A stretch of 64,000 nucleotides of DNA, taken from Hymenobacter radiodurans. GTDB taxonomy: Bacteria; Bacteroidota; Bacteroidia; Cytophagales; Hymenobacteraceae. This document shows, in pieces, positions 1-64,000 of the stretch. The translations under genes were made by a program, and so were the position numbers. Each line of letters starts with the position of its first letter. Position 1 is the stretch's first letter. The notes under the pieces are model-generated. The model searched no databases. It saw only the letters and a program-made list of their open reading frames with translations, and was not told where the DNA came from. The stretch is from NCBI RefSeq assembly GCF_004355185.1, contig NZ_CP037922.1, forward strand, positions 3,442,001 through 3,506,000, written 5' to 3'.

Positions 1-325
1 ATGAAAAGGCAACCACTATTTACCATTTTCTACCACATCCTAAAAAGCCGTTTTTAAGTTACTGGGGGCTTTTTTACAATCTAAAATCGGTTTTTATGAA
101 AAGAGTGGTAAACCGTGGTAGAGGTTTTGCCAAAATGTCAGGCTCTGTTTTGGAGCGACTCGCAAGCATATCCGCCGCAGCGGATTGCTTCCCTCATGCT
201 CACTCTTCAAATCCTTTATCTACTTCTGCATCAAGCATTGCAGCGTGCAGACGCGCATTCAGGCTCCCTCTATCCTGCACCTTTTCTAGCGCATTTTGCA
301 AGCTTCATATCGTATCTTTGCACTC
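1..325. other. Stretch without a supported gene at the window start
   Basis: I see no convincing gene here. The short open frames in this stretch have no recognisable domain. A half-terminator-like string (CTGGGGGCTTTTTT, 62-75) resembles one arm of the terminators found elsewhere in the window and may mark the end of a gene lying upstream. A -7 promoter box candidate sits at 313-320. Confidence 0.5.
313..320 (+). promoter_or_regulatory. Bacteroidota -7 promoter box (TATCTTTG)
   Basis: It matches TAnnTTTG exactly, the -7 element of the Bacteroidota primary sigma factor. It ends 5 bases before the GTG proposed as start of the next gene. No -33 TTTG at normal spacing is obvious, so this is a candidate only. 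Confidence 0.45.
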
Positions 326-775
326 GTGAAGCGCCCACTTACACATCGGATTTTTAGCGGTCTGCTGGCCCTGCTCATCCTCGCCGCATCGGTGGGGCTC
401 ACGGTGCAGCGGCGTACTTGCCACATTAGCGGGAGGAGCACGGCTAACTTCACCTTCAGTGCAGCCCTTGATGCGTGCCAGCCGAACAACGAAGCGCTCC
501 ATTGTAGCGCCTCCGCTACCTCGCAGTGGCGGCAAGCCTGCTGCGACCTTGCCACCGATTTACACAAGCTAAACGCACCCGCTCCCGCTACGCTGGGGGG
601 CAAATTTTTGGCTGGTCCAGCTATTAATACGTGGGCCACTTCTTCCGTTTGGCCACCTGTTCCGGCGGCGCTTCTGCTGGCGCAAGCAGCTTACCGCTGG
701 TATGCTAGCGACGCCTCGCCTCCACCCCGAGCAGGCCGCTTGTTGCTCGCTTTTGGCTGCATTTTGGTAGTATAA
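326..775 (+). CDS. Small Cys-rich membrane protein, HYC_CC_PP-like family
   Basis: About 149 residues if started at the GTG at 326; an in-frame start at 296 is possible but would lie upstream of the promoter box. The N-terminus has a hydrophobic segment (residues about 10-27) that looks like a signal peptide or anchor. It is followed by scattered cysteines (C32 before H33, C51, C60) and a CC pair at 72-73, then a Pro-rich stretch. This layout resembles the HYC_CC_PP family, found in Bacteroidota beside TonB receptors and HMA proteins. Exactly that neighbourhood follows here: receptor at 877, HMA protein at 3264. A role in metal (probably copper) handling in the envelope is inferred from context. 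No enzymatic motif is visible. The family match is by pattern, not by search. Confidence 0.6.
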   Translation: MKRPLTHRIFSGLLALLILAASVGLTVQRRTCHISGRSTANFTFSAALDACQPNNEALHCSASATSQWRQACCDLATDLHKLNAPAPATLGGKFLAGPAINTWATSSVWPPVPAALLLAQAAYRWYASDASPPPRAGRLLLAFGCILVV

Positions 776-876
776 AGTCTCTCCTATTCTCTGGCCTAGC
801 TGAACTGTATCGGCTTAGGCATGCGGATCATTTAGCTCCGCCATTGCTTTAGGAAATACTTCTACCTCTTTCTGTC

Positions 877-3181
877 ATGAATTTCTTTTCAGGGCGCAAC
901 TTACTGGCGCTGGGGGCTTTTTGCTACTCTTCAGCCAACCAGCGGCCGCCCAAACTCCGGCCAGCTTGCTCATACGTGGGCAGGTGACCGACGCCCCTGC
1001 CGCGGCTCCATTGCCCGGCGCTGTAGTACGCTGGCTCGAAGAGCCTGCGGGTGCTACCACCACCGATGCGGGGGCATTTTTAGCATCCTGCGACCCGCCC
1101 GTGGTGACTCTAACCGTCTTATTATTCAAGCCTTAGGCTACCGGCCCGACACGGTTATTGTAGGAGCCACGGAGCAACTCTTTGTGCGGATGGCCCTGCG
1201 CCGCTCTGCCGAGCTAGGCGAGGTGCGCGTAGAAGAACGAGCGCCTTCTTACTCTGGCATTACTCCTACCAATACGCAGGTCATTACCAGCCGCGACCTA
1301 ACTAAGTCGGCCTGCTGCAACTTGGCGGAGAGCTTCGAAACCAACGCCGCGGTTGAAGTTTCGACCACTGATGCAGTATCGGGGGCCAAGCAGATTCAGC
1401 TATTAGGCCTGGATGGGGCTTATTCTCTGCTTACGGTAGATAATCTGCCGGCTCTGCGTGGCCTAGCTACGCCGTACCGACTAAGCTATCTGGCTGGCCC
1501 CTGGATCGAGAGTATCGACATTATCAAGGGCATGGGCTCGGTGGTGAACGGCTACGAAAGCATGGCCGGCCAGGTGAATGTGCGCCTGCAAGATCCCGCC
1601 AAAACCGACCGTTTGCTCTTCAATGCGTACGTCAACGACCTCGGCAAATTCGATCTTAATCTCAACCTCTCGGCCCCCGTCAATAAGAAACTCAGCACGG
1701 CTCTCCTCCTCCACTCCGATCACCTCGGCCGCCGCGTCGACCGCAACAAGGACAACTTTCTGGATTTGCCTTTGGCCACTCAATTCAACGTGTTCAATAA
1801 GTGGAAATACCAATCGGGCAACGGCATTGTGAGCGAATTGGGGCTTGGTGCTCTGCGCGAAACCCGCCAGGGCGGGCAGGTAGGGTTCCGGGAAGAAGCG
1901 GGTAACCCTTACTACGGCACCTCTCTCCAGACGGACCGCTACACAGGCTTTTCCAAAACCTCTTACACCTGGCCCGGCCGGCCCTATCAGAGCCTAGGCC
2001 TGCTGCTAACCGCCACCGATCACGCTTTTGATTCACAGTATGGGCGCCGCACCTACGATGGTCGCCAGCGTACGGGCTTGGCTACTCTGCTTTTCCAAAG
2101 CGTACTGGGCAATACTGCCCACACCTACCGCGTGGGGCTGAGTTATCTGCACGATAATTATCGGGAAGTATTATTGCAACCTGATTACGCCTCTGCGCCC
2201 TCTGAAACGGCCGCCCAGCGCTACCAGCGCGAAAATCGGAGTCGCCAGGAACGGGTGCCGGGTGCCTTCGCCGAATACACGTATCAGAATGCTCGTAACC
2301 TAACTGTGGTAGGTGGCCTGCGCCTCGACCGTCATAACCTGTACGGCTGGTTCCTGACGCCCCGCCTCAATATTAAGTACGACGCCACCAAGAATACTGT
2401 GCTGCGCTTAGCCGGTGGCTCCGGTTTCCGCACCGCCAATCCCATTGCTGAAAATACGGGTATGCTGGTTAGTTCCCGCGACTTTGTGGTGTCGAATAAC
2501 CTGCGGCCGGAGCAAGCCTGGAATGTGGGGGGCAGTTTTACCCAATACTTTACGCTACTGGGCAAGCCCGCTACCTTCATAGCCGACTATTACCACACTG
2601 AGTTTCAGAACCAAGTAGTAGCCGATGCTTATTACTCGCCCTATCAGCTGAATATCAGCAATCTGCTGCCCGGTGGCCGCTCCTACTCGCGCAGCTTTCA
2701 GGCGGAGGTGCAGGTAACGCCAGTGAAGGGTTTGGAGGCTAAAGCGGCCTATAAATATCTGGATGTGCGCACCGACTATACGGGTCAGCTATTGGCCAAG
2801 CCACTCACGTCTTCCCATCGCATTTTCGCTAATATCGGTTACGCCACTGCCTTCGATAAGTGGCGCGCCGACCTGACGATGCAGGGTTTCGGCAAGCGCC
2901 CCTTGGCTATGAGCCCAGGCGTGGAAGGACAGCATAGCGGGCACGTGCCAGGCGAGCCGCTGCCCATGGCGCCCCGCTTTGCCTTGTTCAATACTCAGGT
3001 TACCCGCGCCTTCAAGCACTGGGAAGCCTACGTTGGCGTTGAGAACTTAACGAACTATCGCCAGCGCAACCCCATTATGGGAGCCAATGACCCATTTGGG
3101 CCGAATTTTGACGCAGCTATGGTTTGGGGACCAGTTTATGGTCGACTCACTTACGTTGGTTTTCGCTTCCGGCTGGAGTAG
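877..3181 (+). CDS. TonB-dependent receptor, interrupted by two frameshifts
   Basis: Outer-membrane TonB-dependent receptor. The intact part (1184-3181, 665 residues) carries the plug (VITSRDLTKSACCNLAESF, then GLDGAYSLLTVDNLP and IDIIKGMGSVVNGYESMAGQ) and a long beta-barrel ending in aromatic-rich strands. The N-terminus is split over three frames. From ATG 877 a signal peptide runs into the G run at 912-916. A second frame continues with QPAAAQTP and a carboxypeptidase-regulatory-like domain (RGQVTDAPAAAPLPGA) up to the G run at 1070-1074. The third frame continues with LIIQALGYRPDTVIVG into the receptor. Adding one G to each run restores a continuous protein with a clean signal peptide. 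Its neighbours, a Cys-rich small protein and a secreted HMA protein, suggest a metal or metal-chelate substrate. The frameshifts may be assembly errors. Confidence 0.85.
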
Positions 3182-3263
3182 TTAACCATCGACCTGCTGA
3201 TAGAGATAATAAAAGCCCCCAGCAGCGTAAAACCTTATTATTTACTTCAAAAACAACCTTCGC

Positions 3264-3656
3264 ATGAAAAGCCTTAAGTCCATCCTCTTCACCTTCCTGT
3301 TAGTAGCCTTAGCGCCGCTGGCCCACGCCCAAACGAAGGCACCTGCCAAGGTAAAAGCTGACGCTACGGCTCAGATTGCCCTTAAAACATCCGCCGTGTG
3401 CGACATGTGTAAAACCCGGCTCGAGAAGGCACTAGCCTACGAGAAAGGGGTTCAGGCAGCTAACCTCGATGTACCTACTCAGATGCTCACGGTTACCTAC
3501 CGCCCTGATAAGACCAACCCTGCCACCCTGCGCACGGCTGTACAGCGCACCGGCTACGATGCCGACGCCCAGCCCGCCGACACACGCGCCTATGATAAGC
3601 TGCCTGAGTGCTGCAAAAAAACCAACGCTGTTCATAGCGACGGGGCAAAGCACTAG
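3264..3656 (+). CDS. Secreted heavy-metal-associated (HMA) domain protein
   Basis: 130 residues. It has a signal peptide (residues 1-23, ending AHAQ), then an HMA-type fold with the metal-binding motif CDMC (C46, C49) inside LKTSAVCDMCKTRLEKAL. The rest of the domain fits a ferredoxin-like beta-alpha-beta (VTYRPDKTNPATLRTAVQRTGYDA). The tail adds a CC pair (C116-C117) and a terminal His. It therefore looks like a periplasmic soft-metal binder, most likely Cu(I). It lies 82 bases after the TonB receptor and is followed by a strong terminator, so it closes the locus. Start chosen at the ATG giving the signal peptide. Confidence 0.8.
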   Translation: MKSLKSILFTFLLVALAPLAHAQTKAPAKVKADATAQIALKTSAVCDMCKTRLEKALAYEKGVQAANLDVPTQMLTVTYRPDKTNPATLRTAVQRTGYDADAQPADTRAYDKLPECCKKTNAVHSDGAKH

Positions 3657-3672
3657 CCTTATGCAAGCAACT

Positions 3673-3706
3673 AAAAAGCCCGGACCATTTCTGGTCCGGG
3701 CTTTTT
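3673..3706. terminator. Intrinsic terminator, bidirectional
   Basis: AAAAAGCCCGGACC pairs with GGTCCGGGCTTTTT around the loop ATTTCT. It lies 17 bases after the HMA gene stop and ends the metal locus. Confidence 0.85.
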
Positions 3707-4017
3707 AGTTGAGCTAAACTTTAGAATTACTTCATAGACTTTTTAAGATCTGAGCCTAACATATAACCTATCATAGACAAAAGCTAAAAATGTATGCTCC
3801 GGGAACGTTGCAACTTTTCCGGCAATACTTACAAACTGAGAATCCGTCTAAATAAAGTTTATCATTTTTTTATTAAGCATTTAATAGATCAAGAAGGGGC
3901 AAGAGTAGATCAGCAGGCACTTTTTCTGGTTGAGTACTGAAAGATGTATACCAATGGTATTCCTAACTATCTAAATCTTATTATATTCACAGCCTACTAA
4001 TTATCAAATTTCCATTT
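3707..4017. other. AT-rich intergenic region
   Basis: Roughly 310 bases, markedly AT-richer than the flanking genes, between the metal locus and the LytTR regulator. I see no gene, repeat or clear hairpin. It presumably holds the regulator's promoter. Confidence 0.5.
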
Positions 4018-4755
4018 ATGAAGATCAGTTGTCTGCTTCTCGACGATGACCCGCTGGTGCTGGAGTTGTTGCAGGCGTATATAGCCATGACGGATATACT
4101 GGAAGTGAAGGCCGTGTTTACCGATCCGTTGGAGGCCCACAGCTACCTTACCAGCCACGATGTGCAGGTGCTGTTCTCTGATGTTACGATGCCTCACCTC
4201 AGTGGCCTCGATCTGGTACGAGCCCTACGTCAGCCGCCGCTGGTAGTCCTGATGACTTCCTTTCCGCAGTACGCTATGGAAGCCTTTAACCTCGACGTCA
4301 TCGACTTCTTGTTAAAGCCTATTTCCCTCGATCGTTTTTTGCGCTCTGTCAGCAAAGCAGTAAGCTTAATTCGCAATTCTTCGTCGAGCGAAGCTGAGAT
4401 ATACGACCAGATTCTGCGCCCGGGCTCCTTTTTCATCCGCACAGATTCCCAGTTTGTACGCCTACATTACCGCGACGTGCTGTATATGGAGGCCCTCAAG
4501 GACTTCACTAAGATTAATACCGCCGACGGACGCACTCATTTAACACTGGTTAACCTCAAAAATTTGGAAGAACAATTACCCACTGGCATGTTCGTGCGCA
4601 CCCATCGCTCTTATCTAGTCAATGCCAACCATATTGAGTCGGTAAGCACCCATGAAGTGCGCGTTGGTAGCCACTGCCTACCTGTAGGGCAAACGTACCG
4701 GGAACGCCTGACGGAGGGTGTTATCGGCCGCTCACTTATCCGGCGGCAACATTAG
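4018..4755 (+). CDS. LytTR family response regulator
   Basis: 245 residues. An N-terminal receiver domain has the acidic pair D9-D11, phospho-acceptor D55 in FSDVTMPHLSG and a KPIS lysine motif. A C-terminal LytTR DNA-binding domain follows (about 140-240: FIRTDSQFVRLHYRDVLYMEAL, then FVRTHRSYLVN). It belongs to the LytT/AlgR type, which binds direct repeats upstream of targets. It converges on the TPR histidine kinase and the two coding regions overlap by about 20 bases at their 3' ends. The kinase is a plausible partner although the genes are not co-transcribed. Confidence 0.9.
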   Translation: MKISCLLLDDDPLVLELLQAYIAMTDILEVKAVFTDPLEAHSYLTSHDVQVLFSDVTMPHLSGLDLVRALRQPPLVVLMTSFPQYAMEAFNLDVIDFLLKPISLDRFLRSVSKAVSLIRNSSSSEAEIYDQILRPGSFFIRTDSQFVRLHYRDVLYMEALKDFTKINTADGRTHLTLVNLKNLEEQLPTGMFVRTHRSYLVNANHIESVSTHEVRVGSHCLPVGQTYRERLTEGVIGRSLIRRQH

Positions 4756-6922
4756 GGTTCCGACTAATTCCGAGAATCTGAGTTGAGGCGGGCAAAGTGA
4801 ACCGGAAGATACTGCCCTGCCCTACCTCACTCTCAAAGCTAAGTTTGCCGCCGTTGCGCTCCACAAAGTCTTTGCAGAGCAGCAGGCCCAGACCAGTACC
4901 TTTCTCACGGGCCGTGCCGAGCGTAGTATGAGGTCCGCCCTGCCCAAAGATTTTCTCCCGATCGGTAGTGGAAATACCCATCCCTGAGTCGGTGACCGTA
5001 ATTTCCCACATAGTGCCCAAGGGCTGCGCTGCTACGGTTACGGTACCAGCAGCAGGTGTAAACTTAATGGCATTCGCCACCAGATTGCGCAGCACCAACC
5101 GAATCATATTCAGGTCGGCGTGCACTACACAGGGTTCCTCGACGTGGTTTAGCAAGTAAATTCCTTTTCGTTCGGCATCACTGAGCAGCAGCGACAGGGT
5201 TTCCTCCACAGCCTCATCGAGGTATACGGGCTCAGGCCGAGTTGCTTCGCCCCCCATCTGTGCCGCTGACCAATTCAGCAGGTTGTCGAGCAGGCTCAGA
5301 GTAGTATCCAACATTCGGCTAAGCCGTTCGGAGTGTACTGCAAGCCGCTCAGGAGGCAATGCGCCCATATTGAGTAGGGAAAGCATTGAATACAAAGACC
5401 CCAGCGGGCTGCGCAAATCATGCGAAATCACCGAGAACAACGTGTTTTTGGTTCGGTTTAGCTGTCCTAATTCATCACGTTGAGCCTGGATATCTACGTT
5501 CTGCTGCTGCAGCAAACTATTGAGGCGGCGATGGCGGCGGCGACTACGATATAATACCCCAGCCAGCACGATCAGCACGGCTGTTCCGGTCAAGAGCACA
5601 TCACGCAACAGTTGCTGACGGCGCAGCTGGCTGGCCTGAATTTGCCGGTCTTTAGTCAGCAACTGAATTTCGCGCTCCTTCTTTTCAGTTTCATAGCGCG
5701 TCTGCAATTCAGCCACCTGCGCTGAACGTTGCTCGGCAAATACACTATCCTGCAACTCAGCATAATGACGCAAAGCGTCCAGACTCAATGAATACTGGTT
5801 GTCGCGCTGGTACAGATTTGACAGCGACTGATAAATGCTACTCACCCGGCTAAGCGCGCCTGCCTGCCGGGCCAAGGGCAAAGCTTGCTTTAGGTAAGCG
5901 CTGGCCCGCTCATGATTGCCAATTGAATCGTGGGCAGTGGCCAAGCAGTGCAGCAGGTCGGCGGTATAGCCTGGAGCCGTGGTAGGGGGCAAATTGGTAA
6001 GCGCCTGGGTATAAAATCCCATTGCCACTTCCTGGTTGTTCATGGCCTGATATACCTGTCCAATGCTGGCAAGCGTTTGGCCGGTGCAGGCACTATCCTG
6101 ATACTCTAATGCCTTGCGGTAAGCACGTTGCAGATGATAAAGGGCGCGGCTGTAGTGGCGCTGTTGGCGGTGTACATGGGCCATATTGTTCATAGCTACC
6201 ACCGTCTGGTACTCGTTTCCAGCCTTTTGCCAAGCTACTAGCGCCTGCTCGTGGTTTTTCAGGGCTTGGGGCCATTTAGCCTCGCTAGTATATAAATGCC
6301 CTAGCAATTCATGCCCATGAGCCACACCAGCTAGGTTCTGAAGCACAGTAAACGATTTCAAAGCAAGCAGATATGTTTCGCGGGCCTTGCCGGTATCGCC
6401 TTGGCTAAACTGGGCACTACCTAACGCATACCGAACGGTGGCGGCTTTATCCGAATTACGCGTCCGTACATAGTAGCGTAGCGCGGCGGCGAAGTGTGGC
6501 TCCGCCTCATCATAGCGGTGCAAGCCTTCCAGAGCACGTCCTAGTTGCAATTGCGCAACAGCAGTCTGGGGGGCATTTTTAACTTTCGTAGCAGCTTCTA
6601 AAGCAATTTTGGCCTGCTTCAGAACGTGAAGTGGATCGGCTACAGTAACCGGGTGACTGGCTTGCTGATGCTGTTGGGCAAAGGTAAGAGGTGTCGGATT
6701 TGACGCATACACTGTAGTGCCCAAGCCGGCACCAATCAACAAGACGAGAATGACCCTACTTGCGCAGTTAATTGAGAGTTCTAATAGTAGGTTTGCTTCC
6801 CACCTTGTCCACAGTGAACCCGCCATACTCAGACAAGCCTGCGCTTGTTGAGCCCGGCGGGCACAAGTAGTGATTAAAGCCCTAAAAACGGTGGTAACTA
6901 TCAAAACGTCAACCTGAAACAC
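4736..6922 (-). CDS. TPR-repeat sensor histidine kinase
   Basis: Up to 728 residues from a GTG at 6922. An ATG at 6826 also fits and leaves the hydrophobic segment RVILVLLIGAGLG as signal or anchor. The sensor part is a series of tetratricopeptide repeats (about residues 95-400), followed by a coiled coil, one membrane span (about 441-458), then HisKA with H501 in SVISHDLRSPLGSL, an N box (LVLRNLVANAIKFTP), the G1 box DSGMGIS and the G2 box GTGLGLLLCKDF. This is the common Bacteroidota architecture of a periplasmic TPR sensor with a cytoplasmic kinase. It has no fused receiver. The convergent LytTR regulator is the obvious candidate partner. Confidence 0.88.
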   Translation of the reverse strand: MFQVDVLIVTTVFRALITTCARRAQQAQACLSMAGSLWTRWEANLLLELSINCASRVILVLLIGAGLGTTVYASNPTPLTFAQQHQQASHPVTVADPLHVLKQAKIALEAATKVKNAPQTAVAQLQLGRALEGLHRYDEAEPHFAAALRYYVRTRNSDKAATVRYALGSAQFSQGDTGKARETYLLALKSFTVLQNLAGVAHGHELLGHLYTSEAKWPQALKNHEQALVAWQKAGNEYQTVVAMNNMAHVHRQQRHYSRALYHLQRAYRKALEYQDSACTGQTLASIGQVYQAMNNQEVAMGFYTQALTNLPPTTAPGYTADLLHCLATAHDSIGNHERASAYLKQALPLARQAGALSRVSSIYQSLSNLYQRDNQYSLSLDALRHYAELQDSVFAEQRSAQVAELQTRYETEKKEREIQLLTKDRQIQASQLRRQQLLRDVLLTGTAVLIVLAGVLYRSRRRHRRLNSLLQQQNVDIQAQRDELGQLNRTKNTLFSVISHDLRSPLGSLYSMLSLLNMGALPPERLAVHSERLSRMLDTTLSLLDNLLNWSAAQMGGEATRPEPVYLDEAVEETLSLLLSDAERKGIYLLNHVEEPCVVHADLNMIRLVLRNLVANAIKFTPAAGTVTVAAQPLGTMWEITVTDSGMGISTTDREKIFGQGGPHTTLGTAREKGTGLGLLLCKDFVERNGGKLSFESEVGQGSIFRFTLPASTQILGISRNPNVAAG

Positions 6923-7131
6923 TATATTGTGACAAGTTGGTATTTTTTTAGTTATGAAAAAATATTAAGATATATCTATCTACTATAAAAGAACGATTCA
7001 ACCTAAACAGGGCCTATTTTGGGCCATCATTGAGTAAAATTATTTTATTTTTAAATGTAATTATTCTTATTAAACTATTCTAAATACGAACTAAATGAAT
7101 GCTCAACACTGAGCTTGGTGTAGATAAAATA

Positions 7132-7884
7132 CTAACGAGCAGCAGTCTCTTTCGCCTGCCACAGCCGCCACCAAGGCAAATAGGGCTGGTCGTGGTGCTC
7201 GTAGTGATAGCCGAAGAAATAACAGCTCATGAACGCCCACAAATGATGGCGAAACTGACTGCGAGATTTATGCAAGTTGTGCTCGGCGTGCTCGCCGCGG
7301 TGGGGCAGATACGTACCAAAAAAGAACAGCTGCACCGTAGCCAGAATAGCCGGCACCATCCAGAAGGCAATGACATTCGCCTGCGGGAAAGATAGCTTCA
7401 ACACATTGTAGGTTGCCGCCATCAGTACAATCTGCCACCATGTAACGTAATTCCAGGCAAAGCGCGCCAGCCAGGGCAAAAAACCTGGGTGATGACCATC
7501 GTGAAAATCGGGGTCATCATGGGTGCCCACATGGCGGTGATGCTGGTGATGCTTCGGCAGCATCCGAGGAAACCAGTTGAAAGCAAATAACAATGCAGCC
7601 ACAGTGCCCAAGCCATTATTCAGGCGTTTATCAGCGCTTACCACGCCATGCATTGCGTCGTGGGCGGTGATAAATAGGCCCGTATACAAATGTGTTTGGA
7701 GTAACAGCAGTAGGTACGGCCACGGCGTACGCCAATTAGGCTCGTAAAACGCCAGTAGAAACGTTAATAAAGCCCCCCAACTCAGCATAATCACCCCAGC
7801 AACTAGCACACCCTTATTGCCAACTGGCGCAGGTTTGAGGCGCGTAGTAGCAGCGGAAGGATGAGCGGTTGCTGTTGTATGCAT
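7132..7884 (-). CDS. crtW: Beta-carotene ketolase (CrtW type)
   Basis: 250 residues of the membrane fatty-acid-desaturase fold. Three di-iron histidine boxes are visible: HDAMH at 75-79, HHQHH at 112-116 and HYEHH at 227-231. Four hydrophobic stretches lie between them. The length and boxes fit CrtW, the 4(4')-ketolase that adds keto groups to beta-ionone rings of carotenoids, better than a lipid desaturase. Its place beside ispH, crtB, crtI and crtZ supports this. It lies about 100 bases downstream of ispH on the same strand. The exact substrate cannot be read from sequence. Confidence 0.85.
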   Translation of the reverse strand: MHTTATAHPSAATTRLKPAPVGNKGVLVAGVIMLSWGALLTFLLAFYEPNWRTPWPYLLLLLQTHLYTGLFITAHDAMHGVVSADKRLNNGLGTVAALLFAFNWFPRMLPKHHQHHRHVGTHDDPDFHDGHHPGFLPWLARFAWNYVTWWQIVLMAATYNVLKLSFPQANVIAFWMVPAILATVQLFFFGTYLPHRGEHAEHNLHKSRSQFRHHLWAFMSCYFFGYHYEHHDQPYLPWWRLWQAKETAAR

Positions 7885-7980
7885 CAGGTGTCACTAACGT
7901 TGTATGAAGTATGGCCGCGCTTACCAACGCGAAGCATCTTAAAGAGCAAATACTGCTTTATAATTCCGTTGTTGTAAGGC

Positions 7981-8829
7981 TCAGAGCGCCAACAGAGCGT
8001 CGCGTACATCTTCCATGAGCCACATGGGCGTACTGGTAGCCCCACAAATACCAACTGATTGGCCTGGCTCAAACCAACTGGCACAAATTTCTTCCACTTT
8101 CGAAATAAAGTGGGTTTGAGGGTTGGTATCCTTGCAGACTTGATAGAGCACTTTGCCGTTACTGCTCTTCGTGCCCGACACAAATACAATTTGGTCGAAC
8201 TGGGCAGCAAACTTACGAAGGTCTTTATCCCGGTTGCTCACCTGCCGACAGATGGTATCGTTGGCATTGATGGCGTAACCTCGCTCTTCCAGTTCACCCT
8301 TAATGCGGTAAAAGCTGTCGGTGCTTTTCGTGGTTTGGCTGTAGAGTGTGATGTTGGGGGGCAATTCGTGGCCCAACAACTCGTCTAGGTTCTCGAAAAC
8401 GACGGCGTTGCCGCTGGTCTGGCCCAGTAAGCCGCGCACTTCAGCGTGACCGTGCTTGCCGTAAATGAATATTTTTTCCTGCTTATCGTAGCTGGTTTTG
8501 ATGCGATTTTGCAGCTTCAGCACCACCGGGCACGAAGCGTCAATCAAGGTCAGATTATTTTCTAAGCCTGTTTGGTAAGTACTGGGTGGCTCGCCGTGGG
8601 CCCGAATCAGTACTTTCTCATCGCGCAATTGCGCCAGGGTATCGTAGTCAATAATGCGCAGTCCACGCTCTTCCAGGCGCTCTACTTCCTCGTCATTGTG
8701 CACAATGTCGCCTAGGCAGTATAAGTAGCCCTGTTCTTCCAGGATATCTTCGGCCATTTGGATGGCATAGATAACACCGAAGCAAAAGCCAGAGTTAGGG
8801 TCGATACGGACGCTCAGATGGTGCGGCAT
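7981..8829 (-). CDS. ispH: 4-hydroxy-3-methylbut-2-enyl diphosphate reductase
   Basis: 282 residues, the last enzyme of the MEP (non-mevalonate) isoprenoid pathway, making IPP and DMAPP with a 4Fe-4S cluster. The three cluster cysteines are visible: C16 in SGFCFGV, C100 in DASCPVV and C194 in DTICRQV. Substrate-binding motifs RAHGE, GKHGHAEV and SGTKSSN are present, as is the C-terminal ICGATSTP. A complete protein of normal length. Being upstream of crtW within the pigment cluster, it links isoprenoid precursor supply to carotenoid synthesis. Confidence 0.95.
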   Translation of the reverse strand: MPHHLSVRIDPNSGFCFGVIYAIQMAEDILEEQGYLYCLGDIVHNDEEVERLEERGLRIIDYDTLAQLRDEKVLIRAHGEPPSTYQTGLENNLTLIDASCPVVLKLQNRIKTSYDKQEKIFIYGKHGHAEVRGLLGQTSGNAVVFENLDELLGHELPPNITLYSQTTKSTDSFYRIKGELEERGYAINANDTICRQVSNRDKDLRKFAAQFDQIVFVSGTKSSNGKVLYQVCKDTNPQTHFISKVEEICASWFEPGQSVGICGATSTPMWLMEDVRDALLAL

Positions 8830-9098
8830 AAATCGGTAACCATGAAAATGGCCGGAAGGTTATCGGCCGAAAGGTGCCCTGCTGATATGGTAAGCAATAA
8901 GTTAGGCTTGTAGTTCAGCTTACGATGCCTAGAAGCTGATTATCTGTCTTCTACAAGTTCTTAAATCCAATGTTTTCTTCAAAAGGAAAATAACAAGATT
9001 AAGCAGTCATGCGCGTTAGAAGGCGGCGGGTGATGTAGCTTTGAGCGCTGATTCAGCTGAACCCTCGCCATCCCACGACCCTTCCCTCCTACTGCCTC

Positions 9099-9566
9099 TT
9101 GGTTCGCTCCTTGTTTTCCCTCACCCTGCTACAAGTAATAGCCTTCGTTTCGGCGGCCTCAGCGCTCTGTTGCACCGGTACTACCGATTCCGATATGTCT
9201 GCCAGCCACGCCATTAGCGGCAGCGTTACTAACCTGCGGAATGCTCGCGGCACCTGCTACGTATCGCTTTACAACCGCAAAGAAGGGTTTCCGGGCAAGA
9301 AGTCGATAGCGACTCAAAAAGTGCAGTTAACGGCAAAGGAGTGCGTTTTCATCTTTGAGAAGCTGCCTAAAGGCGACTACGCCATAGCGGCCTACCACGA
9401 CGAGAACAACAACGGCCGTCTCGACACCAATTTCATCGGTATTCCTACTGAGGGCTTCGCGTTCTCCAATAATCCGAGTGCTACGATGGGCCCGCCGTCT
9501 TTTGCCGAAGCAAAAGTAGTGGTGCATAGCAGCCGCGTGAAGGTGCAGCTAACGATGAAATATTAG
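9099..9566 (+). CDS. DUF2141 domain secreted protein
   Basis: About 155 residues. An N-terminal hydrophobic segment with cysteines near its end (SALCCTG) suggests a lipoprotein or exported protein. The body is a DUF2141-type beta-sandwich: ISGSVTNLRNARGTCYVSLYN, then KLPKGDYAIAAYHDENNNGRLDTNFIGIPTEGFAFSNN. The DxNxNGxLD run resembles a calcium-binding loop. The only start that keeps the signal peptide is the TTG at 9099. It is transcribed opposite to the carotenoid genes around it; DUF2141 genes are often near carotenoid genes in Bacteroidota. Function unknown. Confidence 0.8.
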   Translation: MVRSLFSLTLLQVIAFVSAASALCCTGTTDSDMSASHAISGSVTNLRNARGTCYVSLYNRKEGFPGKKSIATQKVQLTAKECVFIFEKLPKGDYAIAAYHDENNNGRLDTNFIGIPTEGFAFSNNPSATMGPPSFAEAKVVVHSSRVKVQLTMKY

Positions 9567-9575
9567 ACTCCGGTA

Positions 9576-10046
9576 CTAAGCCGTCAGTTGTTCTAGCTCC
9601 TGAGCCTGTTCCGCACTCACGTGGCCGCGGCCTATTAGAAAGTTACGCACCGTATTGAAGGCCTCCGCATCAAGACCCGACTGCGGATGCTGCCGCAACG
9701 CATCCAGCAGATAATGTCTATCTTCCTCTACATGAGGGCTCAAACCTAAAAAAGCCGGAATGTTGCTTTCTACGCTGAAGCGCAAAAACCGCACTTCGCT
9801 ATTATTCGAGTCGGCAGCGGCGGCTTGCTCAAATATGCGGGCGGCGGCCTGCGCGTATGTAAGCTTGTTGAACATCGAAGCGTCGCGAGCCCTGATGGCC
9901 TCGGAGGCCGCTTTGTAAGCCAGCGGTAAGGCGTCGTTGCCCTGGTAGTTATTCATGAGCTTATAAAACTTTTCGCCGGCGGCTTTATCGGCAGCGGCTT
10001 GCTCATAGTGGCTGCGTAGGGTAGCGAGGTCGTAAGAAGAATCCAT
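9576..10046 (-). CDS. Conserved hypothetical protein in the carotenoid cluster
   Basis: 156 residues, alpha-helical and Ala-rich, with no signal peptide or membrane segment. Stretches such as LAYKAASEAIRARDASMFNK and YAQAAARIFEQAAAADSNNSEVRFLRFSVESNIPAFLG suggest TPR-like helical hairpins. It faces the DUF2141 gene tail to tail, 9 bases apart, and lies just downstream of crtB behind a terminator. I cannot assign a function. Confidence 0.75.
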   Translation of the reverse strand: MDSSYDLATLRSHYEQAAADKAAGEKFYKLMNNYQGNDALPLAYKAASEAIRARDASMFNKLTYAQAAARIFEQAAAADSNNSEVRFLRFSVESNIPAFLGLSPHVEEDRHYLLDALRQHPQSGLDAEAFNTVRNFLIGRGHVSAEQAQELEQLTA

Positions 10047-10088
10047 GGAAGGTGGGTGGAATGCTGGGTTGTGGTTTAGGATTGTCTG

Positions 10089-10122
10089 AAAAAGCCCCCA
10101 ACAGTTGGCTGGGGGCTTTTTT
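10089..10122. terminator. Intrinsic terminator after crtB
   Basis: AAAAAGCCCCCA pairs with TGGGGGCTTTTT around a 9-base loop. It lies immediately 3' of crtB (minus strand) and shares its stem with several other terminators in the window. Confidence 0.85.
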
Positions 10123-10126
10123 AAGA

Positions 10127-10969
10127 TTATATGGCGCGAAGCCGGTAGCGGAAATACGAGCCGACCAGCAACAATAATTTCGTGTTGTCGGGTACGCGCA
10201 CGCGGCCGCCGAGGATTTGCGTGGCGGGCAACTGGCGGATTTTGTGAAAAAGCTTCAGGTAATACACATATGCGAGGTATACGCCCAAGCGCGCCGCCCG
10301 TGGCAACTGCACAATACCCGCGTAGCCAGCCTCGAAATCAGTACGAATGTCGGCCTCAATGTCGCGCTTCACAGTATCGTTGAAATGCTCGTAGCTCACA
10401 CCGGGAAAATATACCCGACCCCGCTCTTCGTAGTCAGAGCGAATATCCCGCAGGAAATTGATTTTCTGGAAAGCAGATCCCAACCGACGCGCTGGCTCAC
10501 GCAAGCGGTCAAACATAGCGGTATCGCCCTCGCAGAAGATGCGCAGACACATCAGTCCGACTACTTCCGCCGAACCGTAGATATAGTCGCTATAAAGCGA
10601 CTGGTTGTAGTTGCGGTCCTCCAAGTCCATTTCCATGCTCCGCAGGAATGCCTCAATAAACTCCCGATCAATGCCGTAGCGGTGCACCATCAGCTGAAAT
10701 GCGTGTAGCACCGGGCTCAGGCTGAAGCGCGTATCGAGCGCCTCGTAGGTCTGGCGCCGGAAATCGGCAAATAGAGCCGCTTTGTCGTGGTCGTGGAAAG
10801 TATCCACAATTTCGTCGGCCCAGCGCACGAAGCCATACACGGCATACACCGGCAAGTGAAACCGTGGGTCGAGCGTACGAATGCCCAACGTAAACGACGT
10901 GCTGTAGCGCTTCGTAATCAGCTTACTACACGCCAAGCTGGTTTGATCAAAAAGAGCTACGTGGTCCAA
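10127..10969 (-). CDS. crtB: Phytoene synthase
   Basis: 280 residues. Head-to-head condensation of two geranylgeranyl diphosphates to phytoene, the first committed step of carotenoid synthesis. Both Asp-rich magnesium-binding regions of the squalene/phytoene synthase family are visible: DEIVD at 52-56 and NFLRDIRSD (D175, D179), followed by ERGRVYFP. The start appears to be the TTG at 10969, giving MDHVALFDQ; no in-frame ATG serves better. It follows crtI on the same strand with 76 bases between them, probably one operon. Confidence 0.93.
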   Translation of the reverse strand: MDHVALFDQTSLACSKLITKRYSTSFTLGIRTLDPRFHLPVYAVYGFVRWADEIVDTFHDHDKAALFADFRRQTYEALDTRFSLSPVLHAFQLMVHRYGIDREFIEAFLRSMEMDLEDRNYNQSLYSDYIYGSAEVVGLMCLRIFCEGDTAMFDRLREPARRLGSAFQKINFLRDIRSDYEERGRVYFPGVSYEHFNDTVKRDIEADIRTDFEAGYAGIVQLPRAARLGVYLAYVYYLKLFHKIRQLPATQILGGRVRVPDNTKLLLLVGSYFRYRLRAI

Positions 10970-11045
10970 GGCTATGGAAAGGCGAAGAGGTGAAAAGGAT
11001 TAATTACCTCCCATAAGTGGACTGGGGGGCAATTTGTTCGAGCAG

Positions 11046-12524
11046 TTAGTCGATTGAGAATTCTTTAAATATTTCCCCGGCCACTACCTGCCCAGATATC
11101 AGGGAGGGCGGCACGCCGGGGCCAGGCACCGTAAGCTGCCCCGTAAAATACAGATTACTTACCTTTTTACTTTTCAGCGTGGGCTTGAGAATGGCGGTTT
11201 GCTTGAGTGTATTAGCCAAACCATACGCATTGCCTTTGTAGCTATGGTAATCGGCCACGAAGTCGCTATGCGCATAGCTGCGCTTATAGATCACCGCATC
11301 GCGGATGCTCTGGCCGGTCAGTCGCTCCAAGCGATCCATAATCAGGTAATAATACCGCTCGCGGGTTTCCTCTGGGTCGGCTAAGTCTGGGGCAACGGGC
11401 ACTAGCAGGAACAAGTTTTCGCAGCCGTCAGGCGCTACCGTGGGGTCGGTTTGAGAAGGCAAGGAGGCGTAAAACAATGGTTTGGTGGGCCACTGCGGCT
11501 GCTCATAGATCTCCTGGGCGTGGCGGCCAAAGTCCTCATCAAAGAAGAGGTTGTGATGACGTAAGTTTTTCAGCCGCTTATTCACTCCCAGATAAAACAG
11601 CAACGACGAAGGCGCCATTGTGCGAGAATCCCAATACTTTTCGTCGTAGTGCCGGTGCTGGGGGGCTAATAATTGTTGCTCGGCGTGATGGTAATCGGCG
11701 CCAGCTACTACAATATCAGCGGCACGAAAGCCAGCCGCAGTTTGCACGCCCGTCGCACGGCCGTTTTCTACGCGTATCTCCTGCACTTCTTGGTTGTATT
11801 CCAGCTTCACACCTTGCTGCTGGGCTACTTGCACCATGCCTTCCACTATCTTGTGCATGCCGCCCCGCGGGTACCACGTGCCCAGCGCTAGGTCGGCGTA
11901 GTTCATCAGTGAGTACAGCGCGGGCGTATTTTCGGGAGTAGCACCCAGAAACAGAACCGGAAACTCCATGAGCTTAATGAGCTTCTCGTGCTTGAAAAAG
12001 CGGCGCACGTGCCGGCTCATACTCTGCAACACATCCAGCCGCACGGCATCGACAAGCAGGCGTGGGTCGGCAAACTCCAGTAACGAGCGGCCGGGCATGT
12101 GTACAAATTTGTTTATGCCAACCTCATACTTATAAGCAGCCTGTCGCAAAAACTCATCGAGTTGTACCGCGCTACCGGGCTCCAGTTGCTCAAACATGGC
12201 CCGAATGGCGGGCATAGCTGCCGGAATATCCAGAAAGTCGTTATCGCCAAAAATGACGGCGTACGAAGGATCAAGGCGCACCAAGTCATAGAAATCAGCT
12301 ACCCGGTGCCCAAAACGAGCGAAGTATTGCTCAAACACATCGGGCATCCAATACCAGCTGGGGCCCATATCGAAAGTGAAGCCTTCGGCCCGAAACACGC
12401 GTGCCCGTCCACCTGGGCCTTCGTTTTTCTCCAGCACTGTGACTTGGTAGCCGCGCTGCGCTAGGGATGTAGCTGCCGACAGTCCCGCGAAGCCTGCCCC
12501 AATAACTAAAACTTGTTTACTCAC
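11046..12524 (-). CDS. crtI: Phytoene desaturase (CrtI type)
   Basis: 492 residues. FAD-dependent carotene desaturase converting phytoene to lycopene or neurosporene. The N-terminal dinucleotide-binding motif is VLVIGAGFAGLSAATSLAQRGYQVTVLEKNEGPGGRAR. The C-terminal family signature TGQLTVPGPGVPPSLISGQ is present. It is complete and of normal length, and sits upstream of crtB in the same orientation. The number of desaturation steps cannot be told from sequence. Confidence 0.93.
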   Translation of the reverse strand: MSKQVLVIGAGFAGLSAATSLAQRGYQVTVLEKNEGPGGRARVFRAEGFTFDMGPSWYWMPDVFEQYFARFGHRVADFYDLVRLDPSYAVIFGDNDFLDIPAAMPAIRAMFEQLEPGSAVQLDEFLRQAAYKYEVGINKFVHMPGRSLLEFADPRLLVDAVRLDVLQSMSRHVRRFFKHEKLIKLMEFPVLFLGATPENTPALYSLMNYADLALGTWYPRGGMHKIVEGMVQVAQQQGVKLEYNQEVQEIRVENGRATGVQTAAGFRAADIVVAGADYHHAEQQLLAPQHRHYDEKYWDSRTMAPSSLLFYLGVNKRLKNLRHHNLFFDEDFGRHAQEIYEQPQWPTKPLFYASLPSQTDPTVAPDGCENLFLLVPVAPDLADPEETRERYYYLIMDRLERLTGQSIRDAVIYKRSYAHSDFVADYHSYKGNAYGLANTLKQTAILKPTLKSKKVSNLYFTGQLTVPGPGVPPSLISGQVVAGEIFKEFSID

Positions 12525-12676
12525 AAATCACAAATTAGGCTGATCGAATGGGTGTGCATAATCGCTTTGCAAAGCAGGTCAGCGCTGCTTCCTTATCATA
12601 CCGTCGAGCTGGGTATAGGTTTACCATACTGCTACCTAACTCCTCAAATTCAGGGGTAATCTGCGAAATATGCGAT

Positions 12677-12731
12677 AAAAAAAGCGGGCCGCAGACACGC
12701 CACCTTTCGGTTTTGTACTCTGCGGCCCGCT
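12677..12731 (-). terminator. Intrinsic terminator of the ECF sigma gene
   Basis: AGCGGGCCGCAGA (12683-12695) pairs with TCTGCGGCCCGCT (12719-12731). A run of A on the left reads as a U tract for minus-strand transcripts, placing it about 40 bases after the sigma factor stop. Confidence 0.75.
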
Positions 12732-12767
12732 GTACGCCCGGGCGGCGGTATTATCTCTCCCTATACT

Positions 12768-13283
12768 CTACACACCGGGGGCGTATACTTTCAATGCCTG
12801 CTTGAGCTCTTTGCGGGCAATGTGAATACGGTTTTTAACGGTACCAATCGGAATCTGTAGTTTCTCGGCAATCTCCAGGTACTTGTAGCCGATATAGTAC
12901 ATCATAAATGGAGTACGATAATCGGCCGAGAGCGTGGCAATTGCCTCGTTGATGTCGGTTACTACGAAGTCGCTCGAAGCACCATTGTGGGTAATGTAAT
13001 TCTCGTCGGTATTGAAGTATTGGAAATACTCCGTGCTGTCAATATTGCTATTGCGCTTGGTGATCTTGTTATAGTTGTTAATGAAGGTGTTGCGCATGAT
13101 GGTGTACAACCATGCCTTCAAATTGGTCCCAGCCTTGAACTTGTCCTTGTTCAACAACGCTTTGAGTAAAGTTTCCTGTACTAGGTCCTTTGCATCGTCA
13201 GCATCGCGGGTCAGGTTCATCGCCACGGGCTTCAGCGAATAGGAAATCTTTTGTACTTGATTGGTGAATTCCAGAGAGGTCAT
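12768..13283 (-). CDS. ECF RNA polymerase sigma factor
   Basis: 171 residues. Region 2 is visible as DADDAKDLVQETLLKAL with NLKAWLYTIMRNTFINNYNK, and region 4 as LSADYRTPFMMYYIGYKYLEIAEKLQIPIGTVKNRIHIARKELK. It is of the sigma-24/RpoE class. No anti-sigma gene follows. It lies between crtI and a CarH-like regulator; in other bacteria ECF factors control carotenoid genes in response to light or singlet oxygen, so a role in pigment control is plausible but inferred. A -7 box lies about 30 bases upstream of its ATG. Confidence 0.92.
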   Translation of the reverse strand: MTSLEFTNQVQKISYSLKPVAMNLTRDADDAKDLVQETLLKALLNKDKFKAGTNLKAWLYTIMRNTFINNYNKITKRNSNIDSTEYFQYFNTDENYITHNGASSDFVVTDINEAIATLSADYRTPFMMYYIGYKYLEIAEKLQIPIGTVKNRIHIARKELKQALKVYAPGV

Positions 13284-13314
13284 ACTGTTTAGCTTTTCGT
13301 GGCAAAAAGTTAAA

Positions 13315-13322
13315 CAAATATA
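13315..13322 (-). promoter_or_regulatory. -7 promoter box (TATATTTG) of the sigma factor gene
   Basis: On the minus strand this reads TATATTTG, an exact TAnnTTTG match 32 bases before the sigma factor ATG. No strong -33 box is visible. Confidence 0.5.
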
Positions 13323-13622
13323 CGAGAAGATTTTAAAGTCGGATAGTTTTGAGGTAACTATTTTCTTGGGTCTTCAATACTTGCTTACGCTATGACAATG
13401 TACGAAGGAGCTGATAATCAGGTAGTATTACCGGATGCAAAATCGCTCTTCGCCCGAATTTGGCTGTTAAACCGGGCACTTTGCCAGACCAACCCCTATT
13501 TTCTCACGTTGGAGTTCTGCAACAGAATAGAGCGAGAAATAAGCTGCTTGTAGCTCGCAGTTTTCTGTTTTTCAGCAAATATTTTTTACTAAAACGCACG
13601 TGTTCAAGACGTACGGTCCTGC
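13323..13622. other. Intergenic region between the sigma factor and the MerR regulator
   Basis: About 300 bases with no supported gene. It holds the upstream region of the sigma factor and the 3' side of the MerR gene. I see no strong hairpin. Confidence 0.4.
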
Positions 13623-14510
13623 TTAATGGCGTCGCTCGTCGGCGAGGGCCAAAAAGTCGGTCATCAGACGGAGGCGGGCAGCTCTGGGGGGCAATTGTAT
13701 TTCCTGATGCTGGGCCTGGCTTCCATACAGAAACAATTCGCTTTCGGGGCAAAGTCGCGCCAACTCGTTCACGTACGCCTGCACATGGTCGCGCTCAGGT
13801 CGCGCGGTCATCACGCAGCAAACAGCGTGGGGTTTATATGTACTATAAACTAACTCTAGATCATTGAGCGGCATATTCTGCCCCAAGTACAGTACATGGT
13901 GGCCCCGGGAGCGCAGCGCATGATTCATAAATAGGAGCGCTAACTCATGCAGTTCACCCTCGGGTAGAAACAGCACCCAGCGCCGCGTAGTAGCCGGTGC
14001 GACCAGCGGTAAGTTGTCGGTAGCAACCAGCATTTTCTGCCGCAGCAGATTAGTAACTAAGTGTTCCTGCGCCGGATTGACACTCCCCGCCTGCCACAAA
14101 AGGCCGATACGCTGCAGAAACGGGTACACTACGTACATGATGGCCGTCTCGAAGCCTAGCTGACGAATGGTGGCGGTTAGCACTTTTGCCAACTGTTGCT
14201 CATTCATTTCGAGCATGGCGGCCAATAGCGCATTCACTTGGCGCGCATAATCATGCGGGTCGTCAGAGCCGGCCAACACGGCCTGCCCCAATTCCTCCTC
14301 GCTAAGCCGGGCAACCTGCGAAATACGATGGCCCCGGCTACATAGGGTAGCTACGTTGAGCAGGCGACGCAAATCGGCGTCGCAATACGTCCGGATGTTG
14401 GTAGCTGTTCGTTCGGGACGCAGCACATTGTAACGCTGTTCCCACATGCGGATGGTGGGCGCCTTAATACCTGAAAGATTTTCCAGGTCACTGATTGAGA
14501 ACTGTCCCAC
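13623..14510 (-). CDS. MerR-family regulator with B12-binding domain (CarH/LitR-like)
   Basis: 295 residues. The N-terminal MerR winged helix is clear (FSISDLENLSGIKAPTIRMWEQRYNVLRPERTATNIRTYCDADLRRL). The C-terminal part matches the cobalamin light-sensor module of CarH: an upper four-helix bundle with W139-x9-E149-H150 (WQAGSVNPAQEH), and a Rossmann-like part with E186-L-H188 in PEGELHELALLFMNHALRSRGHHVLYLG. H188 is at the position of the lower axial cobalt ligand. In CarH, adenosylcobalamin-bound tetramers repress carotenoid genes in the dark and fall apart in light. Location between carotenoid genes fits that role. One deviation: ExHxxA in place of ExHxxG. B12 binding and light control are inferred. 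Confidence 0.85.
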   Translation of the reverse strand: MGQFSISDLENLSGIKAPTIRMWEQRYNVLRPERTATNIRTYCDADLRRLLNVATLCSRGHRISQVARLSEEELGQAVLAGSDDPHDYARQVNALLAAMLEMNEQQLAKVLTATIRQLGFETAIMYVVYPFLQRIGLLWQAGSVNPAQEHLVTNLLRQKMLVATDNLPLVAPATTRRWVLFLPEGELHELALLFMNHALRSRGHHVLYLGQNMPLNDLELVYSTYKPHAVCCVMTARPERDHVQAYVNELARLCPESELFLYGSQAQHQEIQLPPRAARLRLMTDFLALADERRH

Positions 14511-14532
14511 GGCTATAATTAATAATCAGAGG

Positions 14533-15000
14533 TTAATTATTAATTTTTTTGCGGCGGGCCAATGCAAAATACTTTGGTGATACCCATAACATCCCAAACT
14601 CCTCGGAGCCGTCGCGGGCGCTGGTTTTGTGATGCATCTTATGGGCCATATTGAGGGCACGCAGATATTTGCTGCGCGATTTGCGCCAAAACCGCAGACG
14701 ACCATGAATCAGGACATCGTGCACGAAAAAATAAACGGTACCGTAGGCCGCTATACCTACTCCTACCCAAAAGGGCCAATCCTTCGTTTCCGAACTGTAC
14801 ATTATAAATCCCATTGACAGGGAGCCGTAAAACAGAAAGAAGAAGTCGTTGCGCTCAAAGCGGTGCGGATGGCGCACATGGTGCGAACGATGCAAAAACC
14901 ATAGTGCGCCATGAAGCACGTACTTGTGCATAAACCAAGCAACGAATTCCATTCCCAGAAAGGTGGCCGTCGTTACGGCAGCGGCTGCCAGTAGTGTCAT
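14533..15000 (-). CDS. crtZ: Beta-carotene hydroxylase (CrtZ type)
   Basis: 155 residues of the fatty-acid-hydroxylase/sterol-desaturase membrane family. Histidine clusters are visible as HKYVLHG, HRSHHVRHPHRF, HDVLIHGR and HKMHHKTS, with three or four hydrophobic segments. Size and boxes fit CrtZ, which adds 3-hydroxyl groups to beta-ionone rings. Together with CrtW this predicts keto-hydroxy xanthophylls. It lies 22 bases upstream of the MerR-type regulator on the same strand, so the two are probably co-transcribed. No lycopene cyclase gene is recognisable in the cluster. Confidence 0.85.
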   Translation of the reverse strand: MTLLAAAAVTTATFLGMEFVAWFMHKYVLHGALWFLHRSHHVRHPHRFERNDFFFLFYGSLSMGFIMYSSETKDWPFWVGVGIAAYGTVYFFVHDVLIHGRLRFWRKSRSKYLRALNMAHKMHHKTSARDGSEEFGMLWVSPKYFALARRKKINN

Positions 15001-15083
15001 AGGGGGTTAACCGAGGAGGAAGAGGGATGTTTAAAAGGTGCGTCTGAACTCTAACTGATGAGTTTAGAAATAATACAGCCCCC

Positions 15084-15917
15084 TCAACTTCTCACATTAG
15101 CATCTGCATCTTCCCAGGTTATTTTCTCCTTACTCAAAAAGGCAGCAATACCCCGGCGGCAGTCGTTGGAGCCGCGAGCCTCGGCATTCATCTGCGCAGC
15201 ATAGCGCAAACTATCCTCCAGGGGCATTTCAGGGATGCGGGCCAGCATCTCCTTCGTCATTTCCATACTCTGCCTTGAGTTTTCGACACAAAGTCGGCGC
15301 GCAAACGTGCGCACCTTGTCGGCCAACTCTTCTTTGGGAGCCAGAAAATTGATCAGGCCAAAATCAACCGCCGCCTGGGCCGAAATAACGTCGCCGGTGA
15401 GCAGCAGATGCTTGGTACGGGCCTCGCCGATTTTACGAAGCAAGAACACGCTCACAATGGCGGGCAGGAACCCTATTTTGACCTCAGTATAGCCAAACTT
15501 GGCTTCGGGCACCGCAAATGCAAAGTCGCAGATGCTGGCCAGGCCGCAGCCACCGGCTAAGGCATGTCCCTGCACCTGAGCAACAACGACCTTTTTCAGG
15601 GTATAAATCTGATGGAAAAGCTGCATTAGGTGCGTGGAGTCCGACAGGTTATCGGTATAGCTGAACCCCTGAAGATCCTGAATATATGCTAGGTCGGCGC
15701 CGGCACAGAACGCGTCACCGGTGGCACGCAGCACCACCACTTTGCAGGTCTCGTCGTCTTCGGCGTATTCAAAGGCCAGCTTCAGCTCCGATACCATATC
15801 AGAGTTGAGGGCATTGCGCTTTTCAGGGCGGTTGAGCGTGATATATCCTATGGCTTCCTGGCACTCATAACGAATGTAGCGCAGGGCTTGCAGGTCCTCG
15901 GTTGGTGTGTTTTCCAT
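15084..15917 (-). CDS. Enoyl-CoA hydratase/isomerase family protein
   Basis: 277 residues from the ATG at 15917. Crotonase fold: IGYITLNRPEKRNALNSDM, oxyanion-hole residues in DAFCAGADLAYIQ and in QGHALAGGCGLASICDFAFA, and a C-terminal helical region. The second acidic catalytic position (AKFGYTEVKIGFLPA) fits the methylglutaconyl-CoA hydratase / enoyl-CoA hydratase group. It probably acts in branched-chain amino acid or fatty acid breakdown. The exact substrate is not readable. Confidence 0.88.
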   Translation of the reverse strand: MENTPTEDLQALRYIRYECQEAIGYITLNRPEKRNALNSDMVSELKLAFEYAEDDETCKVVVLRATGDAFCAGADLAYIQDLQGFSYTDNLSDSTHLMQLFHQIYTLKKVVVAQVQGHALAGGCGLASICDFAFAVPEAKFGYTEVKIGFLPAIVSVFLLRKIGEARTKHLLLTGDVISAQAAVDFGLINFLAPKEELADKVRTFARRLCVENSRQSMEMTKEMLARIPEMPLEDSLRYAAQMNAEARGSNDCRRGIAAFLSKEKITWEDADANVRS

Positions 15918-16066
15918 GGTCGTTGGGATTAGCATTGTACGGGCAGCGCCGAGGAACGGAGAAAAGCCCCCCAGGCGCCAATGAGCCGGCGCGGTAATCA
16001 AACCTAACAAAAATGGTGCGGTAAAAGAAGCGAAACAGGGTGAGGCCGCCGCTGGTTTTTCGAATT

Positions 16067-18307
16067 TTACTGCCTCGGCTGCTGTCGAAAAGCTCCCTGC
16101 GCAGTTACATCATGCGTGCGGAAACCTGCCTCGCGCAGCACCGAATCCTGGCGGGCCACATACCAGCTCCGGCACGAAGAATCGAAGACGATGGGGGGCT
16201 TTTTTCCGAATACAGCCGCCAGCTCGTCCGGCCGCATGCGGGCATTTTGGCGCAGGACTACTACGTCTACCGGCCAGGGTTGGCGAGCGGAGCTAAGATG
16301 TCCTGTCACGAAAGCCAGCCGCAGGCCACGCCATACTACTAGCACTAGGCCATCATCGGCCTGCAAAGTAGCCGGCACGTTCGCTGCCTGCCAGCCCCGA
16401 TGATAGCTTACACGACGCGCACCTCGTTGAATAGCGCCAGGCATAATTCGGTAGGTTCGCTCGGTTTCCGAAAGCGGTAGCGAATCGACGGTTACAATGT
16501 CAGCGGACGCTCCTTGCCAGAAGCCACACACCGAGCGACGCGGAATGCTGTAGATTATCAGCTCCTCATCCGTACTTATGCGGTGTGCTGCCCACACGCG
16601 GCTACCAGCAAACACACCCAGCAACGCGCAGGCCAAGCTCAGCCAAGCAAGGCGTTTGACGGCCAAAAACAGGAGCACCAAAATAATAACTGCAAACAAT
16701 AGCCAGGTTTGGGGCGCCGTTAATTGAACGCCGCTAATAAGGGCATGCGGCATCTGACGCCCAATCCAGAAGATATATTCGTTGAAAGCCCAGATGATAT
16801 TTTCTAGCAGAACTGCGACCACACGCGGCACTACATCAAGCCCCGAAGCAAAAGCCGGCACCAGTGCGCTAACACCATGTGTAATGCCAGTAATAGCCAG
16901 CAACCCCAGGCCCACATACAGCGCCCCCGACGACAGCGGCACGGCCACCAGATTGGACAGCAGGAAGCTGAGCGGAAACTGGTGGAAATAATACAGCCCC
17001 AAAGGAAACGTCGCTACCTGCGCCGCTAAGGTCAGGGCGGTTGCCTGCCATATCCAGTCGGCTGCCCAGCCGCTAGTTTGCCACAACCGGCGAACTAAGT
17101 AAGGCTGCCAGGGGCGCTGCCGGCGGGCGGCCCACTCCTGAAAGTCTATCCAGCCAGCAATGCGCGGCTGTAGATATACAATGCTGAGCACGGCCAAAAA
17201 GGAGAGTTGAAAGCCAACATCAGCCAGCAAGTAAGGATCGTAGCAGAGCAGTACAAAAGCGGCCACCGCCAACGTATTATACATCGTGCTTTGTCGCTCT
17301 GAAACTCGCGCTACTATGATGAAGCTAAACATCACAGCCGCCCGCAGCACCGAGGCCGAGCATCCCGTGATAAACGCGTAGCTCCAGATAACCAGCAGCC
17401 CCACGCCTGCCGACCAATACCGAAACCCAGGAGTGCCCCCAAACAACCGGCGTAACGCCCAGGTAATCAATCCAAACAGCAAGCCCACCTGCAAGCCCGA
17501 CACGGCCATAATGTGCGTAGTACCGGTGTTGGCGTAGGCCTGCTTGGTTTCCGAGTCAATATCATCCTTTAGGCCCAAGACCAGCGCCGAGGCCAGCGCA
17601 TATTCGCGCTTGGCCGTGATATAGCGCCTAAATACACCATCGAGTACCTGCGCCACCCGCAAACTAACAGCGCGCAGATAGCTGGGGGGCAAAAAGTCGA
17701 TTTGACGGTATTGGTCGGGATGGATAAACTGCTGATGATAGATTTGATGGTAACCCAGATAGCGCCGATAATCGAACTCGCCGGGATTGAGGGGTGCTTT
17801 GGCGGGCGCGGGCTGCCCTCGCACCAACCACACTTCCCCGTAGCGCGGCGCAGCTACGCCTTCTTCGCGCGGTACCGAAACACGAATGCCGCCTATCGCC
17901 GTTTGCCAGCGCCCCGTTACGCGTACCGCCGACAGGCGCAATGTAGTAGCGTACGTAGCGGGCCGCACCACGGGGTTCTCATCAACTACTGCCCGAAAAA
18001 ATTCTACGGGGCCATGCAGCTGACTTAAATGGCTGGCCCTCCGCGACTCCGTAGCCAGCTGAGCGCTAGTAAGCCCCGCCAGAAACACGACAGCCAACGA
18101 CAGCATACCCACCGCATCGTTTGCTCCGGCTGAACCACGTCGTGCAGCCAACCATTGCCCAATAACGATTAGAAAAAAGCCCCCCAGAAGCCAGGGCAGC
18201 AGTTCAGGCAGCGTTTGGCCGACATACAAATAAGTCAGAATGCCCGCCGCTAACGCAACAACCAGCCGCACAAAAGCCAAAGGAGCCCACTTAAGCTGAC
18301 TCTTCAT
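16067..18307 (-). CDS. comEC: ComEC/Rec2 family DNA uptake channel
   Basis: 746 residues from the ATG at 18307 (MKSQLKWAPL). A DUF4131-type N-terminal soluble domain follows two membrane spans. The Competence core is marked by ALASALVLGLKDDIDSETKQAYANTGTTHIMAVSGLQVGLLFGLI and by ASVLRAAVMF, with about ten transmembrane segments. The C-terminal part (about 600-746) is a metallo-beta-lactamase-like region without an obvious HxHxDH, as is usual for Bacteroidota members. ComEC carries single-stranded DNA across the inner membrane during natural transformation. It is relevant to the GGGGGGC motif discussed in the findings, but other competence genes are not in the window. Confidence 0.9.
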   Translation of the reverse strand: MKSQLKWAPLAFVRLVVALAAGILTYLYVGQTLPELLPWLLGGFFLIVIGQWLAARRGSAGANDAVGMLSLAVVFLAGLTSAQLATESRRASHLSQLHGPVEFFRAVVDENPVVRPATYATTLRLSAVRVTGRWQTAIGGIRVSVPREEGVAAPRYGEVWLVRGQPAPAKAPLNPGEFDYRRYLGYHQIYHQQFIHPDQYRQIDFLPPSYLRAVSLRVAQVLDGVFRRYITAKREYALASALVLGLKDDIDSETKQAYANTGTTHIMAVSGLQVGLLFGLITWALRRLFGGTPGFRYWSAGVGLLVIWSYAFITGCSASVLRAAVMFSFIIVARVSERQSTMYNTLAVAAFVLLCYDPYLLADVGFQLSFLAVLSIVYLQPRIAGWIDFQEWAARRQRPWQPYLVRRLWQTSGWAADWIWQATALTLAAQVATFPLGLYYFHQFPLSFLLSNLVAVPLSSGALYVGLGLLAITGITHGVSALVPAFASGLDVVPRVVAVLLENIIWAFNEYIFWIGRQMPHALISGVQLTAPQTWLLFAVIILVLLFLAVKRLAWLSLACALLGVFAGSRVWAAHRISTDEELIIYSIPRRSVCGFWQGASADIVTVDSLPLSETERTYRIMPGAIQRGARRVSYHRGWQAANVPATLQADDGLVLVVWRGLRLAFVTGHLSSARQPWPVDVVVLRQNARMRPDELAAVFGKKPPIVFDSSCRSWYVARQDSVLREAGFRTHDVTAQGAFRQQPRQ

Positions 18308-18428
18308 GACCAGATAATTGAGCAATAATCCACCAAGAAATTTTGATAGCCGCGGCCACTGATAACTGATAAAAATTTAAATTACCCACTGGTATTATCT
18401 ATAGCATCTGGGGGCTTTTTCAGAAAGC

Positions 18429-18463
18429 AAAAGTCCTTCCGACTTTACGTGGGAAGGACTTTT
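18429..18463. terminator. Intrinsic terminator between GNAT gene and comEC
   Basis: AAAAGTCCTTCC pairs with GGAAGGACTTTT around an 11-base loop. It sits 31 bases past the GNAT gene stop (minus strand). A nearby CTGGGGGCTTTTT string at about 18409-18421 resembles half of the other terminators. Confidence 0.8.
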
Positions 18464-18494
18464 CATAAATATATGCTGCCAACGATACGGCGGT

Positions 18495-19022
18495 CTATGC
18501 CGTTGGTGTGCCGCGCCAAATCATCTTATAATGCTCAATATCACATTCCGTAAACTGCTCGCCCACTTTCTCAAACCCGTGGCGCTCATAAAAGGGAATA
18601 GCTCGTAATTGAGCGTGCAAATACAGCGTGGCCTCCGGGTAGGCAGCGCGAGCATCTTCCAGCACGCGGTGCAGCAGTGCGGCGCCTACTTGCTGGTTGC
18701 GGTAGTCAGCGAGTACGGCGAACCGCTCCAACTTCACGCCTTTCTCAGTGGGACGCCAGCGGGCCGCGCCGCAGGGCGTGCCGTCGGCAGAGCGGGCTAA
18801 ATAATGAGTAGCGTCGGTGCGGTCGTGCTCGTCATATTCGTCGTTCAGGGGTACGCCTTGCTCGTGTACAAACACGGTTTCGCGAATGGTAAAGGCGTCA
18901 TCAAGGTCGCGCAGGTCAGTAACTCTTTCGGCGGTAATCACGTGGGTGGCGGTTTTAAGCTGTTTTCGCTGGTGCGAGCAAATGGCAGTTTGGGCACTAC
19001 TGCTTCGTAAGCGAAGGTACAC
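18495..19022 (-). CDS. GNAT family N-acetyltransferase
   Basis: Up to 175 residues; the real start may be further in, since the domain begins near VITAERVTDLRDLDDAFTIRETVFVHEQGVP. The acetyl-CoA loop is visible in LERFAVLADYRNQQVGAALLHRVLEDARA, followed by LHAQLRAIPFYERHGFEKVGEQFTECDIEHYKM. It belongs to the ElaA/YjcF-like group with the (V/F)xxEQxVP motif. The substrate is unknown. It is a single-gene unit flanked by terminators. Confidence 0.85.
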   Translation of the reverse strand: MYLRLRSSSAQTAICSHQRKQLKTATHVITAERVTDLRDLDDAFTIRETVFVHEQGVPLNDEYDEHDRTDATHYLARSADGTPCGAARWRPTEKGVKLERFAVLADYRNQQVGAALLHRVLEDARAAYPEATLYLHAQLRAIPFYERHGFEKVGEQFTECDIEHYKMIWRGTPTA

Positions 19023-19027
19023 GGAAC

Positions 19028-19063
19028 AAAAAAAGCTGCCTCCATAAGGAGACAGCTTTTTTC
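19028..19063. terminator. Intrinsic terminator after phoH
   Basis: AAAAAAAGCTG, one mismatch, CTCC, then GGAG and CAGCTTTTTT around the loop ATAA. It lies just 3' of phoH (minus strand). Confidence 0.8.
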
Positions 19064-19100
19064 AAAAGCATCCGCGCTAATAGAGCTCAAAAACTATGCT

Positions 19101-20186
19101 CTACATCTGCTGCTCGTGGTTGACGGGCAGGCTCGCATTATTGATAGGCGGAAAATCTGACTCAGGCCGCGAATCCGGGTGCGGGCGGTAGAGGTCGCGG
19201 GCGGGGCGGGTAGCCTGGTCGCGCTGCGTCTGTATATCGTAGCGGTCGTAGGCATACACTATTTCCTTCACTAGGCGGTGACGCACTACGTCCTCCGCGG
19301 TCATTTCCACGAAGCCAATACCGCGCACATCGCGCAGAATATCAAGTGCTTGTAGCAAACCTGATTTCTGCTTGGTGGGCAAGTCAATCTGACTACGGTC
19401 GCCGTTTACCATCACCTTCGCGGTCGGGCCCATCCGGGTCAAGAACATCTTGAGCTGAGAAGGCGTCGTATTCTGGGCTTCATCCAGCAGCACAAACGCA
19501 TTGTTCAGCGTTCGGCCGCGCATGTAGGCTAAGGGAGCAATTTCGATGATCTTATTTTCCTGGTAGAACTTCAACTTTTCAGCCGGAATCATGTCCTCCA
19601 AGGCGTCATAAATTGGGCGCAGATACGGATCAACCTTCTCCTTCATATCGCCGGGCAAGAAGCCCAGACTTTCGCCGGCCTCTACTACGGGCCGCGAGAT
19701 GATGATTTTCTTGACCTCTTTGTTCTTGAGCGCCCGAACGGCCAGCGCCACCGACACGTAGGTTTTGCCCGTACCAGCCGGCCCTAGCGCAAAGGTCAAA
19801 TCGTGCTTCATGACCGTATCCACCAGCTTCTGCTGGTTGGGAGTTTTGGCCTTGATAACGCCACCTTTGGCCCCGAACACAATTACATCGGCTACGGAGG
19901 CTGTAGCGATAATGCGCTCTTGCTGCTCATCATCGGCGGCAGCAATGTACTCGGTCACGTTGCGGTCGGTGATGGCGCCGTACTGGTGGTAGTGCTCAAT
20001 GAGCGATGACAAAATTTCGTTAATGCGGGCAATGACAGGCGTCTGGCCCTGGATTTTTATTTCGTTACCGCGGCTGATGATTTTGCTGCCGGGAAAAGCG
20101 GCCGCCAGCTGGCGTATGTTCTGGTTGTCGGGTCCGAGGAACTCGACGAGGGAGACATTTTCGAGGGTGATGATTTTCTCGACCAA
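19101..20186 (-). CDS. PhoH family ATPase
   Basis: 361 residues, starting with TTG at 20186 (MVEKIITLENV; an in-frame stop lies shortly upstream and there is no ATG). It has a KH-like N-terminal region, then the PhoH core: Walker A GPAGTGKTYVSVALAV, IIISRPVVEAGESLGFLPGD, Walker B FVLLDEAQNTTPSQLKMFLTRMG and sensor VNGDRSQIDLP. The C-terminal tail is basic and low-complexity. PhoH-like proteins are thought to act in RNA metabolism, often with YbeY. It is divergent from the SAM-hydrolase-family gene. Confidence 0.93.
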   Translation of the reverse strand: MVEKIITLENVSLVEFLGPDNQNIRQLAAAFPGSKIISRGNEIKIQGQTPVIARINEILSSLIEHYHQYGAITDRNVTEYIAAADDEQQERIIATASVADVIVFGAKGGVIKAKTPNQQKLVDTVMKHDLTFALGPAGTGKTYVSVALAVRALKNKEVKKIIISRPVVEAGESLGFLPGDMKEKVDPYLRPIYDALEDMIPAEKLKFYQENKIIEIAPLAYMRGRTLNNAFVLLDEAQNTTPSQLKMFLTRMGPTAKVMVNGDRSQIDLPTKQKSGLLQALDILRDVRGIGFVEMTAEDVVRHRLVKEIVYAYDRYDIQTQRDQATRPARDLYRPHPDSRPESDFPPINNASLPVNHEQQM

Positions 20187-20256
20187 ATTATGAGTGCTTT
20201 AAGGCGAAGAAGAGGATAAAAAAACAAGCGGTAGGGCGTTGGTAGGAGCAAATGCC

Positions 20257-20264
20257 TACTTTTG
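20257..20264 (+). promoter_or_regulatory. -7 promoter box (TACTTTTG)
   Basis: An exact TAnnTTTG match in the divergent region between phoH and the SAM-hydrolase-family gene, 63 bases before the latter's ATG. Confidence 0.5.
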
Positions 20265-20327
20265 CCGCCCCCACCCCAGCTTACAACGGGGTCAAACAAT
20301 AGTACGAAGAACTCAGGATTTCCGGCA

Positions 20328-21101
20328 ATGGGGTTGATTACGTTTCTGTCCGATTTTGGCTACCGCGACCATTACGTAGCCGCCGTGAAGGCGCGCCTAC
20401 TGCAATTGGCCCCTACGCAGCCCGTAATGGACATTTCACATGCTATTGAACCCTTTAACATCGCGCACGCCCTACACGTTCTAAATGCGGTATTTCGTGA
20501 TTTTCCGCGAGGCACAGTGCACTTGCTAGGTATCAATGATTACGGTGGAGCGCTGGGGCGGTGGCATGCCGTACAGTTTGAAGGTCATTATTTTCTGGCC
20601 GCCGATAACGGCCTGCTTACTCTGCTCACCGATGGCCGCCCGGCCGATGTCGTGCGCCTGCCCGCCCAGGATACGCCCTCTCCTACCCGCGATATTCTAG
20701 CGCCGGCCGCCGTTCATCTAGCCCAGGGCGGTTCACTCGAAGATCTTGGCCCTCTTACTACAGAGCTATATCAGCTGCTCAATCGTCAGCTGCGCATCCA
20801 GGATCACCGCATCACGGGCCACGTGGTGCATGTGGATCATTACGGCAACCTCATTACCAACATCACCCGCACCGCCATTGAAGCAGTAGGCCACGGCCGC
20901 GCCTGCGCCGTACATTTTGCTCGCGAAACCGTGCGCGAAATTGCCCCCCACTTTCAAGCTACCGCGCCTGGCGAAGCGGTGTGCATTTATAACAGCCAAG
21001 AAGTACTTTGCATTGGCATTAACCAAGGTAATGCAGCCGAATTGCTGGGACTCTATTTCGATTCGCAGGTAGATGTACGCTTTACACTTGACTCAAATTA
21101 A
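20328..21101 (+). CDS. SAM hydrolase / SAM-dependent halogenase-fold protein (DUF62 family)
   Basis: 257 residues from ATG 20328, which begins exactly at the conserved start MGLITFLSDFGYRDHYVAAVKARL. Other family signatures are DISHAIEPFNIAHALHVL, AADNGLLTLL and VHVDHYGNLITNI. The family includes S-adenosyl-L-methionine hydroxide adenosyltransferase, which splits SAM into adenosine and methionine, and the fluorinases. The HVDHYGN segment is typical of the hydrolase branch. It is a complete single-domain protein. Confidence 0.9.
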   Translation: MGLITFLSDFGYRDHYVAAVKARLLQLAPTQPVMDISHAIEPFNIAHALHVLNAVFRDFPRGTVHLLGINDYGGALGRWHAVQFEGHYFLAADNGLLTLLTDGRPADVVRLPAQDTPSPTRDILAPAAVHLAQGGSLEDLGPLTTELYQLLNRQLRIQDHRITGHVVHVDHYGNLITNITRTAIEAVGHGRACAVHFARETVREIAPHFQATAPGEAVCIYNSQEVLCIGINQGNAAELLGLYFDSQVDVRFTLDSN

Positions 21102-21279
21102 GTAATATTTAAGCGACTAAAAGCTAATAATAAACTCTAGCAAAAGGGCGATTTGAGCCTCCTAAGGCACATAATATTTTGTTTATATATTATGTTAAAT
21201 TGAATCAGCCAACGTGTCATACTACAAAATGCCTTCCTTTGGGGGGCATTTCTTGTTTCTTAAAAAGCCATTCTCACCT

Positions 21280-21570
21280 ATGCTTATCCGAATCGTGCGC
21301 ATGACGTTTGCGTCAGAAAACATCCCTGCCTTTTTACAGCTTTTTCGGGCCACCGAAACTCGAATTCGCCAGATGCCGGGTTGTCAACATTTAGAGCTGT
21401 GGCAAGATGCTAATACGCCTCATATCTATTGCACCTATAGCCATTGGGAATCAGAGGAGGCGCTCAACGTTTATCGTAAGTCAGCGCTATTTGGCGAAGT
21501 TTGGCCAGCTACTAAGGCCTTGTTTGCAGCCCCAGCACAAGCCTTCTCCGTACATCCTGTTGCCCCATAG
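21280..21570 (+). CDS. Antibiotic biosynthesis monooxygenase (ABM) domain protein
   Basis: 96 residues from ATG 21280 (MLIRIVRMTF). A single dimeric alpha-beta barrel domain: LFRATETRIRQMPGCQHLELWQDANTPHIYCTYSHWESEEALNVYRKSALFGEVWPATKALF. Members of this family include heme-degrading and quinone-oxidising enzymes as well as proteins of unknown role. No catalytic residue can be pinned here. A GGGGGGCATTT motif copy lies just upstream at 21241. Confidence 0.85.
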   Translation: MLIRIVRMTFASENIPAFLQLFRATETRIRQMPGCQHLELWQDANTPHIYCTYSHWESEEALNVYRKSALFGEVWPATKALFAAPAQAFSVHPVAP

Positions 21571-21652
21571 CCAGCTTGGGTAGGCCAATTATGGCTTCTC
21601 TTTGTTTCTAATGAATGAGCTAGGTTCAAGCCATTTCCCAACTCCGCAATTC

Positions 21653-22186
21653 ATGACTGATTACTTTAAATTCTACGACTTACCCGAATCCTTTCAGCTG
21701 GATGAAGCTACTTTAAAACAGAAGTATTACGCCTTCAGCCGCGAGTTTCACCCCGATTTTCACGCTACTGCACCAGCGGAGCGTCAGCAGGAAATTCTGC
21801 ATCTGGCCACTCAAAACACCAACGCCTACCGCACTCTCTCCGACCCCGATCAGCGCATGGCCTACATTCTTGGCCGCCATAATCTGCTGGAAGAAGGCAA
21901 ACAGGAAATTCCTTCCGATTTTTTAATGGAGGTAATGGAGCTGAACGAACAGCTGATGGAGCTAGAGATGGAGCCCGATCCCAATGTGGTGGCGAGTGTT
22001 GAGAATGAGGTGAATGCCATAGCCGCAACCCTCGACGCGGGCATCGAGCCAGTACTCATTGGCTACCCCGGTTTGCCCCCCGATGTACGTCCCCAAGCCC
22101 TACAACAAGTGCGCACCTATTATTTGAAACGCCGATACTTGTTGCGTATTCGCGAAAGTCTAGCTAAGTTTGCCACCCGTTCCTGA
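21653..22186 (+). CDS. hscB: Fe-S protein assembly co-chaperone HscB
   Basis: 177 residues from ATG 21653. An N-terminal J domain carries the HPD triad at residues 33-35 (FSREFHPDFHA), followed by NTNAYRTLSDPDQRMAYIL. The C-terminal HscB oligomerisation helices are visible (PSDFLMEVMELNEQLMELE). It delivers the scaffold IscU to the Hsp70 HscA or DnaK for iron-sulfur cluster transfer. No isc genes are adjacent. Confidence 0.9.
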   Translation: MTDYFKFYDLPESFQLDEATLKQKYYAFSREFHPDFHATAPAERQQEILHLATQNTNAYRTLSDPDQRMAYILGRHNLLEEGKQEIPSDFLMEVMELNEQLMELEMEPDPNVVASVENEVNAIAATLDAGIEPVLIGYPGLPPDVRPQALQQVRTYYLKRRYLLRIRESLAKFATRS

Positions 22187-22205
22187 GTCGTGGGAACGTA
22201 GTGAA

Positions 22206-22287
22206 GCCCAGATGGCGGAACCGGTAGACGCGTTGGTCTCAAACACCAATACCGCAAGGTGTGCCGGTTCGACTCCGGCTCTGGGTA
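22206..22287 (+). tRNA. tRNA-Leu (anticodon CAA)
   Basis: A complete cloverleaf can be drawn. Acceptor GCCCAGA pairs with TCTGGGT. The anticodon stem TTGGT/ACCAA encloses loop CTCAAAC, giving anticodon CAA. A long variable arm marks a class II tRNA, and the T arm is GCCGGTTCGACTCCGGC. The 3' CCA is not encoded. It reads the UUG codon. Confidence 0.95.
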
Positions 22288-22303
22288 CAGAGTAGCAGAA
22301 ACG

Positions 22304-22355
22304 AAAAGCCTGAGAAATCGAGAATCTGGAAACGGATGCGATTTTTCAGGCTTTT
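22304..22355 (+). terminator. Terminator after tRNA-Leu
   Basis: AAAAGCCTGAGAAATCG pairs with CGATTTTTCAGGCTTTT (one G-T pair), followed by T residues, 17 bases after the tRNA. Confidence 0.8.
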
Positions 22356-22386
22356 TGCATTCAGTGATTTAAAGCATTCACTCCGA

Positions 22387-23108
22387 ATGGCACATATACA
22401 CATCGATGGCCTACAAATAGAAGTAGTGCGCAAAAACATTCGCACACTACGCCTGACGGTATATGCCCCCGATGGCAAAGTACGCGTGGCAGCTCCATTG
22501 CGCATGGCTGCCAGTACCATCGAAGAATTTGTAATAGCCCGGCGAGTCTGGATTCTGAAGCACCAGGCAAAATTTGCGGCGCGTGAGCGGCCCGTGGCGC
22601 TTGCCTACGTATCGGGCGAGGCGCATTTTTTTCAAGGCAAGGCCTATCAACTGCAAGTACTCGAAGCGAAGGGCGGCCACGCGTGGCCATTCGGGATGAG
22701 CAGTTTCTGGAGTTATCCATACCACAAGACGCTTCTAAGGAGCAGCGCGAAAGCGTGCTAACAGCTTGGTATCGGGCGCGCTTGAAAGAGCAGTTGCCAG
22801 CGTTGCTTGCTAAGTGGGAGCCAGTTGTAGGAAAGCAAGCCACAGCTTGGGGTGTAAAGCAAATGAAAACGCGCTGGGGCACCTGTAATATTCAGGCAAA
22901 GCGCATCTGGCTCAATCTGGAGCTGATAAAACGCCCCCCACTCTGCTTGGAATACGTGGTAGTGCACGAGTTGGTGCACCTGCATGAGCGCTACCACAAC
23001 GCCCGCTTTTGGGGATTTATGGACCAGTTTATGCCCGATTGGCGGACCTATAAGGCAGAGTTGAGCCAAGTAACGCTGGGCGTTGCAGCGGGTTCAGATG
23101 CGGATTAA
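22387..23108 (+). CDS. YgjP-type zinc metalloprotease (DUF45), one frameshift
   Basis: It starts at ATG 22387 (MAHIHIDGLQIEVVRKNIRTLRLTVYAPDGKVRVAAP) and shifts frame near 22667. The second frame runs from about 22683 to 23108. It contains the conserved KTRWGTCN and the zinc-binding HELVHLHERYHNARFW (HExxH plus a third His). Adding one G near 22668 joins the halves as LEAEGRPRVAIRDEQFLELS, typical of the family. So the gene is complete apart from one missing base, which may be a sequencing error or a genuine mutation. The family is an M48-like metallopeptidase of unknown substrate. Confidence 0.82.
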
Positions 23109-23165
23109 AGGTGCTTTACGTGGGAGTTAAGGTATTCTAGTCTCAATACAATCGGCTAATACTAA

Positions 23166-23200
23166 AAGCCCCACATCCTCAGCTAGAGGGTGTGGGGCTT
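23166..23200. terminator. Bidirectional terminator
   Basis: AAGCCCCACA pairs with TGTGGGGCTT between the convergent YgjP-type gene and the M29-like gene. The T run is short. Confidence 0.65.
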
Positions 23201-23219
23201 CGAACGGCAATTGACTACC

Positions 23220-24434
23220 TTACTTCTGCATTTTCTTGCCTCCGGAGGCGGCTTTGGCCGTAGTCGGCGACACGAGTTGGCCGTTGCGGACAATTACTTG
23301 GCCGTCCACTTCCACTGTCGCGTTGGCGATGGCGAGATTAATGCCAGTGCCACCCTTGTTTTGCCCGCCCTGCAGTTCATTGCCTCCAGCACCTACTAGC
23401 ACCATACCCGCAGCCGTAGCCGGGGTATAGCCTTTCTGCTCCTGCACCTTCATGGCCGGGTTCAAGCCGATTGAAAAATAGCCGAGCTTCATCAGGCTAG
23501 CATCATTCAGCGCCAACCACTTCTGAAAATCTTCGTCCCCCACTTCAGCCTTCGCGTTCGTCATCTGCCCACCTTTAAACTCAGCCTTGAAGCCTTGAAA
23601 CGGTTTGCCATTCCACGTGCTGGGGGAGGCCACTAACCGGCCCGTGCCGGAGGTCTCCTGGCAGGTACCATAGATCCGTCCCCCAGGCAGGGCCACCGTG
23701 CGGTTCAGAATCATCTTTTCCTGCTGATCGGCGGCGGTTAGCACGCCATCGTCAACAAACATCGGGCGAGCAGCAAGCTGAAAGGTCAGGTCTGTGCCCG
23801 AGGGAGAGGTAATATGGACTTTTTTACCTGTCGCTAGCAACTGTTTGATTTGTTGCGCTTGGACTGAAATGGCCGCATAATCAGTGCCAATACCCGCCCA
23901 AACCATCTGTTCATAGCTCGCGTAGTCCATCTGTTGATTCGCCGCAAAGCTCTTACTAGGGAAGGTTACCGAGACACCCCGCAATTTGGTGGCATCCAGC
24001 TTTTGGTTTACGCCGGCTTCGGCCGCCACTTTACTGAATTTGGCTTGGCGTTCCGGCGTTGTACCTGCGAGTACAGCTTTGGTGTCTTCTACACCAGGTA
24101 GGGAGATGAGGACATCAGCCCCTAATAGCCAGTTACTGGATTTCGAGGCTTGAATCGCTGATTCTGGCATTTCTACGCTAGTGGCACGGGCTACTTTGTC
24201 CGTATTCAGCAGCATATTCGGCTGTCCCCCCGCACGAGCTACTTCCACTGCAATAGCTTCCATCAGCGGCAGGGTATGCTTACCGCCCGTAATCATTACC
24301 AGCTCCCCAGGCTTGACGCCAGCAGAGGTGTTGACGATTTGCTTGGCGATCTGCTCATAGTTTTGCCCGAAGACAGGACTAGCCAGCAATAGCAGGCCGA
24401 GTAGCCCACTGGTTTGGAGGTAACGATTTTTCAT
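23220..24434 (-). CDS. Secreted M29-like aminopeptidase family protein, possibly inactive
   Basis: 404 residues from the ATG at 24434, with signal peptide MKNRYLQTSGLLGLLLLASPVFGQ. The body follows the thermophilic metallo-aminopeptidase fold (M29, AmpS/PepS): QIVNTSAGVKPGELVMITGG, SPSGTDLTFQLAARP, NRTVALPGGRIYGTCQETSGTG, LGYFSIGLNPAMK. Cytosolic family members carry His residues near the C-terminus (a GtvH-like segment and an HxD segment). Here those stretches read GMVLVGAGG and INLAIANATVEVDG, without His. Export plus missing ligands suggest a changed or lost activity. The role is unknown. Confidence 0.75.
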   Translation of the reverse strand: MKNRYLQTSGLLGLLLLASPVFGQNYEQIAKQIVNTSAGVKPGELVMITGGKHTLPLMEAIAVEVARAGGQPNMLLNTDKVARATSVEMPESAIQASKSSNWLLGADVLISLPGVEDTKAVLAGTTPERQAKFSKVAAEAGVNQKLDATKLRGVSVTFPSKSFAANQQMDYASYEQMVWAGIGTDYAAISVQAQQIKQLLATGKKVHITSPSGTDLTFQLAARPMFVDDGVLTAADQQEKMILNRTVALPGGRIYGTCQETSGTGRLVASPSTWNGKPFQGFKAEFKGGQMTNAKAEVGDEDFQKWLALNDASLMKLGYFSIGLNPAMKVQEQKGYTPATAAGMVLVGAGGNELQGGQNKGGTGINLAIANATVEVDGQVIVRNGQLVSPTTAKAASGGKKMQK

Positions 24435-24919
24435 GCTAATGGGAATTGGGGTGAGGGGTATATGGATAAAAAAGAAAAATCTGGGCAGCCACAGCCGTCC
24501 CAGACCTTTGGTAATGAACAGTAAATTGGTAACGCGTAAAAGCAACTGTTTTTTAATATTACATATAATATTTATAACTATCTCTATATAAATAAGGAAA
24601 CTACTTTAATCATTTTATCATTGCCCCTTTCTTCATAGCTGTGGCGCTTTTCTATATATAATTGGTAGCCAAATAATTAATACGAGCCTTGTTCAATGGC
24701 TTTTCTGGCCAGTTGTTGTCCCATATCAACTGATGCTACTAAAGTGGAAAAATCGCCTTTTAGCGTGTCTTGTTGATTAAGTGCAGCGACAAAAAGTCTC
24801 TTCAAAAAGAGCGCGCCAGTTGGCATAGGTAGCGTATGCGCCCGCTGCCCATAACTCAAAAAATATCTAACCCGAGAGCAATTGAAGCAAATACGAAATA
24901 CTAGCTTCCAATGCTTTTG
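24435..24919. other. AT-rich intergenic region with one possible small ORF
   Basis: About 485 bases between the M29-like gene and a strong terminator. It is AT-rich upstream of the M29-like gene and contains only the doubtful 60-residue minus-strand frame listed separately. I see no other feature. Confidence 0.5.
24677..24859 (-). CDS. Possible small ORF or gene remnant, 60 residues
   Basis: A minus-strand frame starting with ATG: MSYGQRAHTLPMPTGALFLKRLF, ending VDMGQQLARKAIEQGSY. Codon use looks more like coding than random sequence, and the tail resembles the end of a larger helical protein. No family is recognised and no clear ribosome binding site is seen. It may be a degraded gene end or chance. 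Confidence 0.3.
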   Translation of the reverse strand: MSYGQRAHTLPMPTGALFLKRLFVAALNQQDTLKGDFSTLVASVDMGQQLARKAIEQGSY

Positions 24920-24970
24920 AGCAATGCAAAAAGCCCGGAAGCTGGTTGCTCCCGGGCTTTTTGCATTGCT
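24920..24970. terminator. Long-stem terminator after the SDR gene
   Basis: A 19-bp perfect stem: AGCAATGCAAAAAGCCCGG with CCGGGCTTTTTGCATTGCT around a 13-base loop. It ends the SDR gene (minus strand). Confidence 0.85.
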
Positions 24971-24981
24971 TGTATATAATA

Positions 24982-25830
24982 TTAAGCGCCTTCTGGAAAG
25001 TCGGCTGAATTACCAATTTCAGCTACCTCTTCTAGCTCCTTGACCAAACCGGTAAATTTGTCGCGGGCACCTTTCACGGCTGCTTTGCCTAGGGGCAGGT
25101 GCAGCGGCGGGTTCTCCTGGCGCACGAGGTCATACATGATTTGGGAGGCGCGGTCGGGGTCGCCAGGCTGGCGGCCGCTGTAGCTCTGAATGCCTTTGAG
25201 GTTTTCGCCAACCGTGGCTCGGTAGTCCTCAATCTGAGTATCGACGAAGCTGGCGGAACGGCCGGCCCAGTCGGTGCGGAAGCCGCTGGGCTCAATGTTG
25301 GTCACTTTTATTCCCAACGGCCCTACCTGCTGAGCCAGGCTTTCGCCAATAGCTTCAAGCGCAAACTTCGAGGCATTATAAACCCCTACGCCAGGGAAGG
25401 TTTTTAGCCCCCCAATGCTGGTGATATTGATTACGTGGCCGCTTTTGCGTTCGCGCAAGTGAGGCAACACGGCTCGTAGGACATGCAGCGGGCCGAATAC
25501 ATTCACGTCGAATTGGCGGTGAACTTCCTCGGCGGTAATTTCCTCGATGCTGCCCAGGGAGCCGTAACCCGCGTTATTCACAATCACGTCGAGGTGGCCG
25601 AGAGCTTGCACAGCGTCAGCGACAGCCTGTTTTACCTCAGCTTCATTTGTCACGTCGCAGACGAAGCCGCGGCCATTATCGCCGGCTTTTTGGGTGAACT
25701 CGTCGGCTTGTTGCTGTTGGCGGAAGGTGGCGGCTACTTTGTCGCCTTTTTGTAAAAGCAATTCGGCCAGCGAAGCACCGAAGCCCGTGCTTACGCCCGT
25801 GATAAACCAGTTTTTAGTGGTGGTTGGCAT
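24982..25830 (-). CDS. Short-chain dehydrogenase/reductase (SDR)
   Basis: 282 residues. Classical SDR: cofactor motif ITGVSTGFGASLAE, NNAGYGS, catalytic Ser in INITSIGG and YxxxK in GVYNASKFALEA. It belongs to the SDR5-like oxidoreductases that act on small carbonyl compounds. The substrate is unknown. It stands alone between a terminator and an oppositely spaced neighbour, so context gives no clue. Confidence 0.9.
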   Translation of the reverse strand: MPTTTKNWFITGVSTGFGASLAELLLQKGDKVAATFRQQQQADEFTQKAGDNGRGFVCDVTNEAEVKQAVADAVQALGHLDVIVNNAGYGSLGSIEEITAEEVHRQFDVNVFGPLHVLRAVLPHLRERKSGHVINITSIGGLKTFPGVGVYNASKFALEAIGESLAQQVGPLGIKVTNIEPSGFRTDWAGRSASFVDTQIEDYRATVGENLKGIQSYSGRQPGDPDRASQIMYDLVRQENPPLHLPLGKAAVKGARDKFTGLVKELEEVAEIGNSADFPEGA

Positions 25831-25926
25831 TGTTCAGATAAACAAGAATGGATACTTAACGACCGAAATAAGTACGGCCGGATTTTTTAACTACGAATCC
25901 TGCCTTAGGGTTTAGGCAATTGGTCG

Positions 25927-26844
25927 CTAAGCCTCCAATTCCACGAGCACGGCGGTGGAGCCGCCTGCATCATCGTCGGTGACGAGCAGCAATTCGTAGC
26001 GTTGGGGGGCAATTTCTCGGCGCACGGTTATGCTTTCTACCTTGCCGCGGTAGGGTTGGCCATTGGGTATAATCAGTTGGGTGAAGCGCGTCTGTAGAGG
26101 TCGGTCGGAACGCTGCGCCAGGTCCAGCATGCCTACGAAGCTGCCTAGCACTTCACCATCGGCTACGGGGTCGCTGGTATCTTCTACGGAGGCCGTTACA
26201 AACAGCTTGCCCTTGTGCGTAGTGGCTCCGGAGAAGCCAGCTGGTATCTTTGCGATGCTAGGCAATTGATAAAACTGCGTTTGAATACTCGGCAGCTGGC
26301 TCGAACGATGCTGAATGAAGTCTAATGCCTGTTGCAAAGGCAGCCGAAATAACAGATTTCCCGCGCCCGAGCCCACGGTGCGTTGAAAAAGCAGCAGCTC
26401 TGTAGTGGTGGCGGCCGCAGCCTCCAGATTCAACACGACGCTCTTAGGCAAGGCCTTACGAAGTGCAGTATATAAAGTACTCAGAGACAGAGGATATACT
26501 GCCGCTCCGGCACCCGCTTGCTTGGGCAGCGTCACCCAGAATCCCTTCTCCCGCTCCGCTGTAGCTCCCGACCCACACACGAGCAGGGCCGTGTCGCCGC
26601 CGGCTGCGGGTACGGCTGTTAGGCACTCCAAGTCAGGCTTAAGGTTTTTGGGCAAACGGCCGGAGCTAAAATGCACCGTTTCGAAGAGGGTGATACGGCC
26701 GTTAGGCTTAAGGGCCCGGGCATCGAAACAATAGAGAAAAGGCGAATCGTCGCCGATGATATAGGCCGTGTCGCCAACCACTTCTACCCCTGACGCCGAG
26801 GGCAGGTCGGGCAAATCAAACTGGCGCAGAATGGTTGCTTTCAT
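25927..26844 (-). CDS. Conserved hypothetical protein, beta-propeller-like
   Basis: 305 residues from the ATG at 26844 (MKATILRQFDLPDLPSASGVEVVGDTAYIIGDDSPFLYCFDA). No signal peptide. Repeated blade-like strands (SGVEVVGDTAYIIGDD, GFSGATTHKGKLFVTASVEDT, ESITVRREIAPQRYELLLVTDDDAGGSTAVLVELE) suggest a small beta-propeller. It may belong to a Bacteroidota DUF6929-like family; I cannot confirm that from sequence alone. Function unknown. Confidence 0.75.
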   Translation of the reverse strand: MKATILRQFDLPDLPSASGVEVVGDTAYIIGDDSPFLYCFDARALKPNGRITLFETVHFSSGRLPKNLKPDLECLTAVPAAGGDTALLVCGSGATAEREKGFWVTLPKQAGAGAAVYPLSLSTLYTALRKALPKSVVLNLEAAAATTTELLLFQRTVGSGAGNLLFRLPLQQALDFIQHRSSQLPSIQTQFYQLPSIAKIPAGFSGATTHKGKLFVTASVEDTSDPVADGEVLGSFVGMLDLAQRSDRPLQTRFTQLIIPNGQPYRGKVESITVRREIAPQRYELLLVTDDDAGGSTAVLVELEA

Positions 26845-26998
26845 GTGATAAGCTGCACTGGCTAACGTTGTTCTCGCGCTAACATACGTACACGCGCCGC
26901 TGGGGGGCATTTTTGGTACGCAATAGCCAACGTATCCCCTACTCTACCGACGCATACACATCAGTATAATAAGCTAGAAACCTAGTTGAAAATCGAGT

Positions 26999-29041
26999 TT
27001 ACTCCTTGGTAATAGTAAACTCCACGCGCCGATTCAGGCGGCGGGTTTCTTCACGCTCATTGCTGGCGCGCGGTTTCGTGCCGCCGTACCCTACGGTGCT
27101 GATTCGATCCTCGGCCACGCCGCGACTTACGAGGTAGCGCTTCACTTCCGTCACCCTATCCTCCGACAGCTTTTGGTTAAGAGCCGCATTCCCTTGGTTA
27201 TCGGTGTGGCCTTCCAGACGAATATTTACCGTGGGATTATCGGTGAGAGTGCCGGCCAAACGATTCAGCTCCGCGTAAGATGCTCCGAGCAGATTGTATT
27301 TGCCCTGGGCAAAAATTAGCGTTGGCAACTCAAGTCGTGAGCCGACTCCAGCGGGCACCAAAAGGAGGTTGCGGGTGAGCGGTGCCGTAACGGTAAGCGT
27401 GTCCGTAGCCGTCAGGAACCCTCCGCTTACCGCCGATAGCCGGTAGCGGCCGGGCGGCAACGTAAACTGATAGGTGCCCGTGCCGGCCTCTACGCGCGAG
27501 GTGGCATTGTACGAGAAATTGCCCCCTAGACTCGCAATTTTCACCTCGGCGGCTACCGCCTGCTGGGTTTTGGCATTGATAACGCGGCCCGTAAGCAGTG
27601 CCCGTGGTGGGGCCACAGCAAAGGTTGGTGCAGGCACCGTTTCCACCACCGAGTCGGGAGGCACTACGCCAACCTCTACCCGGAATAAGTCGGCAGGGCC
27701 GTTAGCCGTGCGGGACGCGGCGTAGTATGCCTGTTTGCCGTCGGGCGTGAGGCTGAAATATGCATCGAAGCCCGGCCCATTGAGCGTGGGCCCTAAGTTG
27801 CGCGGCTCACTCCACTTGGTCCAGGAGTCATCGAGGCGGGTGCTGGCGAAGATGTCGGCGCTGCCGTAGCCCCCGTGGCCCCAAGAAGAGAAATACAGGG
27901 TTTTGCCATCGGGAGAAAGCCAGGGGGCAAATTCAAAGCCCGGCGAGTTCACTACGTCGCCTAGGTTGCGCGGCTCTGACCACGAGCCTTTGCCCGCCGG
28001 CTGGCTGATATAAATATCGTTGCCGCCGTAGCCTTCAGGCCGCTCCAAAGAGAGCAGCAGAACCTTCTCGTCGTTCGTTTGAAAAAAAGTAGTGGCTGTA
28101 CCGGTGGAGTAATAGTTGATAATATCCAGCTGCTCAGTACGGTTGCCATTTTTGCCCCCCACATTACGAGCAGCCCGCGAAATACCATCATCGTGGAAGG
28201 TACCGTCGCGCTCGTAGTAGCCGCGCACCAATAGATAATAACCATCCTTTACTACGGCCATCACGCCGTTGTGCTGGGGCGTATTGAGCCCATCGAAGCG
28301 TGTGGCCGGGTTCCAGGTGCGGCCCTGATCCACGGAGCGGCTCATCCAGATATCTCCCGATTCGGCGTTGCCTTCCATATTGCCGGCAAACTTGGTGCGC
28401 ACAAAAAACAAGGTCGAGTTATCGGGCGCCAGTACGGGTTGCAGTTCATTGCCAGATGTGTTCAGGGTATTCAAGGCCTGGGGTGGTCCAAAGCCGGGTA
28501 AGCTGGCATCCACATTCAGACGAAGCTTGAATAAGCGCCATTGCTGGGTAGCTCGGTTGGCGGGCTTCTGCGAAACCACGGGAGTTCCGTTCGCCTTATC
28601 GGCTGAGGCTACAGAGATGCAACGATCGTTGCCCTTACTAATGAGTTGCAGGCTGCCCGCCGGCCCGCCCGGCACCAAGCGCCACTGCTGGTACAGGCTG
28701 CCCGTATAGGGCCGCTGCACTAGGGGGGCATTTTCATCGGGTTTATCTACAGTCAGGCATTTACCGCTTTGGCGACCTTCAATCCGAAAATAGTCGCTGC
28801 CGGGCATCACGCGCACAAAGCGCCACTGCTGGCTAGGGGCGTGGGTAAACTCCCACTGCACCATGGCCGCTCCCGACTCAAGCGAGGAATTGGCTACGTC
28901 CAGCGACCGGCCGCTACCACGGGCGGCAATGCCATAGTAAGCCTTCTCATCAGGAATAAAAGGCGTGTTTTGGGCGAAAAGTGGGCCTGCCATAGCGAAG
29001 GCCAGTAAAAAGAGCAGAAAGCGAAGCGGCGAAGGGAGCAT
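26999..29041 (-). CDS. Ricin-type lectin / PD40 repeat / OmpA-domain envelope protein
   Basis: 680 residues with a signal peptide (1-23, LFAQN). Domain order: a ricin B-type beta-trefoil (about 30-170) with the QQW triplets SQQWRF, YQQWRL and TQQWRL; WD40-like PD40 repeats (about 195-450; NELQPVLAPDNSTLFFVRT, FEFAPWLSPDGKTLYFSS, FDAYFSLTPDGKQAYYAAS); a carboxypeptidase-regulatory-like domain (LLTGRVINAKTQQAVAAEVKI); and a C-terminal OmpA peptidoglycan-binding domain (RLEGHTDNQGNAALNQKLSEDRVTEVKRYL). PD40-CarboxypepD-OmpA proteins are common in Bacteroidota; the N-terminal lectin is less usual and suggests glycan binding at the cell surface or periplasm. Confidence 0.88.
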   Translation of the reverse strand: MLPSPLRFLLFLLAFAMAGPLFAQNTPFIPDEKAYYGIAARGSGRSLDVANSSLESGAAMVQWEFTHAPSQQWRFVRVMPGSDYFRIEGRQSGKCLTVDKPDENAPLVQRPYTGSLYQQWRLVPGGPAGSLQLISKGNDRCISVASADKANGTPVVSQKPANRATQQWRLFKLRLNVDASLPGFGPPQALNTLNTSGNELQPVLAPDNSTLFFVRTKFAGNMEGNAESGDIWMSRSVDQGRTWNPATRFDGLNTPQHNGVMAVVKDGYYLLVRGYYERDGTFHDDGISRAARNVGGKNGNRTEQLDIINYYSTGTATTFFQTNDEKVLLLSLERPEGYGGNDIYISQPAGKGSWSEPRNLGDVVNSPGFEFAPWLSPDGKTLYFSSWGHGGYGSADIFASTRLDDSWTKWSEPRNLGPTLNGPGFDAYFSLTPDGKQAYYAASRTANGPADLFRVEVGVVPPDSVVETVPAPTFAVAPPRALLTGRVINAKTQQAVAAEVKIASLGGNFSYNATSRVEAGTGTYQFTLPPGRYRLSAVSGGFLTATDTLTVTAPLTRNLLLVPAGVGSRLELPTLIFAQGKYNLLGASYAELNRLAGTLTDNPTVNIRLEGHTDNQGNAALNQKLSEDRVTEVKRYLVSRGVAEDRISTVGYGGTKPRASNEREETRRLNRRVEFTITKE

Positions 29042-29105
29042 GCACGCGATTAAATGGACTGGGCTGCAAGTTAGCGTAAATCTGAACTGCTTAGTCCCAA
29101 ACGAG

Positions 29106-29140
29106 AACCGCCGCTCTTGCCTAGGGCAAGAGCGGCGGTT
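29106..29140. repeat. Perfect intergenic inverted repeat
   Basis: AACCGCCGCTCTTGCC and GGCAAGAGCGGCGGTT flank a 3-base centre, in the upstream region of the OmpA-domain gene. There is no U tract, so it is not a classical terminator; an operator or RNA hairpin is possible. Confidence 0.6.
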
Positions 29141-29206
29141 GATAATGATAAGTGTAGCTATAAGAAATATCGATAAGATTAACGTTACCTAAGCATAAAG
29201 CAGTAA

Positions 29207-29413
29207 TTAGCTAATAGCATTGTTGATGTACTTGAAGCGAACGAACCGGTCGTTCTCATAAATAGCTGCGAAGTGGCCAGTTGGAGCGGCAGTGCTCTTG
29301 GCTTCTACCTTGCGCTCTGCAGACCGAGAGGTAGGCATAGTTGGAACTGATGGATACGACCCAGGCATCATTCCGGGAGCGTGGCAAATGAAGGAAAGGA
29401 TCTTGGACGGCAT
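29207..29413 (-). CDS. Small hypothetical protein, 68 residues
   Basis: MPSKILSFICHAPGMMPGSYPSVPTMPTSRSAERKVEAKS, ending FAAIYENDRFVRFKYINNAIS. Codon use and the well-formed C-terminus suggest a real gene. It has no recognised domain. It is rich in Pro, Met and Ser in the first half and basic/aromatic at the end. It stands alone in a 770-base stretch between the OmpA-domain protein and the NarL regulator. Confidence 0.5.
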   Translation of the reverse strand: MPSKILSFICHAPGMMPGSYPSVPTMPTSRSAERKVEAKSTAAPTGHFAAIYENDRFVRFKYINNAIS

Positions 29414-29817
29414 GGTAAGTTTGCTTTATAGTGTGAAATTTTGGTGTGTAGAGATTGTAGGGAAAGTGATACCTCTGGTGAAAAGAACAAGTTCTATTTC
29501 TGTGTTTGCCAACTATGAAGATTGAAACATCTTTTTGAACGATGCTAAGGTAGCCTATTTAATATCCAAATGTAAATGCGTATTTCCCCGTAATTTTATG
29601 TCTGGGGCAGTACGTAACCTGACATCCGTACTAGCCCGGATACTACCTACGAATAGTGCATTTAAAGCTTAATTAAAGGCTTTATTGATTCGGATAAATC
29701 TCACCCTCAGTCCGTAACCTAAAATGATTCTTGATCGTAGGACCGGCAACTTTGCCCAAAACGCATAAAAAAAGCCCCCACAAACTGTAGAGGCTAAGAG
29801 TATGCAGAAAGTTGCAT
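29414..29817. other. AT-rich intergenic stretch
   Basis: About 400 bases without a gene. Near 29766 a run of A plus GCCCCCA resembles one arm of the local terminator family, next to the NarL-type regulator stop. Otherwise nothing is seen. Confidence 0.45.
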
Positions 29818-30492
29818 TTACTGTATAAGCTTATAGCGAAGCGCGTAGCGAATTAAGCCAATAATCGACTTAGAGTTGGTCTTGGTTAAGATATTCTTGC
29901 GATGCGTTTCCACCGTTCGTTCGCTGATGAACAGCTTTTCAGCAATGTGATGATTGGAGTACTCTTTACTGATTAGCTCGAGCACCTCCCGCTCCCGTTG
30001 GGTCAGGGGCACAGGGGCACCTACTGTAGGAGTTGGCCTCAGAGTAGCAAGCTCCATATTTTGCAGCAGCATTGAGCCTACCTCCGGGCTAAAGTATGTG
30101 TGGCCCGAAGCCACTTGCTCAATAGCATGGATTAGCTCATCCGGGCCCAAACTCTTGAGCATGTAGCCACAGCCGCCAGCGTTAAGCACGTCGGTGACGG
30201 ATGCTTGGTCAAAGAACATGCTCAGCGCCACGATGCGCAGATTCTCGTTGACTTCACGCGCCGCCCGAATAAACTCCAGCCCTGACATTTGAGGCATACT
30301 CAGGTCGGTGAGTACTACCCGCACTTCTGGGTGCTTAAGTAGCAACTGCAGCGCATCAGCCCCCCGATTTGCTTCGGCTACCACCCGGATATTGGGCTTT
30401 GATTTCAACAGTGTCTTCACGCCCTCAATCACCATTTGGTGATCATCAAGCACCAACACAGCAATGAAACCGTCGGCTACTGGCTCGTTCAT
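29818..30492 (-). CDS. NarL/LuxR-family response regulator (orphan)
   Basis: 224 residues from the ATG at 30492; a TTG 9 bases further up is possible. Receiver domain: VLDDHQMVIEG acidic pair, phospho-Asp in VLTDLSMPQMSG and Lys in GYMLKSLGPDE. A C-terminal LuxR helix-turn-helix follows: LTQREREVLELISKEYSNHHIAEKLFISERTVETHRKNIL. No sensor kinase is adjacent, so its partner lies elsewhere. It is divergent from the YqcI/YcgG gene, with about 400 bases between them. Confidence 0.92.
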   Translation of the reverse strand: MNEPVADGFIAVLVLDDHQMVIEGVKTLLKSKPNIRVVAEANRGADALQLLLKHPEVRVVLTDLSMPQMSGLEFIRAAREVNENLRIVALSMFFDQASVTDVLNAGGCGYMLKSLGPDELIHAIEQVASGHTYFSPEVGSMLLQNMELATLRPTPTVGAPVPLTQREREVLELISKEYSNHHIAEKLFISERTVETHRKNILTKTNSKSIIGLIRYALRYKLIQ

Positions 30493-30892
30493 ATGGCGCA
30501 AATTATCAAGCAGAATAATCTACGCAGCTGCTATCCACCGCAGATTGCAACATGCCCAGATAAATTTTCATCAACAGCATTTAGAAATATACGTTAAATC
30601 TTCTTGTATGATAGTTTCTAGTGTATCGTATCAAGTGCTTTAAAGGCGCAACTGACCCTAGCTTAAAATAGAAACTACCAGCGTCGCTGCGGTTTTCTTT
30701 GAACTCCAAACCTAACGAAACAAAAATAAAAAAAGGCCTTTTTTACTGCGTAAAAGCGTTTTTAACAAAATAAACGCTACTGTTCTGTTTAACTTTTTCT
30801 CGCAAAAAGCTCAACCTTCCAAATAATCTACTCGTTAACGAAAGTCAGGATTTTAATTATTCCGCACGCTCCGTTTCACTTGAGTAGCTTAT
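30493..30892. other. Divergent intergenic region upstream of NarL-type and YqcI/YcgG genes
   Basis: About 400 bases, AT-rich, with A-tracts (around 30720-30800). It must hold both promoters, but I find no exact TAnnTTTG box well placed for either gene. Confidence 0.4.
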
Positions 30893-31585
30893 ATGCTTGA
30901 TACTGAATATAATATTATATCATCGGAATACTTCGATTTTATAAATAACAAAGAATTCCCATGTGTAGCTGCTAAGACTGCCCTTACCTGGAATCAGATA
31001 AAGTGCTTGGTAGTAGATCATATGGCCTGCCCCAAGGACGACGCAGCCATTCTGCAATTCATTTATGACTTTGTGGATGAATACCGGCAGTCGACTAAGC
31101 TATACCACAGCTTGGCCATCATTTTCAAAGGGCCTGAAAACCCCAACGAAGCTCAGTTTGAAGAGTTTCTGTGGCAGCGCTTACAGGCCTTATCCAACCT
31201 AGATGCGCAGCGCTATGGTTACGACAAGCGTGTAGTGTCTGACCCCAACTCCCCCGATTTCAGCTTTAGCCTAAAGGAAGAAGCCTTTTTTATCATTGGT
31301 TTGCATCCTGGTAGTAGCCGGCTGGCACGCCGGTTTAAGTATCCAACGCTGGTATTTAATGCCCACGCACAGTTTGAGCAGATTCGGGCGAACAGCCGCT
31401 ATGACGGTTTGCGCAACACTATTCGCACCCGCGATGTGGCGTTTTCCGGCTCAATCAACCCGATGTTGGAAGATTACGGCCAAGCATCCGAAGTGTACCA
31501 ATACAGTGGCAAGGTGTACGACCAAGCCTGGAAATGCCCTTTTTTAAGTCAACATGCAGCAGCTAACCATCATACCGCCGCGTAG
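30893..31585 (+). CDS. YqcI/YcgG family protein (GntA-like heme N-hydroxylase family)
   Basis: 230 residues. Family signatures are the N-terminal FPCVAAKTAL, FEEFLWQRLQAL, FIIGLHPGSSRLARRFKYPTLVFNAHAQFEQ and the C-terminal INPMLEDYGQASEVYQYSGK. The YqcI/YcgG family includes GntA, a heme-dependent enzyme that N-hydroxylates a guanidino compound in guanitoxin synthesis. So an N-oxygenase acting on a guanidine or amine is a reasonable inference, not a proof. It overlaps the DUF1989 gene by 32 bases, which means tight co-expression. Confidence 0.82.
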   Translation: MLDTEYNIISSEYFDFINNKEFPCVAAKTALTWNQIKCLVVDHMACPKDDAAILQFIYDFVDEYRQSTKLYHSLAIIFKGPENPNEAQFEEFLWQRLQALSNLDAQRYGYDKRVVSDPNSPDFSFSLKEEAFFIIGLHPGSSRLARRFKYPTLVFNAHAQFEQIRANSRYDGLRNTIRTRDVAFSGSINPMLEDYGQASEVYQYSGKVYDQAWKCPFLSQHAAANHHTAA

Positions 31586-32144
31586 CGGTACTTCCTTCCT
31601 AGTAAAAAAGGGCCAGCGCCTACGAGTGGTCGACATCCAGGGCGAACAAGTGGCTGATTTTGTGTGCTATAACTTGGAGGATAAGGCCGAATACCTTTCT
31701 TCCGGTCGCACCATTGATTACGCCGAAACCATCTTCCTGACCAAAGGACACCCTTTCTATTCCAACCGCAGCAACGTCATGTTCGACATGGTGGAGGATA
31801 CAGTGGGCCGCCACGACTTTCTGCTTACGCCCTGTAGCGCCGATACATTCCGCATTATCTATGGGCACCAGCAGCCACACCGCGGCTGTTTTGGTAACCT
31901 CAGCGCGGCTCTCGCGGAGCATGGTATCAGCCCCGATGCCATTCCCATTTGCTTTAACATCTTCATGCACGTAACCGTGGATGGCAATACCGGCAAGGTA
32001 GATGTGCTCCCGCCTAAAAGCAAAGCTGGTGATTATGTGGTACTTGAGGCTAAAATGGATTTGCTGGTAGGATTAACCGCCTGCTCAGCAGAAATGTCGA
32101 ACAACTACGCCTTCAAGCCCATTGGCTATCAAATCGAAGGTTGA
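31554..32144 (+). CDS. DUF1989 (urea carboxylase-associated) family protein
   Basis: 196 residues. Typical DUF1989 sequence: IIPPRSGTSFLVKKGQRLRVVDIQGEQVADFVCYN, YAETIFLTKGHPFYSNRSNVMFDMVEDTVGRHDFLLTPCS, GCFGNLSAALAEHGI, and C-terminal LVGLTACSAEMSNNYAFKPIGYQI. The family occurs beside urea carboxylase and in amine/guanidine metabolism. Conserved His and Cys (HDFLLTPCS, TACS) suggest a metal site. Its ATG lies inside the end of the YqcI/YcgG gene. The pair probably forms a two-step pathway on a nitrogen-rich small molecule. Confidence 0.85.
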   Translation: MQQLTIIPPRSGTSFLVKKGQRLRVVDIQGEQVADFVCYNLEDKAEYLSSGRTIDYAETIFLTKGHPFYSNRSNVMFDMVEDTVGRHDFLLTPCSADTFRIIYGHQQPHRGCFGNLSAALAEHGISPDAIPICFNIFMHVTVDGNTGKVDVLPPKSKAGDYVVLEAKMDLLVGLTACSAEMSNNYAFKPIGYQIEG

Positions 32145-32182
32145 TGTAGCTGCCTCTACCATCCAATCTTTCTAATAAGACG

Positions 32183-32278
32183 GTCATGCAGAGGCGGAGC
32201 CGAAGCATCTCGCGTGCTGACGTCTGATTACCACTCTCACTAAACACGCGAGATGCTTCGGCTCCGCCTCTGCATGAC
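32183..32278. repeat. REP-like inverted repeat, copy 1
   Basis: Perfect 34-bp arms at 32183-32216 and 32245-32278, starting GTCATGCAGAGGCGGAGCCG, separated by 28 bases. It is the same family as the repeat at 62202-62303. It lies in the 3' intergenic space after the DUF1989 gene. Confidence 0.85.
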
Positions 32279-32334
32279 ATTGACTAAAAAAGCCCCCAGA
32301 AATCTTCTGTGGGGCTTTTTTAGTCAATGTCATG
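32274..32334. terminator. Bidirectional terminator with 24-bp perfect stem
   Basis: CATGACATTGACTAAAAAAG plus CCCC pairs perfectly with its complement at 32311-32334. It contains the A-run and T-run of an intrinsic terminator for both flanking, convergent genes. Its left end overlaps the last 5 bases of the REP-like repeat. Confidence 0.85.
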
Positions 32335-32339
32335 CTTCT

Positions 32340-33653
32340 CTACTTCACTCCTACTGGCATACCATACTTGCCCCGAAACTTCCGGTTCAGATACACCTGC
32401 TTATTCTCTGGGCTGAAAGCGCGGCCATCGATGTAGGCATGAGTAATGTTGTTCGTGCGCATGTCCAGCAGGTCGCCGGTGCTCACGACTAGCGTGGCGC
32501 TTTTGCCGTTTTCGAGGCTACCGTAGTCTTTATCAATACCTAGGATGCGGGCCGGGCTCAGCGTAACAGCCGTAACAGCCTGCTCTTGCGTGAGGCCGTG
32601 GCCGGCGGCAGTACCGGCAATAAAGGCTAGGTTGCGGGAGCCGGCTGTTTCCATACTGCCTTCATAATCAAGGCAAAAACGGATGCCCGCTTGTTGCAAC
32701 ATATGCGGCAATTTGTAGGGCAGGTCGTAGTCGTCGCCGGGGCGGCGGGGCAGCGCGTGCGTGCGTGACAGGACAACGGCAATGTCGTGCTGCTTCAGGA
32801 AGTCGAGCATCATCCACGCATCGCGGGCACCAATAACGGCTACTTTCTGCACCCCTAAGCGCTTGGCGAAGCTTACTGCTTCTATAATCTCCTTACCGTA
32901 ATCGGCATGGATGAACAGCGTTTTGGAGCCATCAAAAATGCCCCCCAACGCGGAGAGGCGAAGGTTTTCGCGGCGACTAGAAGGCAAATTCTTATAAGCA
33001 GCCGCTTCCGTGAACATTACCTCCAGCTCGCGCAGCTGCGTCTGACGCTCCTTGATGCGCCTTTCCACTGCTTTCTCGTCCTCCGCTGGGCTCAGCTTCA
33101 GAATCATCTGCGGCCAGTTCAGGTGCATGCCATCGTCGGCGCGTACAGCGGCGTCCTGCCAATTCCAGGCATCAAGCTGCACGATGCTGCTTTGGCCGGA
33201 AAGCATGCCGCCACGAGGCGTAATCTGGGCCAGCAGCACGCCATTGGTGCGCACCGTCGGGATGATGTCGGAGTCGGTGTTGTAGGCAATAAGCGAACGC
33301 ACGTTGGGGTTCATCGTGCCCACTTCCTGCTCATCTACCGTTGCCCGAATCGACTCAGTTTCGGTAAGACCTAGGGTAGTGTTTGGCAAAATCAGACCAG
33401 GATAAATTTCCTGGCCCTTTACGTCAACTACCTCGTAGCCTTCGCGTTGGGTAAAGCCATTTTGCGCGCCAGCATACGTTATGCGGCCCTTATCGAAGGC
33501 CACGGCCGCGTTGGGCACCACGGTGCCGTTGCCTACGTGCAAATTGCCCCCCACCAGCAGAATGGGTCGCCCTTGGGCCGGAGCGGGCATCGGAACCTGC
33601 GCCGCCGCCGATACGGCAGTAAGCAGGCTTAAAGAAAGAAGTATATGCTTCAT
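32340..33653 (-). CDS. Secreted amidohydrolase-superfamily protein, metal ligands altered
   Basis: 437 residues with a signal peptide (1-19, VSAAAQV). Amidohydrolase-like layout: a beta-sandwich start (ILLVGGNLHVGNGTVVPNAAVAFDKGRITYAG), a barrel, and the C-terminal GIDKDYGSLENGKSATLVVSTGDLLDMRTNNITHAYIDGR. The normal HxH after the PG(L)ID strand is absent: EIYPGLILPNTTLGL. The C-terminal half keeps IAGTAAGHGLTQEQAVTAVTLSPARILG. It lies downstream of a related 1017-residue protein on the same strand, probably co-transcribed. A non-catalytic or altered partner role is possible. Confidence 0.8.
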   Translation of the reverse strand: MKHILLSLSLLTAVSAAAQVPMPAPAQGRPILLVGGNLHVGNGTVVPNAAVAFDKGRITYAGAQNGFTQREGYEVVDVKGQEIYPGLILPNTTLGLTETESIRATVDEQEVGTMNPNVRSLIAYNTDSDIIPTVRTNGVLLAQITPRGGMLSGQSSIVQLDAWNWQDAAVRADDGMHLNWPQMILKLSPAEDEKAVERRIKERQTQLRELEVMFTEAAAYKNLPSSRRENLRLSALGGIFDGSKTLFIHADYGKEIIEAVSFAKRLGVQKVAVIGARDAWMMLDFLKQHDIAVVLSRTHALPRRPGDDYDLPYKLPHMLQQAGIRFCLDYEGSMETAGSRNLAFIAGTAAGHGLTQEQAVTAVTLSPARILGIDKDYGSLENGKSATLVVSTGDLLDMRTNNITHAYIDGRAFSPENKQVYLNRKFRGKYGMPVGVK

Positions 33654-33720
33654 GATTGAGTTTCTATGGGTTTGTAATGCAGTTCACTTCCCCTTGCGAG
33701 GACGAGAATGGCTTTACTTT

Positions 33721-36700
33721 TTACTTATCCAATTCCTTCTCCTCCCCTACCGAGTCGCAGTGAAAATGGCCCGTTGCTTTAGCTATCGGCGTTTGAGTAG
33801 GCGCGCCGCCTTTCTTGGCAGCCAGCATTTTCTGCACGATGCGCAGGCGCTCTTTCTCCATTTCCTGGCGCATCACCTTATCCGATTCAATGTCAAACAT
33901 CTGGCGGCCATCAACGAAGGTGCGCTCCGCGTGAGCATAAATGCTGAGCGGATGAGCGCTCCACAGCACCACATCGGCGTCTTTGCCTTCCTTGATGCTA
34001 CCCATCTTATTGTCGACATGCAGCATTTTGGCCGGATTAATCGTGACCAGCTTCATGGCTTCCTCTTCCGACAAGGCGCCGTATTTCACCGTCTTAGCAG
34101 CCTCCTGATTGAGGCGGCGGCTCATCTCAGCATCATCCGAGTTGATGGCAACCGTGAGGCCAGCGTCGTGCATGATAGCGGCGTTGTAAGGAATGGCGTC
34201 GCGCACCTCGTTTTTATAGCCCCACCAGTCGGCGAAGGTGCTGGCAGCAGCGCCGTGCGCCTTCATTTTATCGGCCACTTTGTAGCCTTCCAGAATGTGC
34301 GTGAAGGTGTTCACTTTGAAGCCCAAGCGGTCGGCTACGTTGATGAGCATGTTGATTTCGCTCTGCACGTAGCTGTGGCAGGTAATAAAACGCTTGTTAT
34401 TCAGGATTTCAACCAGCGCATCAAGTTCTAGGTCGCGGCGCGGGGCTTCGGCTTTCTTCTGCTTGCCTTTGCTGAGCTTGTTGTAAGCGGCCCACTCCTT
34501 TTCGTACTCCCTTGCTCGCGTGAAGGCATCGACAAACACCTGCTCCACGCCCATGCGCGACTGCGGAAAGCGCAGCACGTTGGCCTCGCCCGCGTTCGAC
34601 TGCTTCACGTTTTCACCCAAAGCAAACTTGATAAACCCGTCAGCGCCCGCCACTTTCAAATCCTCGGGAGCACCGCCCCAGCGAATCTTGATAAGTTGCG
34701 ACTGGCCTCCGATGGGGTTCGCCGAGCCGTGTAGCAATTGAGCCGCCGTTACGCCGCCCGCTAGGTCGCGGTACAGATCTATATCCTCGGGGTCGAGCAC
34801 GTCACCAATGCGCACCTCCGAGGTAACCGCCTGTGTGCCTTCGTTTACGCCACCGATTACGGCGATGTGCGAATGCTCGTCGATGATGCCGGGCGTGAGG
34901 TGCTTGCCTGTGCCATCAATTACGCGGGCATCCTTAGCCGACAAATTCTTGCCGACTTTGGAAATTTTGCCCCCCACCAGCAATACGTCGGTGCCTTCCA
35001 GCTTACCAGCGGCTTCGCTGGTCCACACGGTGGCGTTTTTGATTAACACGGTTTCCTGCTGAGGCATTGCCGCGCGCCCGTAGGCCGCAAACGGATACAG
35101 CATAGAACCGAGTTGAATGGGTTCAGGCGCTTTAGCCGAGTCGCGCTTGGCAGCTTGGCTGGCTACCTCCTGGCGCTTCGCCGACCACTTCACGAGCGTC
35201 GCATCGGGCAGTTGTCCATCGCCCTGAAACTGACGGGTTTCGGGCGTGAAGTAGCCACTTAGGCGCACGGAGGTAGTTTTGTCTTTGGGCGTGGGGTTGT
35301 ACACGATGGTAGCCAACTCACCCTGCACCGAAATTGCCCCCCGGACCGTGTCTTTGGGTGCCAAAGCTATTTTCAACTCCGGCGCTTCAGGCTTACCTGC
35401 TAACCGCATTTGCATGGCAGGGCGATTGCCTACCTGCAATGTATACACGCCGCGGTAGTCGGCAGGCAGGTTGCTGAGCTGGTAGCGTTCGCCCTGCACC
35501 CAGTTGTCGAGCATCACGTTATCCTCGGCAAACAACCGATTCGAGCAGACCAGGAAATTGGCCGTCAGGCCCGGCTTCAAGCTGCCTACTTTGTCCTGGG
35601 CTTTGATTAGCTCGGCGGGCGTAGCAGTAAGGGCACGCAGGGCTTGCTCTTCGCTCAGACCATATTGGATGGCCTTGCGCAGGTTGGGCAGAAACTTCTT
35701 TTTGTCTTTTAGATCAGTAGCTGACAACGCAATGGGTACGCCGGCTTTAGCAAGCAAAGCTGCGTTGGCGGGGGCCATTTCCCAATGCTTCAGATCTTCC
35801 AACGGAATGCGTGAGGCGTCATACACGTCGTCCACGTTATAAGCATCCGGGAAGTTAAGGTTGAGGATAAATGGGGCGCCGGTGGCTTTAATGTCGGCGA
35901 TGCGCTGGTACTCGTCGCCGCGGCCTTTGATGATGAATTGCGTTTTGAACTCATCGCCTAGTTTGTCGGCCCGCAGGGCGTTCAGCTTGTCGCTCACCTC
36001 AAAAAACTGGGGCAAACGGCGCTGCTCCTGAAATGCGCGCAACGACAGGTTCTGCTCTTTGGTGGGGTTGCGCTGATTCCATTCGGCGTCCAGATACGTT
36101 TGGCGCAGCAGCGCGATGCTGCCCATCAACGAGCCGGGATAATTCTGGGTGCTGGTGCCTTTGTTAAAGGAAAATCCAGCAGCAGCTCTGTCAGTAAGGA
36201 TAACCTCGTTTTCGCGGCGGCCGGTGGTAGCCAGCGTTACGAGCGCCGCGGTACCGCGGGCAATACCGTCGGGCTGCTGCGTGAGCACCGCCCCAAAGCC
36301 CATCTTACGATATGCATCGGCCTGTTCTTCGTTCAGTCGGAAGTCACTGGCCGCGTCGGTTTCGGGGTGCACGGCTTGGTTCCAGTCGTAGGCACCACCT
36401 TTTTTGCTTTCGAACTGTGGCGGCGGCCGGCGAGCGGTTCGTTCCGCTGGCTTTACTTCGGGCAAGCCGTAGCTAGCGGCCAAATCCACGAAGCCAGGGT
36501 AGATGTACTTGCCTTTCAAGTCTTGCACCACGGCGCCGGCCGGAATCTTCACGTTGTTGCCCACCGCTTCTACCTTGCCATCCCGAATCAGGAGCGTAGC
36601 GTCGGTGAGCTTGGTTTTGTAATCGGTGAAAATAGTGGCGTGGGTGAAGGCGTACAAGCCCGGTCGCTGGTCGTACACGCCGTTGCGGGGGAATGTGCTG

Positions 36701-36774
36701 GTTTGAGCGTAGGCGCCGAGGCTACTCAGGACCAGCCCACCCACCAGTCCCAATCGAGGAATAGAAGTATGCAT
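33721..36774 (-). CDS. Secreted double-domain amidohydrolase
   Basis: 1017 residues with a signal peptide (1-23, AYAQT). Two amidohydrolase-like domains are fused. The first (about 25-440) begins IFTDYKTKLTDATLLIRDGKVEAVG but lacks the metal-binding HxH (KYIYPGFVDLAASYGLPE). The second (about 580-1000) is canonical: VLLVGGKISKVGKNLSAKDARVIDGTGKHLTPGIIDEHSHIAVIGGV, then ITCHSYVQSEINML, NTFTHILEGYKVAD and AINSDDAEMSRR, ending KEGKDADVVLWSAHPLS. It is thus a likely periplasmic metal-dependent hydrolase of the imidazolonepropionase/prolidase-like type. It sits 67 bases upstream of the shorter relative. Confidence 0.87.
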   Translation of the reverse strand: MHTSIPRLGLVGGLVLSSLGAYAQTSTFPRNGVYDQRPGLYAFTHATIFTDYKTKLTDATLLIRDGKVEAVGNNVKIPAGAVVQDLKGKYIYPGFVDLAASYGLPEVKPAERTARRPPPQFESKKGGAYDWNQAVHPETDAASDFRLNEEQADAYRKMGFGAVLTQQPDGIARGTAALVTLATTGRRENEVILTDRAAAGFSFNKGTSTQNYPGSLMGSIALLRQTYLDAEWNQRNPTKEQNLSLRAFQEQRRLPQFFEVSDKLNALRADKLGDEFKTQFIIKGRGDEYQRIADIKATGAPFILNLNFPDAYNVDDVYDASRIPLEDLKHWEMAPANAALLAKAGVPIALSATDLKDKKKFLPNLRKAIQYGLSEEQALRALTATPAELIKAQDKVGSLKPGLTANFLVCSNRLFAEDNVMLDNWVQGERYQLSNLPADYRGVYTLQVGNRPAMQMRLAGKPEAPELKIALAPKDTVRGAISVQGELATIVYNPTPKDKTTSVRLSGYFTPETRQFQGDGQLPDATLVKWSAKRQEVASQAAKRDSAKAPEPIQLGSMLYPFAAYGRAAMPQQETVLIKNATVWTSEAAGKLEGTDVLLVGGKISKVGKNLSAKDARVIDGTGKHLTPGIIDEHSHIAVIGGVNEGTQAVTSEVRIGDVLDPEDIDLYRDLAGGVTAAQLLHGSANPIGGQSQLIKIRWGGAPEDLKVAGADGFIKFALGENVKQSNAGEANVLRFPQSRMGVEQVFVDAFTRAREYEKEWAAYNKLSKGKQKKAEAPRRDLELDALVEILNNKRFITCHSYVQSEINMLINVADRLGFKVNTFTHILEGYKVADKMKAHGAAASTFADWWGYKNEVRDAIPYNAAIMHDAGLTVAINSDDAEMSRRLNQEAAKTVKYGALSEEEAMKLVTINPAKMLHVDNKMGSIKEGKDADVVLWSAHPLSIYAHAERTFVDGRQMFDIESDKVMRQEMEKERLRIVQKMLAAKKGGAPTQTPIAKATGHFHCDSVGEEKELDK

Positions 36775-36882
36775 TAAGGTTTTGGGTTAGGTAAAGAACG
36801 AAAGAAGTATGCGCGCCAACCTTGCAGTCGGCATCAGATCAAATGTAGAAATAAGCCCTGCTACGGACCAGTAATTCATGCA

Positions 36883-38151
36883 CTAAGGTTTAGAGGTGGA
36901 AGCCGTAGCCGGGCGGCTTTTGCCTTTCTCAACTGCTCTCATCACCCGAAATAGGTTGCCGCTCCAAATCTTGGCAAGGTCGCGGCGCGAGTAGCCCCGT
37001 CGCAGTAGCTCCTCCGTCAAAGCGGGCAAGTCGCCTACATCGCGCAGGCCGGTCAGCACGCTGCCGCCATCAAAGTCGGAGCCGATGCCTACGTGATCGA
37101 TGCCGGCGACTTTCACGGCGTGGTCAATTTGGTTGGCGGCATCCTGGACGGTAGCCAATGGCACCGGAAATTGCTTTTGTAATTGACGCAGCTCAGCTAA
37201 AGCCTCTTTCTGCGATTCGGTAGGCAAGCCGTACACATTCAACGATGTTTTGATTTGCCATTTAGCGAAGAAAGCCTGCTCAGCCGCCACTCGCTCGGGG
37301 CTTTTGGCTTCCGTCTTTACATAAGGCCCGTAAAAATTAATCTGAATTACTCCACCATTCCGAGCCAAGGCGCGCAGCATTTCGTCGGAGAGGTTGCGAG
37401 GCACATCGGCCAAGGCGCGGCAGCTGGAGTGAGAGGCAATGACTGGCACGCGTGATAGCCGCAGCACATCGTAGAAAGTCGAGTCGGAGGTGTGCGATAC
37501 ATCGACCATCATGCCTAGGCGGTTCATCTCAGATACCACCTGCTCCCCAAACGGACTCAGACCCTGATATTCAGGGCCTTTAGGGTCGGTGGCGGAGTCG
37601 CATATTTCGTTGTTGGATGAGTGGCACAGTGTGAGGTAGCGCACTCCCTGATTGTAGTAGGCTTGCACCTTGTTTAAATCGCGGCCGACGGGAAAGCCAT
37701 TTTCCATTCCAATAAAAATGGCCCGCTTGCCAGCTTTGCCCAAGGCTAGCGCTTCGGCAGGTGTAGTAGCCATAGCTAACTCCGCAGGATGAGCTTGCAC
37801 GGCCTTTTCAATACCCGAAAACATTGCCTGCGCCTGCTGCTGGGCTACTGCCGTGCCTTCCTCGTTGCGCGGCCCTTGCCCCATATACACCACCCAGAAA
37901 GCGGCGTCGAGGCCACCCCGGCGCATTTTGGGCAAATCAACCTGGGCAGAGTCGGGGTTATTATCTTTCGTCAGGTCAAAGCGAGGGTTCAGCAGATTCT
38001 CATTAGGTGTGTCTTCGTGGCTATCCACTGTATAAAGCCGCTCGTGCAGTTTGCGGGCCTTGGCTTGCTGCTTCGTGACAGTTTGGGCGTAAGCTGGGTC
38101 GCCAATCATCGTAACAAAGAAGAGCAGCGCGGCTACGTAACTTTTGGGCAT
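36883..38151 (-). CDS. Membrane dipeptidase family (M19) protein, secreted
   Basis: 422 residues with a signal peptide (1-22, AYAQT). The M19 renal-dipeptidase motifs are visible: VDSHEDTPNENL (variant of the usual HxD), GMENGFPVGRD, GVRYLTLCHSSNNEICDSA, MMVDVSHTSDSTFYDVL, VIASHSSCRALADVPRN and HVGIGSDFDGG. The zinc ligands appear complete. It hydrolyses dipeptides, including L-D or D-amino acid containing ones. With the two amidohydrolases downstream it forms a cluster of exported hydrolases on one strand. Confidence 0.9.
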   Translation of the reverse strand: MPKSYVAALLFFVTMIGDPAYAQTVTKQQAKARKLHERLYTVDSHEDTPNENLLNPRFDLTKDNNPDSAQVDLPKMRRGGLDAAFWVVYMGQGPRNEEGTAVAQQQAQAMFSGIEKAVQAHPAELAMATTPAEALALGKAGKRAIFIGMENGFPVGRDLNKVQAYYNQGVRYLTLCHSSNNEICDSATDPKGPEYQGLSPFGEQVVSEMNRLGMMVDVSHTSDSTFYDVLRLSRVPVIASHSSCRALADVPRNLSDEMLRALARNGGVIQINFYGPYVKTEAKSPERVAAEQAFFAKWQIKTSLNVYGLPTESQKEALAELRQLQKQFPVPLATVQDAANQIDHAVKVAGIDHVGIGSDFDGGSVLTGLRDVGDLPALTEELLRRGYSRRDLAKIWSGNLFRVMRAVEKGKSRPATASTSKP

Positions 38152-38327
38152 AAAGTATGGCTAGTGGTACAAGACTGGCGGCCTAAAGTACTCATTTGAA
38201 GCTGCTAAGCCATAGGCCGATTGCGCCGCATTATCCTAGCACGCTTCGCAACAATGTGCTGACTACCTGAGTACACGGTTTATAGCAAACATAGCAGTAC
38301 GTATCAAGCACTAAGCTCCTAATTCCC

Positions 38328-38546
38328 ATGCGCAAAGGCACCACCGTTACCTGGAAATATGGCACTGGCACGGCCAGCGGCAAAATCGAGGAAGTCCACA
38401 AGGAATCCGTCACTAAAAAGATCAAAGGCAGCGACATTACCCGCAACGGCACCGCCGAGAACCCCGCTTTCGTGATTGTGCAGGAAAACGGCGACAAAGT
38501 GGTGAAGCTGCAAAGCGAAGTAACCGCTGCCACCAAGAAGAAATAA
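38328..38546 (+). CDS. DUF2945 (HVA1/TUDOR-like) small protein
   Basis: 72 residues: MRKGTTVTWKYGTGTASGKIEEV, then KKIKGSDITRNGTAENPAFVIVQENGDKVVKLQSEV. This is the DUF2945 SH3/Tudor-like fold, with a highly basic C-terminus. Function unknown; often single-gene. A strong terminator follows. Confidence 0.85.
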   Translation: MRKGTTVTWKYGTGTASGKIEEVHKESVTKKIKGSDITRNGTAENPAFVIVQENGDKVVKLQSEVTAATKKK

Positions 38547-38564
38547 CCTATTCTCTGGTTGACC

Positions 38565-38607
38565 GCACAAAAAAGCCCCCAGAACAACTCTGGGGGCTTT
38601 TTTGTGC
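38565..38607. terminator. Bidirectional terminator
   Basis: A 19-bp perfect stem (GCACAAAAAAGCCCCCAGA with its complement) around 5 bases, between convergent genes. Confidence 0.9.
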
Positions 38608-38619
38608 TCAAAATCGATA

Positions 38620-40203
38620 CTACAAATTGTCTTTGTCGGGCTCGATAAAGGCTTGTTCTTCCATCTCAACCGGCACTACTACAATGCCTTGTTGCAGCTT
38701 GCTATTGCGCTTGCCATAGATAAAGTACACAATGAAACCGAGCAGCATCCAGCCCATTGCCACTTTCAAAGTGAACGCATCGAGGGCGGCAATCATGCCT
38801 AAGCAGACTACGATACCCATAATTGGCACGAAGGGGAACGCGGGCGACGACAGCGGCGAACGGAACGGGCGGTGCTGCTGCGGGTCGGTGCGACGCATGA
38901 TCCACACGCCAGCCGACACCAGCACGAAAGCCAGCAGCGTACCGAAAGAGGTCAGGTCACCGGCCAAAGAGCCGGGTACGAAGGCAGCAAAAGCACCCAC
39001 AAACACCAGCAACGCTAGGTTTGACTTGTAAGGCGTGCGGAACTTAGGGTGTAACTCCGAGAAGGCTTTTGGCATCAGGCCGTCATTTGCCATCGAGAAA
39101 AACACGCGGCTTTGGCCCATGAGCATTACCAGAATAACCGAAGAGAATCCGGCCAGAATAGCCACCGTTACGGCCGTAGCCAGCCACTCGAAGCCGGGCA
39201 TGTGCGCCGAAATAGCGTAGGTTACGGAAGCCTCACCGCCCAGAGCTGGGTCGGCAAATTCGCGCCAGTTGGCAACGCCCGTCAGCACGTGGCCGAAGAG
39301 AATGTACAGAACAGTACACACCGCCAACGAGCCCAGAATACCGATTGGCATGTCGCGCTTAGGGTTTTTAGCTTCCTGCGCAGCCGTACTTACAGCATCG
39401 AAACCGATGAAGGCAAAGAACACGATGGCCGCGCCGCCCAATACGCCGCCCCAGCCATGCTTATTCCAAGCTGTGTACTCGCGCACGACAGTGCCCGCCG
39501 CGTTTTTCACTGGCTCGGCGTTCTCAGGAATCAGGTAAGGCGTGTGGTTAGCTGGGTCGATAAACTGCCAGCCTACAGCAATGAATATCAGAACGATAGC
39601 CACTTTCACTACCACGATGATAGCATTGAAAGCTGCCGACTCTTGCGTGCCTTTGATAAGTAGCAGCGATAACGCCACGATAACCAACAAGGCTGGCAGG
39701 TTGATGAGTCCGTGCTGCGTTACGCCATCCACCACGGCGCTTTCGAAGGGCGAGTGGCTTAAGTTGTAGGGTATACTGGTGCCAAAGACTTCCAAGAGCT
39801 TATTCAGGTACTCGCTCCAGGCAATAGATACCGTAGCGGCACCCAAGGCGTACTCCATAATCAGCGCCCAACCGATAATCCAGGCGACAAACTCGCCCAT
39901 GGTGGTGTAGGCATACGTGTAAGCCGAGCCAGCGATGGGGATCATCGCGGCGAACTCGGCGTAGCACAAGCCTGCGAAAGCGCAGCCAATGGCAGCCACG
40001 ATGAAGGCCAGCGTAACGCCCGGACCGGAAGCCTGGGCCGCCGCCGCCGCTGTGCGCACAAACAGGCCAGCTCCGATGATGGCCCCGATGCCCAGTGCCA
40101 TCAGATTTAAGGCGCCGAGGGTACGCTTCAGCGTGCCTTCGCCGGAACTATTAGCTTCTCCCAGCAGCTGAGCCAGGGGTTTTTTGGCGAAAATGTTTGC
40201 CAT
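38620..40203 (-). CDS. APC-family amino acid permease
   Basis: 527 residues with about 12 to 14 membrane segments. The family signature near the N-terminus is LMALGIGAIIGAGLFVRTAAAAAQASGPGVTLAFIVAAIGCAFAGLCYAEFAAMIPIAGSAYTYAY. The cytoplasmic loop FDAVSTAAQEAKNPKRDMPIGI is typical of the cationic amino acid transporter group (YfnA/CAT-like). Substrate not certain. Confidence 0.9.
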   Translation of the reverse strand: MANIFAKKPLAQLLGEANSSGEGTLKRTLGALNLMALGIGAIIGAGLFVRTAAAAAQASGPGVTLAFIVAAIGCAFAGLCYAEFAAMIPIAGSAYTYAYTTMGEFVAWIIGWALIMEYALGAATVSIAWSEYLNKLLEVFGTSIPYNLSHSPFESAVVDGVTQHGLINLPALLVIVALSLLLIKGTQESAAFNAIIVVVKVAIVLIFIAVGWQFIDPANHTPYLIPENAEPVKNAAGTVVREYTAWNKHGWGGVLGGAAIVFFAFIGFDAVSTAAQEAKNPKRDMPIGILGSLAVCTVLYILFGHVLTGVANWREFADPALGGEASVTYAISAHMPGFEWLATAVTVAILAGFSSVILVMLMGQSRVFFSMANDGLMPKAFSELHPKFRTPYKSNLALLVFVGAFAAFVPGSLAGDLTSFGTLLAFVLVSAGVWIMRRTDPQQHRPFRSPLSSPAFPFVPIMGIVVCLGMIAALDAFTLKVAMGWMLLGFIVYFIYGKRNSKLQQGIVVVPVEMEEQAFIEPDKDNL

Positions 40204-40412
40204 AAAGGAAGAAAAGAGGAGAAATAGAAGGTGAGAATTGGAGTGAAAAGAGGCAATAGCGGCCCCTAAATAGCGGCTGCGTGGCCCGAATATAGGCGAT
40301 ATTCCGGTTCAGGCGGCGCCAACAGGTATAATCTGCTCTTGGCTTGGGGCCATTAAACCTTGGAATGGCATCTGCATCCAAGCATCAAATTTCACCCACA
40401 GACTCACTTCCC

Positions 40413-40820
40413 ATGAAAAAGATGCTCATCCTGTTCGCCGCTTTCACTTTGACTGCTGGCGCTGCATTCGCCCAAACTCCAGCCGCCAAGCCAGCCCAGG
40501 GCCGTGCCCAACGCGGTCAGATGGCCAATAAAACCCCAGAGCAGCGCGCCGAAGCTCGGGCCGCTAACTTATCCAAGTCGTTGGGCCTGAGCGCTGAGCA
40601 AACGGCGAAAGTACGGCAATTGAACTTGGCGCAGGCCAAGGAGATGGATGCCGTGCGTGCCAAGAATGTCGAAAACCGCCAGAAAGCCAAAGCCGCCCGC
40701 GACCGGCACGATGCCCAGCTCAAATCTATCCTGACGGCCGACCAATACGCCAAGTACGAGCAGCAGCGCACCGAGCGCATGGCCAACCGCAAAGGCGGCA
40801 GAATGAAAGCCCGCGGCTAA
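40413..40820 (+). CDS. Secreted Spy/CpxP-like small protein
   Basis: 135 residues from ATG 40413. The signal peptide is MKKMLILFAAFTLTAGAAFAQ. The mature part is highly charged and helical: NLSKSLGLSAEQTAKVRQLNLAQAKEMDAVRAKN, then RHDAQLKSILTADQYAKYEQQRTERM. The Lx-SxEQxxKxxxL and ILTxDQYxKY patterns match the DUF4890/Spy-like periplasmic proteins of Bacteroidota. A chaperone or stress role is possible but unproven. Confidence 0.75.
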   Translation: MKKMLILFAAFTLTAGAAFAQTPAAKPAQGRAQRGQMANKTPEQRAEARAANLSKSLGLSAEQTAKVRQLNLAQAKEMDAVRAKNVENRQKAKAARDRHDAQLKSILTADQYAKYEQQRTERMANRKGGRMKARG

Positions 40821-40837
40821 ACGCCCCGAGCAGTAGC

Positions 40838-40872
40838 AAAAAGCCCCCAGCCGAGTGGCTGGGGGCTTTTTT
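40838..40872. terminator. Intrinsic terminator
   Basis: AAAAAGCCCCCAGCC pairs with GGCTGGGGGCTTTTT around GAGT, 17 bases after the Spy-like gene stop. Confidence 0.9.
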
Positions 40873-41048
40873 ATGTGAAGTCCAAGCGATGCGCATTGGG
40901 TGCGATGAAGCCGGCACGTTCACAGTGAAGCGCATATGGCCGAAGCTCTGCACTTAATTTAACCAAGTATTCGCTTGACAATCATTTGCTTGATGAGTAA
41001 ACTTAGGTTGGTTTTTCGCAGTTTCTGTTAGAGAAGGCTGCGCCTTCT

Positions 41049-41056
41049 TATATTTG
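41049..41056 (+). promoter_or_regulatory. -7 promoter box (TATATTTG)
   Basis: An exact TAnnTTTG match. An in-frame ATG lies 4 bases after it (41060) and another at 41132. The box suggests transcription starts next to the first ATG. Confidence 0.5.
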
Positions 41057-41131
41057 AAAATGAGCGCTGGTCTAGCCGCCGGCCGCCTCTCCGTTACGGA
41101 AGGCGTTGCCTCGCCACCACAACCTACCACC

Positions 41132-42508
41132 ATGAGCCCTTTGCCCAGTAGTACCGGGTCGGTACAGATTCAACAGTTTTATGATAAGGGCCTTGCCCAC
41201 GCTAGCTACATTATCCGCTCCGGCCGCTACATGGCCATTATCGACCCAGCCCGCGATCCGCAACCTTACTACGATTTCGCCGACGAGCACGACGCTAGCA
41301 TCGTAGCCATTATTGAGACCCACCCGCACGCCGACTTCGTTTCCTCCCACCTCGAAATAGCCGAGGAAACCGACGCCACTATTTATTGCAGCAAGCTGGT
41401 AAAAGCCCTCTATCCGCACCAGCCCTTCGACGACGGCGACCGCATCACGCTTGGCACCGTTGAGCTGCACGCACTGAACACGCCTGGCCACTCACCCGAC
41501 AGTATTTCTATTCTGCTGATTGATGAGCTGGGCCAAACCCGCGCCGTATTCACCGGCGACACCCTTTTCGTGGGTGATGTAGGCCGCCCCGACTTACGCG
41601 AGGAAGAAGCCGTAGGCGGCCACAAGCGCGAAGAGCTAGCCGGCCTGCTTTACCAAAGCACCCGTCAGAAGCTGATGACGTTGCCCCCCACTACGCGCGT
41701 TTATCCGGCCCACGGCCCCGGTTCACTCTGCGGCAAAACTACCAGCACCGATCTGGACAGCAGCATTGGTAAAGAGCTAAAAACCAATTACGCCCTGCAG
41801 CCGATGTCGCAGGAGGAGTTTATTAAAGTACTGCTTGAGGATCAGCCTTTTGTACCTAAGTATTTTGGGCACGATGTAGTGCTGAACCGCTTGGGCGCTC
41901 AGCCGTTTGAGGATAGCGTGCGGGCCGTACCGCGCGTACATTCGGCTTCTGAGTTGGTGCCCAGCACGCTGATTATTGACACCCGGCCGGCTGCTCAGTT
42001 TCGTGCTGGTCACTTGCCGGGAGCTATTAATCTGATGGACGGGGGCAAATTTGAAACCTGGCTCGGCTCAATTGTCGGTCCAAAGGAGAAGTTCTACCTG
42101 CTGGCCGACACGCAGATTGCGCTGGATGCCGTGATTCGCAAAGCGGCTAAGATTGGCTACGAAACCAATATTGCAGGCGCACTCCTCACTCCTGCTCAAC
42201 TACCGGCCAACAGTCCCGACCTCGACGTTGCCCGCGTGCGCGAGCGGCCTGAAGACTTTACCATCGTAGACATTCGCAACCGCGCCGAAACCCAGCAGCC
42301 TATTTTCCCGGAAGCGCTGAAAATTCCGCTGCCGGAGCTCCGCGAACGAGCCTACGAAGTGCCCACCGACAAGCCAATTCTGGTGCACTGCGCCGGCGGT
42401 TACCGCTCGGCGGCGGGCAGCAGTATATTGCAAGTGGCCCTGCCTCAAGCAGAGGTATTTGACTTAGGTGAAGCCGTGACAGAGTTTCAGTCGCAGGCCG
42501 TGCATTAG
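41132..42508 (+). CDS. MBL-fold hydrolase with two rhodanese domains (persulfide dioxygenase/CstB-like)
   Basis: 458 residues from ATG 41132; the upstream ATG at 41060 would add 24 low-complexity residues. N-terminal metallo-beta-lactamase domain: HPHADFVSSH motif, NTPGHSPDSISILL, FTGDTLFVGDVGRPDL and VYPAHGPGSLCG. Two rhodanese domains follow. The first (LIIDTRPAAQFRAGHLPGAINL) lacks a catalytic Cys, with YLLADTQ in its place. The second has the active-site loop HCAGGYRSAAG. This layout fits sulfide/persulfide detoxification enzymes of the ETHE1/CstB type. Confidence 0.87.
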   Translation: MSPLPSSTGSVQIQQFYDKGLAHASYIIRSGRYMAIIDPARDPQPYYDFADEHDASIVAIIETHPHADFVSSHLEIAEETDATIYCSKLVKALYPHQPFDDGDRITLGTVELHALNTPGHSPDSISILLIDELGQTRAVFTGDTLFVGDVGRPDLREEEAVGGHKREELAGLLYQSTRQKLMTLPPTTRVYPAHGPGSLCGKTTSTDLDSSIGKELKTNYALQPMSQEEFIKVLLEDQPFVPKYFGHDVVLNRLGAQPFEDSVRAVPRVHSASELVPSTLIIDTRPAAQFRAGHLPGAINLMDGGKFETWLGSIVGPKEKFYLLADTQIALDAVIRKAAKIGYETNIAGALLTPAQLPANSPDLDVARVRERPEDFTIVDIRNRAETQQPIFPEALKIPLPELRERAYEVPTDKPILVHCAGGYRSAAGSSILQVALPQAEVFDLGEAVTEFQSQAVH

Positions 42509-42536
42509 TCGAGCTTGCGCAAACGTCTCTCAGAGT

Positions 42537-42593
42537 AAAAACGCTGAGGCACGCTGAGGTCATTTGTGATCTTCAGGGTGCCTCAGCGTTTTT
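42537..42593. terminator. Terminator between the MBL gene and sbcD
   Basis: AAAAACGCTGAGGCA pairs with TGCCTCAGCGTTTTT around a 27-base loop. Confidence 0.8.
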
Positions 42594-42621
42594 GTGCTGT
42601 GGGAACCTCCTGTTTGCGCTT

Positions 42622-42629
42622 TACCTTTG
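42622..42629 (+). promoter_or_regulatory. -7 promoter box (TACCTTTG) of sbcD
   Basis: An exact TAnnTTTG match ending 6 bases before the sbcD ATG. With the usual distance to the transcription start, the mRNA would have almost no leader. Confidence 0.55.
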
Positions 42630-42635
42630 AAGTCT

Positions 42636-43862
42636 ATGCGTGTACTACATACCGCCGATTGGCACTTGGGCCAACGCTTCAATGGCGGCCACGAGCGCAC
42701 CGAGGAGCACCGTCATTTTCTGCGTTGGCTGGTTGAAACTATTCAGGCCCAGCGCGTGGAAGTGCTGGTAGTGGCCGGCGACATCTTCGATACCGGCTCG
42801 CCCTCCAATGCGGCTCTGGAACTCTATTATTCGTTTTTGCTGCAGATGCAGGCCACCGACTGCCGCGACATTGTGCTAGTGGGGGGCAACCATGATTCGC
42901 CGGCGACGCTCAACGCGCCCGCCCGCTTGCTGCGCCATCTGCGCGTACACGTGGTTGGCTGTGTACCCGACTGTTTTGAGGACCAAGTAATTGTATTAGA
43001 TAACGCTGCTGGCAAGCCGGGGCTTGTGGTGTGCGCCATCCCATTCCTCCGCGACCGGGACGTGCGCCTATCGGTGCCCGGCGAGGCGGCGGAAGAGCGG
43101 GAAGAGCGTATCCGGCAAGGCATTGCTGACCACTATGCCCGCGTATCGGAGATAGAAATGGTATGGCAACTAAAAGCTGCTGGGGTGCCTGTATTGGCCA
43201 CCGGCCACCTCTATGCGGCCGGCGCTTCGCCTTCCGATTCGGAGCGCACTATTCACGTTGGCAACCTCGGCCAAGTCACCGCCGACCACTTCCCGACGCT
43301 GTTCGACTATGTGGCCTTGGGGCATCTGCACCGTCCCCAGCGCGTGGGTGGGCGTGAGCATATACGCTATTCCGGCTCTCCTATTCCGCTGTCTTTCTCC
43401 GAAATAGACCATCCCAAGGAGGTGTTGCTGCTGGAATTTGCCCCCCAGAGCCTTGCCATCGAAGCTCTGCCTGTGCCCAGCGCCCGGCGGCTGGTACGTT
43501 TCCATGGCCCGCTTGATGAAGTGCTGGTGCGCCTGGCGGCCTATGACAACGCGGGCTACCAGCTACCCGCCTGGGCCGACGTAGAAGTGCGCTCTGAACT
43601 GTCGCAGCTAGAAGTAGCGGAGCAACTATTGGCCGTCATCACCCAACTCGACCGCACCCAGTTGGAAGTACTGGCGCGTCGTCATTTCCGCCTGCTCACC
43701 CTGCGTCCTCTCGGCGACGACCCTGAACCGCTCACCCGCAGCCTCCACGACTTCACTGAGCGCGAAGTGTTCGAGAAACGGTTGGAGGAAGAGCCCGAAG
43801 AAGCGCGTACAGAGCTGTTAGGCGCGTTTGATGAGTTGCTGGAACTGATGCGGCAAGGGTAA
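42636..43862 (+). CDS. sbcD: Exonuclease SbcD
   Basis: 408 residues from ATG 42636 (MRVLHTADWHLGQRF, the conserved start). Mre11-type phosphoesterase motifs: TADWHLG, VVAGDIFDTGSPSN, VGGNHDSPATL, LATGHLY and YVALGHLHRPQ. It forms with SbcC an ATP-dependent nuclease that cleaves DNA hairpins and processes blocked ends. Unusually, an unrelated small gene lies between sbcD and sbcC. Confidence 0.95.
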   Translation: MRVLHTADWHLGQRFNGGHERTEEHRHFLRWLVETIQAQRVEVLVVAGDIFDTGSPSNAALELYYSFLLQMQATDCRDIVLVGGNHDSPATLNAPARLLRHLRVHVVGCVPDCFEDQVIVLDNAAGKPGLVVCAIPFLRDRDVRLSVPGEAAEEREERIRQGIADHYARVSEIEMVWQLKAAGVPVLATGHLYAAGASPSDSERTIHVGNLGQVTADHFPTLFDYVALGHLHRPQRVGGREHIRYSGSPIPLSFSEIDHPKEVLLLEFAPQSLAIEALPVPSARRLVRFHGPLDEVLVRLAAYDNAGYQLPAWADVEVRSELSQLEVAEQLLAVITQLDRTQLEVLARRHFRLLTLRPLGDDPEPLTRSLHDFTEREVFEKRLEEEPEEARTELLGAFDELLELMRQG

Positions 43863-43874
43863 GTTAGACTGATT

Positions 43875-44306
43875 ATGCGTTCTGAAACTGACGTTGCATA
43901 TAATCAACGGTATCTCATTATCCGAGATAGATTAGGTGAATTTCCACCTGCTTACAGCCACTTTAAGAAGTATCTTACTTCTCCCAGATGGGCATCCGTA
44001 ACTACCGATTACTGCTATGCTGATATTGACCTACCGAAGTTTTATGACTACATATTTGAATTAAATAATCCGAATAGATACTGGCAGCAGCGAACAGTTG
44101 TACGCCATGCTTTCCTGTACCATCATAAAATCAACAGGCTTGAACACGGCCATGCAATGCATTGCCTAATAGAATTTCCTGATAATGATGCACCACTAAT
44201 ATTTTCTGAATTACCAATTAACGATGGTGGGGTGACTATGCATAGTGGTATTGGGCTTTGTACTGCTGGCGACTGGGAGTATATCCACCATAACCTTACC
44301 CATTGA
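43875..44306 (+). CDS. Unrecognised AT-rich gene inserted between sbcD and sbcC
   Basis: 143 residues: MRSETDVAYNQRYLIIRDRLGEFPPAYSHFKKYLTSPRW, ending INDGGVTMHSGIGLCTAGDWEYIHHNLTH. No signal peptide or membrane segment; rich in His and Tyr. I do not recognise the family. It starts 12 bases after sbcD, and its stop codon abuts the sbcC ATG, so it is part of the operon. Its codon use is clearly AT-richer than either sbc gene, which points to recent acquisition. It may be an immunity- or defence-type gene, but nothing in the sequence proves this. Confidence 0.7.
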   Translation: MRSETDVAYNQRYLIIRDRLGEFPPAYSHFKKYLTSPRWASVTTDYCYADIDLPKFYDYIFELNNPNRYWQQRTVVRHAFLYHHKINRLEHGHAMHCLIEFPDNDAPLIFSELPINDGGVTMHSGIGLCTAGDWEYIHHNLTH

Positions 44307-47300
44307 ATGAAAATACTCCGCGTCCGTTTCTCCAATCTTAACTCGCTGCGCGGACAGCATGAAATAGATTTCAGTCACTCGCCTCTTTCCGATGCGGGGT
44401 TGTTTGCCATTACCGGCCCCACGGGTGCCGGCAAAACCACTATTCTTGATGCTATCACGCTGGCTCTTTATGGGCAGGTGCCGCGCCATGAGGGTGGCGT
44501 AGAGCAGGTCATGAGTCACGGTACGGGCGAGAGCTGGGCCGAGGTAGAATTTCAGGTAAACGGGCGTCGCTACCGCTCGAAGTGGGGTCAGTATCGGGCG
44601 CGCAAGAAAGCCGAGGGCAAGCTCCAGGATTCGCGCATGGAACTCAGCGAGGAGCCCACTACTCCCTCCGACGCACCCGACGACAATTGGCCCATTATTG
44701 AAAGCTACAAATCCAGGGTGCCAGCGCGGGTGGCGGAACTGAGCGGACTGGAGTATCGGCAGTTTCTACGGTCTGTACTGCTGGCCCAGGGCGAGTTTAC
44801 GCGGTTTTTGAAGTCGAGCGCCGGCGAGCGGGCCCAGCTGCTGGAGAAGATTACGGATACGCGCAAGTACTCCGATATTTCGGTTTTTGCCTTTCGGAAG
44901 GCTAAGGAAGAAGCCCAGCAGGTAGAGGTCCTACGGACGGGTCTGGCCGGCGTTACGCTTCTATCCGATGAGGAGGTAACAGCGCTGGAAACCGAAATGA
45001 CTGCTATTGCGCAGCAGGTACAAGCCAGCACTGCTACGCAGCAGCAATTACAGGAAGCCCAAATCTGGCTCACGAAACTCGCTGACTTAGCTACCCGCCA
45101 GCAGCGAAACCAAGCGAGCCTTGCTACTCTTGCTGCCGAGGCGGAAGACTTATCTCCCTTGCGGCAGCGCCTTACCGCGCACGAGCAGGCCCTTCCCTTT
45201 CGTACACCTTGGGAACTGTTGCAAGCTGCTGGTATCCGATTGCAGCGCATGCGTGAGGAGGAGGCGCTGGCGCTGGAGAAGCGTCCGCAGCTCCAACAAC
45301 AGCTCGATGTGGCACTCGTAAGCAGGGCGACGGTGCAGCAGGCGCGCGACGCGGCGCTAGCACAGCAGGAGGAGCAAAACCCGAAGTTGCTGGAAGCTGA
45401 GAAGCTAGACGCGGTGATTCAGGCCGAGGAAGCCCAGCTCACCAGGGAAAAGCAGGAGTACGAGCAGCGCAATGAACAGTGCAAGCAACAGAAAGCTGAC
45501 TATGAGCAGGCTATAGCACAAGCCAGCCGCCTCAGTGACCAGCTAAAAGAGCTTTCTGCTTGGCTTACGCTGCACGGGCGCCGCATTGACTTGCCAACCA
45601 TTCGGCCCCAACTTAGCAGCCATCTCGAAGACCTGGCCGACGTAGATCGGGAGCTACAGGAGCTCAAAACCCAGCAGAAGACGCAAACCCTGGCGCTGCA
45701 ACAAGCTCAGCAGCTAAGCGCGCAGGCGACCGCCCGGCAGACTGAGGCTGTAAAGCAGGCCGGCGACTTAGCGACAGTCCAACAGCAAGTAGAAGCGGAG
45801 CGGGATACCTGGCTGGCGCGTTTGCAACAGTTTGTGGCAAGCTTGCAGGAGCAGCACGCAGCGCAGGAAAAGCACCTGACGGATCTGCGCTTGCTAGTTC
45901 AGACCCAGCAGTTGATTTTAAGTCATGAGGAGGCGCGGCACTATTTGGAAGCAGGTCAGCCATGTCCTTTGTGCGGCGCCACGGAGCACCCCTTTGCGCT
46001 GGGGGCGCTCGGCGTAACGGCTGATTCGCTGCAACGTGACAAAGAGCGGGAAGAAGCATTGGGCCAGCAGGTAAGGGCTCTGAATGGCCGCGTGCAGAAG
46101 CTGCTGACGGCGGCGGGCATGCTGGAGAATGCTGGGGGGCAAATTTCGACGGAGAATCTACAGATTCACCGGCCGCTGTCGGGGAAGAGGAAGAAATGGC
46201 CCCCAGACAAGCGCGCGCACTATCTCAGCAGCTACGCGAACTTCAGGAGCAGCGTCATGCCGCAGCTATGCGCAGCACGGAGGCCCATGGCGAACAGCAG
46301 CTTGCCAGTCAGCAGCAACGCCAAGCGATTGAAGAATTAGCCAAGCTCTCCGCGAAGCTGGACGATGTTCACGACCGAGCCCCAAAAATTAAGGAGCAGG
46401 TAACCAGCATGCTGGCGTACTTTCAACTCACTTTTACGGGTGATAATGGCGCCGCCCTGACTGAGCAGTTGGAGCAGCTGACGACGGAGTTTGAGCAACA
46501 TAAAGAGGCGCTGAACAAGGCCGAAAGCCAGCGCGCCGCCGTTCAGGCCCAAAGCGAAGAGCTTAAAAAATCGCTTGCCCAAGCGCAGGACTGGCTCACT
46601 GCGCGCAAGGCAGAACTGGTGCGTCACCACGAGGCAATTCAGCGTCGGCGGGAGCAGCGCCAGCAATTTTTTGCTGGCTCCGATGTAGAGCAGGCACGTC
46701 GGCAGCTAACGGACGCGGTAAAGAAGCTAACTGAAGCGTATGAAAGCAGTCACCAGGCTTTCTGCGAGCACGAAAGTCAATTGTCGCGTGCTGACGAGCG
46801 ACGCCGCCAGTTGGAACTGGAAACGGCTCGTGAGCAGCAGGAGCACGATCAACTCTATACTAAGCTAGTAGCCGATCTGCAAGCCGCAAATTTGCCCCCC
46901 AACCCTGAGGAGCTACGCACGCGCCTTCTCCCCGATGCCGAAGCACGCCGCCTCGCCGACCAGCTACAGTCGCACGAACGCGCCCTTCTTACTACCCAAA
47001 GCGCTCTTACAGAAACCCAGCAGCAACTGGAGCTGGAACAAAGCAAGAAGTTGACTACAGAACCGGCGGAAGTAATAAGGGAGCAATTGCGAACTGCGGA
47101 GCGAACCGTAGCCGACCTGCATCAGCAGCTGGGGCAGCGTCGGCAGCGCCTTCAAGATCATCACCAGGGATTGGAGCGTCACGCCGAACTAGCGGCGACG
47201 CTGGAAAAGCAGCAGCAGGAAGCTAGGCGCTGGCGCCAGCTAGCGGAGCTTATCGGTTCGGCTGATGGGAAGAAGTTCAGCGAGTTTGCCCAGGGCCTCA

Positions 47301-47742
47301 CTCTCACGCGCCTCACGGAGCTGGCCAACCGCCACCTCGCGCGCCTCACCGACCGCTACCGCATCACGCGCAATCCGCAGGAATATCTCGATTTGCTGGT
47401 CGTGGACCATTATCAGGCGGACAGCACACGCTCCATGAACTCGCTTTCCGGGGGTGAAAGCTTTCTGGTGAGCTTGGCGCTGGCGTTGGGTCTTTCGGAA
47501 TTAGCAGGTCACAAAACCCAGATTGAGACGCTGTTTATCGATGAAGGTTTTGGCACCCTCGATGCCGACGCGCTGGAAGTAGCTCTTACTGCCCTCGAAA
47601 TTCTGCAAGGCACCGGCAAAATGATCGGAATCATCTCGCACGTAGAAGCCTTGAAAGAGCGCGTGAGCACCCAAATTAATGTCCGCAAAGGCGTGGGGGT
47701 ATTAGCACTCTGCGCGTGGTTGGGTTTGGAGAGAGCGAGTAG
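44307..47742 (+). CDS. sbcC: Exonuclease SbcC (ATPase), broken by two frameshifts
   Basis: SMC-like partner of SbcD. Walker A GPTGAGKTTILDAITLALYG is near the N-terminus. Long coiled coils flank the zinc hook CPLC (AGQPCPLCGATEHPF). The C-terminal lobe has the signature NSLSGGESFLVSLALALG and Walker B ETLFIDEGFGTLDADAL. The frame breaks near the G run at 46134-46139; the first frame stops at 46340 and the second is open from before 46196. Restoring one G gives NAGGANFDGESTDSPAAVGEEEEMAPRQARALSQQL. A second break is at G run 47695-47699. One more G restores the normal end VRKGVGGISTLRVVGFGESE with stop at 47740-47742; as given, the frame runs to 47752. Confidence 0.88.
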
Positions 47743-47785
47743 CGCTTTATAAAACAATAATTGTCCAACAATTGATATTTATTCT

Positions 47786-48303
47786 ATGCAAGACATAATT
47801 AATAGAATAAAAGAACTCGCTGTTTTGTATCCTGATGATGTTGCATTACATCCACCGGCTGGCGAGTTAAGGATTGAGTTTATTGAGTCTAAGCTGCAAA
47901 CTAAATTACCTGCTGAGCTAATAGAGCTGTATAATTTTAGTAACGGCTTTGCCTTTTTGAATTATGTAGTTGTTGGCTTGATGAATAAAAGACTACTCAA
48001 TATATTAAGTATTAACCCAATGACTCTTAAGCCTAACGGGTTGCATAAAGAAGTAATTATATTTATGATTACTGAATTAGGCGAAAGCTTTGCTTATACA
48101 ATTGATGCAAATTCAGATACTTTTCAAGTAATAAAAATGGAAGAATCAGATTCCATTTTTAAAGTGGTAGCACCGGGTATTCGTTCTTTTTTGAAAAGTT
48201 TTTAGATATAATATCGGTGCTTCTTGAATATCATAGCCGAGATGAAGACGTGACATTTTTTGAAGATGAATTATTGCCGGAAGAGTTAGCTAAATGGAAT
48301 TAG
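47786..48303 (+). CDS. SMI1/KNR4 (SUKH) family protein, one frameshift near the 3' end
   Basis: As read, 139 residues ending at 48205. IEFIESKLQTKLPAELIELYNFSNGFAFLNY matches the SUKH domain, and ELGESFAYTIDANSDTFQVIKM fits its core. The frame ends inside a T run (48199-48203). One extra T continues it as KSFLDIISVLLEYHSRDEDVTFFEDELLPEELAKWN, ending at 48303, a natural SUKH C-terminus. SUKH proteins are often immunity proteins of polymorphic toxins. The gene is AT-rich and follows sbcC by 44 bases. No toxin gene is seen nearby. Confidence 0.75.
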
Positions 48304-48315
48304 CTAAATTATATC

Positions 48316-49437
48316 TTAGCTAAACTCACCTCCAACGGCCTTCATTTCCGCCCACGTCCAATAGCGGCGGGGCGCGATGCCCGCGTAGCCTTGTTGAAAG
48401 AAATCCACCACTTCTTTTTCTATTGTCTCGGCATCAATAGATGATTGTTCGATGGGTCGCTGGTCGGGGTCGGCGTAACGCTGGGCTTTGCTGAGCTTTT
48501 TGCCTCCCAGACGCAGCAATGGGCCTGTGTCGGTGATGGCATCAAAAACCCAGGCGCTGGGGGAGTTTTCTAGGCTGCTGAGGCGAGTGGCCAGGCCATT
48601 CAACGACAAGCGCGGCAGCGTGGGGCGCGACTCCAGATCAATCCAGGTGGTATACTTATACTCCAGCTCGTAGCGCCGACCATCATAGCAGCTTAGCACA
48701 ATATCGAAGCCGTTGGTCGGGCCAAACAAGGCGTAATACGGCAGTGGATCGGGCGTGTGCACCACCAATAAGCCCAAGTCCGGATAGCGCGTGAGACGTG
48801 TGGCAGAACTGTGCATTACCTCAATGGCGCGGCGCACCCGGTTATATTCTGGTTCCCAAGCTGCGCGTCCCCGCTCAGGGTTTTCTAGTATTTCGCCGAA
48901 AACGGGCAGAAACCAGGCAAATTTCTCCGCCGAAGCTTCGGTCTCGCTGCGCCGAATGGCCGGCGCGCCAAAGGGCGGATAAAACAACTCCTTTTCCTTG
49001 GCATTAAGCCAGCAAACCAGCTTCAGCGCGTCATCGGCCAGCGGGTTAGTCCAGTCCAACTCACGGAAGTCGCCGAGCGTGGCCACCAGACGCAATAGTG
49101 GCTCATAATGCAAGGCCAACTCGGCATTCAGCAAGCTCCAGACGCCAACAAAGCCGTCGATGTCGAAGTGGTTGGCGCTGACGGCCTGTACTACCATTTC
49201 TGGTGTATGAGGTGCGCGCAAAGCTCTGAGCACTGAGCCAGCGCTGGTGTCGTCACGGAAGGCAACGGGCGTAGCGGCTCCGCGCCAGTGGGCCAATACC
49301 AACGCCGCCCGCAGGCCGGTGCTATCGACTAAAATGGTGGGCTGATGCTTAGCCTCGGCGAAGGGAACAAAATAATGCGCCAAAAACAGGATCTGTAAAA
49401 AGAGAAGAAGCGATGTGCCAAGAACGAATTTCTTCAT
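48316..49437 (-). CDS. Hypothetical secreted or anchored protein (DUF6687-like)
   Basis: 373 residues with an N-terminal hydrophobic segment (residues 3-28: FVLGTSLLLFLQILFLAHYFV). Notable motifs are TILVDSTGLRAALVLAHWRGAATPVAFRDDTSAGSVLRAL and AVSANHFDIDGFVGVWSLLN; the latter resembles the DHH-type D-x-D-G loops of phosphoesterases. The tail reads RRYWTWAEMKAVGG. It may belong to a Bacteroidota DUF6687-like family, which I cannot verify. It lies tail to tail with the SUKH gene. Function unknown. Confidence 0.7.
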   Translation of the reverse strand: MKKFVLGTSLLLFLQILFLAHYFVPFAEAKHQPTILVDSTGLRAALVLAHWRGAATPVAFRDDTSAGSVLRALRAPHTPEMVVQAVSANHFDIDGFVGVWSLLNAELALHYEPLLRLVATLGDFRELDWTNPLADDALKLVCWLNAKEKELFYPPFGAPAIRRSETEASAEKFAWFLPVFGEILENPERGRAAWEPEYNRVRRAIEVMHSSATRLTRYPDLGLLVVHTPDPLPYYALFGPTNGFDIVLSCYDGRRYELEYKYTTWIDLESRPTLPRLSLNGLATRLSSLENSPSAWVFDAITDTGPLLRLGGKKLSKAQRYADPDQRPIEQSSIDAETIEKEVVDFFQQGYAGIAPRRYWTWAEMKAVGGEFS

Positions 49438-49461
49438 TCCTGCTCACATAGTACGACCGGG

Positions 49462-49782
49462 TTAGCGCCGCTTACGACGATTGGAGATATGCTCTATACG
49501 ACTACGACGCACCCAGTGCAAATATTTTTGTAGCTCCTCGGCTACTCGAAGGGCATCCACGGAAGCATATTTTTTGGCTAGCTCCCGATTAGTCAGCAGC
49601 AGGTGTACGGTACTATGGCAAGGTTGGCAGAGAGCCACGGTAGGCCCAAACCGCCCGCCTTCTTCGCGCGGGATGAGGTGATGACGCGACACAAAACGTA
49701 CATGCCGCTCACATAGCTCACACTGTGGCTCAGGATTAGCCGCAGAATTAATAGAAACATTTTTGAAGCGACGACGGGGCAT
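49462..49782 (-). CDS. HNH endonuclease family protein
   Basis: 106 residues from the ATG at 49782. HNH/McrA-like: CELCERHVRFVSRHHLIPREEGG, then VALCQPCHSTVHLLLTNREL. The two CxxC-type pairs bind structural zinc, and the HH plus H residues form the nuclease site. The C-terminus is strongly basic (RRSRIEHISNRRKRR), fitting nucleic acid binding. Stand-alone members have unknown roles; restriction-like or mobile-element origins are possible. Confidence 0.85.
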   Translation of the reverse strand: MPRRRFKNVSINSAANPEPQCELCERHVRFVSRHHLIPREEGGRFGPTVALCQPCHSTVHLLLTNRELAKKYASVDALRVAEELQKYLHWVRRSRIEHISNRRKRR

Positions 49783-50063
49783 AAAATGCAATTATGTAAG
49801 AAGTTGGCCCGATGATAGCAGAGAGATTCTATAGGAAGTCTGATGAACAAAGATTTTTGCTTACAATCGATCCCACTCGAATAAATTCTATATTTGATTG
49901 TGACACTACGTTTAATTACAATAGCAAAAAGCTCTTCACCTTGCTTATAATGTGTTATTTGGCAGCTAAATCAACTAAATAATCGACCGTACAAGTTCAA
50001 AAATTCATCAAAATAGTTCTAAAAATAAACTTCGTCTTTTTCAACACTTTTACCACTTTCCCT

Positions 50064-50513
50064 ATGCAAACTCTTACTCTTCACTTACCTCGGCGCTTTG
50101 CACTTTTACTGCGGGTCGCTGGTTTTTTCTTAGCTCTAATCGTGCTGACGCCGACGAAAGCTCACGCGCAAACCTGGCTGGTTTCGACCGATGCGTACAT
50201 CAAACTGGGTGTAATGGATAAATTTGGTCAGTTGGGTACGTACCAGGCCACGTTTATTGTAGTAGATCAAACGTCGGGCAGAGAGTATTTGCTGACGAAA
50301 GAAGTAGAGAAGGGTAAAAATGGGATTGACGTACTTTTCCCATCGGAGCCTTCGGAGCCCGATTACTTTAAAACGGAGAAAGGTGAGGCCGCCCGCGCCG
50401 TTCCTGGCAAGTATGCTTGGGAGTGCCGGGTAGGTGGAAAGCGGGTTGTTGGGGGGCGTTTTGAGCTTCCAGCAGTAGCCAACGATGTGACGGTAGTGGA
50501 TAACCGCAAATAA
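50064..50513 (+). CDS. Hypothetical secreted protein
   Basis: 149 residues with a signal peptide (about 1-36, ending AHAQT). The mature part, WLVSTDAYIKLGVMDKFGQLGTYQATFIVVDQTSGREYLLTKEVEKGKNGIDVLFPSEP, then FELPAVANDVTVVDNRK, is a small beta-rich domain of no family known to me. It is a single-gene unit followed by a terminator. Confidence 0.7.
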   Translation: MQTLTLHLPRRFALLLRVAGFFLALIVLTPTKAHAQTWLVSTDAYIKLGVMDKFGQLGTYQATFIVVDQTSGREYLLTKEVEKGKNGIDVLFPSEPSEPDYFKTEKGEAARAVPGKYAWECRVGGKRVVGGRFELPAVANDVTVVDNRK

Positions 50514-50551
50514 TTCGCTTTTTTTGTTTTCTCCTTTCCTCACTTAGTACT

Positions 50552-50583
50552 AGCCCGGCGTTGCAGCGCCGGGCTTTTTTTGT
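50552..50583 (+). terminator. Intrinsic terminator
   Basis: AGCCCGGCG pairs with CGCCGGGCT around TTGCAG, followed by a T run. Confidence 0.85.
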
Positions 50584-50710
50584 GCGTCTGTGGTAGCAAC
50601 GCGTGCCTTTTTGGTCGCAATTGCGTAGTAATAAGTTGGGGCTGGGGGGCGTTTTGCTCACTTGGCGGTCACCTATTTTTATAGTTCCAGCGTCGTTTAC
50701 TCCTCAGATT

Positions 50711-51019
50711 ATGCCTAAAAAATCTTTTGCCGAACTTATCAGCAGCCCCGGAATGCCGGTCTTGGTCGATTTTTATGCCGACTGGTGCGGGCCCTGCAAA
50801 ACAATGGCTCCTATTCTGGAGCAGGTAGCCAACCAGCATCAGGGGAAGGTTAAAGTGATTAAAGTAGACGTGGACAAGAACCCAGCGGCGGCGCAGCAAT
50901 TCCGCGTGCAGGGCATTCCCACACTTATTCTCTTCCACAAAGGCCAGCCCGTGTGGCGGCAGTCGGGGGTGGTACCGGCGCAGCAGCTCAGTCAGGCTAT
51001 CGGGTCGGTGATTCACTGA
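50711..51019 (+). CDS. trxA: Thioredoxin
   Basis: 102 residues from ATG 50711 (MPKKSFAELI). The active site is WCGPCK in VLVDFYADWCGPCKTMAPIL, and the cis-Pro loop is GIPTLILFHKG. No signal peptide in this frame, so cytoplasmic. Complete. Confidence 0.92.
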   Translation: MPKKSFAELISSPGMPVLVDFYADWCGPCKTMAPILEQVANQHQGKVKVIKVDVDKNPAAAQQFRVQGIPTLILFHKGQPVWRQSGVVPAQQLSQAIGSVIH

Positions 51020-51239
51020 CGCACAGATTTTGCCCCCCAATCGCCTTTTTTTCTTCTCGGCTGTTATCCCGCTGTAAAGTGGGCTAGCTTGCTTTGCGGC
51101 TGTTTGTTTACAAGCAGAGAAAATTTGCCTATCGACTCGCCCAGCGCTTGTTATTTGGCTATTGGTCTTCCATCCTACCGTGTCCTTAAATGCTCCCCTG
51201 CCCGCATAGTACATTTATGATTCTGTTCGTTGTCAAGCT

Positions 51240-53591
51240 ATGCGTGTAGTAGTACCCTTTGTTCAGTCCATTCTTTTCTTACTGATTTTGTGCACGTTGC
51301 CCCAGGTGGCGCTGGCCCAAGCCACCGTTACGCTGAGCGGATACGTGCGCGGCGCCACCGATCAGGGCGTGCTACCGGGTGCTTCCGTAGCCGTGCCAGC
51401 GCTGAATACCGGCGTAACGGCTGATGAGAAGGGATTTTATTCCCTGCCCCTACCCACAGGACGTTATGAGGTAGTCATTTCCTTTATCGGCTACGAAACG
51501 GTGACGCGGGATATAAACGTAAACCGTAGCCAGCGCATTTCCTTCGTGTTGCCGGAGGCGGCCAATGAACTTGGGGAGGTGATCGTAGAGGGCTCGGGCA
51601 CCTTAGAGCAAAAGCTGCAAACTACCCAAATGAGCGTGGACCGCCTCACGACCCGCGAGGCGAAGCTGCTGCCGGCTTTGTTTGGGGAAGTTGATTTGCT
51701 GAAAACCTTACAGCTCAAGCCCGGCGTGCAAAACGGCGGGGAGGGCACCAGCGGCCTCTTCGTGCGCGGCGGCTCCTCCGACCAAAATCTGTATTTGCTC
51801 GATGAGGCGGTGGTATACAATCCTTCGCACTTGTTTGGGCTGTTTTCGGTGTTCAATCCGGATGCCGTGCAAAGCGTAGATTTATACAAAGGCGGCTTTC
51901 CAGCGCAGTTTGGGGGGCGTTTATCGTCGGTGGTTGATGTAAAGCTGCGTGAGGGTAACACTAAGAAGCTGGGAGTGAGCGGGGGCCTAGGCCTTATATC
52001 TTCGCGCCTTACAGTGGAAGGGCCCATTGTGAAGGATAAAGGATCATTTATCCTGTCGGGGCGGCGCACTTACTTCGATGTGTTTACACGCCAAATCAAT
52101 AAGCTGAACGCCGATGACCCGGAGTATAACCCCATTCCTAACTACTACTTCGCCGATTACAACGCCAAAGCCAACTATAAGCTCGGCGATAAAGACCAGA
52201 TTTTCCTGACAGGCTACTACGGCCGCGACGTGTTTGGCTTTAACAGTACTGGCAGCTTCAACTTCGATTTTACCTGGGGCAATACCGTGGGCGCTTTGCG
52301 CTGGAACCATGTGTTTTCGCCGAAGTTATTCGTGAATACGACAGCTTCATTTACGCGCTACGAGTACGACGTCACCAACAAGATCGACCAGTTCAGCTTC
52401 AACCTTGCCTCCGACATCCGCGATATAGCCCTCCGGACTGACTTTGAGTACCAGCCCAATGAGCGCCACACGCTAAAGTTTGGCGCCAGCGCCACCGACC
52501 ATATTTTCGGCGTGGGCCGCCTGCAAGCTGGCAGCGAAGATGGTCGCCTCGACATTGGCTCCGATGTAAATTACCGGGGTCAGGAAGCCGCTCTTTATGC
52601 CAGCGACAACTTTAAGCCTACCGACAAGTTACAGCTAGAATACGGCCTGCGGGCAACTGCCTTCCAAAGCGGCTCCGACCGCTACGCGGGCCTGGAGCCA
52701 CGAGCGGCGGCGCGCTATTCGCTCACGCCCAACACATCGTTGAAGGCCAGCTACGCCCTCATGTACCAGTACGTGCATTTGGTAACCAACTCGGGCGCAT
52801 CCTTGCCCACCGATATCTGGTATCCGTCGCGGGAGTCGGTGAAGCCGCAACGCTCCCAGCAGGTGGCAACTGGAGTAAGCTTTTTGCTTGGCGGGGGGCA
52901 ATTTTTGCTGACCAATGAGGTGTATTACAAGTGGGCCCAAAACCAGATTGACTTTAAAGATGGCGCCCAGCTATTTGTGAACCCCGACCTGGATCAGGAG
53001 TTTCTGTTTGGCAAAGGCTGGAGCTACGGCAACGAGTTGTACCTGGAGAAGAAAACGGGCCGCACTACCGGCTGGGTGGGCTACACGCTGGCCTGGAGCA
53101 AGCGCAAATTTGCCCCCCAGCGCGGCACCACGGGCATCAACAACGGCGCCGACTTCTACCCTACCTACGACCGTCGCCACAACCTTACGGTGGTGCTGCT
53201 GCATCGGCTCTCGGAGCGTGTGAACCTGACGGGATCTTTCGTGTACAGCTCCGGCGCGCCCACCACGTTGCCCCAAGGACGTTTTGTATTTCAGGAAGTG
53301 TACGGCGCCGAAGCCGCCGCCGTGCCCATTTACCCCGACCGCAACTCGTATCGCTTGGCGCCCTACCACCGCCTCGATCTGGGCCTGGTGTGGAATATGA
53401 AACCTAACCGCTGGTTCGATGAGTCGGACCTGACGTTTAGCGTATACAACTCATACAACCGGCGCAATCCTTACTTCGTGTATTTCGACCAGGTGAAAGA
53501 CCCCGCTACGGAGCAGGTAACCGGCTACCGCGCCCGGCAGGTGTCGCTGTTCCCGATTATTCCTTCCGTGACCTACAATTTCAAATTCTGA
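51240..53591 (+). CDS. TonB-dependent receptor with carboxypeptidase-regulatory-like domain
   Basis: 783 residues. Signal peptide (1-27, VALAQ), CarboxypepD_reg-like domain (VTLSGYVRGATDQGVLPGASVAVPALNTGVTADEKGFYSLPLPTGRYEVVISFIGYE), plug (PALFGEVDLLKTLQLKPGVQNGGEGTSGLFVRGGSSDQNLYLLDEAVVYNPSHLFGLFSVFNPDAV), then a long barrel ending VTYNFKF. Intact, unlike the receptor at 877. Three bases separate it from the DUF4249 lipoprotein, so they form an operon. The substrate is unknown. Confidence 0.93.
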   Translation: MRVVVPFVQSILFLLILCTLPQVALAQATVTLSGYVRGATDQGVLPGASVAVPALNTGVTADEKGFYSLPLPTGRYEVVISFIGYETVTRDINVNRSQRISFVLPEAANELGEVIVEGSGTLEQKLQTTQMSVDRLTTREAKLLPALFGEVDLLKTLQLKPGVQNGGEGTSGLFVRGGSSDQNLYLLDEAVVYNPSHLFGLFSVFNPDAVQSVDLYKGGFPAQFGGRLSSVVDVKLREGNTKKLGVSGGLGLISSRLTVEGPIVKDKGSFILSGRRTYFDVFTRQINKLNADDPEYNPIPNYYFADYNAKANYKLGDKDQIFLTGYYGRDVFGFNSTGSFNFDFTWGNTVGALRWNHVFSPKLFVNTTASFTRYEYDVTNKIDQFSFNLASDIRDIALRTDFEYQPNERHTLKFGASATDHIFGVGRLQAGSEDGRLDIGSDVNYRGQEAALYASDNFKPTDKLQLEYGLRATAFQSGSDRYAGLEPRAAARYSLTPNTSLKASYALMYQYVHLVTNSGASLPTDIWYPSRESVKPQRSQQVATGVSFLLGGGQFLLTNEVYYKWAQNQIDFKDGAQLFVNPDLDQEFLFGKGWSYGNELYLEKKTGRTTGWVGYTLAWSKRKFAPQRGTTGINNGADFYPTYDRRHNLTVVLLHRLSERVNLTGSFVYSSGAPTTLPQGRFVFQEVYGAEAAAVPIYPDRNSYRLAPYHRLDLGLVWNMKPNRWFDESDLTFSVYNSYNRRNPYFVYFDQVKDPATEQVTGYRARQVSLFPIIPSVTYNFKF

Positions 53592-53594
53592 CCG

Positions 53595-54464
53595 ATGGCT
53601 GTGGTTCAATCTATGGGACTTTATTTGAAAACTATCCTGACTTGCAGCATCCGGCGCGTACTACCGCTGGCTTTGCTGCTGGGGCTTGTCGGGTGTGAAA
53701 ACCTGCAACAGGACATTGATGTGGTCATTCCTACTGCGCCTGCGCAATTAGTGATTGAGTGCTATCTGGAACCTAACCAGCGCGCCCAGCTTACGGTGAG
53801 CGAAACGGCGCCTTATCTTTCTTCGCCCATACCAGTGGTACCGGAAGATGTGACGGTGGTAATAGCAGGCCCAAATCGGCAACGCGAAACCCTGCTCTAT
53901 GATCCCGGTTTCAACTTCGTGACGGGCAAAGTGTACACGCACCGCGGCCGCAATCGACTTCTAATTCAGCCCGGCGACGTGTTTACGCTGGAGGCGAAGG
54001 ATAAGAAAGGTCGGGTGGTGACGGGCACCGCCAAAATGCCTACCCCCGTACCACTCGATACAGTGGAGTTCAACTTCAACGACCGCCCGATCCAACTGCG
54101 GGAGGCAATTGTGTTGGCCCGTTTCCGCGACCCCCTGGAAACCCTCGACTTCTACCGCTTCCAGATTCACCGCGACAGTATTTCCCAAGACCCTGAAGTA
54201 GATTATACCATCGAAGACCGCCTCAACGAAGGCAAGGAAGTGACCTTGGGCACCAGCTACATCTTCGACCCCGGCGACTCTCTAATCGTCTCGCTCTACC
54301 ACTTCGATGAGCCCTACTACCGCTTTCTGCAATCGACTCAGAACGCGCGCAATGCCAACGGCAACCCTTTTGGCCAGCCTGCGGCCGTGCAATCCACGGT
54401 GCAGGGCGGCATAGGCGTATTCACGATTCTGAGCTATGAAAGGCGCTCACTGGTGATTCCGTAA
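53595..54464 (+). CDS. DUF4249 domain lipoprotein
   Basis: 289 residues. A lipobox LLGLVGC follows a hydrophobic segment, with ENLQQDIDVVIPTAPAQLVIECYLEPNQRAQLTVSETAPYLSSP after it. DUF4249 lipoproteins accompany TonB receptors of this type in Bacteroidota and are thought to act as a surface partner, by analogy with SusD. Directly downstream of its receptor. Complete. Confidence 0.88.
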   Translation: MAVVQSMGLYLKTILTCSIRRVLPLALLLGLVGCENLQQDIDVVIPTAPAQLVIECYLEPNQRAQLTVSETAPYLSSPIPVVPEDVTVVIAGPNRQRETLLYDPGFNFVTGKVYTHRGRNRLLIQPGDVFTLEAKDKKGRVVTGTAKMPTPVPLDTVEFNFNDRPIQLREAIVLARFRDPLETLDFYRFQIHRDSISQDPEVDYTIEDRLNEGKEVTLGTSYIFDPGDSLIVSLYHFDEPYYRFLQSTQNARNANGNPFGQPAAVQSTVQGGIGVFTILSYERRSLVIP

Positions 54465-54492
54465 GACAGCGTTAATTCAAACCTAATGACAC

Positions 54493-54528
54493 AAAAAAGC
54501 CCCCAGACAATATCTGGGGGACTTTTTT
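54493..54528. terminator. Bidirectional terminator with one bulge
   Basis: AAAAAAGCCCCCAGA pairs with TCTGGGGG-A-CTTTTTT, the extra A being a bulge, between convergent genes. Confidence 0.8.
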
Positions 54529-54546
54529 GAAACTTTAAATCAAAAT

Positions 54547-55389
54547 CTACTGGCGTTCTATCACCGCCCGAATCAAGGCCGTGAGGCGGGGCTCGGCAGC
54601 AGCGGCGGCGCGTAGAATGTCGGCAATATCTACCTTCTTGAGCTTACCCGGCGAACATAAATCGGTGATGACGGAAATGGCTAGCACGGGCAAATCCATT
54701 TGGCGCGCCGCAATAACCTCGGGCACCGTGCTCATGCCCACAGCATCGGCCCCGATGGTGCGCAGGTAACGATACTCGGCGGGCGTTTCGAGCATAGGGC
54801 CAGGCAGACTGGCGTACACGCCGCGGCGCACATAATTGGTGAAGCCTAAGTCGTGGGCCGCGCGCTGGGCCTGGGCTAGTAGCGTGTGGTCGTAGGGCTC
54901 CAACATATCGGGGAAGCGGGGGCCTAGTTCATCCAGGTTTGGCCCGATGAGCGGATTCGTTGGTTGCAGATTCAGGTGGTCTTCGATGAGCATTAGGTCG
55001 CTCATGGCAAAGTCCGGATGTAGCCCGCCGGCGGCATTGCTTACAAACAGCTTTTGGATACCAAGCAGCTTCATTACGCGCACCGGAAACACCACCTGCT
55101 GCATGGTGTAGCCCTCGTAGTAGTGAAAGCGCCCTTGCATCACCAGCACCCGGCGCCCCGCCAAAATGCCCCCCAATAGCTTCCCGGAGTGACTTTCGAC
55201 GGTCGAGGCCGAAAAGTGGGGCAAGTCGTCGTAAGAGAACTCATGATGGATTTCCAACTCCTTCACCAGAGCGCCCAGGCCGGTACCGAGGATAATTCCG
55301 AATTCAGGTTGGAAGTCGCCGAGTTGGCGGCGGATGTGGTCAGCGGCTTCGCGCAATTGCGCAGTTTGTTGGGCGGCAGTAAGATTCAT
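54547..55389 (-). CDS. Purine-nucleoside phosphorylase (PNP class I)
   Basis: 280 residues. GIILGTGLGALVKELE phosphate loop, HSGKLLGGILAGRRVLVMQGRFHYYEGY, VSNAAGGLHPDFAMSDLMLIEDHLN, VGMSTVPEVIAARQMDLPVLAISVITD. The trimeric PNP family cleaves inosine and guanosine with phosphate in purine salvage. Complete. Confidence 0.94.
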   Translation of the reverse strand: MNLTAAQQTAQLREAADHIRRQLGDFQPEFGIILGTGLGALVKELEIHHEFSYDDLPHFSASTVESHSGKLLGGILAGRRVLVMQGRFHYYEGYTMQQVVFPVRVMKLLGIQKLFVSNAAGGLHPDFAMSDLMLIEDHLNLQPTNPLIGPNLDELGPRFPDMLEPYDHTLLAQAQRAAHDLGFTNYVRRGVYASLPGPMLETPAEYRYLRTIGADAVGMSTVPEVIAARQMDLPVLAISVITDLCSPGKLKKVDIADILRAAAAAEPRLTALIRAVIERQ

Positions 55390-55515
55390 GAATACGAAAT
55401 GATGGCAAGCTGAATTTGTAGGCTATACAATATGTGAAGGGTAAGGAATAATTGTTACTTTTTATGTTAGACGGGACCTAAAACAATTACTTTTAGGATA
55501 TATAATTTATGCAAT

Positions 55516-55968
55516 ATGACACGCTCTAATATATACTTAGTAAGCATTTTCGTGACTTTATTAAGCTGTAAAAAAAGCCCCCCATCCCCCTTGTCACCAC
55601 AGAAGCAGGCAGTAGGAAGTTATCGTTTCGATAAAATTATTGCTCGTTATTGGACTATACACCCAAGTGGAGGGCACATAGTGAATGTTAAACGCTTACC
55701 AGCAGCCACTTTTGATGTAGTAGCAATCGGTTCAAATTCAATTAAAATCAAAAACTACGTAGTGCCCTATAAGACTATAACTACTGAGTGGCCTGCCGTA
55801 TCGGGCAAATCGTTGTCGAATTATAGTTTTAGCGATGTCAAAGCAGGAGCTTACTATGCCAGAGTCCATCTGGAGGAGAAAGGTGATAGCATACTTCTTA
55901 TTTACAAGAATGGTGGAAATCCAGGCCATTTACCGGACACCACCTACTACGGAAGTAGAATACGCTAA
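55516..55968 (+). CDS. Hypothetical lipoprotein, AT-rich
   Basis: 150 residues. The N-terminus IYLVSIFVTLLSCKKSPPSP has a lipobox-like Cys. No domain is recognised. AT-richer than neighbours. Its 3' end coincides with the start of the long hairpin at 55967-56043. Confidence 0.65.
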   Translation: MTRSNIYLVSIFVTLLSCKKSPPSPLSPQKQAVGSYRFDKIIARYWTIHPSGGHIVNVKRLPAATFDVVAIGSNSIKIKNYVVPYKTITTEWPAVSGKSLSNYSFSDVKAGAYYARVHLEEKGDSILLIYKNGGNPGHLPDTTYYGSRIR

Positions 55969-56043
55969 GCGTATGCAAACAGAAAGACGAGTCAGTACGG
56001 GCCATATGCCCGTGCTGACTCGTCTTTCTGTTTGCATACGCTT
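55967..56043. repeat. Long hairpin between convergent genes
   Basis: A stem of about 36 bp with a single G-T pair. The left arm starts AAGCGTATGCAAACAGAAAG, its complement ends CATACGCTT, and the central loop is about 5 bases. It spans the gap between the lipoprotein stop and the sppA stop codon, and overlaps both coding ends. It probably acts as a two-way transcription stop, although no T run follows. Confidence 0.85.
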
Positions 56044-57805
56044 ACTCGATATTCATTTCAAACGGCATGCGCGCCTGCACGCCTTCTAGCTTGATAAGCT
56101 TCTGGTACTGCTCGTACATGGGATAAAGCGGGCCTAGCTCCTGCTTCACCAGTTGCTGCCGCGCTTCTAAGCCAAAGCTCTCGAAGATATTTTCCACGAA
56201 CGTTTTCTGGCGGGGCAAGCTTTGCAAGCGGTAGTCGCCCTCTTCTAGGTTGGCGCGGCGAGCGGCAATGCGCAGGGCATCTTCAAAGGAACCAAGCACG
56301 TCCACGAGGCCACGCTCCTTGGCTTCCGAGCCCGACCATACCCGCCCGGAGGCGTAGCCACGCAGCTTTTCTACGGGCATGTTGCGGCCCTTGGCGGCTT
56401 TGGTGGTGAAGTCGGCGTAGATGCGGTTGACTTCCTCTTGCAGCTGCTGCTGTTCAAAGGCCGTGAGCGGACGCGTGATGGTCGGCAGATCAGAGAACTT
56501 ACCGGTAGTCACGCGGTCGGTGGTGATGCCGAGCTTGTCGCGCATGAGCGGCTGAATGTTGGGCAATACGCCAAACACGCCAATGCTACCCGTGATGGTG
56601 TTCGGATGAGCCACGATGGTATCGCAGGCCATGGCAATAAAATAGCCCCCCGAAGCCGCCACATCGGACATAGAGCACACGATAGGCTTCACTTTTTTGG
56701 TGAGCACCACTTCCCGGTAAATAATATCGGAGGCCAGCGACGAGCCGCCGGGGGAGTTGACGCGCAGTACCACGGCTTTCACTTTGTCGTCGAGGCGGGC
56801 CTGGCGAATGGCTTCGGCAAAACGAGTGCTGCCGATGTCGTTGTTGCCGCCCTTGCCGGTCACGATGTCGCCATCGGCGTAGATGACGGCAATACGTTTG
56901 GAGCCGCTGCCTTTGCTGTCACTGTCTTCACCTCGCTGGTAGGTACTTAGGCTAACAAGACCTAGTTTTTCGTCCTCTTCCACGCCCACTTTCTTTTTCA
57001 TAAAGCTCAGGGCCTGATCGTAGTAGCCAAGGTTCGTAACCAAGCCGAGACGCTTGGCATCGTCGGCGTTGTGTACCAGCATGGAGTCAGAGATGACGCG
57101 CAGACGGGCGGGGGCAATTTTGCGCGACTTCGCCACGTGGCTGAGCATGAAGTCGTTCATCGAATTCAGGAACGACGAGGTTTGCAGCCGCGCCGAATCC
57201 GACATGCTATCCCGGAAATAAGGCTCTACGGCACTCTTGAAAGAACCTACCCGGAAGATATACGGCTCAATACCCAGCTTTTCGAAGAGGTTTTTGTAGT
57301 AGTACGTCTCCGAGCTTAAGCCATTGAATTCCAGTGTACCCTGCGGGTTCAGATAGATTTTATTGGCTACGGAGGCTAGGTAATAGCTCTTTTCAGAAGC
57401 CAAGTCATTGTAGGCAACCACAAACTTGCCCGACTTCTTGAAGTCGATCAGCTCGTTACGAATTTCCTCCAGCGTAGCCATACCGGCTTGCACCAGTTCC
57501 ACATTCAGGAAAATGCCTTTGATGTTGTCGTCCTTTTTGGCGCGGCGGATGGCTTCCTTTATCTGGTCCAGTCCGCTGCTGGCATTGCTACCCCCGCCCA
57601 TAAAGCTGCCCAGCGACTCCGGGTTCTCCCGCTCCGAAATAGGCTGATCGAGCTTCAGCTCCAGCACCGAGTTCTGGGCAATCTCCACCTCATCTTCGGA
57701 GCTGGCGGCCGTCACCAGGACGCCCACGAGCAGCAGAAAGCCGATGAAGGCAAACGCCATTAGACCAACTATCGTGGCCAATACAAATTTCAAAAACTGT
57801 CTCAT
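56042..57805 (-). CDS. sppA: Signal peptide peptidase SppA (protease IV), 67K type
   Basis: 587 residues. One N-terminal membrane span (FVLATIVGLMAFAFIGFLLLVGVLV). Two S49 halves follow. The N half holds the general-base Lys in AYNDLASEKSYYLASVANKIYLNP. The C half holds the nucleophile Ser in MSDVAASGGYFIAMACDTIVAHPNTITGSIGVFG. It digests cleaved signal peptides in the membrane. Complete; a -7 promoter box lies 30 bases upstream. Confidence 0.93.
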   Translation of the reverse strand: MRQFLKFVLATIVGLMAFAFIGFLLLVGVLVTAASSEDEVEIAQNSVLELKLDQPISERENPESLGSFMGGGSNASSGLDQIKEAIRRAKKDDNIKGIFLNVELVQAGMATLEEIRNELIDFKKSGKFVVAYNDLASEKSYYLASVANKIYLNPQGTLEFNGLSSETYYYKNLFEKLGIEPYIFRVGSFKSAVEPYFRDSMSDSARLQTSSFLNSMNDFMLSHVAKSRKIAPARLRVISDSMLVHNADDAKRLGLVTNLGYYDQALSFMKKKVGVEEDEKLGLVSLSTYQRGEDSDSKGSGSKRIAVIYADGDIVTGKGGNNDIGSTRFAEAIRQARLDDKVKAVVLRVNSPGGSSLASDIIYREVVLTKKVKPIVCSMSDVAASGGYFIAMACDTIVAHPNTITGSIGVFGVLPNIQPLMRDKLGITTDRVTTGKFSDLPTITRPLTAFEQQQLQEEVNRIYADFTTKAAKGRNMPVEKLRGYASGRVWSGSEAKERGLVDVLGSFEDALRIAARRANLEEGDYRLQSLPRQKTFVENIFESFGLEARQQLVKQELGPLYPMYEQYQKLIKLEGVQARMPFEMNIE

Positions 57806-57834
57806 TGGAAGGGGAATTATATCCGCGTGCTTAA

Positions 57835-57842
57835 CAAATGTA
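57835..57842 (-). promoter_or_regulatory. -7 promoter box (TACATTTG) of sppA
   Basis: An exact TAnnTTTG match on the minus strand, 30 bases before the sppA ATG. Confidence 0.5.
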
Positions 57843-57886
57843 GAAGGGTTTGGTCAACGGTGGCTTACTGCCAACGCCCGAGGGTA

Positions 57887-59218
57887 TTAGTAGTCGTATT
57901 TTGCCCCCCACCACTGCCGCAGCCGCTCGCGCAGTTTCTGTTCGCTGGCGTTGTGGCCAGGGTCGTAGAAGCGCGTGCCGCTGAGGGCTTCGGGCAAAAA
58001 CTCCTGGGGGGCAAAATTGCCTTCATAGTCGTGGGAGTACTGGTATTGCTGGCCGTAGCCGAGTTGCTTCATCAGGCGCGTGGGGGCGTTGCGCAACGGA
58101 ATAGGTACTGACTGCACGCCCTGCTGGCGCACCAGCGCCCGCGCCTCCCGGATGCCTTTGTAGCTGGCATTGCTCTTCACACTAGTAGCTAGATATACAA
58201 CAGTTTGCCCCAGAATAATGTCGCTTTCGGGCAGGCCAATAACCGTGACAGCCTGAAAACAGCTTTGGGCCAGCATCAATGCATTTGGGTTAGCATTGCC
58301 AATATCTTCGGAAGCGAGAATGAGCAGACGGCGCGCAATGAATTTCACGTCTTCGCCGCCTTCCAGCATCACCGCCAGCCAGTACAGAGCTGCATTGGGG
58401 TCGGAGCCGCGAATGCTTTTGATAAAAGCTGAGATGACATCGTAGTGCATTTCGCCGCCTTTGTCGTAGCGGGCGAGGTGTTGCTGCGCCAGCTCCTGCA
58501 CCAACGCATCCGTAATGACAGTTTCACCCGTTTTCGCATCAGCAGGGCTCGCTTCAACTACTATCTCCAGCAGATTGAGCAGCTTACGAGCATCGCCACC
58601 CGAGATAGTGAGCAGCGCATTATACTCGGCTACGCGCACCTTTTTGCGCTGTAGAACTTCGTCTTCGACCAGGGCCTTATCCACCAGTTCAGTCAGCACT
58701 TCCTTGCTCAGCGGCTCCAGCACATACACCTGTGCCCGACTCAGCAAAGCCGGAATTACTTCAAACGAAGGATTTTCCGTTGTAGCGCCAATAAGCGTGA
58801 CCACACCGCGCTCCACCGCCCCAAGCAACGCATCCTGCTGCGACTTGCTGAAGCGGTGAATCTCATCAATAAACAACACCGTGCCCGGCCGCGACTTGGC
58901 TTTCTCAATCACGTCACGCACGTCTTTCACGCCGGCATTAATGGCGCTCAGAGCTACGAAAGGCTGCTTTAACTCTTCGGCCAGCAAATGCGCTAGGGTT
59001 GTTTTGCCCACACCGGGCGGTCCCCACAAAATGATTGATGGCAAACGCCCTCCGGCCAAATAGCGCCGCAGTACGCCCTCCGGCCCCACTAAGTGCTGTT
59101 GGCCAGCATACTCCGCGAGCGTGCGCGGGCGCCGACGCTCCGCAAGCGGAGCATTGGAGTTGGGCTTAGCGGTTTGGGCAGGCGTAGGTTCAGAATCGAA
59201 GAGGGAGCCGGTAGTCAT
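57887..59218 (-). CDS. rarA: Replication-associated recombination protein A (RarA/MgsA)
   Basis: 443 residues from the ATG at 59218. AAA+ ATPase: LAEYAGQQHLVGPEGVLRRYL, Walker A LWGPPGVGKTTLAHLLAEEL, Walker B VLFIDEIHRFSKSQQDALL, sensor GATTENPSFEV; C-terminal MgsA domain with RRLLILASEDIGNANPNAL. It acts at stalled replication forks. Complete. Confidence 0.94.
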   Translation of the reverse strand: MTTGSLFDSEPTPAQTAKPNSNAPLAERRRPRTLAEYAGQQHLVGPEGVLRRYLAGGRLPSIILWGPPGVGKTTLAHLLAEELKQPFVALSAINAGVKDVRDVIEKAKSRPGTVLFIDEIHRFSKSQQDALLGAVERGVVTLIGATTENPSFEVIPALLSRAQVYVLEPLSKEVLTELVDKALVEDEVLQRKKVRVAEYNALLTISGGDARKLLNLLEIVVEASPADAKTGETVITDALVQELAQQHLARYDKGGEMHYDVISAFIKSIRGSDPNAALYWLAVMLEGGEDVKFIARRLLILASEDIGNANPNALMLAQSCFQAVTVIGLPESDIILGQTVVYLATSVKSNASYKGIREARALVRQQGVQSVPIPLRNAPTRLMKQLGYGQQYQYSHDYEGNFAPQEFLPEALSGTRFYDPGHNASEQKLRERLRQWWGAKYDY

Positions 59219-59243
59219 GGAAGAATAACGTAAAACGAAGCTC

Positions 59244-59251
59244 AAATGTAG
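59244..59251 (-). promoter_or_regulatory. -7 promoter box (TACATTTG) of rarA
   Basis: An exact TAnnTTTG match on the minus strand, 26 bases before the rarA ATG. Confidence 0.5.
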
Positions 59252-59375
59252 CGTAGGAGCCGACCGAATGAAGAATACTACAGGTAAGCTACTGCTTCGG
59301 TTGGCAGGTGGTGCAGTACTTGGGCAGGTAACCTTAGCTGAACAAAAAGGCGCAGAAGAAGCTTCCTGCTACCCG

Positions 59376-59383
59376 TACCTTTG
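59376..59383 (+). promoter_or_regulatory. -7 promoter box (TACCTTTG) of the DMT transporter
   Basis: An exact TAnnTTTG match ending 6 bases before ATG 59390, the same spacing as at sbcD. It argues against a TTG start at 59381. Confidence 0.55.
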
Positions 59384-59389
59384 CCGGCG

Positions 59390-60310
59390 ATGAAAAATTC
59401 CCTGCGCGTCCACGCGGCCTTGTTTCTGGTAGCCCTGATTTACGCTGCCAACTATAGTCTCTCCAAGGATGTGATGCCCGAGTACATGGGCCCGTTTGGC
59501 ATCGTCACGCTGCGTATTGTGGGTGCAGCGTTGTTTTTTTCCATTCTCAGTCATCTAATTGCCCCCCAAGACCGCATTCAGGGCCGCGCCGATACTATAC
59601 GTTCAATTATCTGCGGCATCACGGGCATTGGAGTCAATCAGCTGCTGTTTTTTTCTGGGCTGAATTATACATCGCCCATTAATGCGTCGTTGCTCCAAAC
59701 CATTGCCCCCATCGTGGTAGTCATTGCTTCGGCCGTTCTGCTGGGCGAAAAAATCACGAAAGCCCGCGTGGGGGGCATTTTGCTGGGGGCCATAGGTGCT
59801 GCTACGCTTATCCTGAGTCGCAACCCCACCGACGCCATCTACCCGAATGCTACGTTGGGCAATATTCTTATTCTGCTGAATGCCAGCGCGTTTGGGGTAT
59901 ATCTGGTATTGGTTACGCCGCTTATGCGAAAGTATAATGCCTTCACCGTGCTGGCTCGGATATTTCTGGTGGGTGCCGTAATAGCCGTGCCTTTTGGCTG
60001 GCGCGATGCAATTACGACCGACTATGCACATTTCCCGCTTTACATCTGGGCCGAAGTGATTTACATGGTCCTTTTCCTGACCATCATTGCCTATCTGCTT
60101 AATAACTGGGCGCTCAAATACGCCTCCCCTGCCCTGCTGGGCGTGTATATTTATTTGCAGCCGGTGCTGGCCGTGCTTATTGCCGTGAGCTTAGGCAAAG
60201 ACCATTTTACCTGGGGCCGGGCCCTACAAGCGGCCTTGATTTTTGGCGGCGTCTTTTTAGTAAGCCGCAAGCCAAGGCCGCAGGTGCCGTTGGAGCCAGT
60301 ACAGGATTAA
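59390..60310 (+). CDS. EamA/DMT-family transporter
   Basis: 306 residues from ATG 59390. Ten hydrophobic segments in two EamA repeats (FLVALIYAANYSLSKDVMPEYMGPFGIVTLRIVGA near the N-terminus; second repeat from ILILLNASAFGVYLVLVTPLM). A metabolite exporter or uptake carrier; the substrate cannot be read. A terminator follows at once. Confidence 0.9.
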   Translation: MKNSLRVHAALFLVALIYAANYSLSKDVMPEYMGPFGIVTLRIVGAALFFSILSHLIAPQDRIQGRADTIRSIICGITGIGVNQLLFFSGLNYTSPINASLLQTIAPIVVVIASAVLLGEKITKARVGGILLGAIGAATLILSRNPTDAIYPNATLGNILILLNASAFGVYLVLVTPLMRKYNAFTVLARIFLVGAVIAVPFGWRDAITTDYAHFPLYIWAEVIYMVLFLTIIAYLLNNWALKYASPALLGVYIYLQPVLAVLIAVSLGKDHFTWGRALQAALIFGGVFLVSRKPRPQVPLEPVQD

Positions 60311-60312
60311 AC

Positions 60313-60363
60313 AGTAACAAAAAAAGCCCCCCAGCAAATTGCTGGGGGCTTTTTTTGTTACTA
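60313..60363. terminator. Bidirectional terminator, 6 C on one arm against 5 G on the other
   Basis: AGTAACAAAAAAAG-CCCCCC-AGC faces GCT-GGGGG-CTTTTTTTGTTACT around AAATT. One C has no partner. It separates the transporter from lpdA. Confidence 0.85.
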
Positions 60364-60371
60364 AAGACGAA

Positions 60372-61766
60372 CTATAAGTGGATTACCTCACCGTAAGCAG
60401 CGGCGGCAGCTTCCATAATGGCTTCCGACATAGTCGGGTGCGGATGCACCGACTTGATGATTTCGTGGCCGGTGGTTTCGAGCTTGCGCGCTACCACTAC
60501 TTCGGCAATCATCTCAGTCACGTTCGAGCCGATCATGTGGGCACCGAGCCACTCGCCGTACTTGGCGTCGAAAATCACTTTTACGAAACCATCTTTCACG
60601 CCGCCGGCGCTGGCTTTGCCTGAGGCCGAGAAAGGAAATTTACCCACCAGAATATCGATGCCTTTGTCGCGAGCTTCTTTTTCGGTCATGCCGACGCTGG
60701 CAATTTCAGGCTGGGCGTAGGTGCAGCCGGGGATGTTCTGGTAGTTGAGCGGCTCAGGGTGATGGCCAGTAATGGCTTCCACGCAGATAATGCCTTCAGC
60801 AGAAGCAACGTGCGCCAGCGCCGGGCCAGGTACGATGTCACCGATGGCGTAGATGCCGTCCACGTTGGTCTTGTAGTACTCATCGACGATGATGCGGCCC
60901 TTCTCTACCTTAATGCCCAGCTCTTCGAGGCCCAGGTTTTCGAGGTTGGTTTGCACGCCCACAGCCGAGAGTACCACGTCGCACTCGATTTGCTGGTCGC
61001 CTTTAGCGGTTTTTACCGTCACTTTGCAGCCTTCGCCCTTCGTGTCCACGTTGGTTACTTCGGCGCTGGTGAGAATGGTCATGCCCATCTTTTTGAAGGA
61101 CTTCTCCATCTGCCGCGACACCTCCTCATCCTCTACGGGAACGATGCGGGGCATGAATTCCACGATGGTTACCTCCGAGCCCATGGCGCGGTAGAAGTAA
61201 GCAAACTCAACGCCGATAGCGCCTGAGCCTACCACCACGAGGCGCTTGGGCATTTGCTCCAGCGTCATGGCCTTACGATACCCGATGATTTTCTTGTTGT
61301 CGATGGGCAGGTTAGGCAACTCGCGTGAGCGGGCGCCAGTAGCCAGAATGATGTGCTTGGCCTCCACGGTTTCTTTCGAACCGTCGGCTTTGGTTACTTC
61401 CACTTTGCCAGGAGCCAGCAGTTTGCCGGTACCCGATACGGTTTCGATTTTATTCTTTTTAAACAGGAAGTTGATGCCCTTGCTCATGCCATCGGCCACA
61501 CCGCGGCTGCGCTGCACTACGGCACCAAAATCATAGCTCGGGTTTTCGACCTTCAGACCATAGTCTTCAGCGTGTTTGAAATATTCAAATACCTGGGCGC
61601 TTTTGAGCAGCGCTTTGGTTGGAATGCAGCCCCAGTTGAGGCAAATGCCCCCCAACGATTCGCGCTCTACTACACCTACTTTCAACCCGAGTTGTGAAGC
61701 CCGAATAGCGGCTACGTAGCCACCCGGCCCACTACCCACCACGACCAGATCATATTGCAATGCCAT
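60372..61766 (-). CDS. lpdA: Dihydrolipoyl dehydrogenase
   Basis: 464 residues from the ATG at 61766 (MALQYDLVVVGSGPGGYVAAIRASQLG). Redox-active disulfide in LGGICLNWGCIPTKALL, NAD-binding VVVGSGAIGVEFAYFYRAMG, FAD-binding DGIYAIGDIV and the dimer-interface catalytic HPHPTMSEA. It is the E3 subunit of pyruvate and 2-oxoglutarate dehydrogenases and the glycine cleavage system. No E1/E2 genes are adjacent. Complete. Confidence 0.95.
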   Translation of the reverse strand: MALQYDLVVVGSGPGGYVAAIRASQLGLKVGVVERESLGGICLNWGCIPTKALLKSAQVFEYFKHAEDYGLKVENPSYDFGAVVQRSRGVADGMSKGINFLFKKNKIETVSGTGKLLAPGKVEVTKADGSKETVEAKHIILATGARSRELPNLPIDNKKIIGYRKAMTLEQMPKRLVVVGSGAIGVEFAYFYRAMGSEVTIVEFMPRIVPVEDEEVSRQMEKSFKKMGMTILTSAEVTNVDTKGEGCKVTVKTAKGDQQIECDVVLSAVGVQTNLENLGLEELGIKVEKGRIIVDEYYKTNVDGIYAIGDIVPGPALAHVASAEGIICVEAITGHHPEPLNYQNIPGCTYAQPEIASVGMTEKEARDKGIDILVGKFPFSASGKASAGGVKDGFVKVIFDAKYGEWLGAHMIGSNVTEMIAEVVVARKLETTGHEIIKSVHPHPTMSEAIMEAAAAAYGEVIHL

Positions 61767-61827
61767 ATTTTTGTGCTTGAGAAGAGATAGAAAATTTTCG
61801 TCCGGAAGGCCAGCCGCCCGAGCCGGG

Positions 61828-61835
61828 CAAAGATA
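61828..61835 (-). promoter_or_regulatory. -7 promoter box (TATCTTTG) of lpdA
   Basis: An exact TAnnTTTG match on the minus strand, about 60 bases before the lpdA ATG. Confidence 0.5.
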
Positions 61836-61986
61836 ACCAGCGTTTGTTACTCTCAACAATAAGGTTTTAAAGAGCTGGTTTACGTAAAAAGCACGTGAAT
61901 TTGCCCCCCGGCGGCGGCCTCGTCGTACAATACACAACCGCGTGACAGCTGGTCCGGTTTGGGCTCCGTCCTTACTTTCTAGTGTT

Positions 61987-62180
61987 ATGAAAACAGCCTT
62001 ACGCTCACTCCTTGCGGCCGCCGTGTTGCTGCTCGCTTCGCAGTGCGCTTCCACGCCCGAACAGGAAGCCCCAACCAAGTACAAGTCAACCCCATCGGCC
62101 CGCCGAGCCATAGAGCGTGAGCCCGCCGCCCCCGCAACCTGGATTCCCTCAGCACGACCCCGCAGGATTCGACCCTTTAA
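61987..62180 (+). CDS. Small lipoprotein, one frameshift in a C run
   Basis: ATG 61987 begins MKTALRSLLAAAVLLLASQCAS, a lipoprotein signal with lipobox ASQC. The frame then runs QEAPTKYKSTPSARRAIEREPAAP. As given it reads on into the REP-like repeat and stops at 62247 with an implausible tail. Adding one C to the run at 62129-62133 gives RNLDSLSTTPQDSTL and a stop at 62178-62180, before the repeat. The corrected protein is about 65 residues. It lies divergent from lpdA. Function unknown. Confidence 0.6.
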
Positions 62181-62201
62181 AATAAGCTCAGTTATCTCAC
62201 A

Positions 62202-62303
62202 AGGCGGTCATGCAGAGCGGCGCGAAGCATCTCGCCCGCGCCATTAGATTGCTACTCCTGTGTCAGCACGCGAGATGCTTCGCGCCGCTCTGCATGACCG
62301 CCT
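62202..62303. repeat. REP-like inverted repeat, copy 2
   Basis: Perfect 33-bp arms at 62202-62234 and 62271-62303 (34 bp if the next pair is counted), separated by 36 bases. The core is GGTCATGCAGAGCGG followed by GAAGCATCTCG. It differs from copy 1 (32183-32278) by a few bases, yet each copy's own arms match perfectly. Confidence 0.85.
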
Positions 62304-62324
62304 GTTGGAATTTGAGCGGCATAC

Positions 62325-63569
62325 TTACTTACTACCCAACAACAGCTTCACATAGAAGCTAGGCTGCCGCAGCCGCTCGCGCAGGTTCAAATCCAAGAAC
62401 ATATTGCTAATGGTTTCGGCCAGCGTGGGGTTGTTGGCGGCGCGATTGGCAACTACATTAAACAGCCACGGAAACGCTAAGAGGCGCTGCATAGCCCGAC
62501 TCAGGCGCAACTCCTGCCACAGCCGATTATATACCGCTACATCATAGCCTTTGAGAAAGGCAGCCGAGAAATCATGCGCGGCTAGGGCCCGCGCGGCCCA
62601 ATCAGCAGCGTGGCGGCCGCTTACCATCGCGTGACTGATACCTTCGCCGGAGAATGGATCAATGAGAGAGCCCGCGTCGCCGAGCAGCATGTAAGCCTCG
62701 CCGGAAAGAGAGCGGCGTTTTGAACCCAGCGGCAAGCCGAAACCACGCACCGGACCTAAGCGCTCGGCATCTTTAAATCGCTCACGCAGGGCGGGGTGCG
62801 TTTCCAGAATTTCGGTGAGGCGCTGACGCAAATTTATTTTCTTCTGGGAAACGGTTTTGCTCAGCATTCCTACGCCCACGTTGGCCTGTCCATTAGGCAA
62901 CGGAAATACCCAGAGGTAACCGGGCAAAAATTCTTTGATGAAGTGCAGCTCGATAAAGTTGTCTTTGCTCAAGCCCGTTACGCCCTGATAATACGCCCGC
63001 AGGCCGGCGCAATGATGGTCAGGATCCAGTTGATGCCCGCCGATCTGCCGCGCAAACGCCGACTGCGCCCCGTTAGCCACGAGCAATAGTTTCGCGGTGA
63101 TTTCTATGGTGCCATCAGCGGTGCGCAGGTGCCAGCGGCCGTCAGCGGTGCGTTCGTGGTGAGTGATATCCACGCCTTCCAGCAGCTCAATTTCGGGGCG
63201 CTGGCGCACTTCTTCTACCAGAAAATTATCGAAGTCGATGCGTTTGGCGATGTGGCCGGCGGCGGGGTCGGTGGCTTTGTTAAAATGGGGCCGGAACGGA
63301 ATACCGAGCCGGCGACCGTTGGGCGCGAAAAAATCAATGCCCCAGGCGGGCAGCTGGGCAGCATCGGCGGCAAGTCTGGGGGGCAAATTTTCGTTGATGC
63401 GGCGCAGTTCACTTACGACTTTGCCGCTGAGCGCATCGCCACAGATTTTGTCGCGGGGGAAAGTGGCGCGGTCGAGTAGCAGGCAGCGCTGGCCGGCGTT
63501 GGCTAGGTGCAGGGCTGCTGTAGCACCACCGGGCCCAGCCCCAAGAATGCAGATGTCGGTTTCACGCAT
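62325..63569 (-). CDS. Geranylgeranyl-reductase-family FAD-dependent oxidoreductase
   Basis: 414 residues. FAD motif ICILGAGPGGATAALHLANAGQRCLLLDR, the conserved DKICGDALSGKVVSEL, and YMLLGDAGSLIDPFSGEGISHAMVSGRHAA. The family reduces isoprenoid chains (geranylgeranyl groups) or related lipids. Given the carotenoid genes in the window, an isoprenoid substrate is possible, but it is not adjacent to them. Complete. Confidence 0.88.
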   Translation of the reverse strand: MRETDICILGAGPGGATAALHLANAGQRCLLLDRATFPRDKICGDALSGKVVSELRRINENLPPRLAADAAQLPAWGIDFFAPNGRRLGIPFRPHFNKATDPAAGHIAKRIDFDNFLVEEVRQRPEIELLEGVDITHHERTADGRWHLRTADGTIEITAKLLLVANGAQSAFARQIGGHQLDPDHHCAGLRAYYQGVTGLSKDNFIELHFIKEFLPGYLWVFPLPNGQANVGVGMLSKTVSQKKINLRQRLTEILETHPALRERFKDAERLGPVRGFGLPLGSKRRSLSGEAYMLLGDAGSLIDPFSGEGISHAMVSGRHAADWAARALAAHDFSAAFLKGYDVAVYNRLWQELRLSRAMQRLLAFPWLFNVVANRAANNPTLAETISNMFLDLNLRERLRQPSFYVKLLLGSK

Positions 63570-63653
63570 AGATCAGGGGCGAAGGTACGATGCCTTTTGA
63601 ATGCCTACCAGCAGCGTTGCTGCAATTGGTTAGCGGATAATGCCCAGCCTTGC

Positions 63654-63661
63654 TACCTTCG
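63654..63661 (+). promoter_or_regulatory. Near-consensus -7 promoter box (TACCTTCG) of fabG
   Basis: It differs from TAnnTTTG by one base and ends 5 bases before ATG 63667, much like the sbcD and DMT transporter boxes. Confidence 0.4.
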
Positions 63662-63666
63662 CCCAC

Positions 63667-64000
63667 ATGACAAAACTGCTCGACGGAAAAACCGCCCTCA
63701 TCACTGGCGCCTCCAAAGGAATCGGCCGCGCTATTGCTACCCATTTCGCCCAACTTGGCGCCAACATCGCCTTCACCTACCTCTCCAGCGTGGAGAAAGG
63801 CCAACAGCTCGAACAGGAGCTAGCTGCGCACGGCACCAAAATCAAAGGCTTCCGCTCCGACGCCTCCCTCTACGCCGAAGCCGAAAAGCTGGTCGATGAT
63901 GTGATGACCGAATTTGGCCGCTTGGATATTCTGGTCAACAACGCTGGTATCACCCAAGATGGCTTGCTCATGCGCATGAGCGAACAGAACTGGGACCAAG
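63667..64000 (+). CDS. fabG: 3-oxoacyl-[acyl-carrier-protein] reductase, 5' part
   Basis: It starts at ATG 63667 (MTKLLDGKTALITGASKGIGRAIATHFAQLGANIAFTYLSS) and is cut by the window end. NADPH motif TGASKGIG, and LVNNAGITQDGLLMRM, typical of FabG of fatty acid synthesis, which reduces 3-oxoacyl-ACP. The catalytic YxxxK lies beyond the window. Confidence 0.92.
   Translation, partial: MTKLLDGKTALITGASKGIGRAIATHFAQLGANIAFTYLSSVEKGQQLEQELAAHGTKIKGFRSDASLYAEAEKLVDDVMTEFGRLDILVNNAGITQDGLLMRMSEQNWDQ

Follow-up and report, generated by a model that had tools for sequence, protein, structure and literature searches.

The question raised by this locus is why a short oligonucleotide, GGGGGGC followed by a run of A or T, recurs so often on both strands of a 64,000-nucleotide stretch of Hymenobacter radiodurans DNA (the window, meaning here the whole stretch that was analysed). 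A sequence-only reading had put the number of GGGGGGC copies at about 49, with four A/T bases after the C in about 39 and a longer form in about 34; the recount gives exactly 49 (22 on the + strand, 27 on the -), of which 39 are followed by four A/T and 34 contain GGGGGGCA. The 15 coordinates quoted there all fit, those on the - strand being leftmost bases, except 11034, for which the correct value is 11024. Sites of the core plus four A/T lie on the + strand at 595..605, 6568..6578, 8356..8366, 11024..11034, 11660..11670, 13686..13696, 21241..21251, 52893..52903, 58006..58016, 59770..59780 and 63378..63388, and on the - strand at 7768..7778, 15962..15972, 20939..20949, 51028..51038, 53108..53118, 55164..55174, 55573..55583, 56641..56651, 57899..57909, 59557..59567, 61643..61653 and 61899..61909; the others are given below where they are discussed. 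The consensus is T-GGGGGG-C and then 4-6 A/T, mostly of AnTm form, with T at 79% of the bases preceding the G run. The core is non-palindromic, with its A-tract on one side only; the central positions are near-invariant, while the ends tolerate change. The A/T flank is 5-6 bp long, and TpA is found in 34 of 231 five-base (W5) flanks, compared with 61-68% elsewhere, and in this the flank resembles the AT tracts, stiff and with a narrow groove, of the uptake signal sequences (USS) of Pasteurellaceae (PMC7811141). As a test sequence the motif may be written TGGGGGGCAAATTT, with CTAGGCCAC for comparison.

In the window, a third-order Markov model predicts 12.3 copies of GGGGGGC (z 10.5) and a fifth-order model 28 (z 4.0), the motif itself raising the 6-mer counts on which the latter is built. 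Across the whole genome there are 294 copies of TGGGGGGCAAATT (139 +, 155 -), as against 0 and 0 of its reversed control, and in each of the four genomes that carry the motif the density is roughly one copy per one and a half kilobases. The dispersed motif is thus confirmed. That it might be a by-product of intrinsic terminators, composition or codon use finds some encouragement in 45 terminator-like hairpins of the form AAA-GCCCCC-loop-GGGGGC-TTT within 544 kb. Against this, predicted genes hold 255 of 349 GGGGGGC on both strands (147 sense and 108 antisense, a lean toward sense), though with 81% of the sequence coding the motif is richer between genes; all six reading frames are used, if unevenly (86, 54, 49, 44, 17 and 5), as the claim of copies in every frame and between genes had it. 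Codon constraint, which the sequence-only reading had already discounted, does not explain them either: with genes taken from a simple ORF caller (464 kb; 373 ORFs, 376 kb), coding GGGGGGC plus four A/T numbers 205, versus a mean of 8.8 and a maximum of 17 in 60 synonymous-codon shuffles, and the reversed pattern is seen once versus 1.9 times in the shuffles. Also against a by-product, a 13-mer form that is present in 209-308 copies in four of 120 Hymenobacter genomes has 0-1 copies in the other 116. For coding copies this explanation is already refuted, and as an account of the motif as a whole we give it almost no credence.

The hairpins themselves, absent from 308 kb of 13 outgroup loci, are represented in the window by an inverted motif pair at 60319..60356, one arm of which is the - strand site 60322..60332, and by inverted pairs of a five-G form at 10089..10122, 38569..38603 and 40838..40872. 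Such terminator-like inverted pairs are known in both DUS and USS. The form GGGGGGCTTTTTT accounts for 53 of the 349 sampled sites, 36 of the 53 being intergenic and some lying in inverted pairs like intrinsic terminators. The five-G sites of genome G000 include 93 of 168 followed by TTTTT, the terminator class, which rules against the five-G form as mere degeneracy. Five-G and six-G sites number 168 vs 347 in G000 and 49 vs 81 in H. qilianensis; in two 24-kb loci they number 4 vs 35, one locus being from BT188, whose contig names point to a short-read assembler, and the other from H. roseosalivarius, for which the sequencing method is not stated. Part of the five-G sites in G000 and H. qilianensis may be homopolymer errors.

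The sequence-only reading had also raised a Chi-like site as an option, and had proposed tests of strand and replichore bias. The motif resembles Chi and the FtsK-orienting KOPS in being short, abundant, non-palindromic and hence directional, and the genome encodes an FtsK that has a gamma domain; an orientation signal, either a Chi-like recombination site or an FtsK/KOPS-like pointer, is nevertheless opposed by the near equality of strands, both among the genome-wide copies counted above and in 544 kb (169 + vs 183 -). Unlike Chi and KOPS, the motif has no replication-strand bias: the best co-orientation over assumed origins is 54%. The Chi-like option is therefore disfavoured for want of replication polarity, and an orientation signal of either kind appears very improbable. 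A gammaproteobacterial dif pattern, its consensus drawn from another phylum than the host's, gave no match. Individual stretches may be uneven, with 14 + and 2 - copies in the first. A switch of strand along the chromosome, apparent among 100 places taken by themselves, was an artefact of that limited set and is absent in 20 stretches spread over the chromosome.

The spacing and the distribution between replicons are informative as well. The five-to-six-G form is spaced more evenly than random (CV 0.81 vs 0.92, P 0.0005, gaps of 60 bp or less omitted), a result resting on a matched null; for the strict six-G form the even spacing is not significant (P 0.09). GGGGGGC plus four A/T occurs at 0.647 per kb in the 544 kb of chromosome and at 0.058 per kb, 11-fold more rarely, on a second contig, this comparison with foreign DNA consisting of a single 190-kb contig taken to be a plasmid. 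Any DNA acquired recently should have such a low density.

The four genomes with the motif form one clade in a gene tree, and within it many sites are kept at orthologous places: between the window and H. qilianensis the core 7-mer is unchanged at 48 of 68 aligned sites, versus 922 of 2,056 (45%) for other all-G/C 7-mers. The sites 28150..28160 (-) and 34965..34975 (-) are kept in all four motif species, and the cores of 26004..26014 (+) and 46134..46144 (+) are common to all four; BT188 and H. qilianensis both retain 26902..26912 (+), in a stretch where H. roseosalivarius is unaligned. Elsewhere single species differ. The site at 25403..25413 (-) is found in BT188 and is absent from the corresponding position of H. 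qilianensis and of H. roseosalivarius, 28723..28733 (+) has one G changed in H. roseosalivarius, 32936..32946 (-) is changed in BT188 and H. roseosalivarius, and BT188 is without 35332..35342 (-). In H. qilianensis, 33542..33552 (-) has one G fewer, 43436..43446 (-) has its C replaced by T, and 46890..46900 (-) is changed. In the outgroups both 33542..33552 and 34965..34975 differ by substitutions. Over ten outgroup loci, 61 comparisons with sites of the window (at most nine sites per locus, the same sites recurring across loci) include none that is identical, 49 with substitutions only and 12 involving a gap; the copies thus do not behave as inserted repeats of the REP or MITE kind, which would appear as insertions absent from relatives. 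Informative sites among the four species, from one region, are split 427 (GB), 430 (GR) and 216 (GQ) and are clustered, 488 of 1,072 neighbours agreeing versus 384 (sd 15) in shuffles; this is the pattern that exchange between the species would give, and unequal rates could in part produce the blocks.

Conservation of this kind would also suit a binding site for an intracellular chromosome protein (nucleoid-associated, or acting in repair or segregation) with its origin in this clade, the motif being spread by selection on the cell and not by uptake bias. The sharp, non-palindromic G-tract/A-tract core with its near-invariant centre and the rarity of the motif on the second contig both speak for such a protein. 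The lack of orientation along the chromosome speaks against it, as does the parallel between the terminator-like pairs and those of DUS and USS; moreover, selection would have had to favour the gain of each of thousands of sites, mostly in genes, whereas an uptake bias would supply the drive for free. On balance we think a chromosome protein somewhat unlikely.

Dispersed motifs are not confined to this clade. An unrelated one, CTAGGCCAS, is present in 2,424-4,221 copies in four Hymenobacter genomes that lie outside the tagged four, and therefore such motifs have arisen more than once in the genus. Other Hymenobacteraceae carry the dispersed palindromes GGGGCCCC and ACCTAGGT and the near-palindromic CTAGGCCA; when 8-mers were scanned in 20 genomes, at a single 20-kb piece per genome and with some of the genomes also among the loci, one motif stood out, namely ACCTAGGT in G080 (z 31), followed by ATCCGGAT in G078 (6 copies, z 16.5). 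These palindromes favour a highly iterated element like HIP1 of the cyanobacteria, which has thousands of dispersed, in-gene copies and a function that is not settled. HIP1 has been tied to DNA methyltransferases (Elhai 2015, PMC4390886, in the part of that paper available), and a bias of methyltransferase or repair origin, of the kind put forward for GCGATCGC, could conceivably be at work here. HIP1 (GCGATCGC) is a palindrome, whereas the Hymenobacter motif is directional, with a one-sided A-tract, and we regard a HIP1-like origin as distinctly improbable.

The reading that we favour, at about even odds, is that of an uptake-type self-DNA tag with a putative pilus-independent receptor. The DNA uptake sequences (DUS) of Neisseriaceae are likewise lineage-limited, number about two thousand in a genome and differ in motif among related groups, though the DUS of related groups are small variants while the two Hymenobacter groups have unrelated motifs; the tag also differs in its A-tract flank. 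The USS form terminator pairs and have spread by substitution. Further likenesses to the USS of Pasteurellaceae are a short non-palindromic core, a near-invariant centre, A/T tracts, a spacing of about a kilobase and use of both strands (PMC7811141, in the text available). The differences from the USS are the unrelated core, the single A-tract directly after it, the phylum (Bacteroidota) and the type IV pilus ATPase and prepilin, neither of which was found. The earlier comparison with uptake sequences thus holds for layout, density, strand symmetry, rarity on the second contig, origin by substitution, terminator pairs and lineage limits, and fails to find its counterpart in type IV pilus parts in the four genomes.

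PF00437, for PilB/PilT-type ATPases, matches none of the four tagged genomes and all 14 control genomes; PF07963, for the type IV prepilin signal, matches none of the four and 8 of the 14. By these two profiles the four genomes thus show no type IV pilus bearing a minor-pilin receptor, the arrangement of both uptake-sequence families, and because neither ATPases nor prepilins were found there the motif is not filed as a DUS. With no prepilin found there is no ComP-type (minor-pilin) receptor, and a type IV minor pilin is improbable as the receptor. The missing pilus parts are also a point in favour of the chromosome protein. PF00437 and PF07963 each have a strong match in one of nine untagged relatives; since they are missing from most of these as well, their absence is not special to the tagged clade. 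DprA occurs in all 13 genomes searched, the four tagged and nine untagged, and therefore does not explain the clade limits.

The window itself contains a ComEC-family gene for an inner-membrane DNA channel at 16067..18325 on the - strand (PF03772, E 9.8e-54; NCBIfam ComEC/Rec2, 117 bits, below the cut-off of 190), which offers context to the uptake reading, with motif sites inside it at 16193..16203 (+), 17684..17694 (+) and 18175..18185 (-). Pairs of a TonB-type receptor and a DUF4249 partner are general in Bacteroidota, and the pair at 51240-54464 has been dropped as a tag receptor on that account. DUF5689, to which an essential surface protein of Riemerella belongs, has matches in 7 of 9 untagged and none of the four tagged genomes and so supplies no candidate; among the candidates considered, no receptor was identified. 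A shallow literature search found no report of competence in Hymenobacter. Within the phylum, Riemerella columbina shows a preference for its own DNA (PMC7965970), and transformation of R. anatipestifer involves ComEC, DprA, ComF and RecA together with novel proteins (PMC8459023), going by the portions of the two papers available.

For the uptake-type tag we infer competence, a receptor and an uptake bias alike. A surface receptor of the clade would bind the tag on extracellular DNA and so favour the entry of tagged fragments, which ComEC and DprA, together with RecA, would import and recombine; every such event would copy tagged alleles over untagged ones; and near-matches would become full tags by point substitution and then be kept. 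The literature so far places bacteria with uptake sequences in two families only (PMC12616744, in the part available). It is possible, and we suggest it tentatively, that Hymenobacter has the first uptake tags beyond the Neisseriaceae and Pasteurellaceae, with a new pilus-independent outer-membrane receptor and separate tags for separate groups (TGGGGGGC with its A-tract, and CTAGGCCAS). If true, this would be a third, independent case, in another phylum and apparently without a pilus, and other envelope machinery could then serve; the search for the receptor gains a clean comparison of four tagged genomes with 116 untagged congeners. Whatever the cause, the genus offers a natural experiment on molecular drive: thousands of identical short sites built by substitution, with a second, unrelated set in another group.

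The window carries 49 copies of GGGGGGC, 22 on the plus strand and 27 on the minus, and four A/T bases (W4) directly follow the C in 39 of them, exactly as counted in the sequence-only reading; the coordinates quoted there also hold, except for one that is off by ten. The 464-kb chromosome sample (the window together with twenty 20-kb stretches, one every 240 kb) contains 349 copies, and genome-wide TGGGGGGCAAATT occurs 294 times, 139 on the plus strand and 155 on the minus, while its reversed pattern does not occur at all. The logo reads T (79%), six G, C, and then 5-6 A/T bases with T at the end. The flank is mostly of the form AnTm, with TpA present in 34 of the 231 A/T flanks of five bases that follow TGGGGGGC versus 61-68% of comparable runs elsewhere; runs of this type form rigid A-tracts in which the minor groove is narrow. 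Across 544 kb, TGGGGGGC plus W4 is found 278 times. Single-change variants at the central G positions number 1-7 copies each, those with a changed C 0-8, those at the first G 7-18, and that with C for the first T 59; a run of seven G occurs once. Since the central G and C variants and the 7-G run are so rare, with tolerance at the ends, the motif is a defined site and not a homopolymer effect.

Codon use had already been doubted as the cause, and for the copies in genes it is now refuted: GGGGGGC plus W4 occurs 205 times in predicted genes of the sample (from a simple ORF caller), compared with a mean of 8.8 and a maximum of 17 in 60 synonymous-codon shuffles. Genes make up 81% of the sample though they hold only 255 of the 349 GGGGGGC copies, which are thus mildly richer between genes. 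No polarity is seen along the chromosome (169 plus, 183 minus; whatever origin is assumed, no more than 54% are co-oriented). When gaps no longer than 60 bp are ignored, the form with five or six G is spaced more evenly than random (CV 0.81 vs 0.92, P 0.0005); for the strict 6-G form this is a trend (P 0.09). Hairpins of two inverted motifs (five or six G) lying between A and T runs number 45 in 544 kb, and 13 outgroup loci totalling 308 kb have none. The uptake sequences of Pasteurellaceae (USS) and Neisseriaceae (DUS) likewise form inverted terminator-like pairs.

The source genome consists of two contigs, the 4,728,901-bp chromosome, in which the window spans 3442001-3506000, and one of 190,065 bp that is taken to be a plasmid. 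The latter has 65 GGGGGGC against a Markov expectation of 69, and GGGGGGC plus W4 is 11-fold rarer there (0.058 vs 0.647 per kb). Among 120 Hymenobacter genomes, the 13-mer form is present in 294, 308, 270 and 209 copies in four and in 0 or 1 in the other 116. The four comprise the source, H. roseosalivarius and H. qilianensis, the latter two recognised by their counts and places, and a genome taken by elimination as Hymenobacter sp. BT188. Of 150 genomes drawn from the family, GGGGGGCWWWWT is abundant in the source (2,091) and H. roseosalivarius (2,140), with at most 16 in the other 148; among 395 drawn from Bacteroidota, where the source is the sole carrier, TGGGGGGCWWWTT occurs 1,352 times in it and at most 9 times in any other. 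The four tagged species form one group (SH-aLRT 100) in a one-protein tree that has the window and 26 loci as its 27 rows; by one protein, the nearest named relatives are BT188 (98% identity), H. qilianensis (97%) and H. roseosalivarius (96%).

Sites are often common to the four species at orthologous places of the window region. H. qilianensis keeps the core at 48 of 68 sites, as against 45% of other all-G/C 7-mers, and in small samples BT188 does so at 10 of 13 (43%) and H. roseosalivarius at 8 of 12 (42%). Outgroup sequence differs mostly by substitutions: in 61 comparisons with ten outgroup loci, which are not all separate sites since the same 3-9 per locus recur, none was identical, 49 had substitutions only and 12 had a gap. 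At 33542 and 34965, Hymenobacter sp. YC55 uses different codons, and in the alignment the encoded residues read the same. The H. qilianensis locus has a G run one base shorter than its relatives at sites matching 33546, 41683 and 46894, possibly from homopolymer assembly errors or slippage. Separately, an sbcC-like gene at 44307-47752 is split into two overlapping frames; compared with three relatives it lacks one base near 46183, through either a frameshift or a sequencing error.

Other lineages have dispersed motifs of their own (counts sum both strands, so that palindromes are counted twice). CTAGGCCA occurs 88 times in 123 kb of H. fodinae (6.5 expected) and 60 times in 84 kb of H. wooponensis (4.8); GGGGCCCC 204 times in 124 kb of H. 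nivis (24; loci L044, L051, L060 and L111-L115, from H. nivis and kin); ACCTAGGG 18 times in one 24-kb Solirubrum locus (L041) plus 2.5 kb (1.0); and ACCTAGGT 32 times in 20 kb of genome G080 (L142; 1.0). Samples of 103-125 kb from YC55, norwichensis, BT190 and mucosus showed no motif of comparable strength. CTAGGCCAS is a second dispersed motif, unrelated to the G-run tag, with 4,221, 4,041, 2,424 and 4,018 copies in genomes G181, G182, G222 and G226, and at most 320 in the other 116 Hymenobacter, which include the tagged four at 47-62. Its samples are L037, L054, L101-L105 and L122-L124. Those from H. fodinae and H. wooponensis contain many copies, and both species are likely among the four genomes with the high counts. 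Comparison of CTAGGCCAS sites with L036, L038 and L059 gave substitutions only in 26 of 34 cases, a gap in 8 and identity in none; with L030, 5 of 8 comparisons were of the substitution type. The palindromes GGGGCCCC and ACCTAGGT, strongly over-represented, resemble the cyanobacterial HIP1, and the three motifs inspected -- TAGGCC, GGGGCCCC and CCTAGG -- may be HIP1-like rather than part of the same system as the tag, because they are palindromic or nearly so and have no A-tract. Hymenobacter sp. HSC-4F20 has an excess of CTACCCC (L134-L137, L059, L038), followed some 20 bp downstream by a loosely conserved AA, and in several species (L030, L031, L032, L038, L059) 24-kb loci contain the palindrome GTGCGCAC at about 8-11 times the expected number.

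The tag, then, is real and strong, and taken together its features match those of uptake sequences; PMC1939737 explains how such sequences spread by mutation and biased uptake. No description of it was found in the open literature searched, which lacks most subscription journals. DprA is present in all four tagged genomes, and a ComEC-family gene lies inside the window. Over 21,857 four-way aligned bases, informative sites pair the source with BT188 (427), H. roseosalivarius (430) or H. qilianensis (216) in clustered blocks, a patchy regional phylogeny of the kind expected from homologous exchange between species, to which unequal rates could contribute. Searches of the four found neither a PilB/PilT/GspE-type ATPase nor a prepilin signal, which argues against the standard uptake model; both are also missing from most of nine untagged relatives searched. 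DUF5689, the family of a Riemerella surface protein, was matched in none of the four and in seven of the nine. The window also encodes, at 51240-54464, a TonB-dependent receptor that has a CarboxypepD_reg domain and, after it, a DUF4249 protein. The motif is taken to work most like a DNA uptake sequence; it is not classed as one, because a search for the pilus parts turned up none. PMC8459023 describes Bacteroidota transformation with machinery partly unlike the usual, and PMC7965970 a preference of Riemerella columbina for its own DNA, listing frequent A/T-rich k-mers whose role it leaves open. Given this partly unusual machinery and the missing pilus parts, a pilus-independent receptor may read the tag, a proposal whose chances we put at about even and in which we infer competence, receptor and uptake bias alike.
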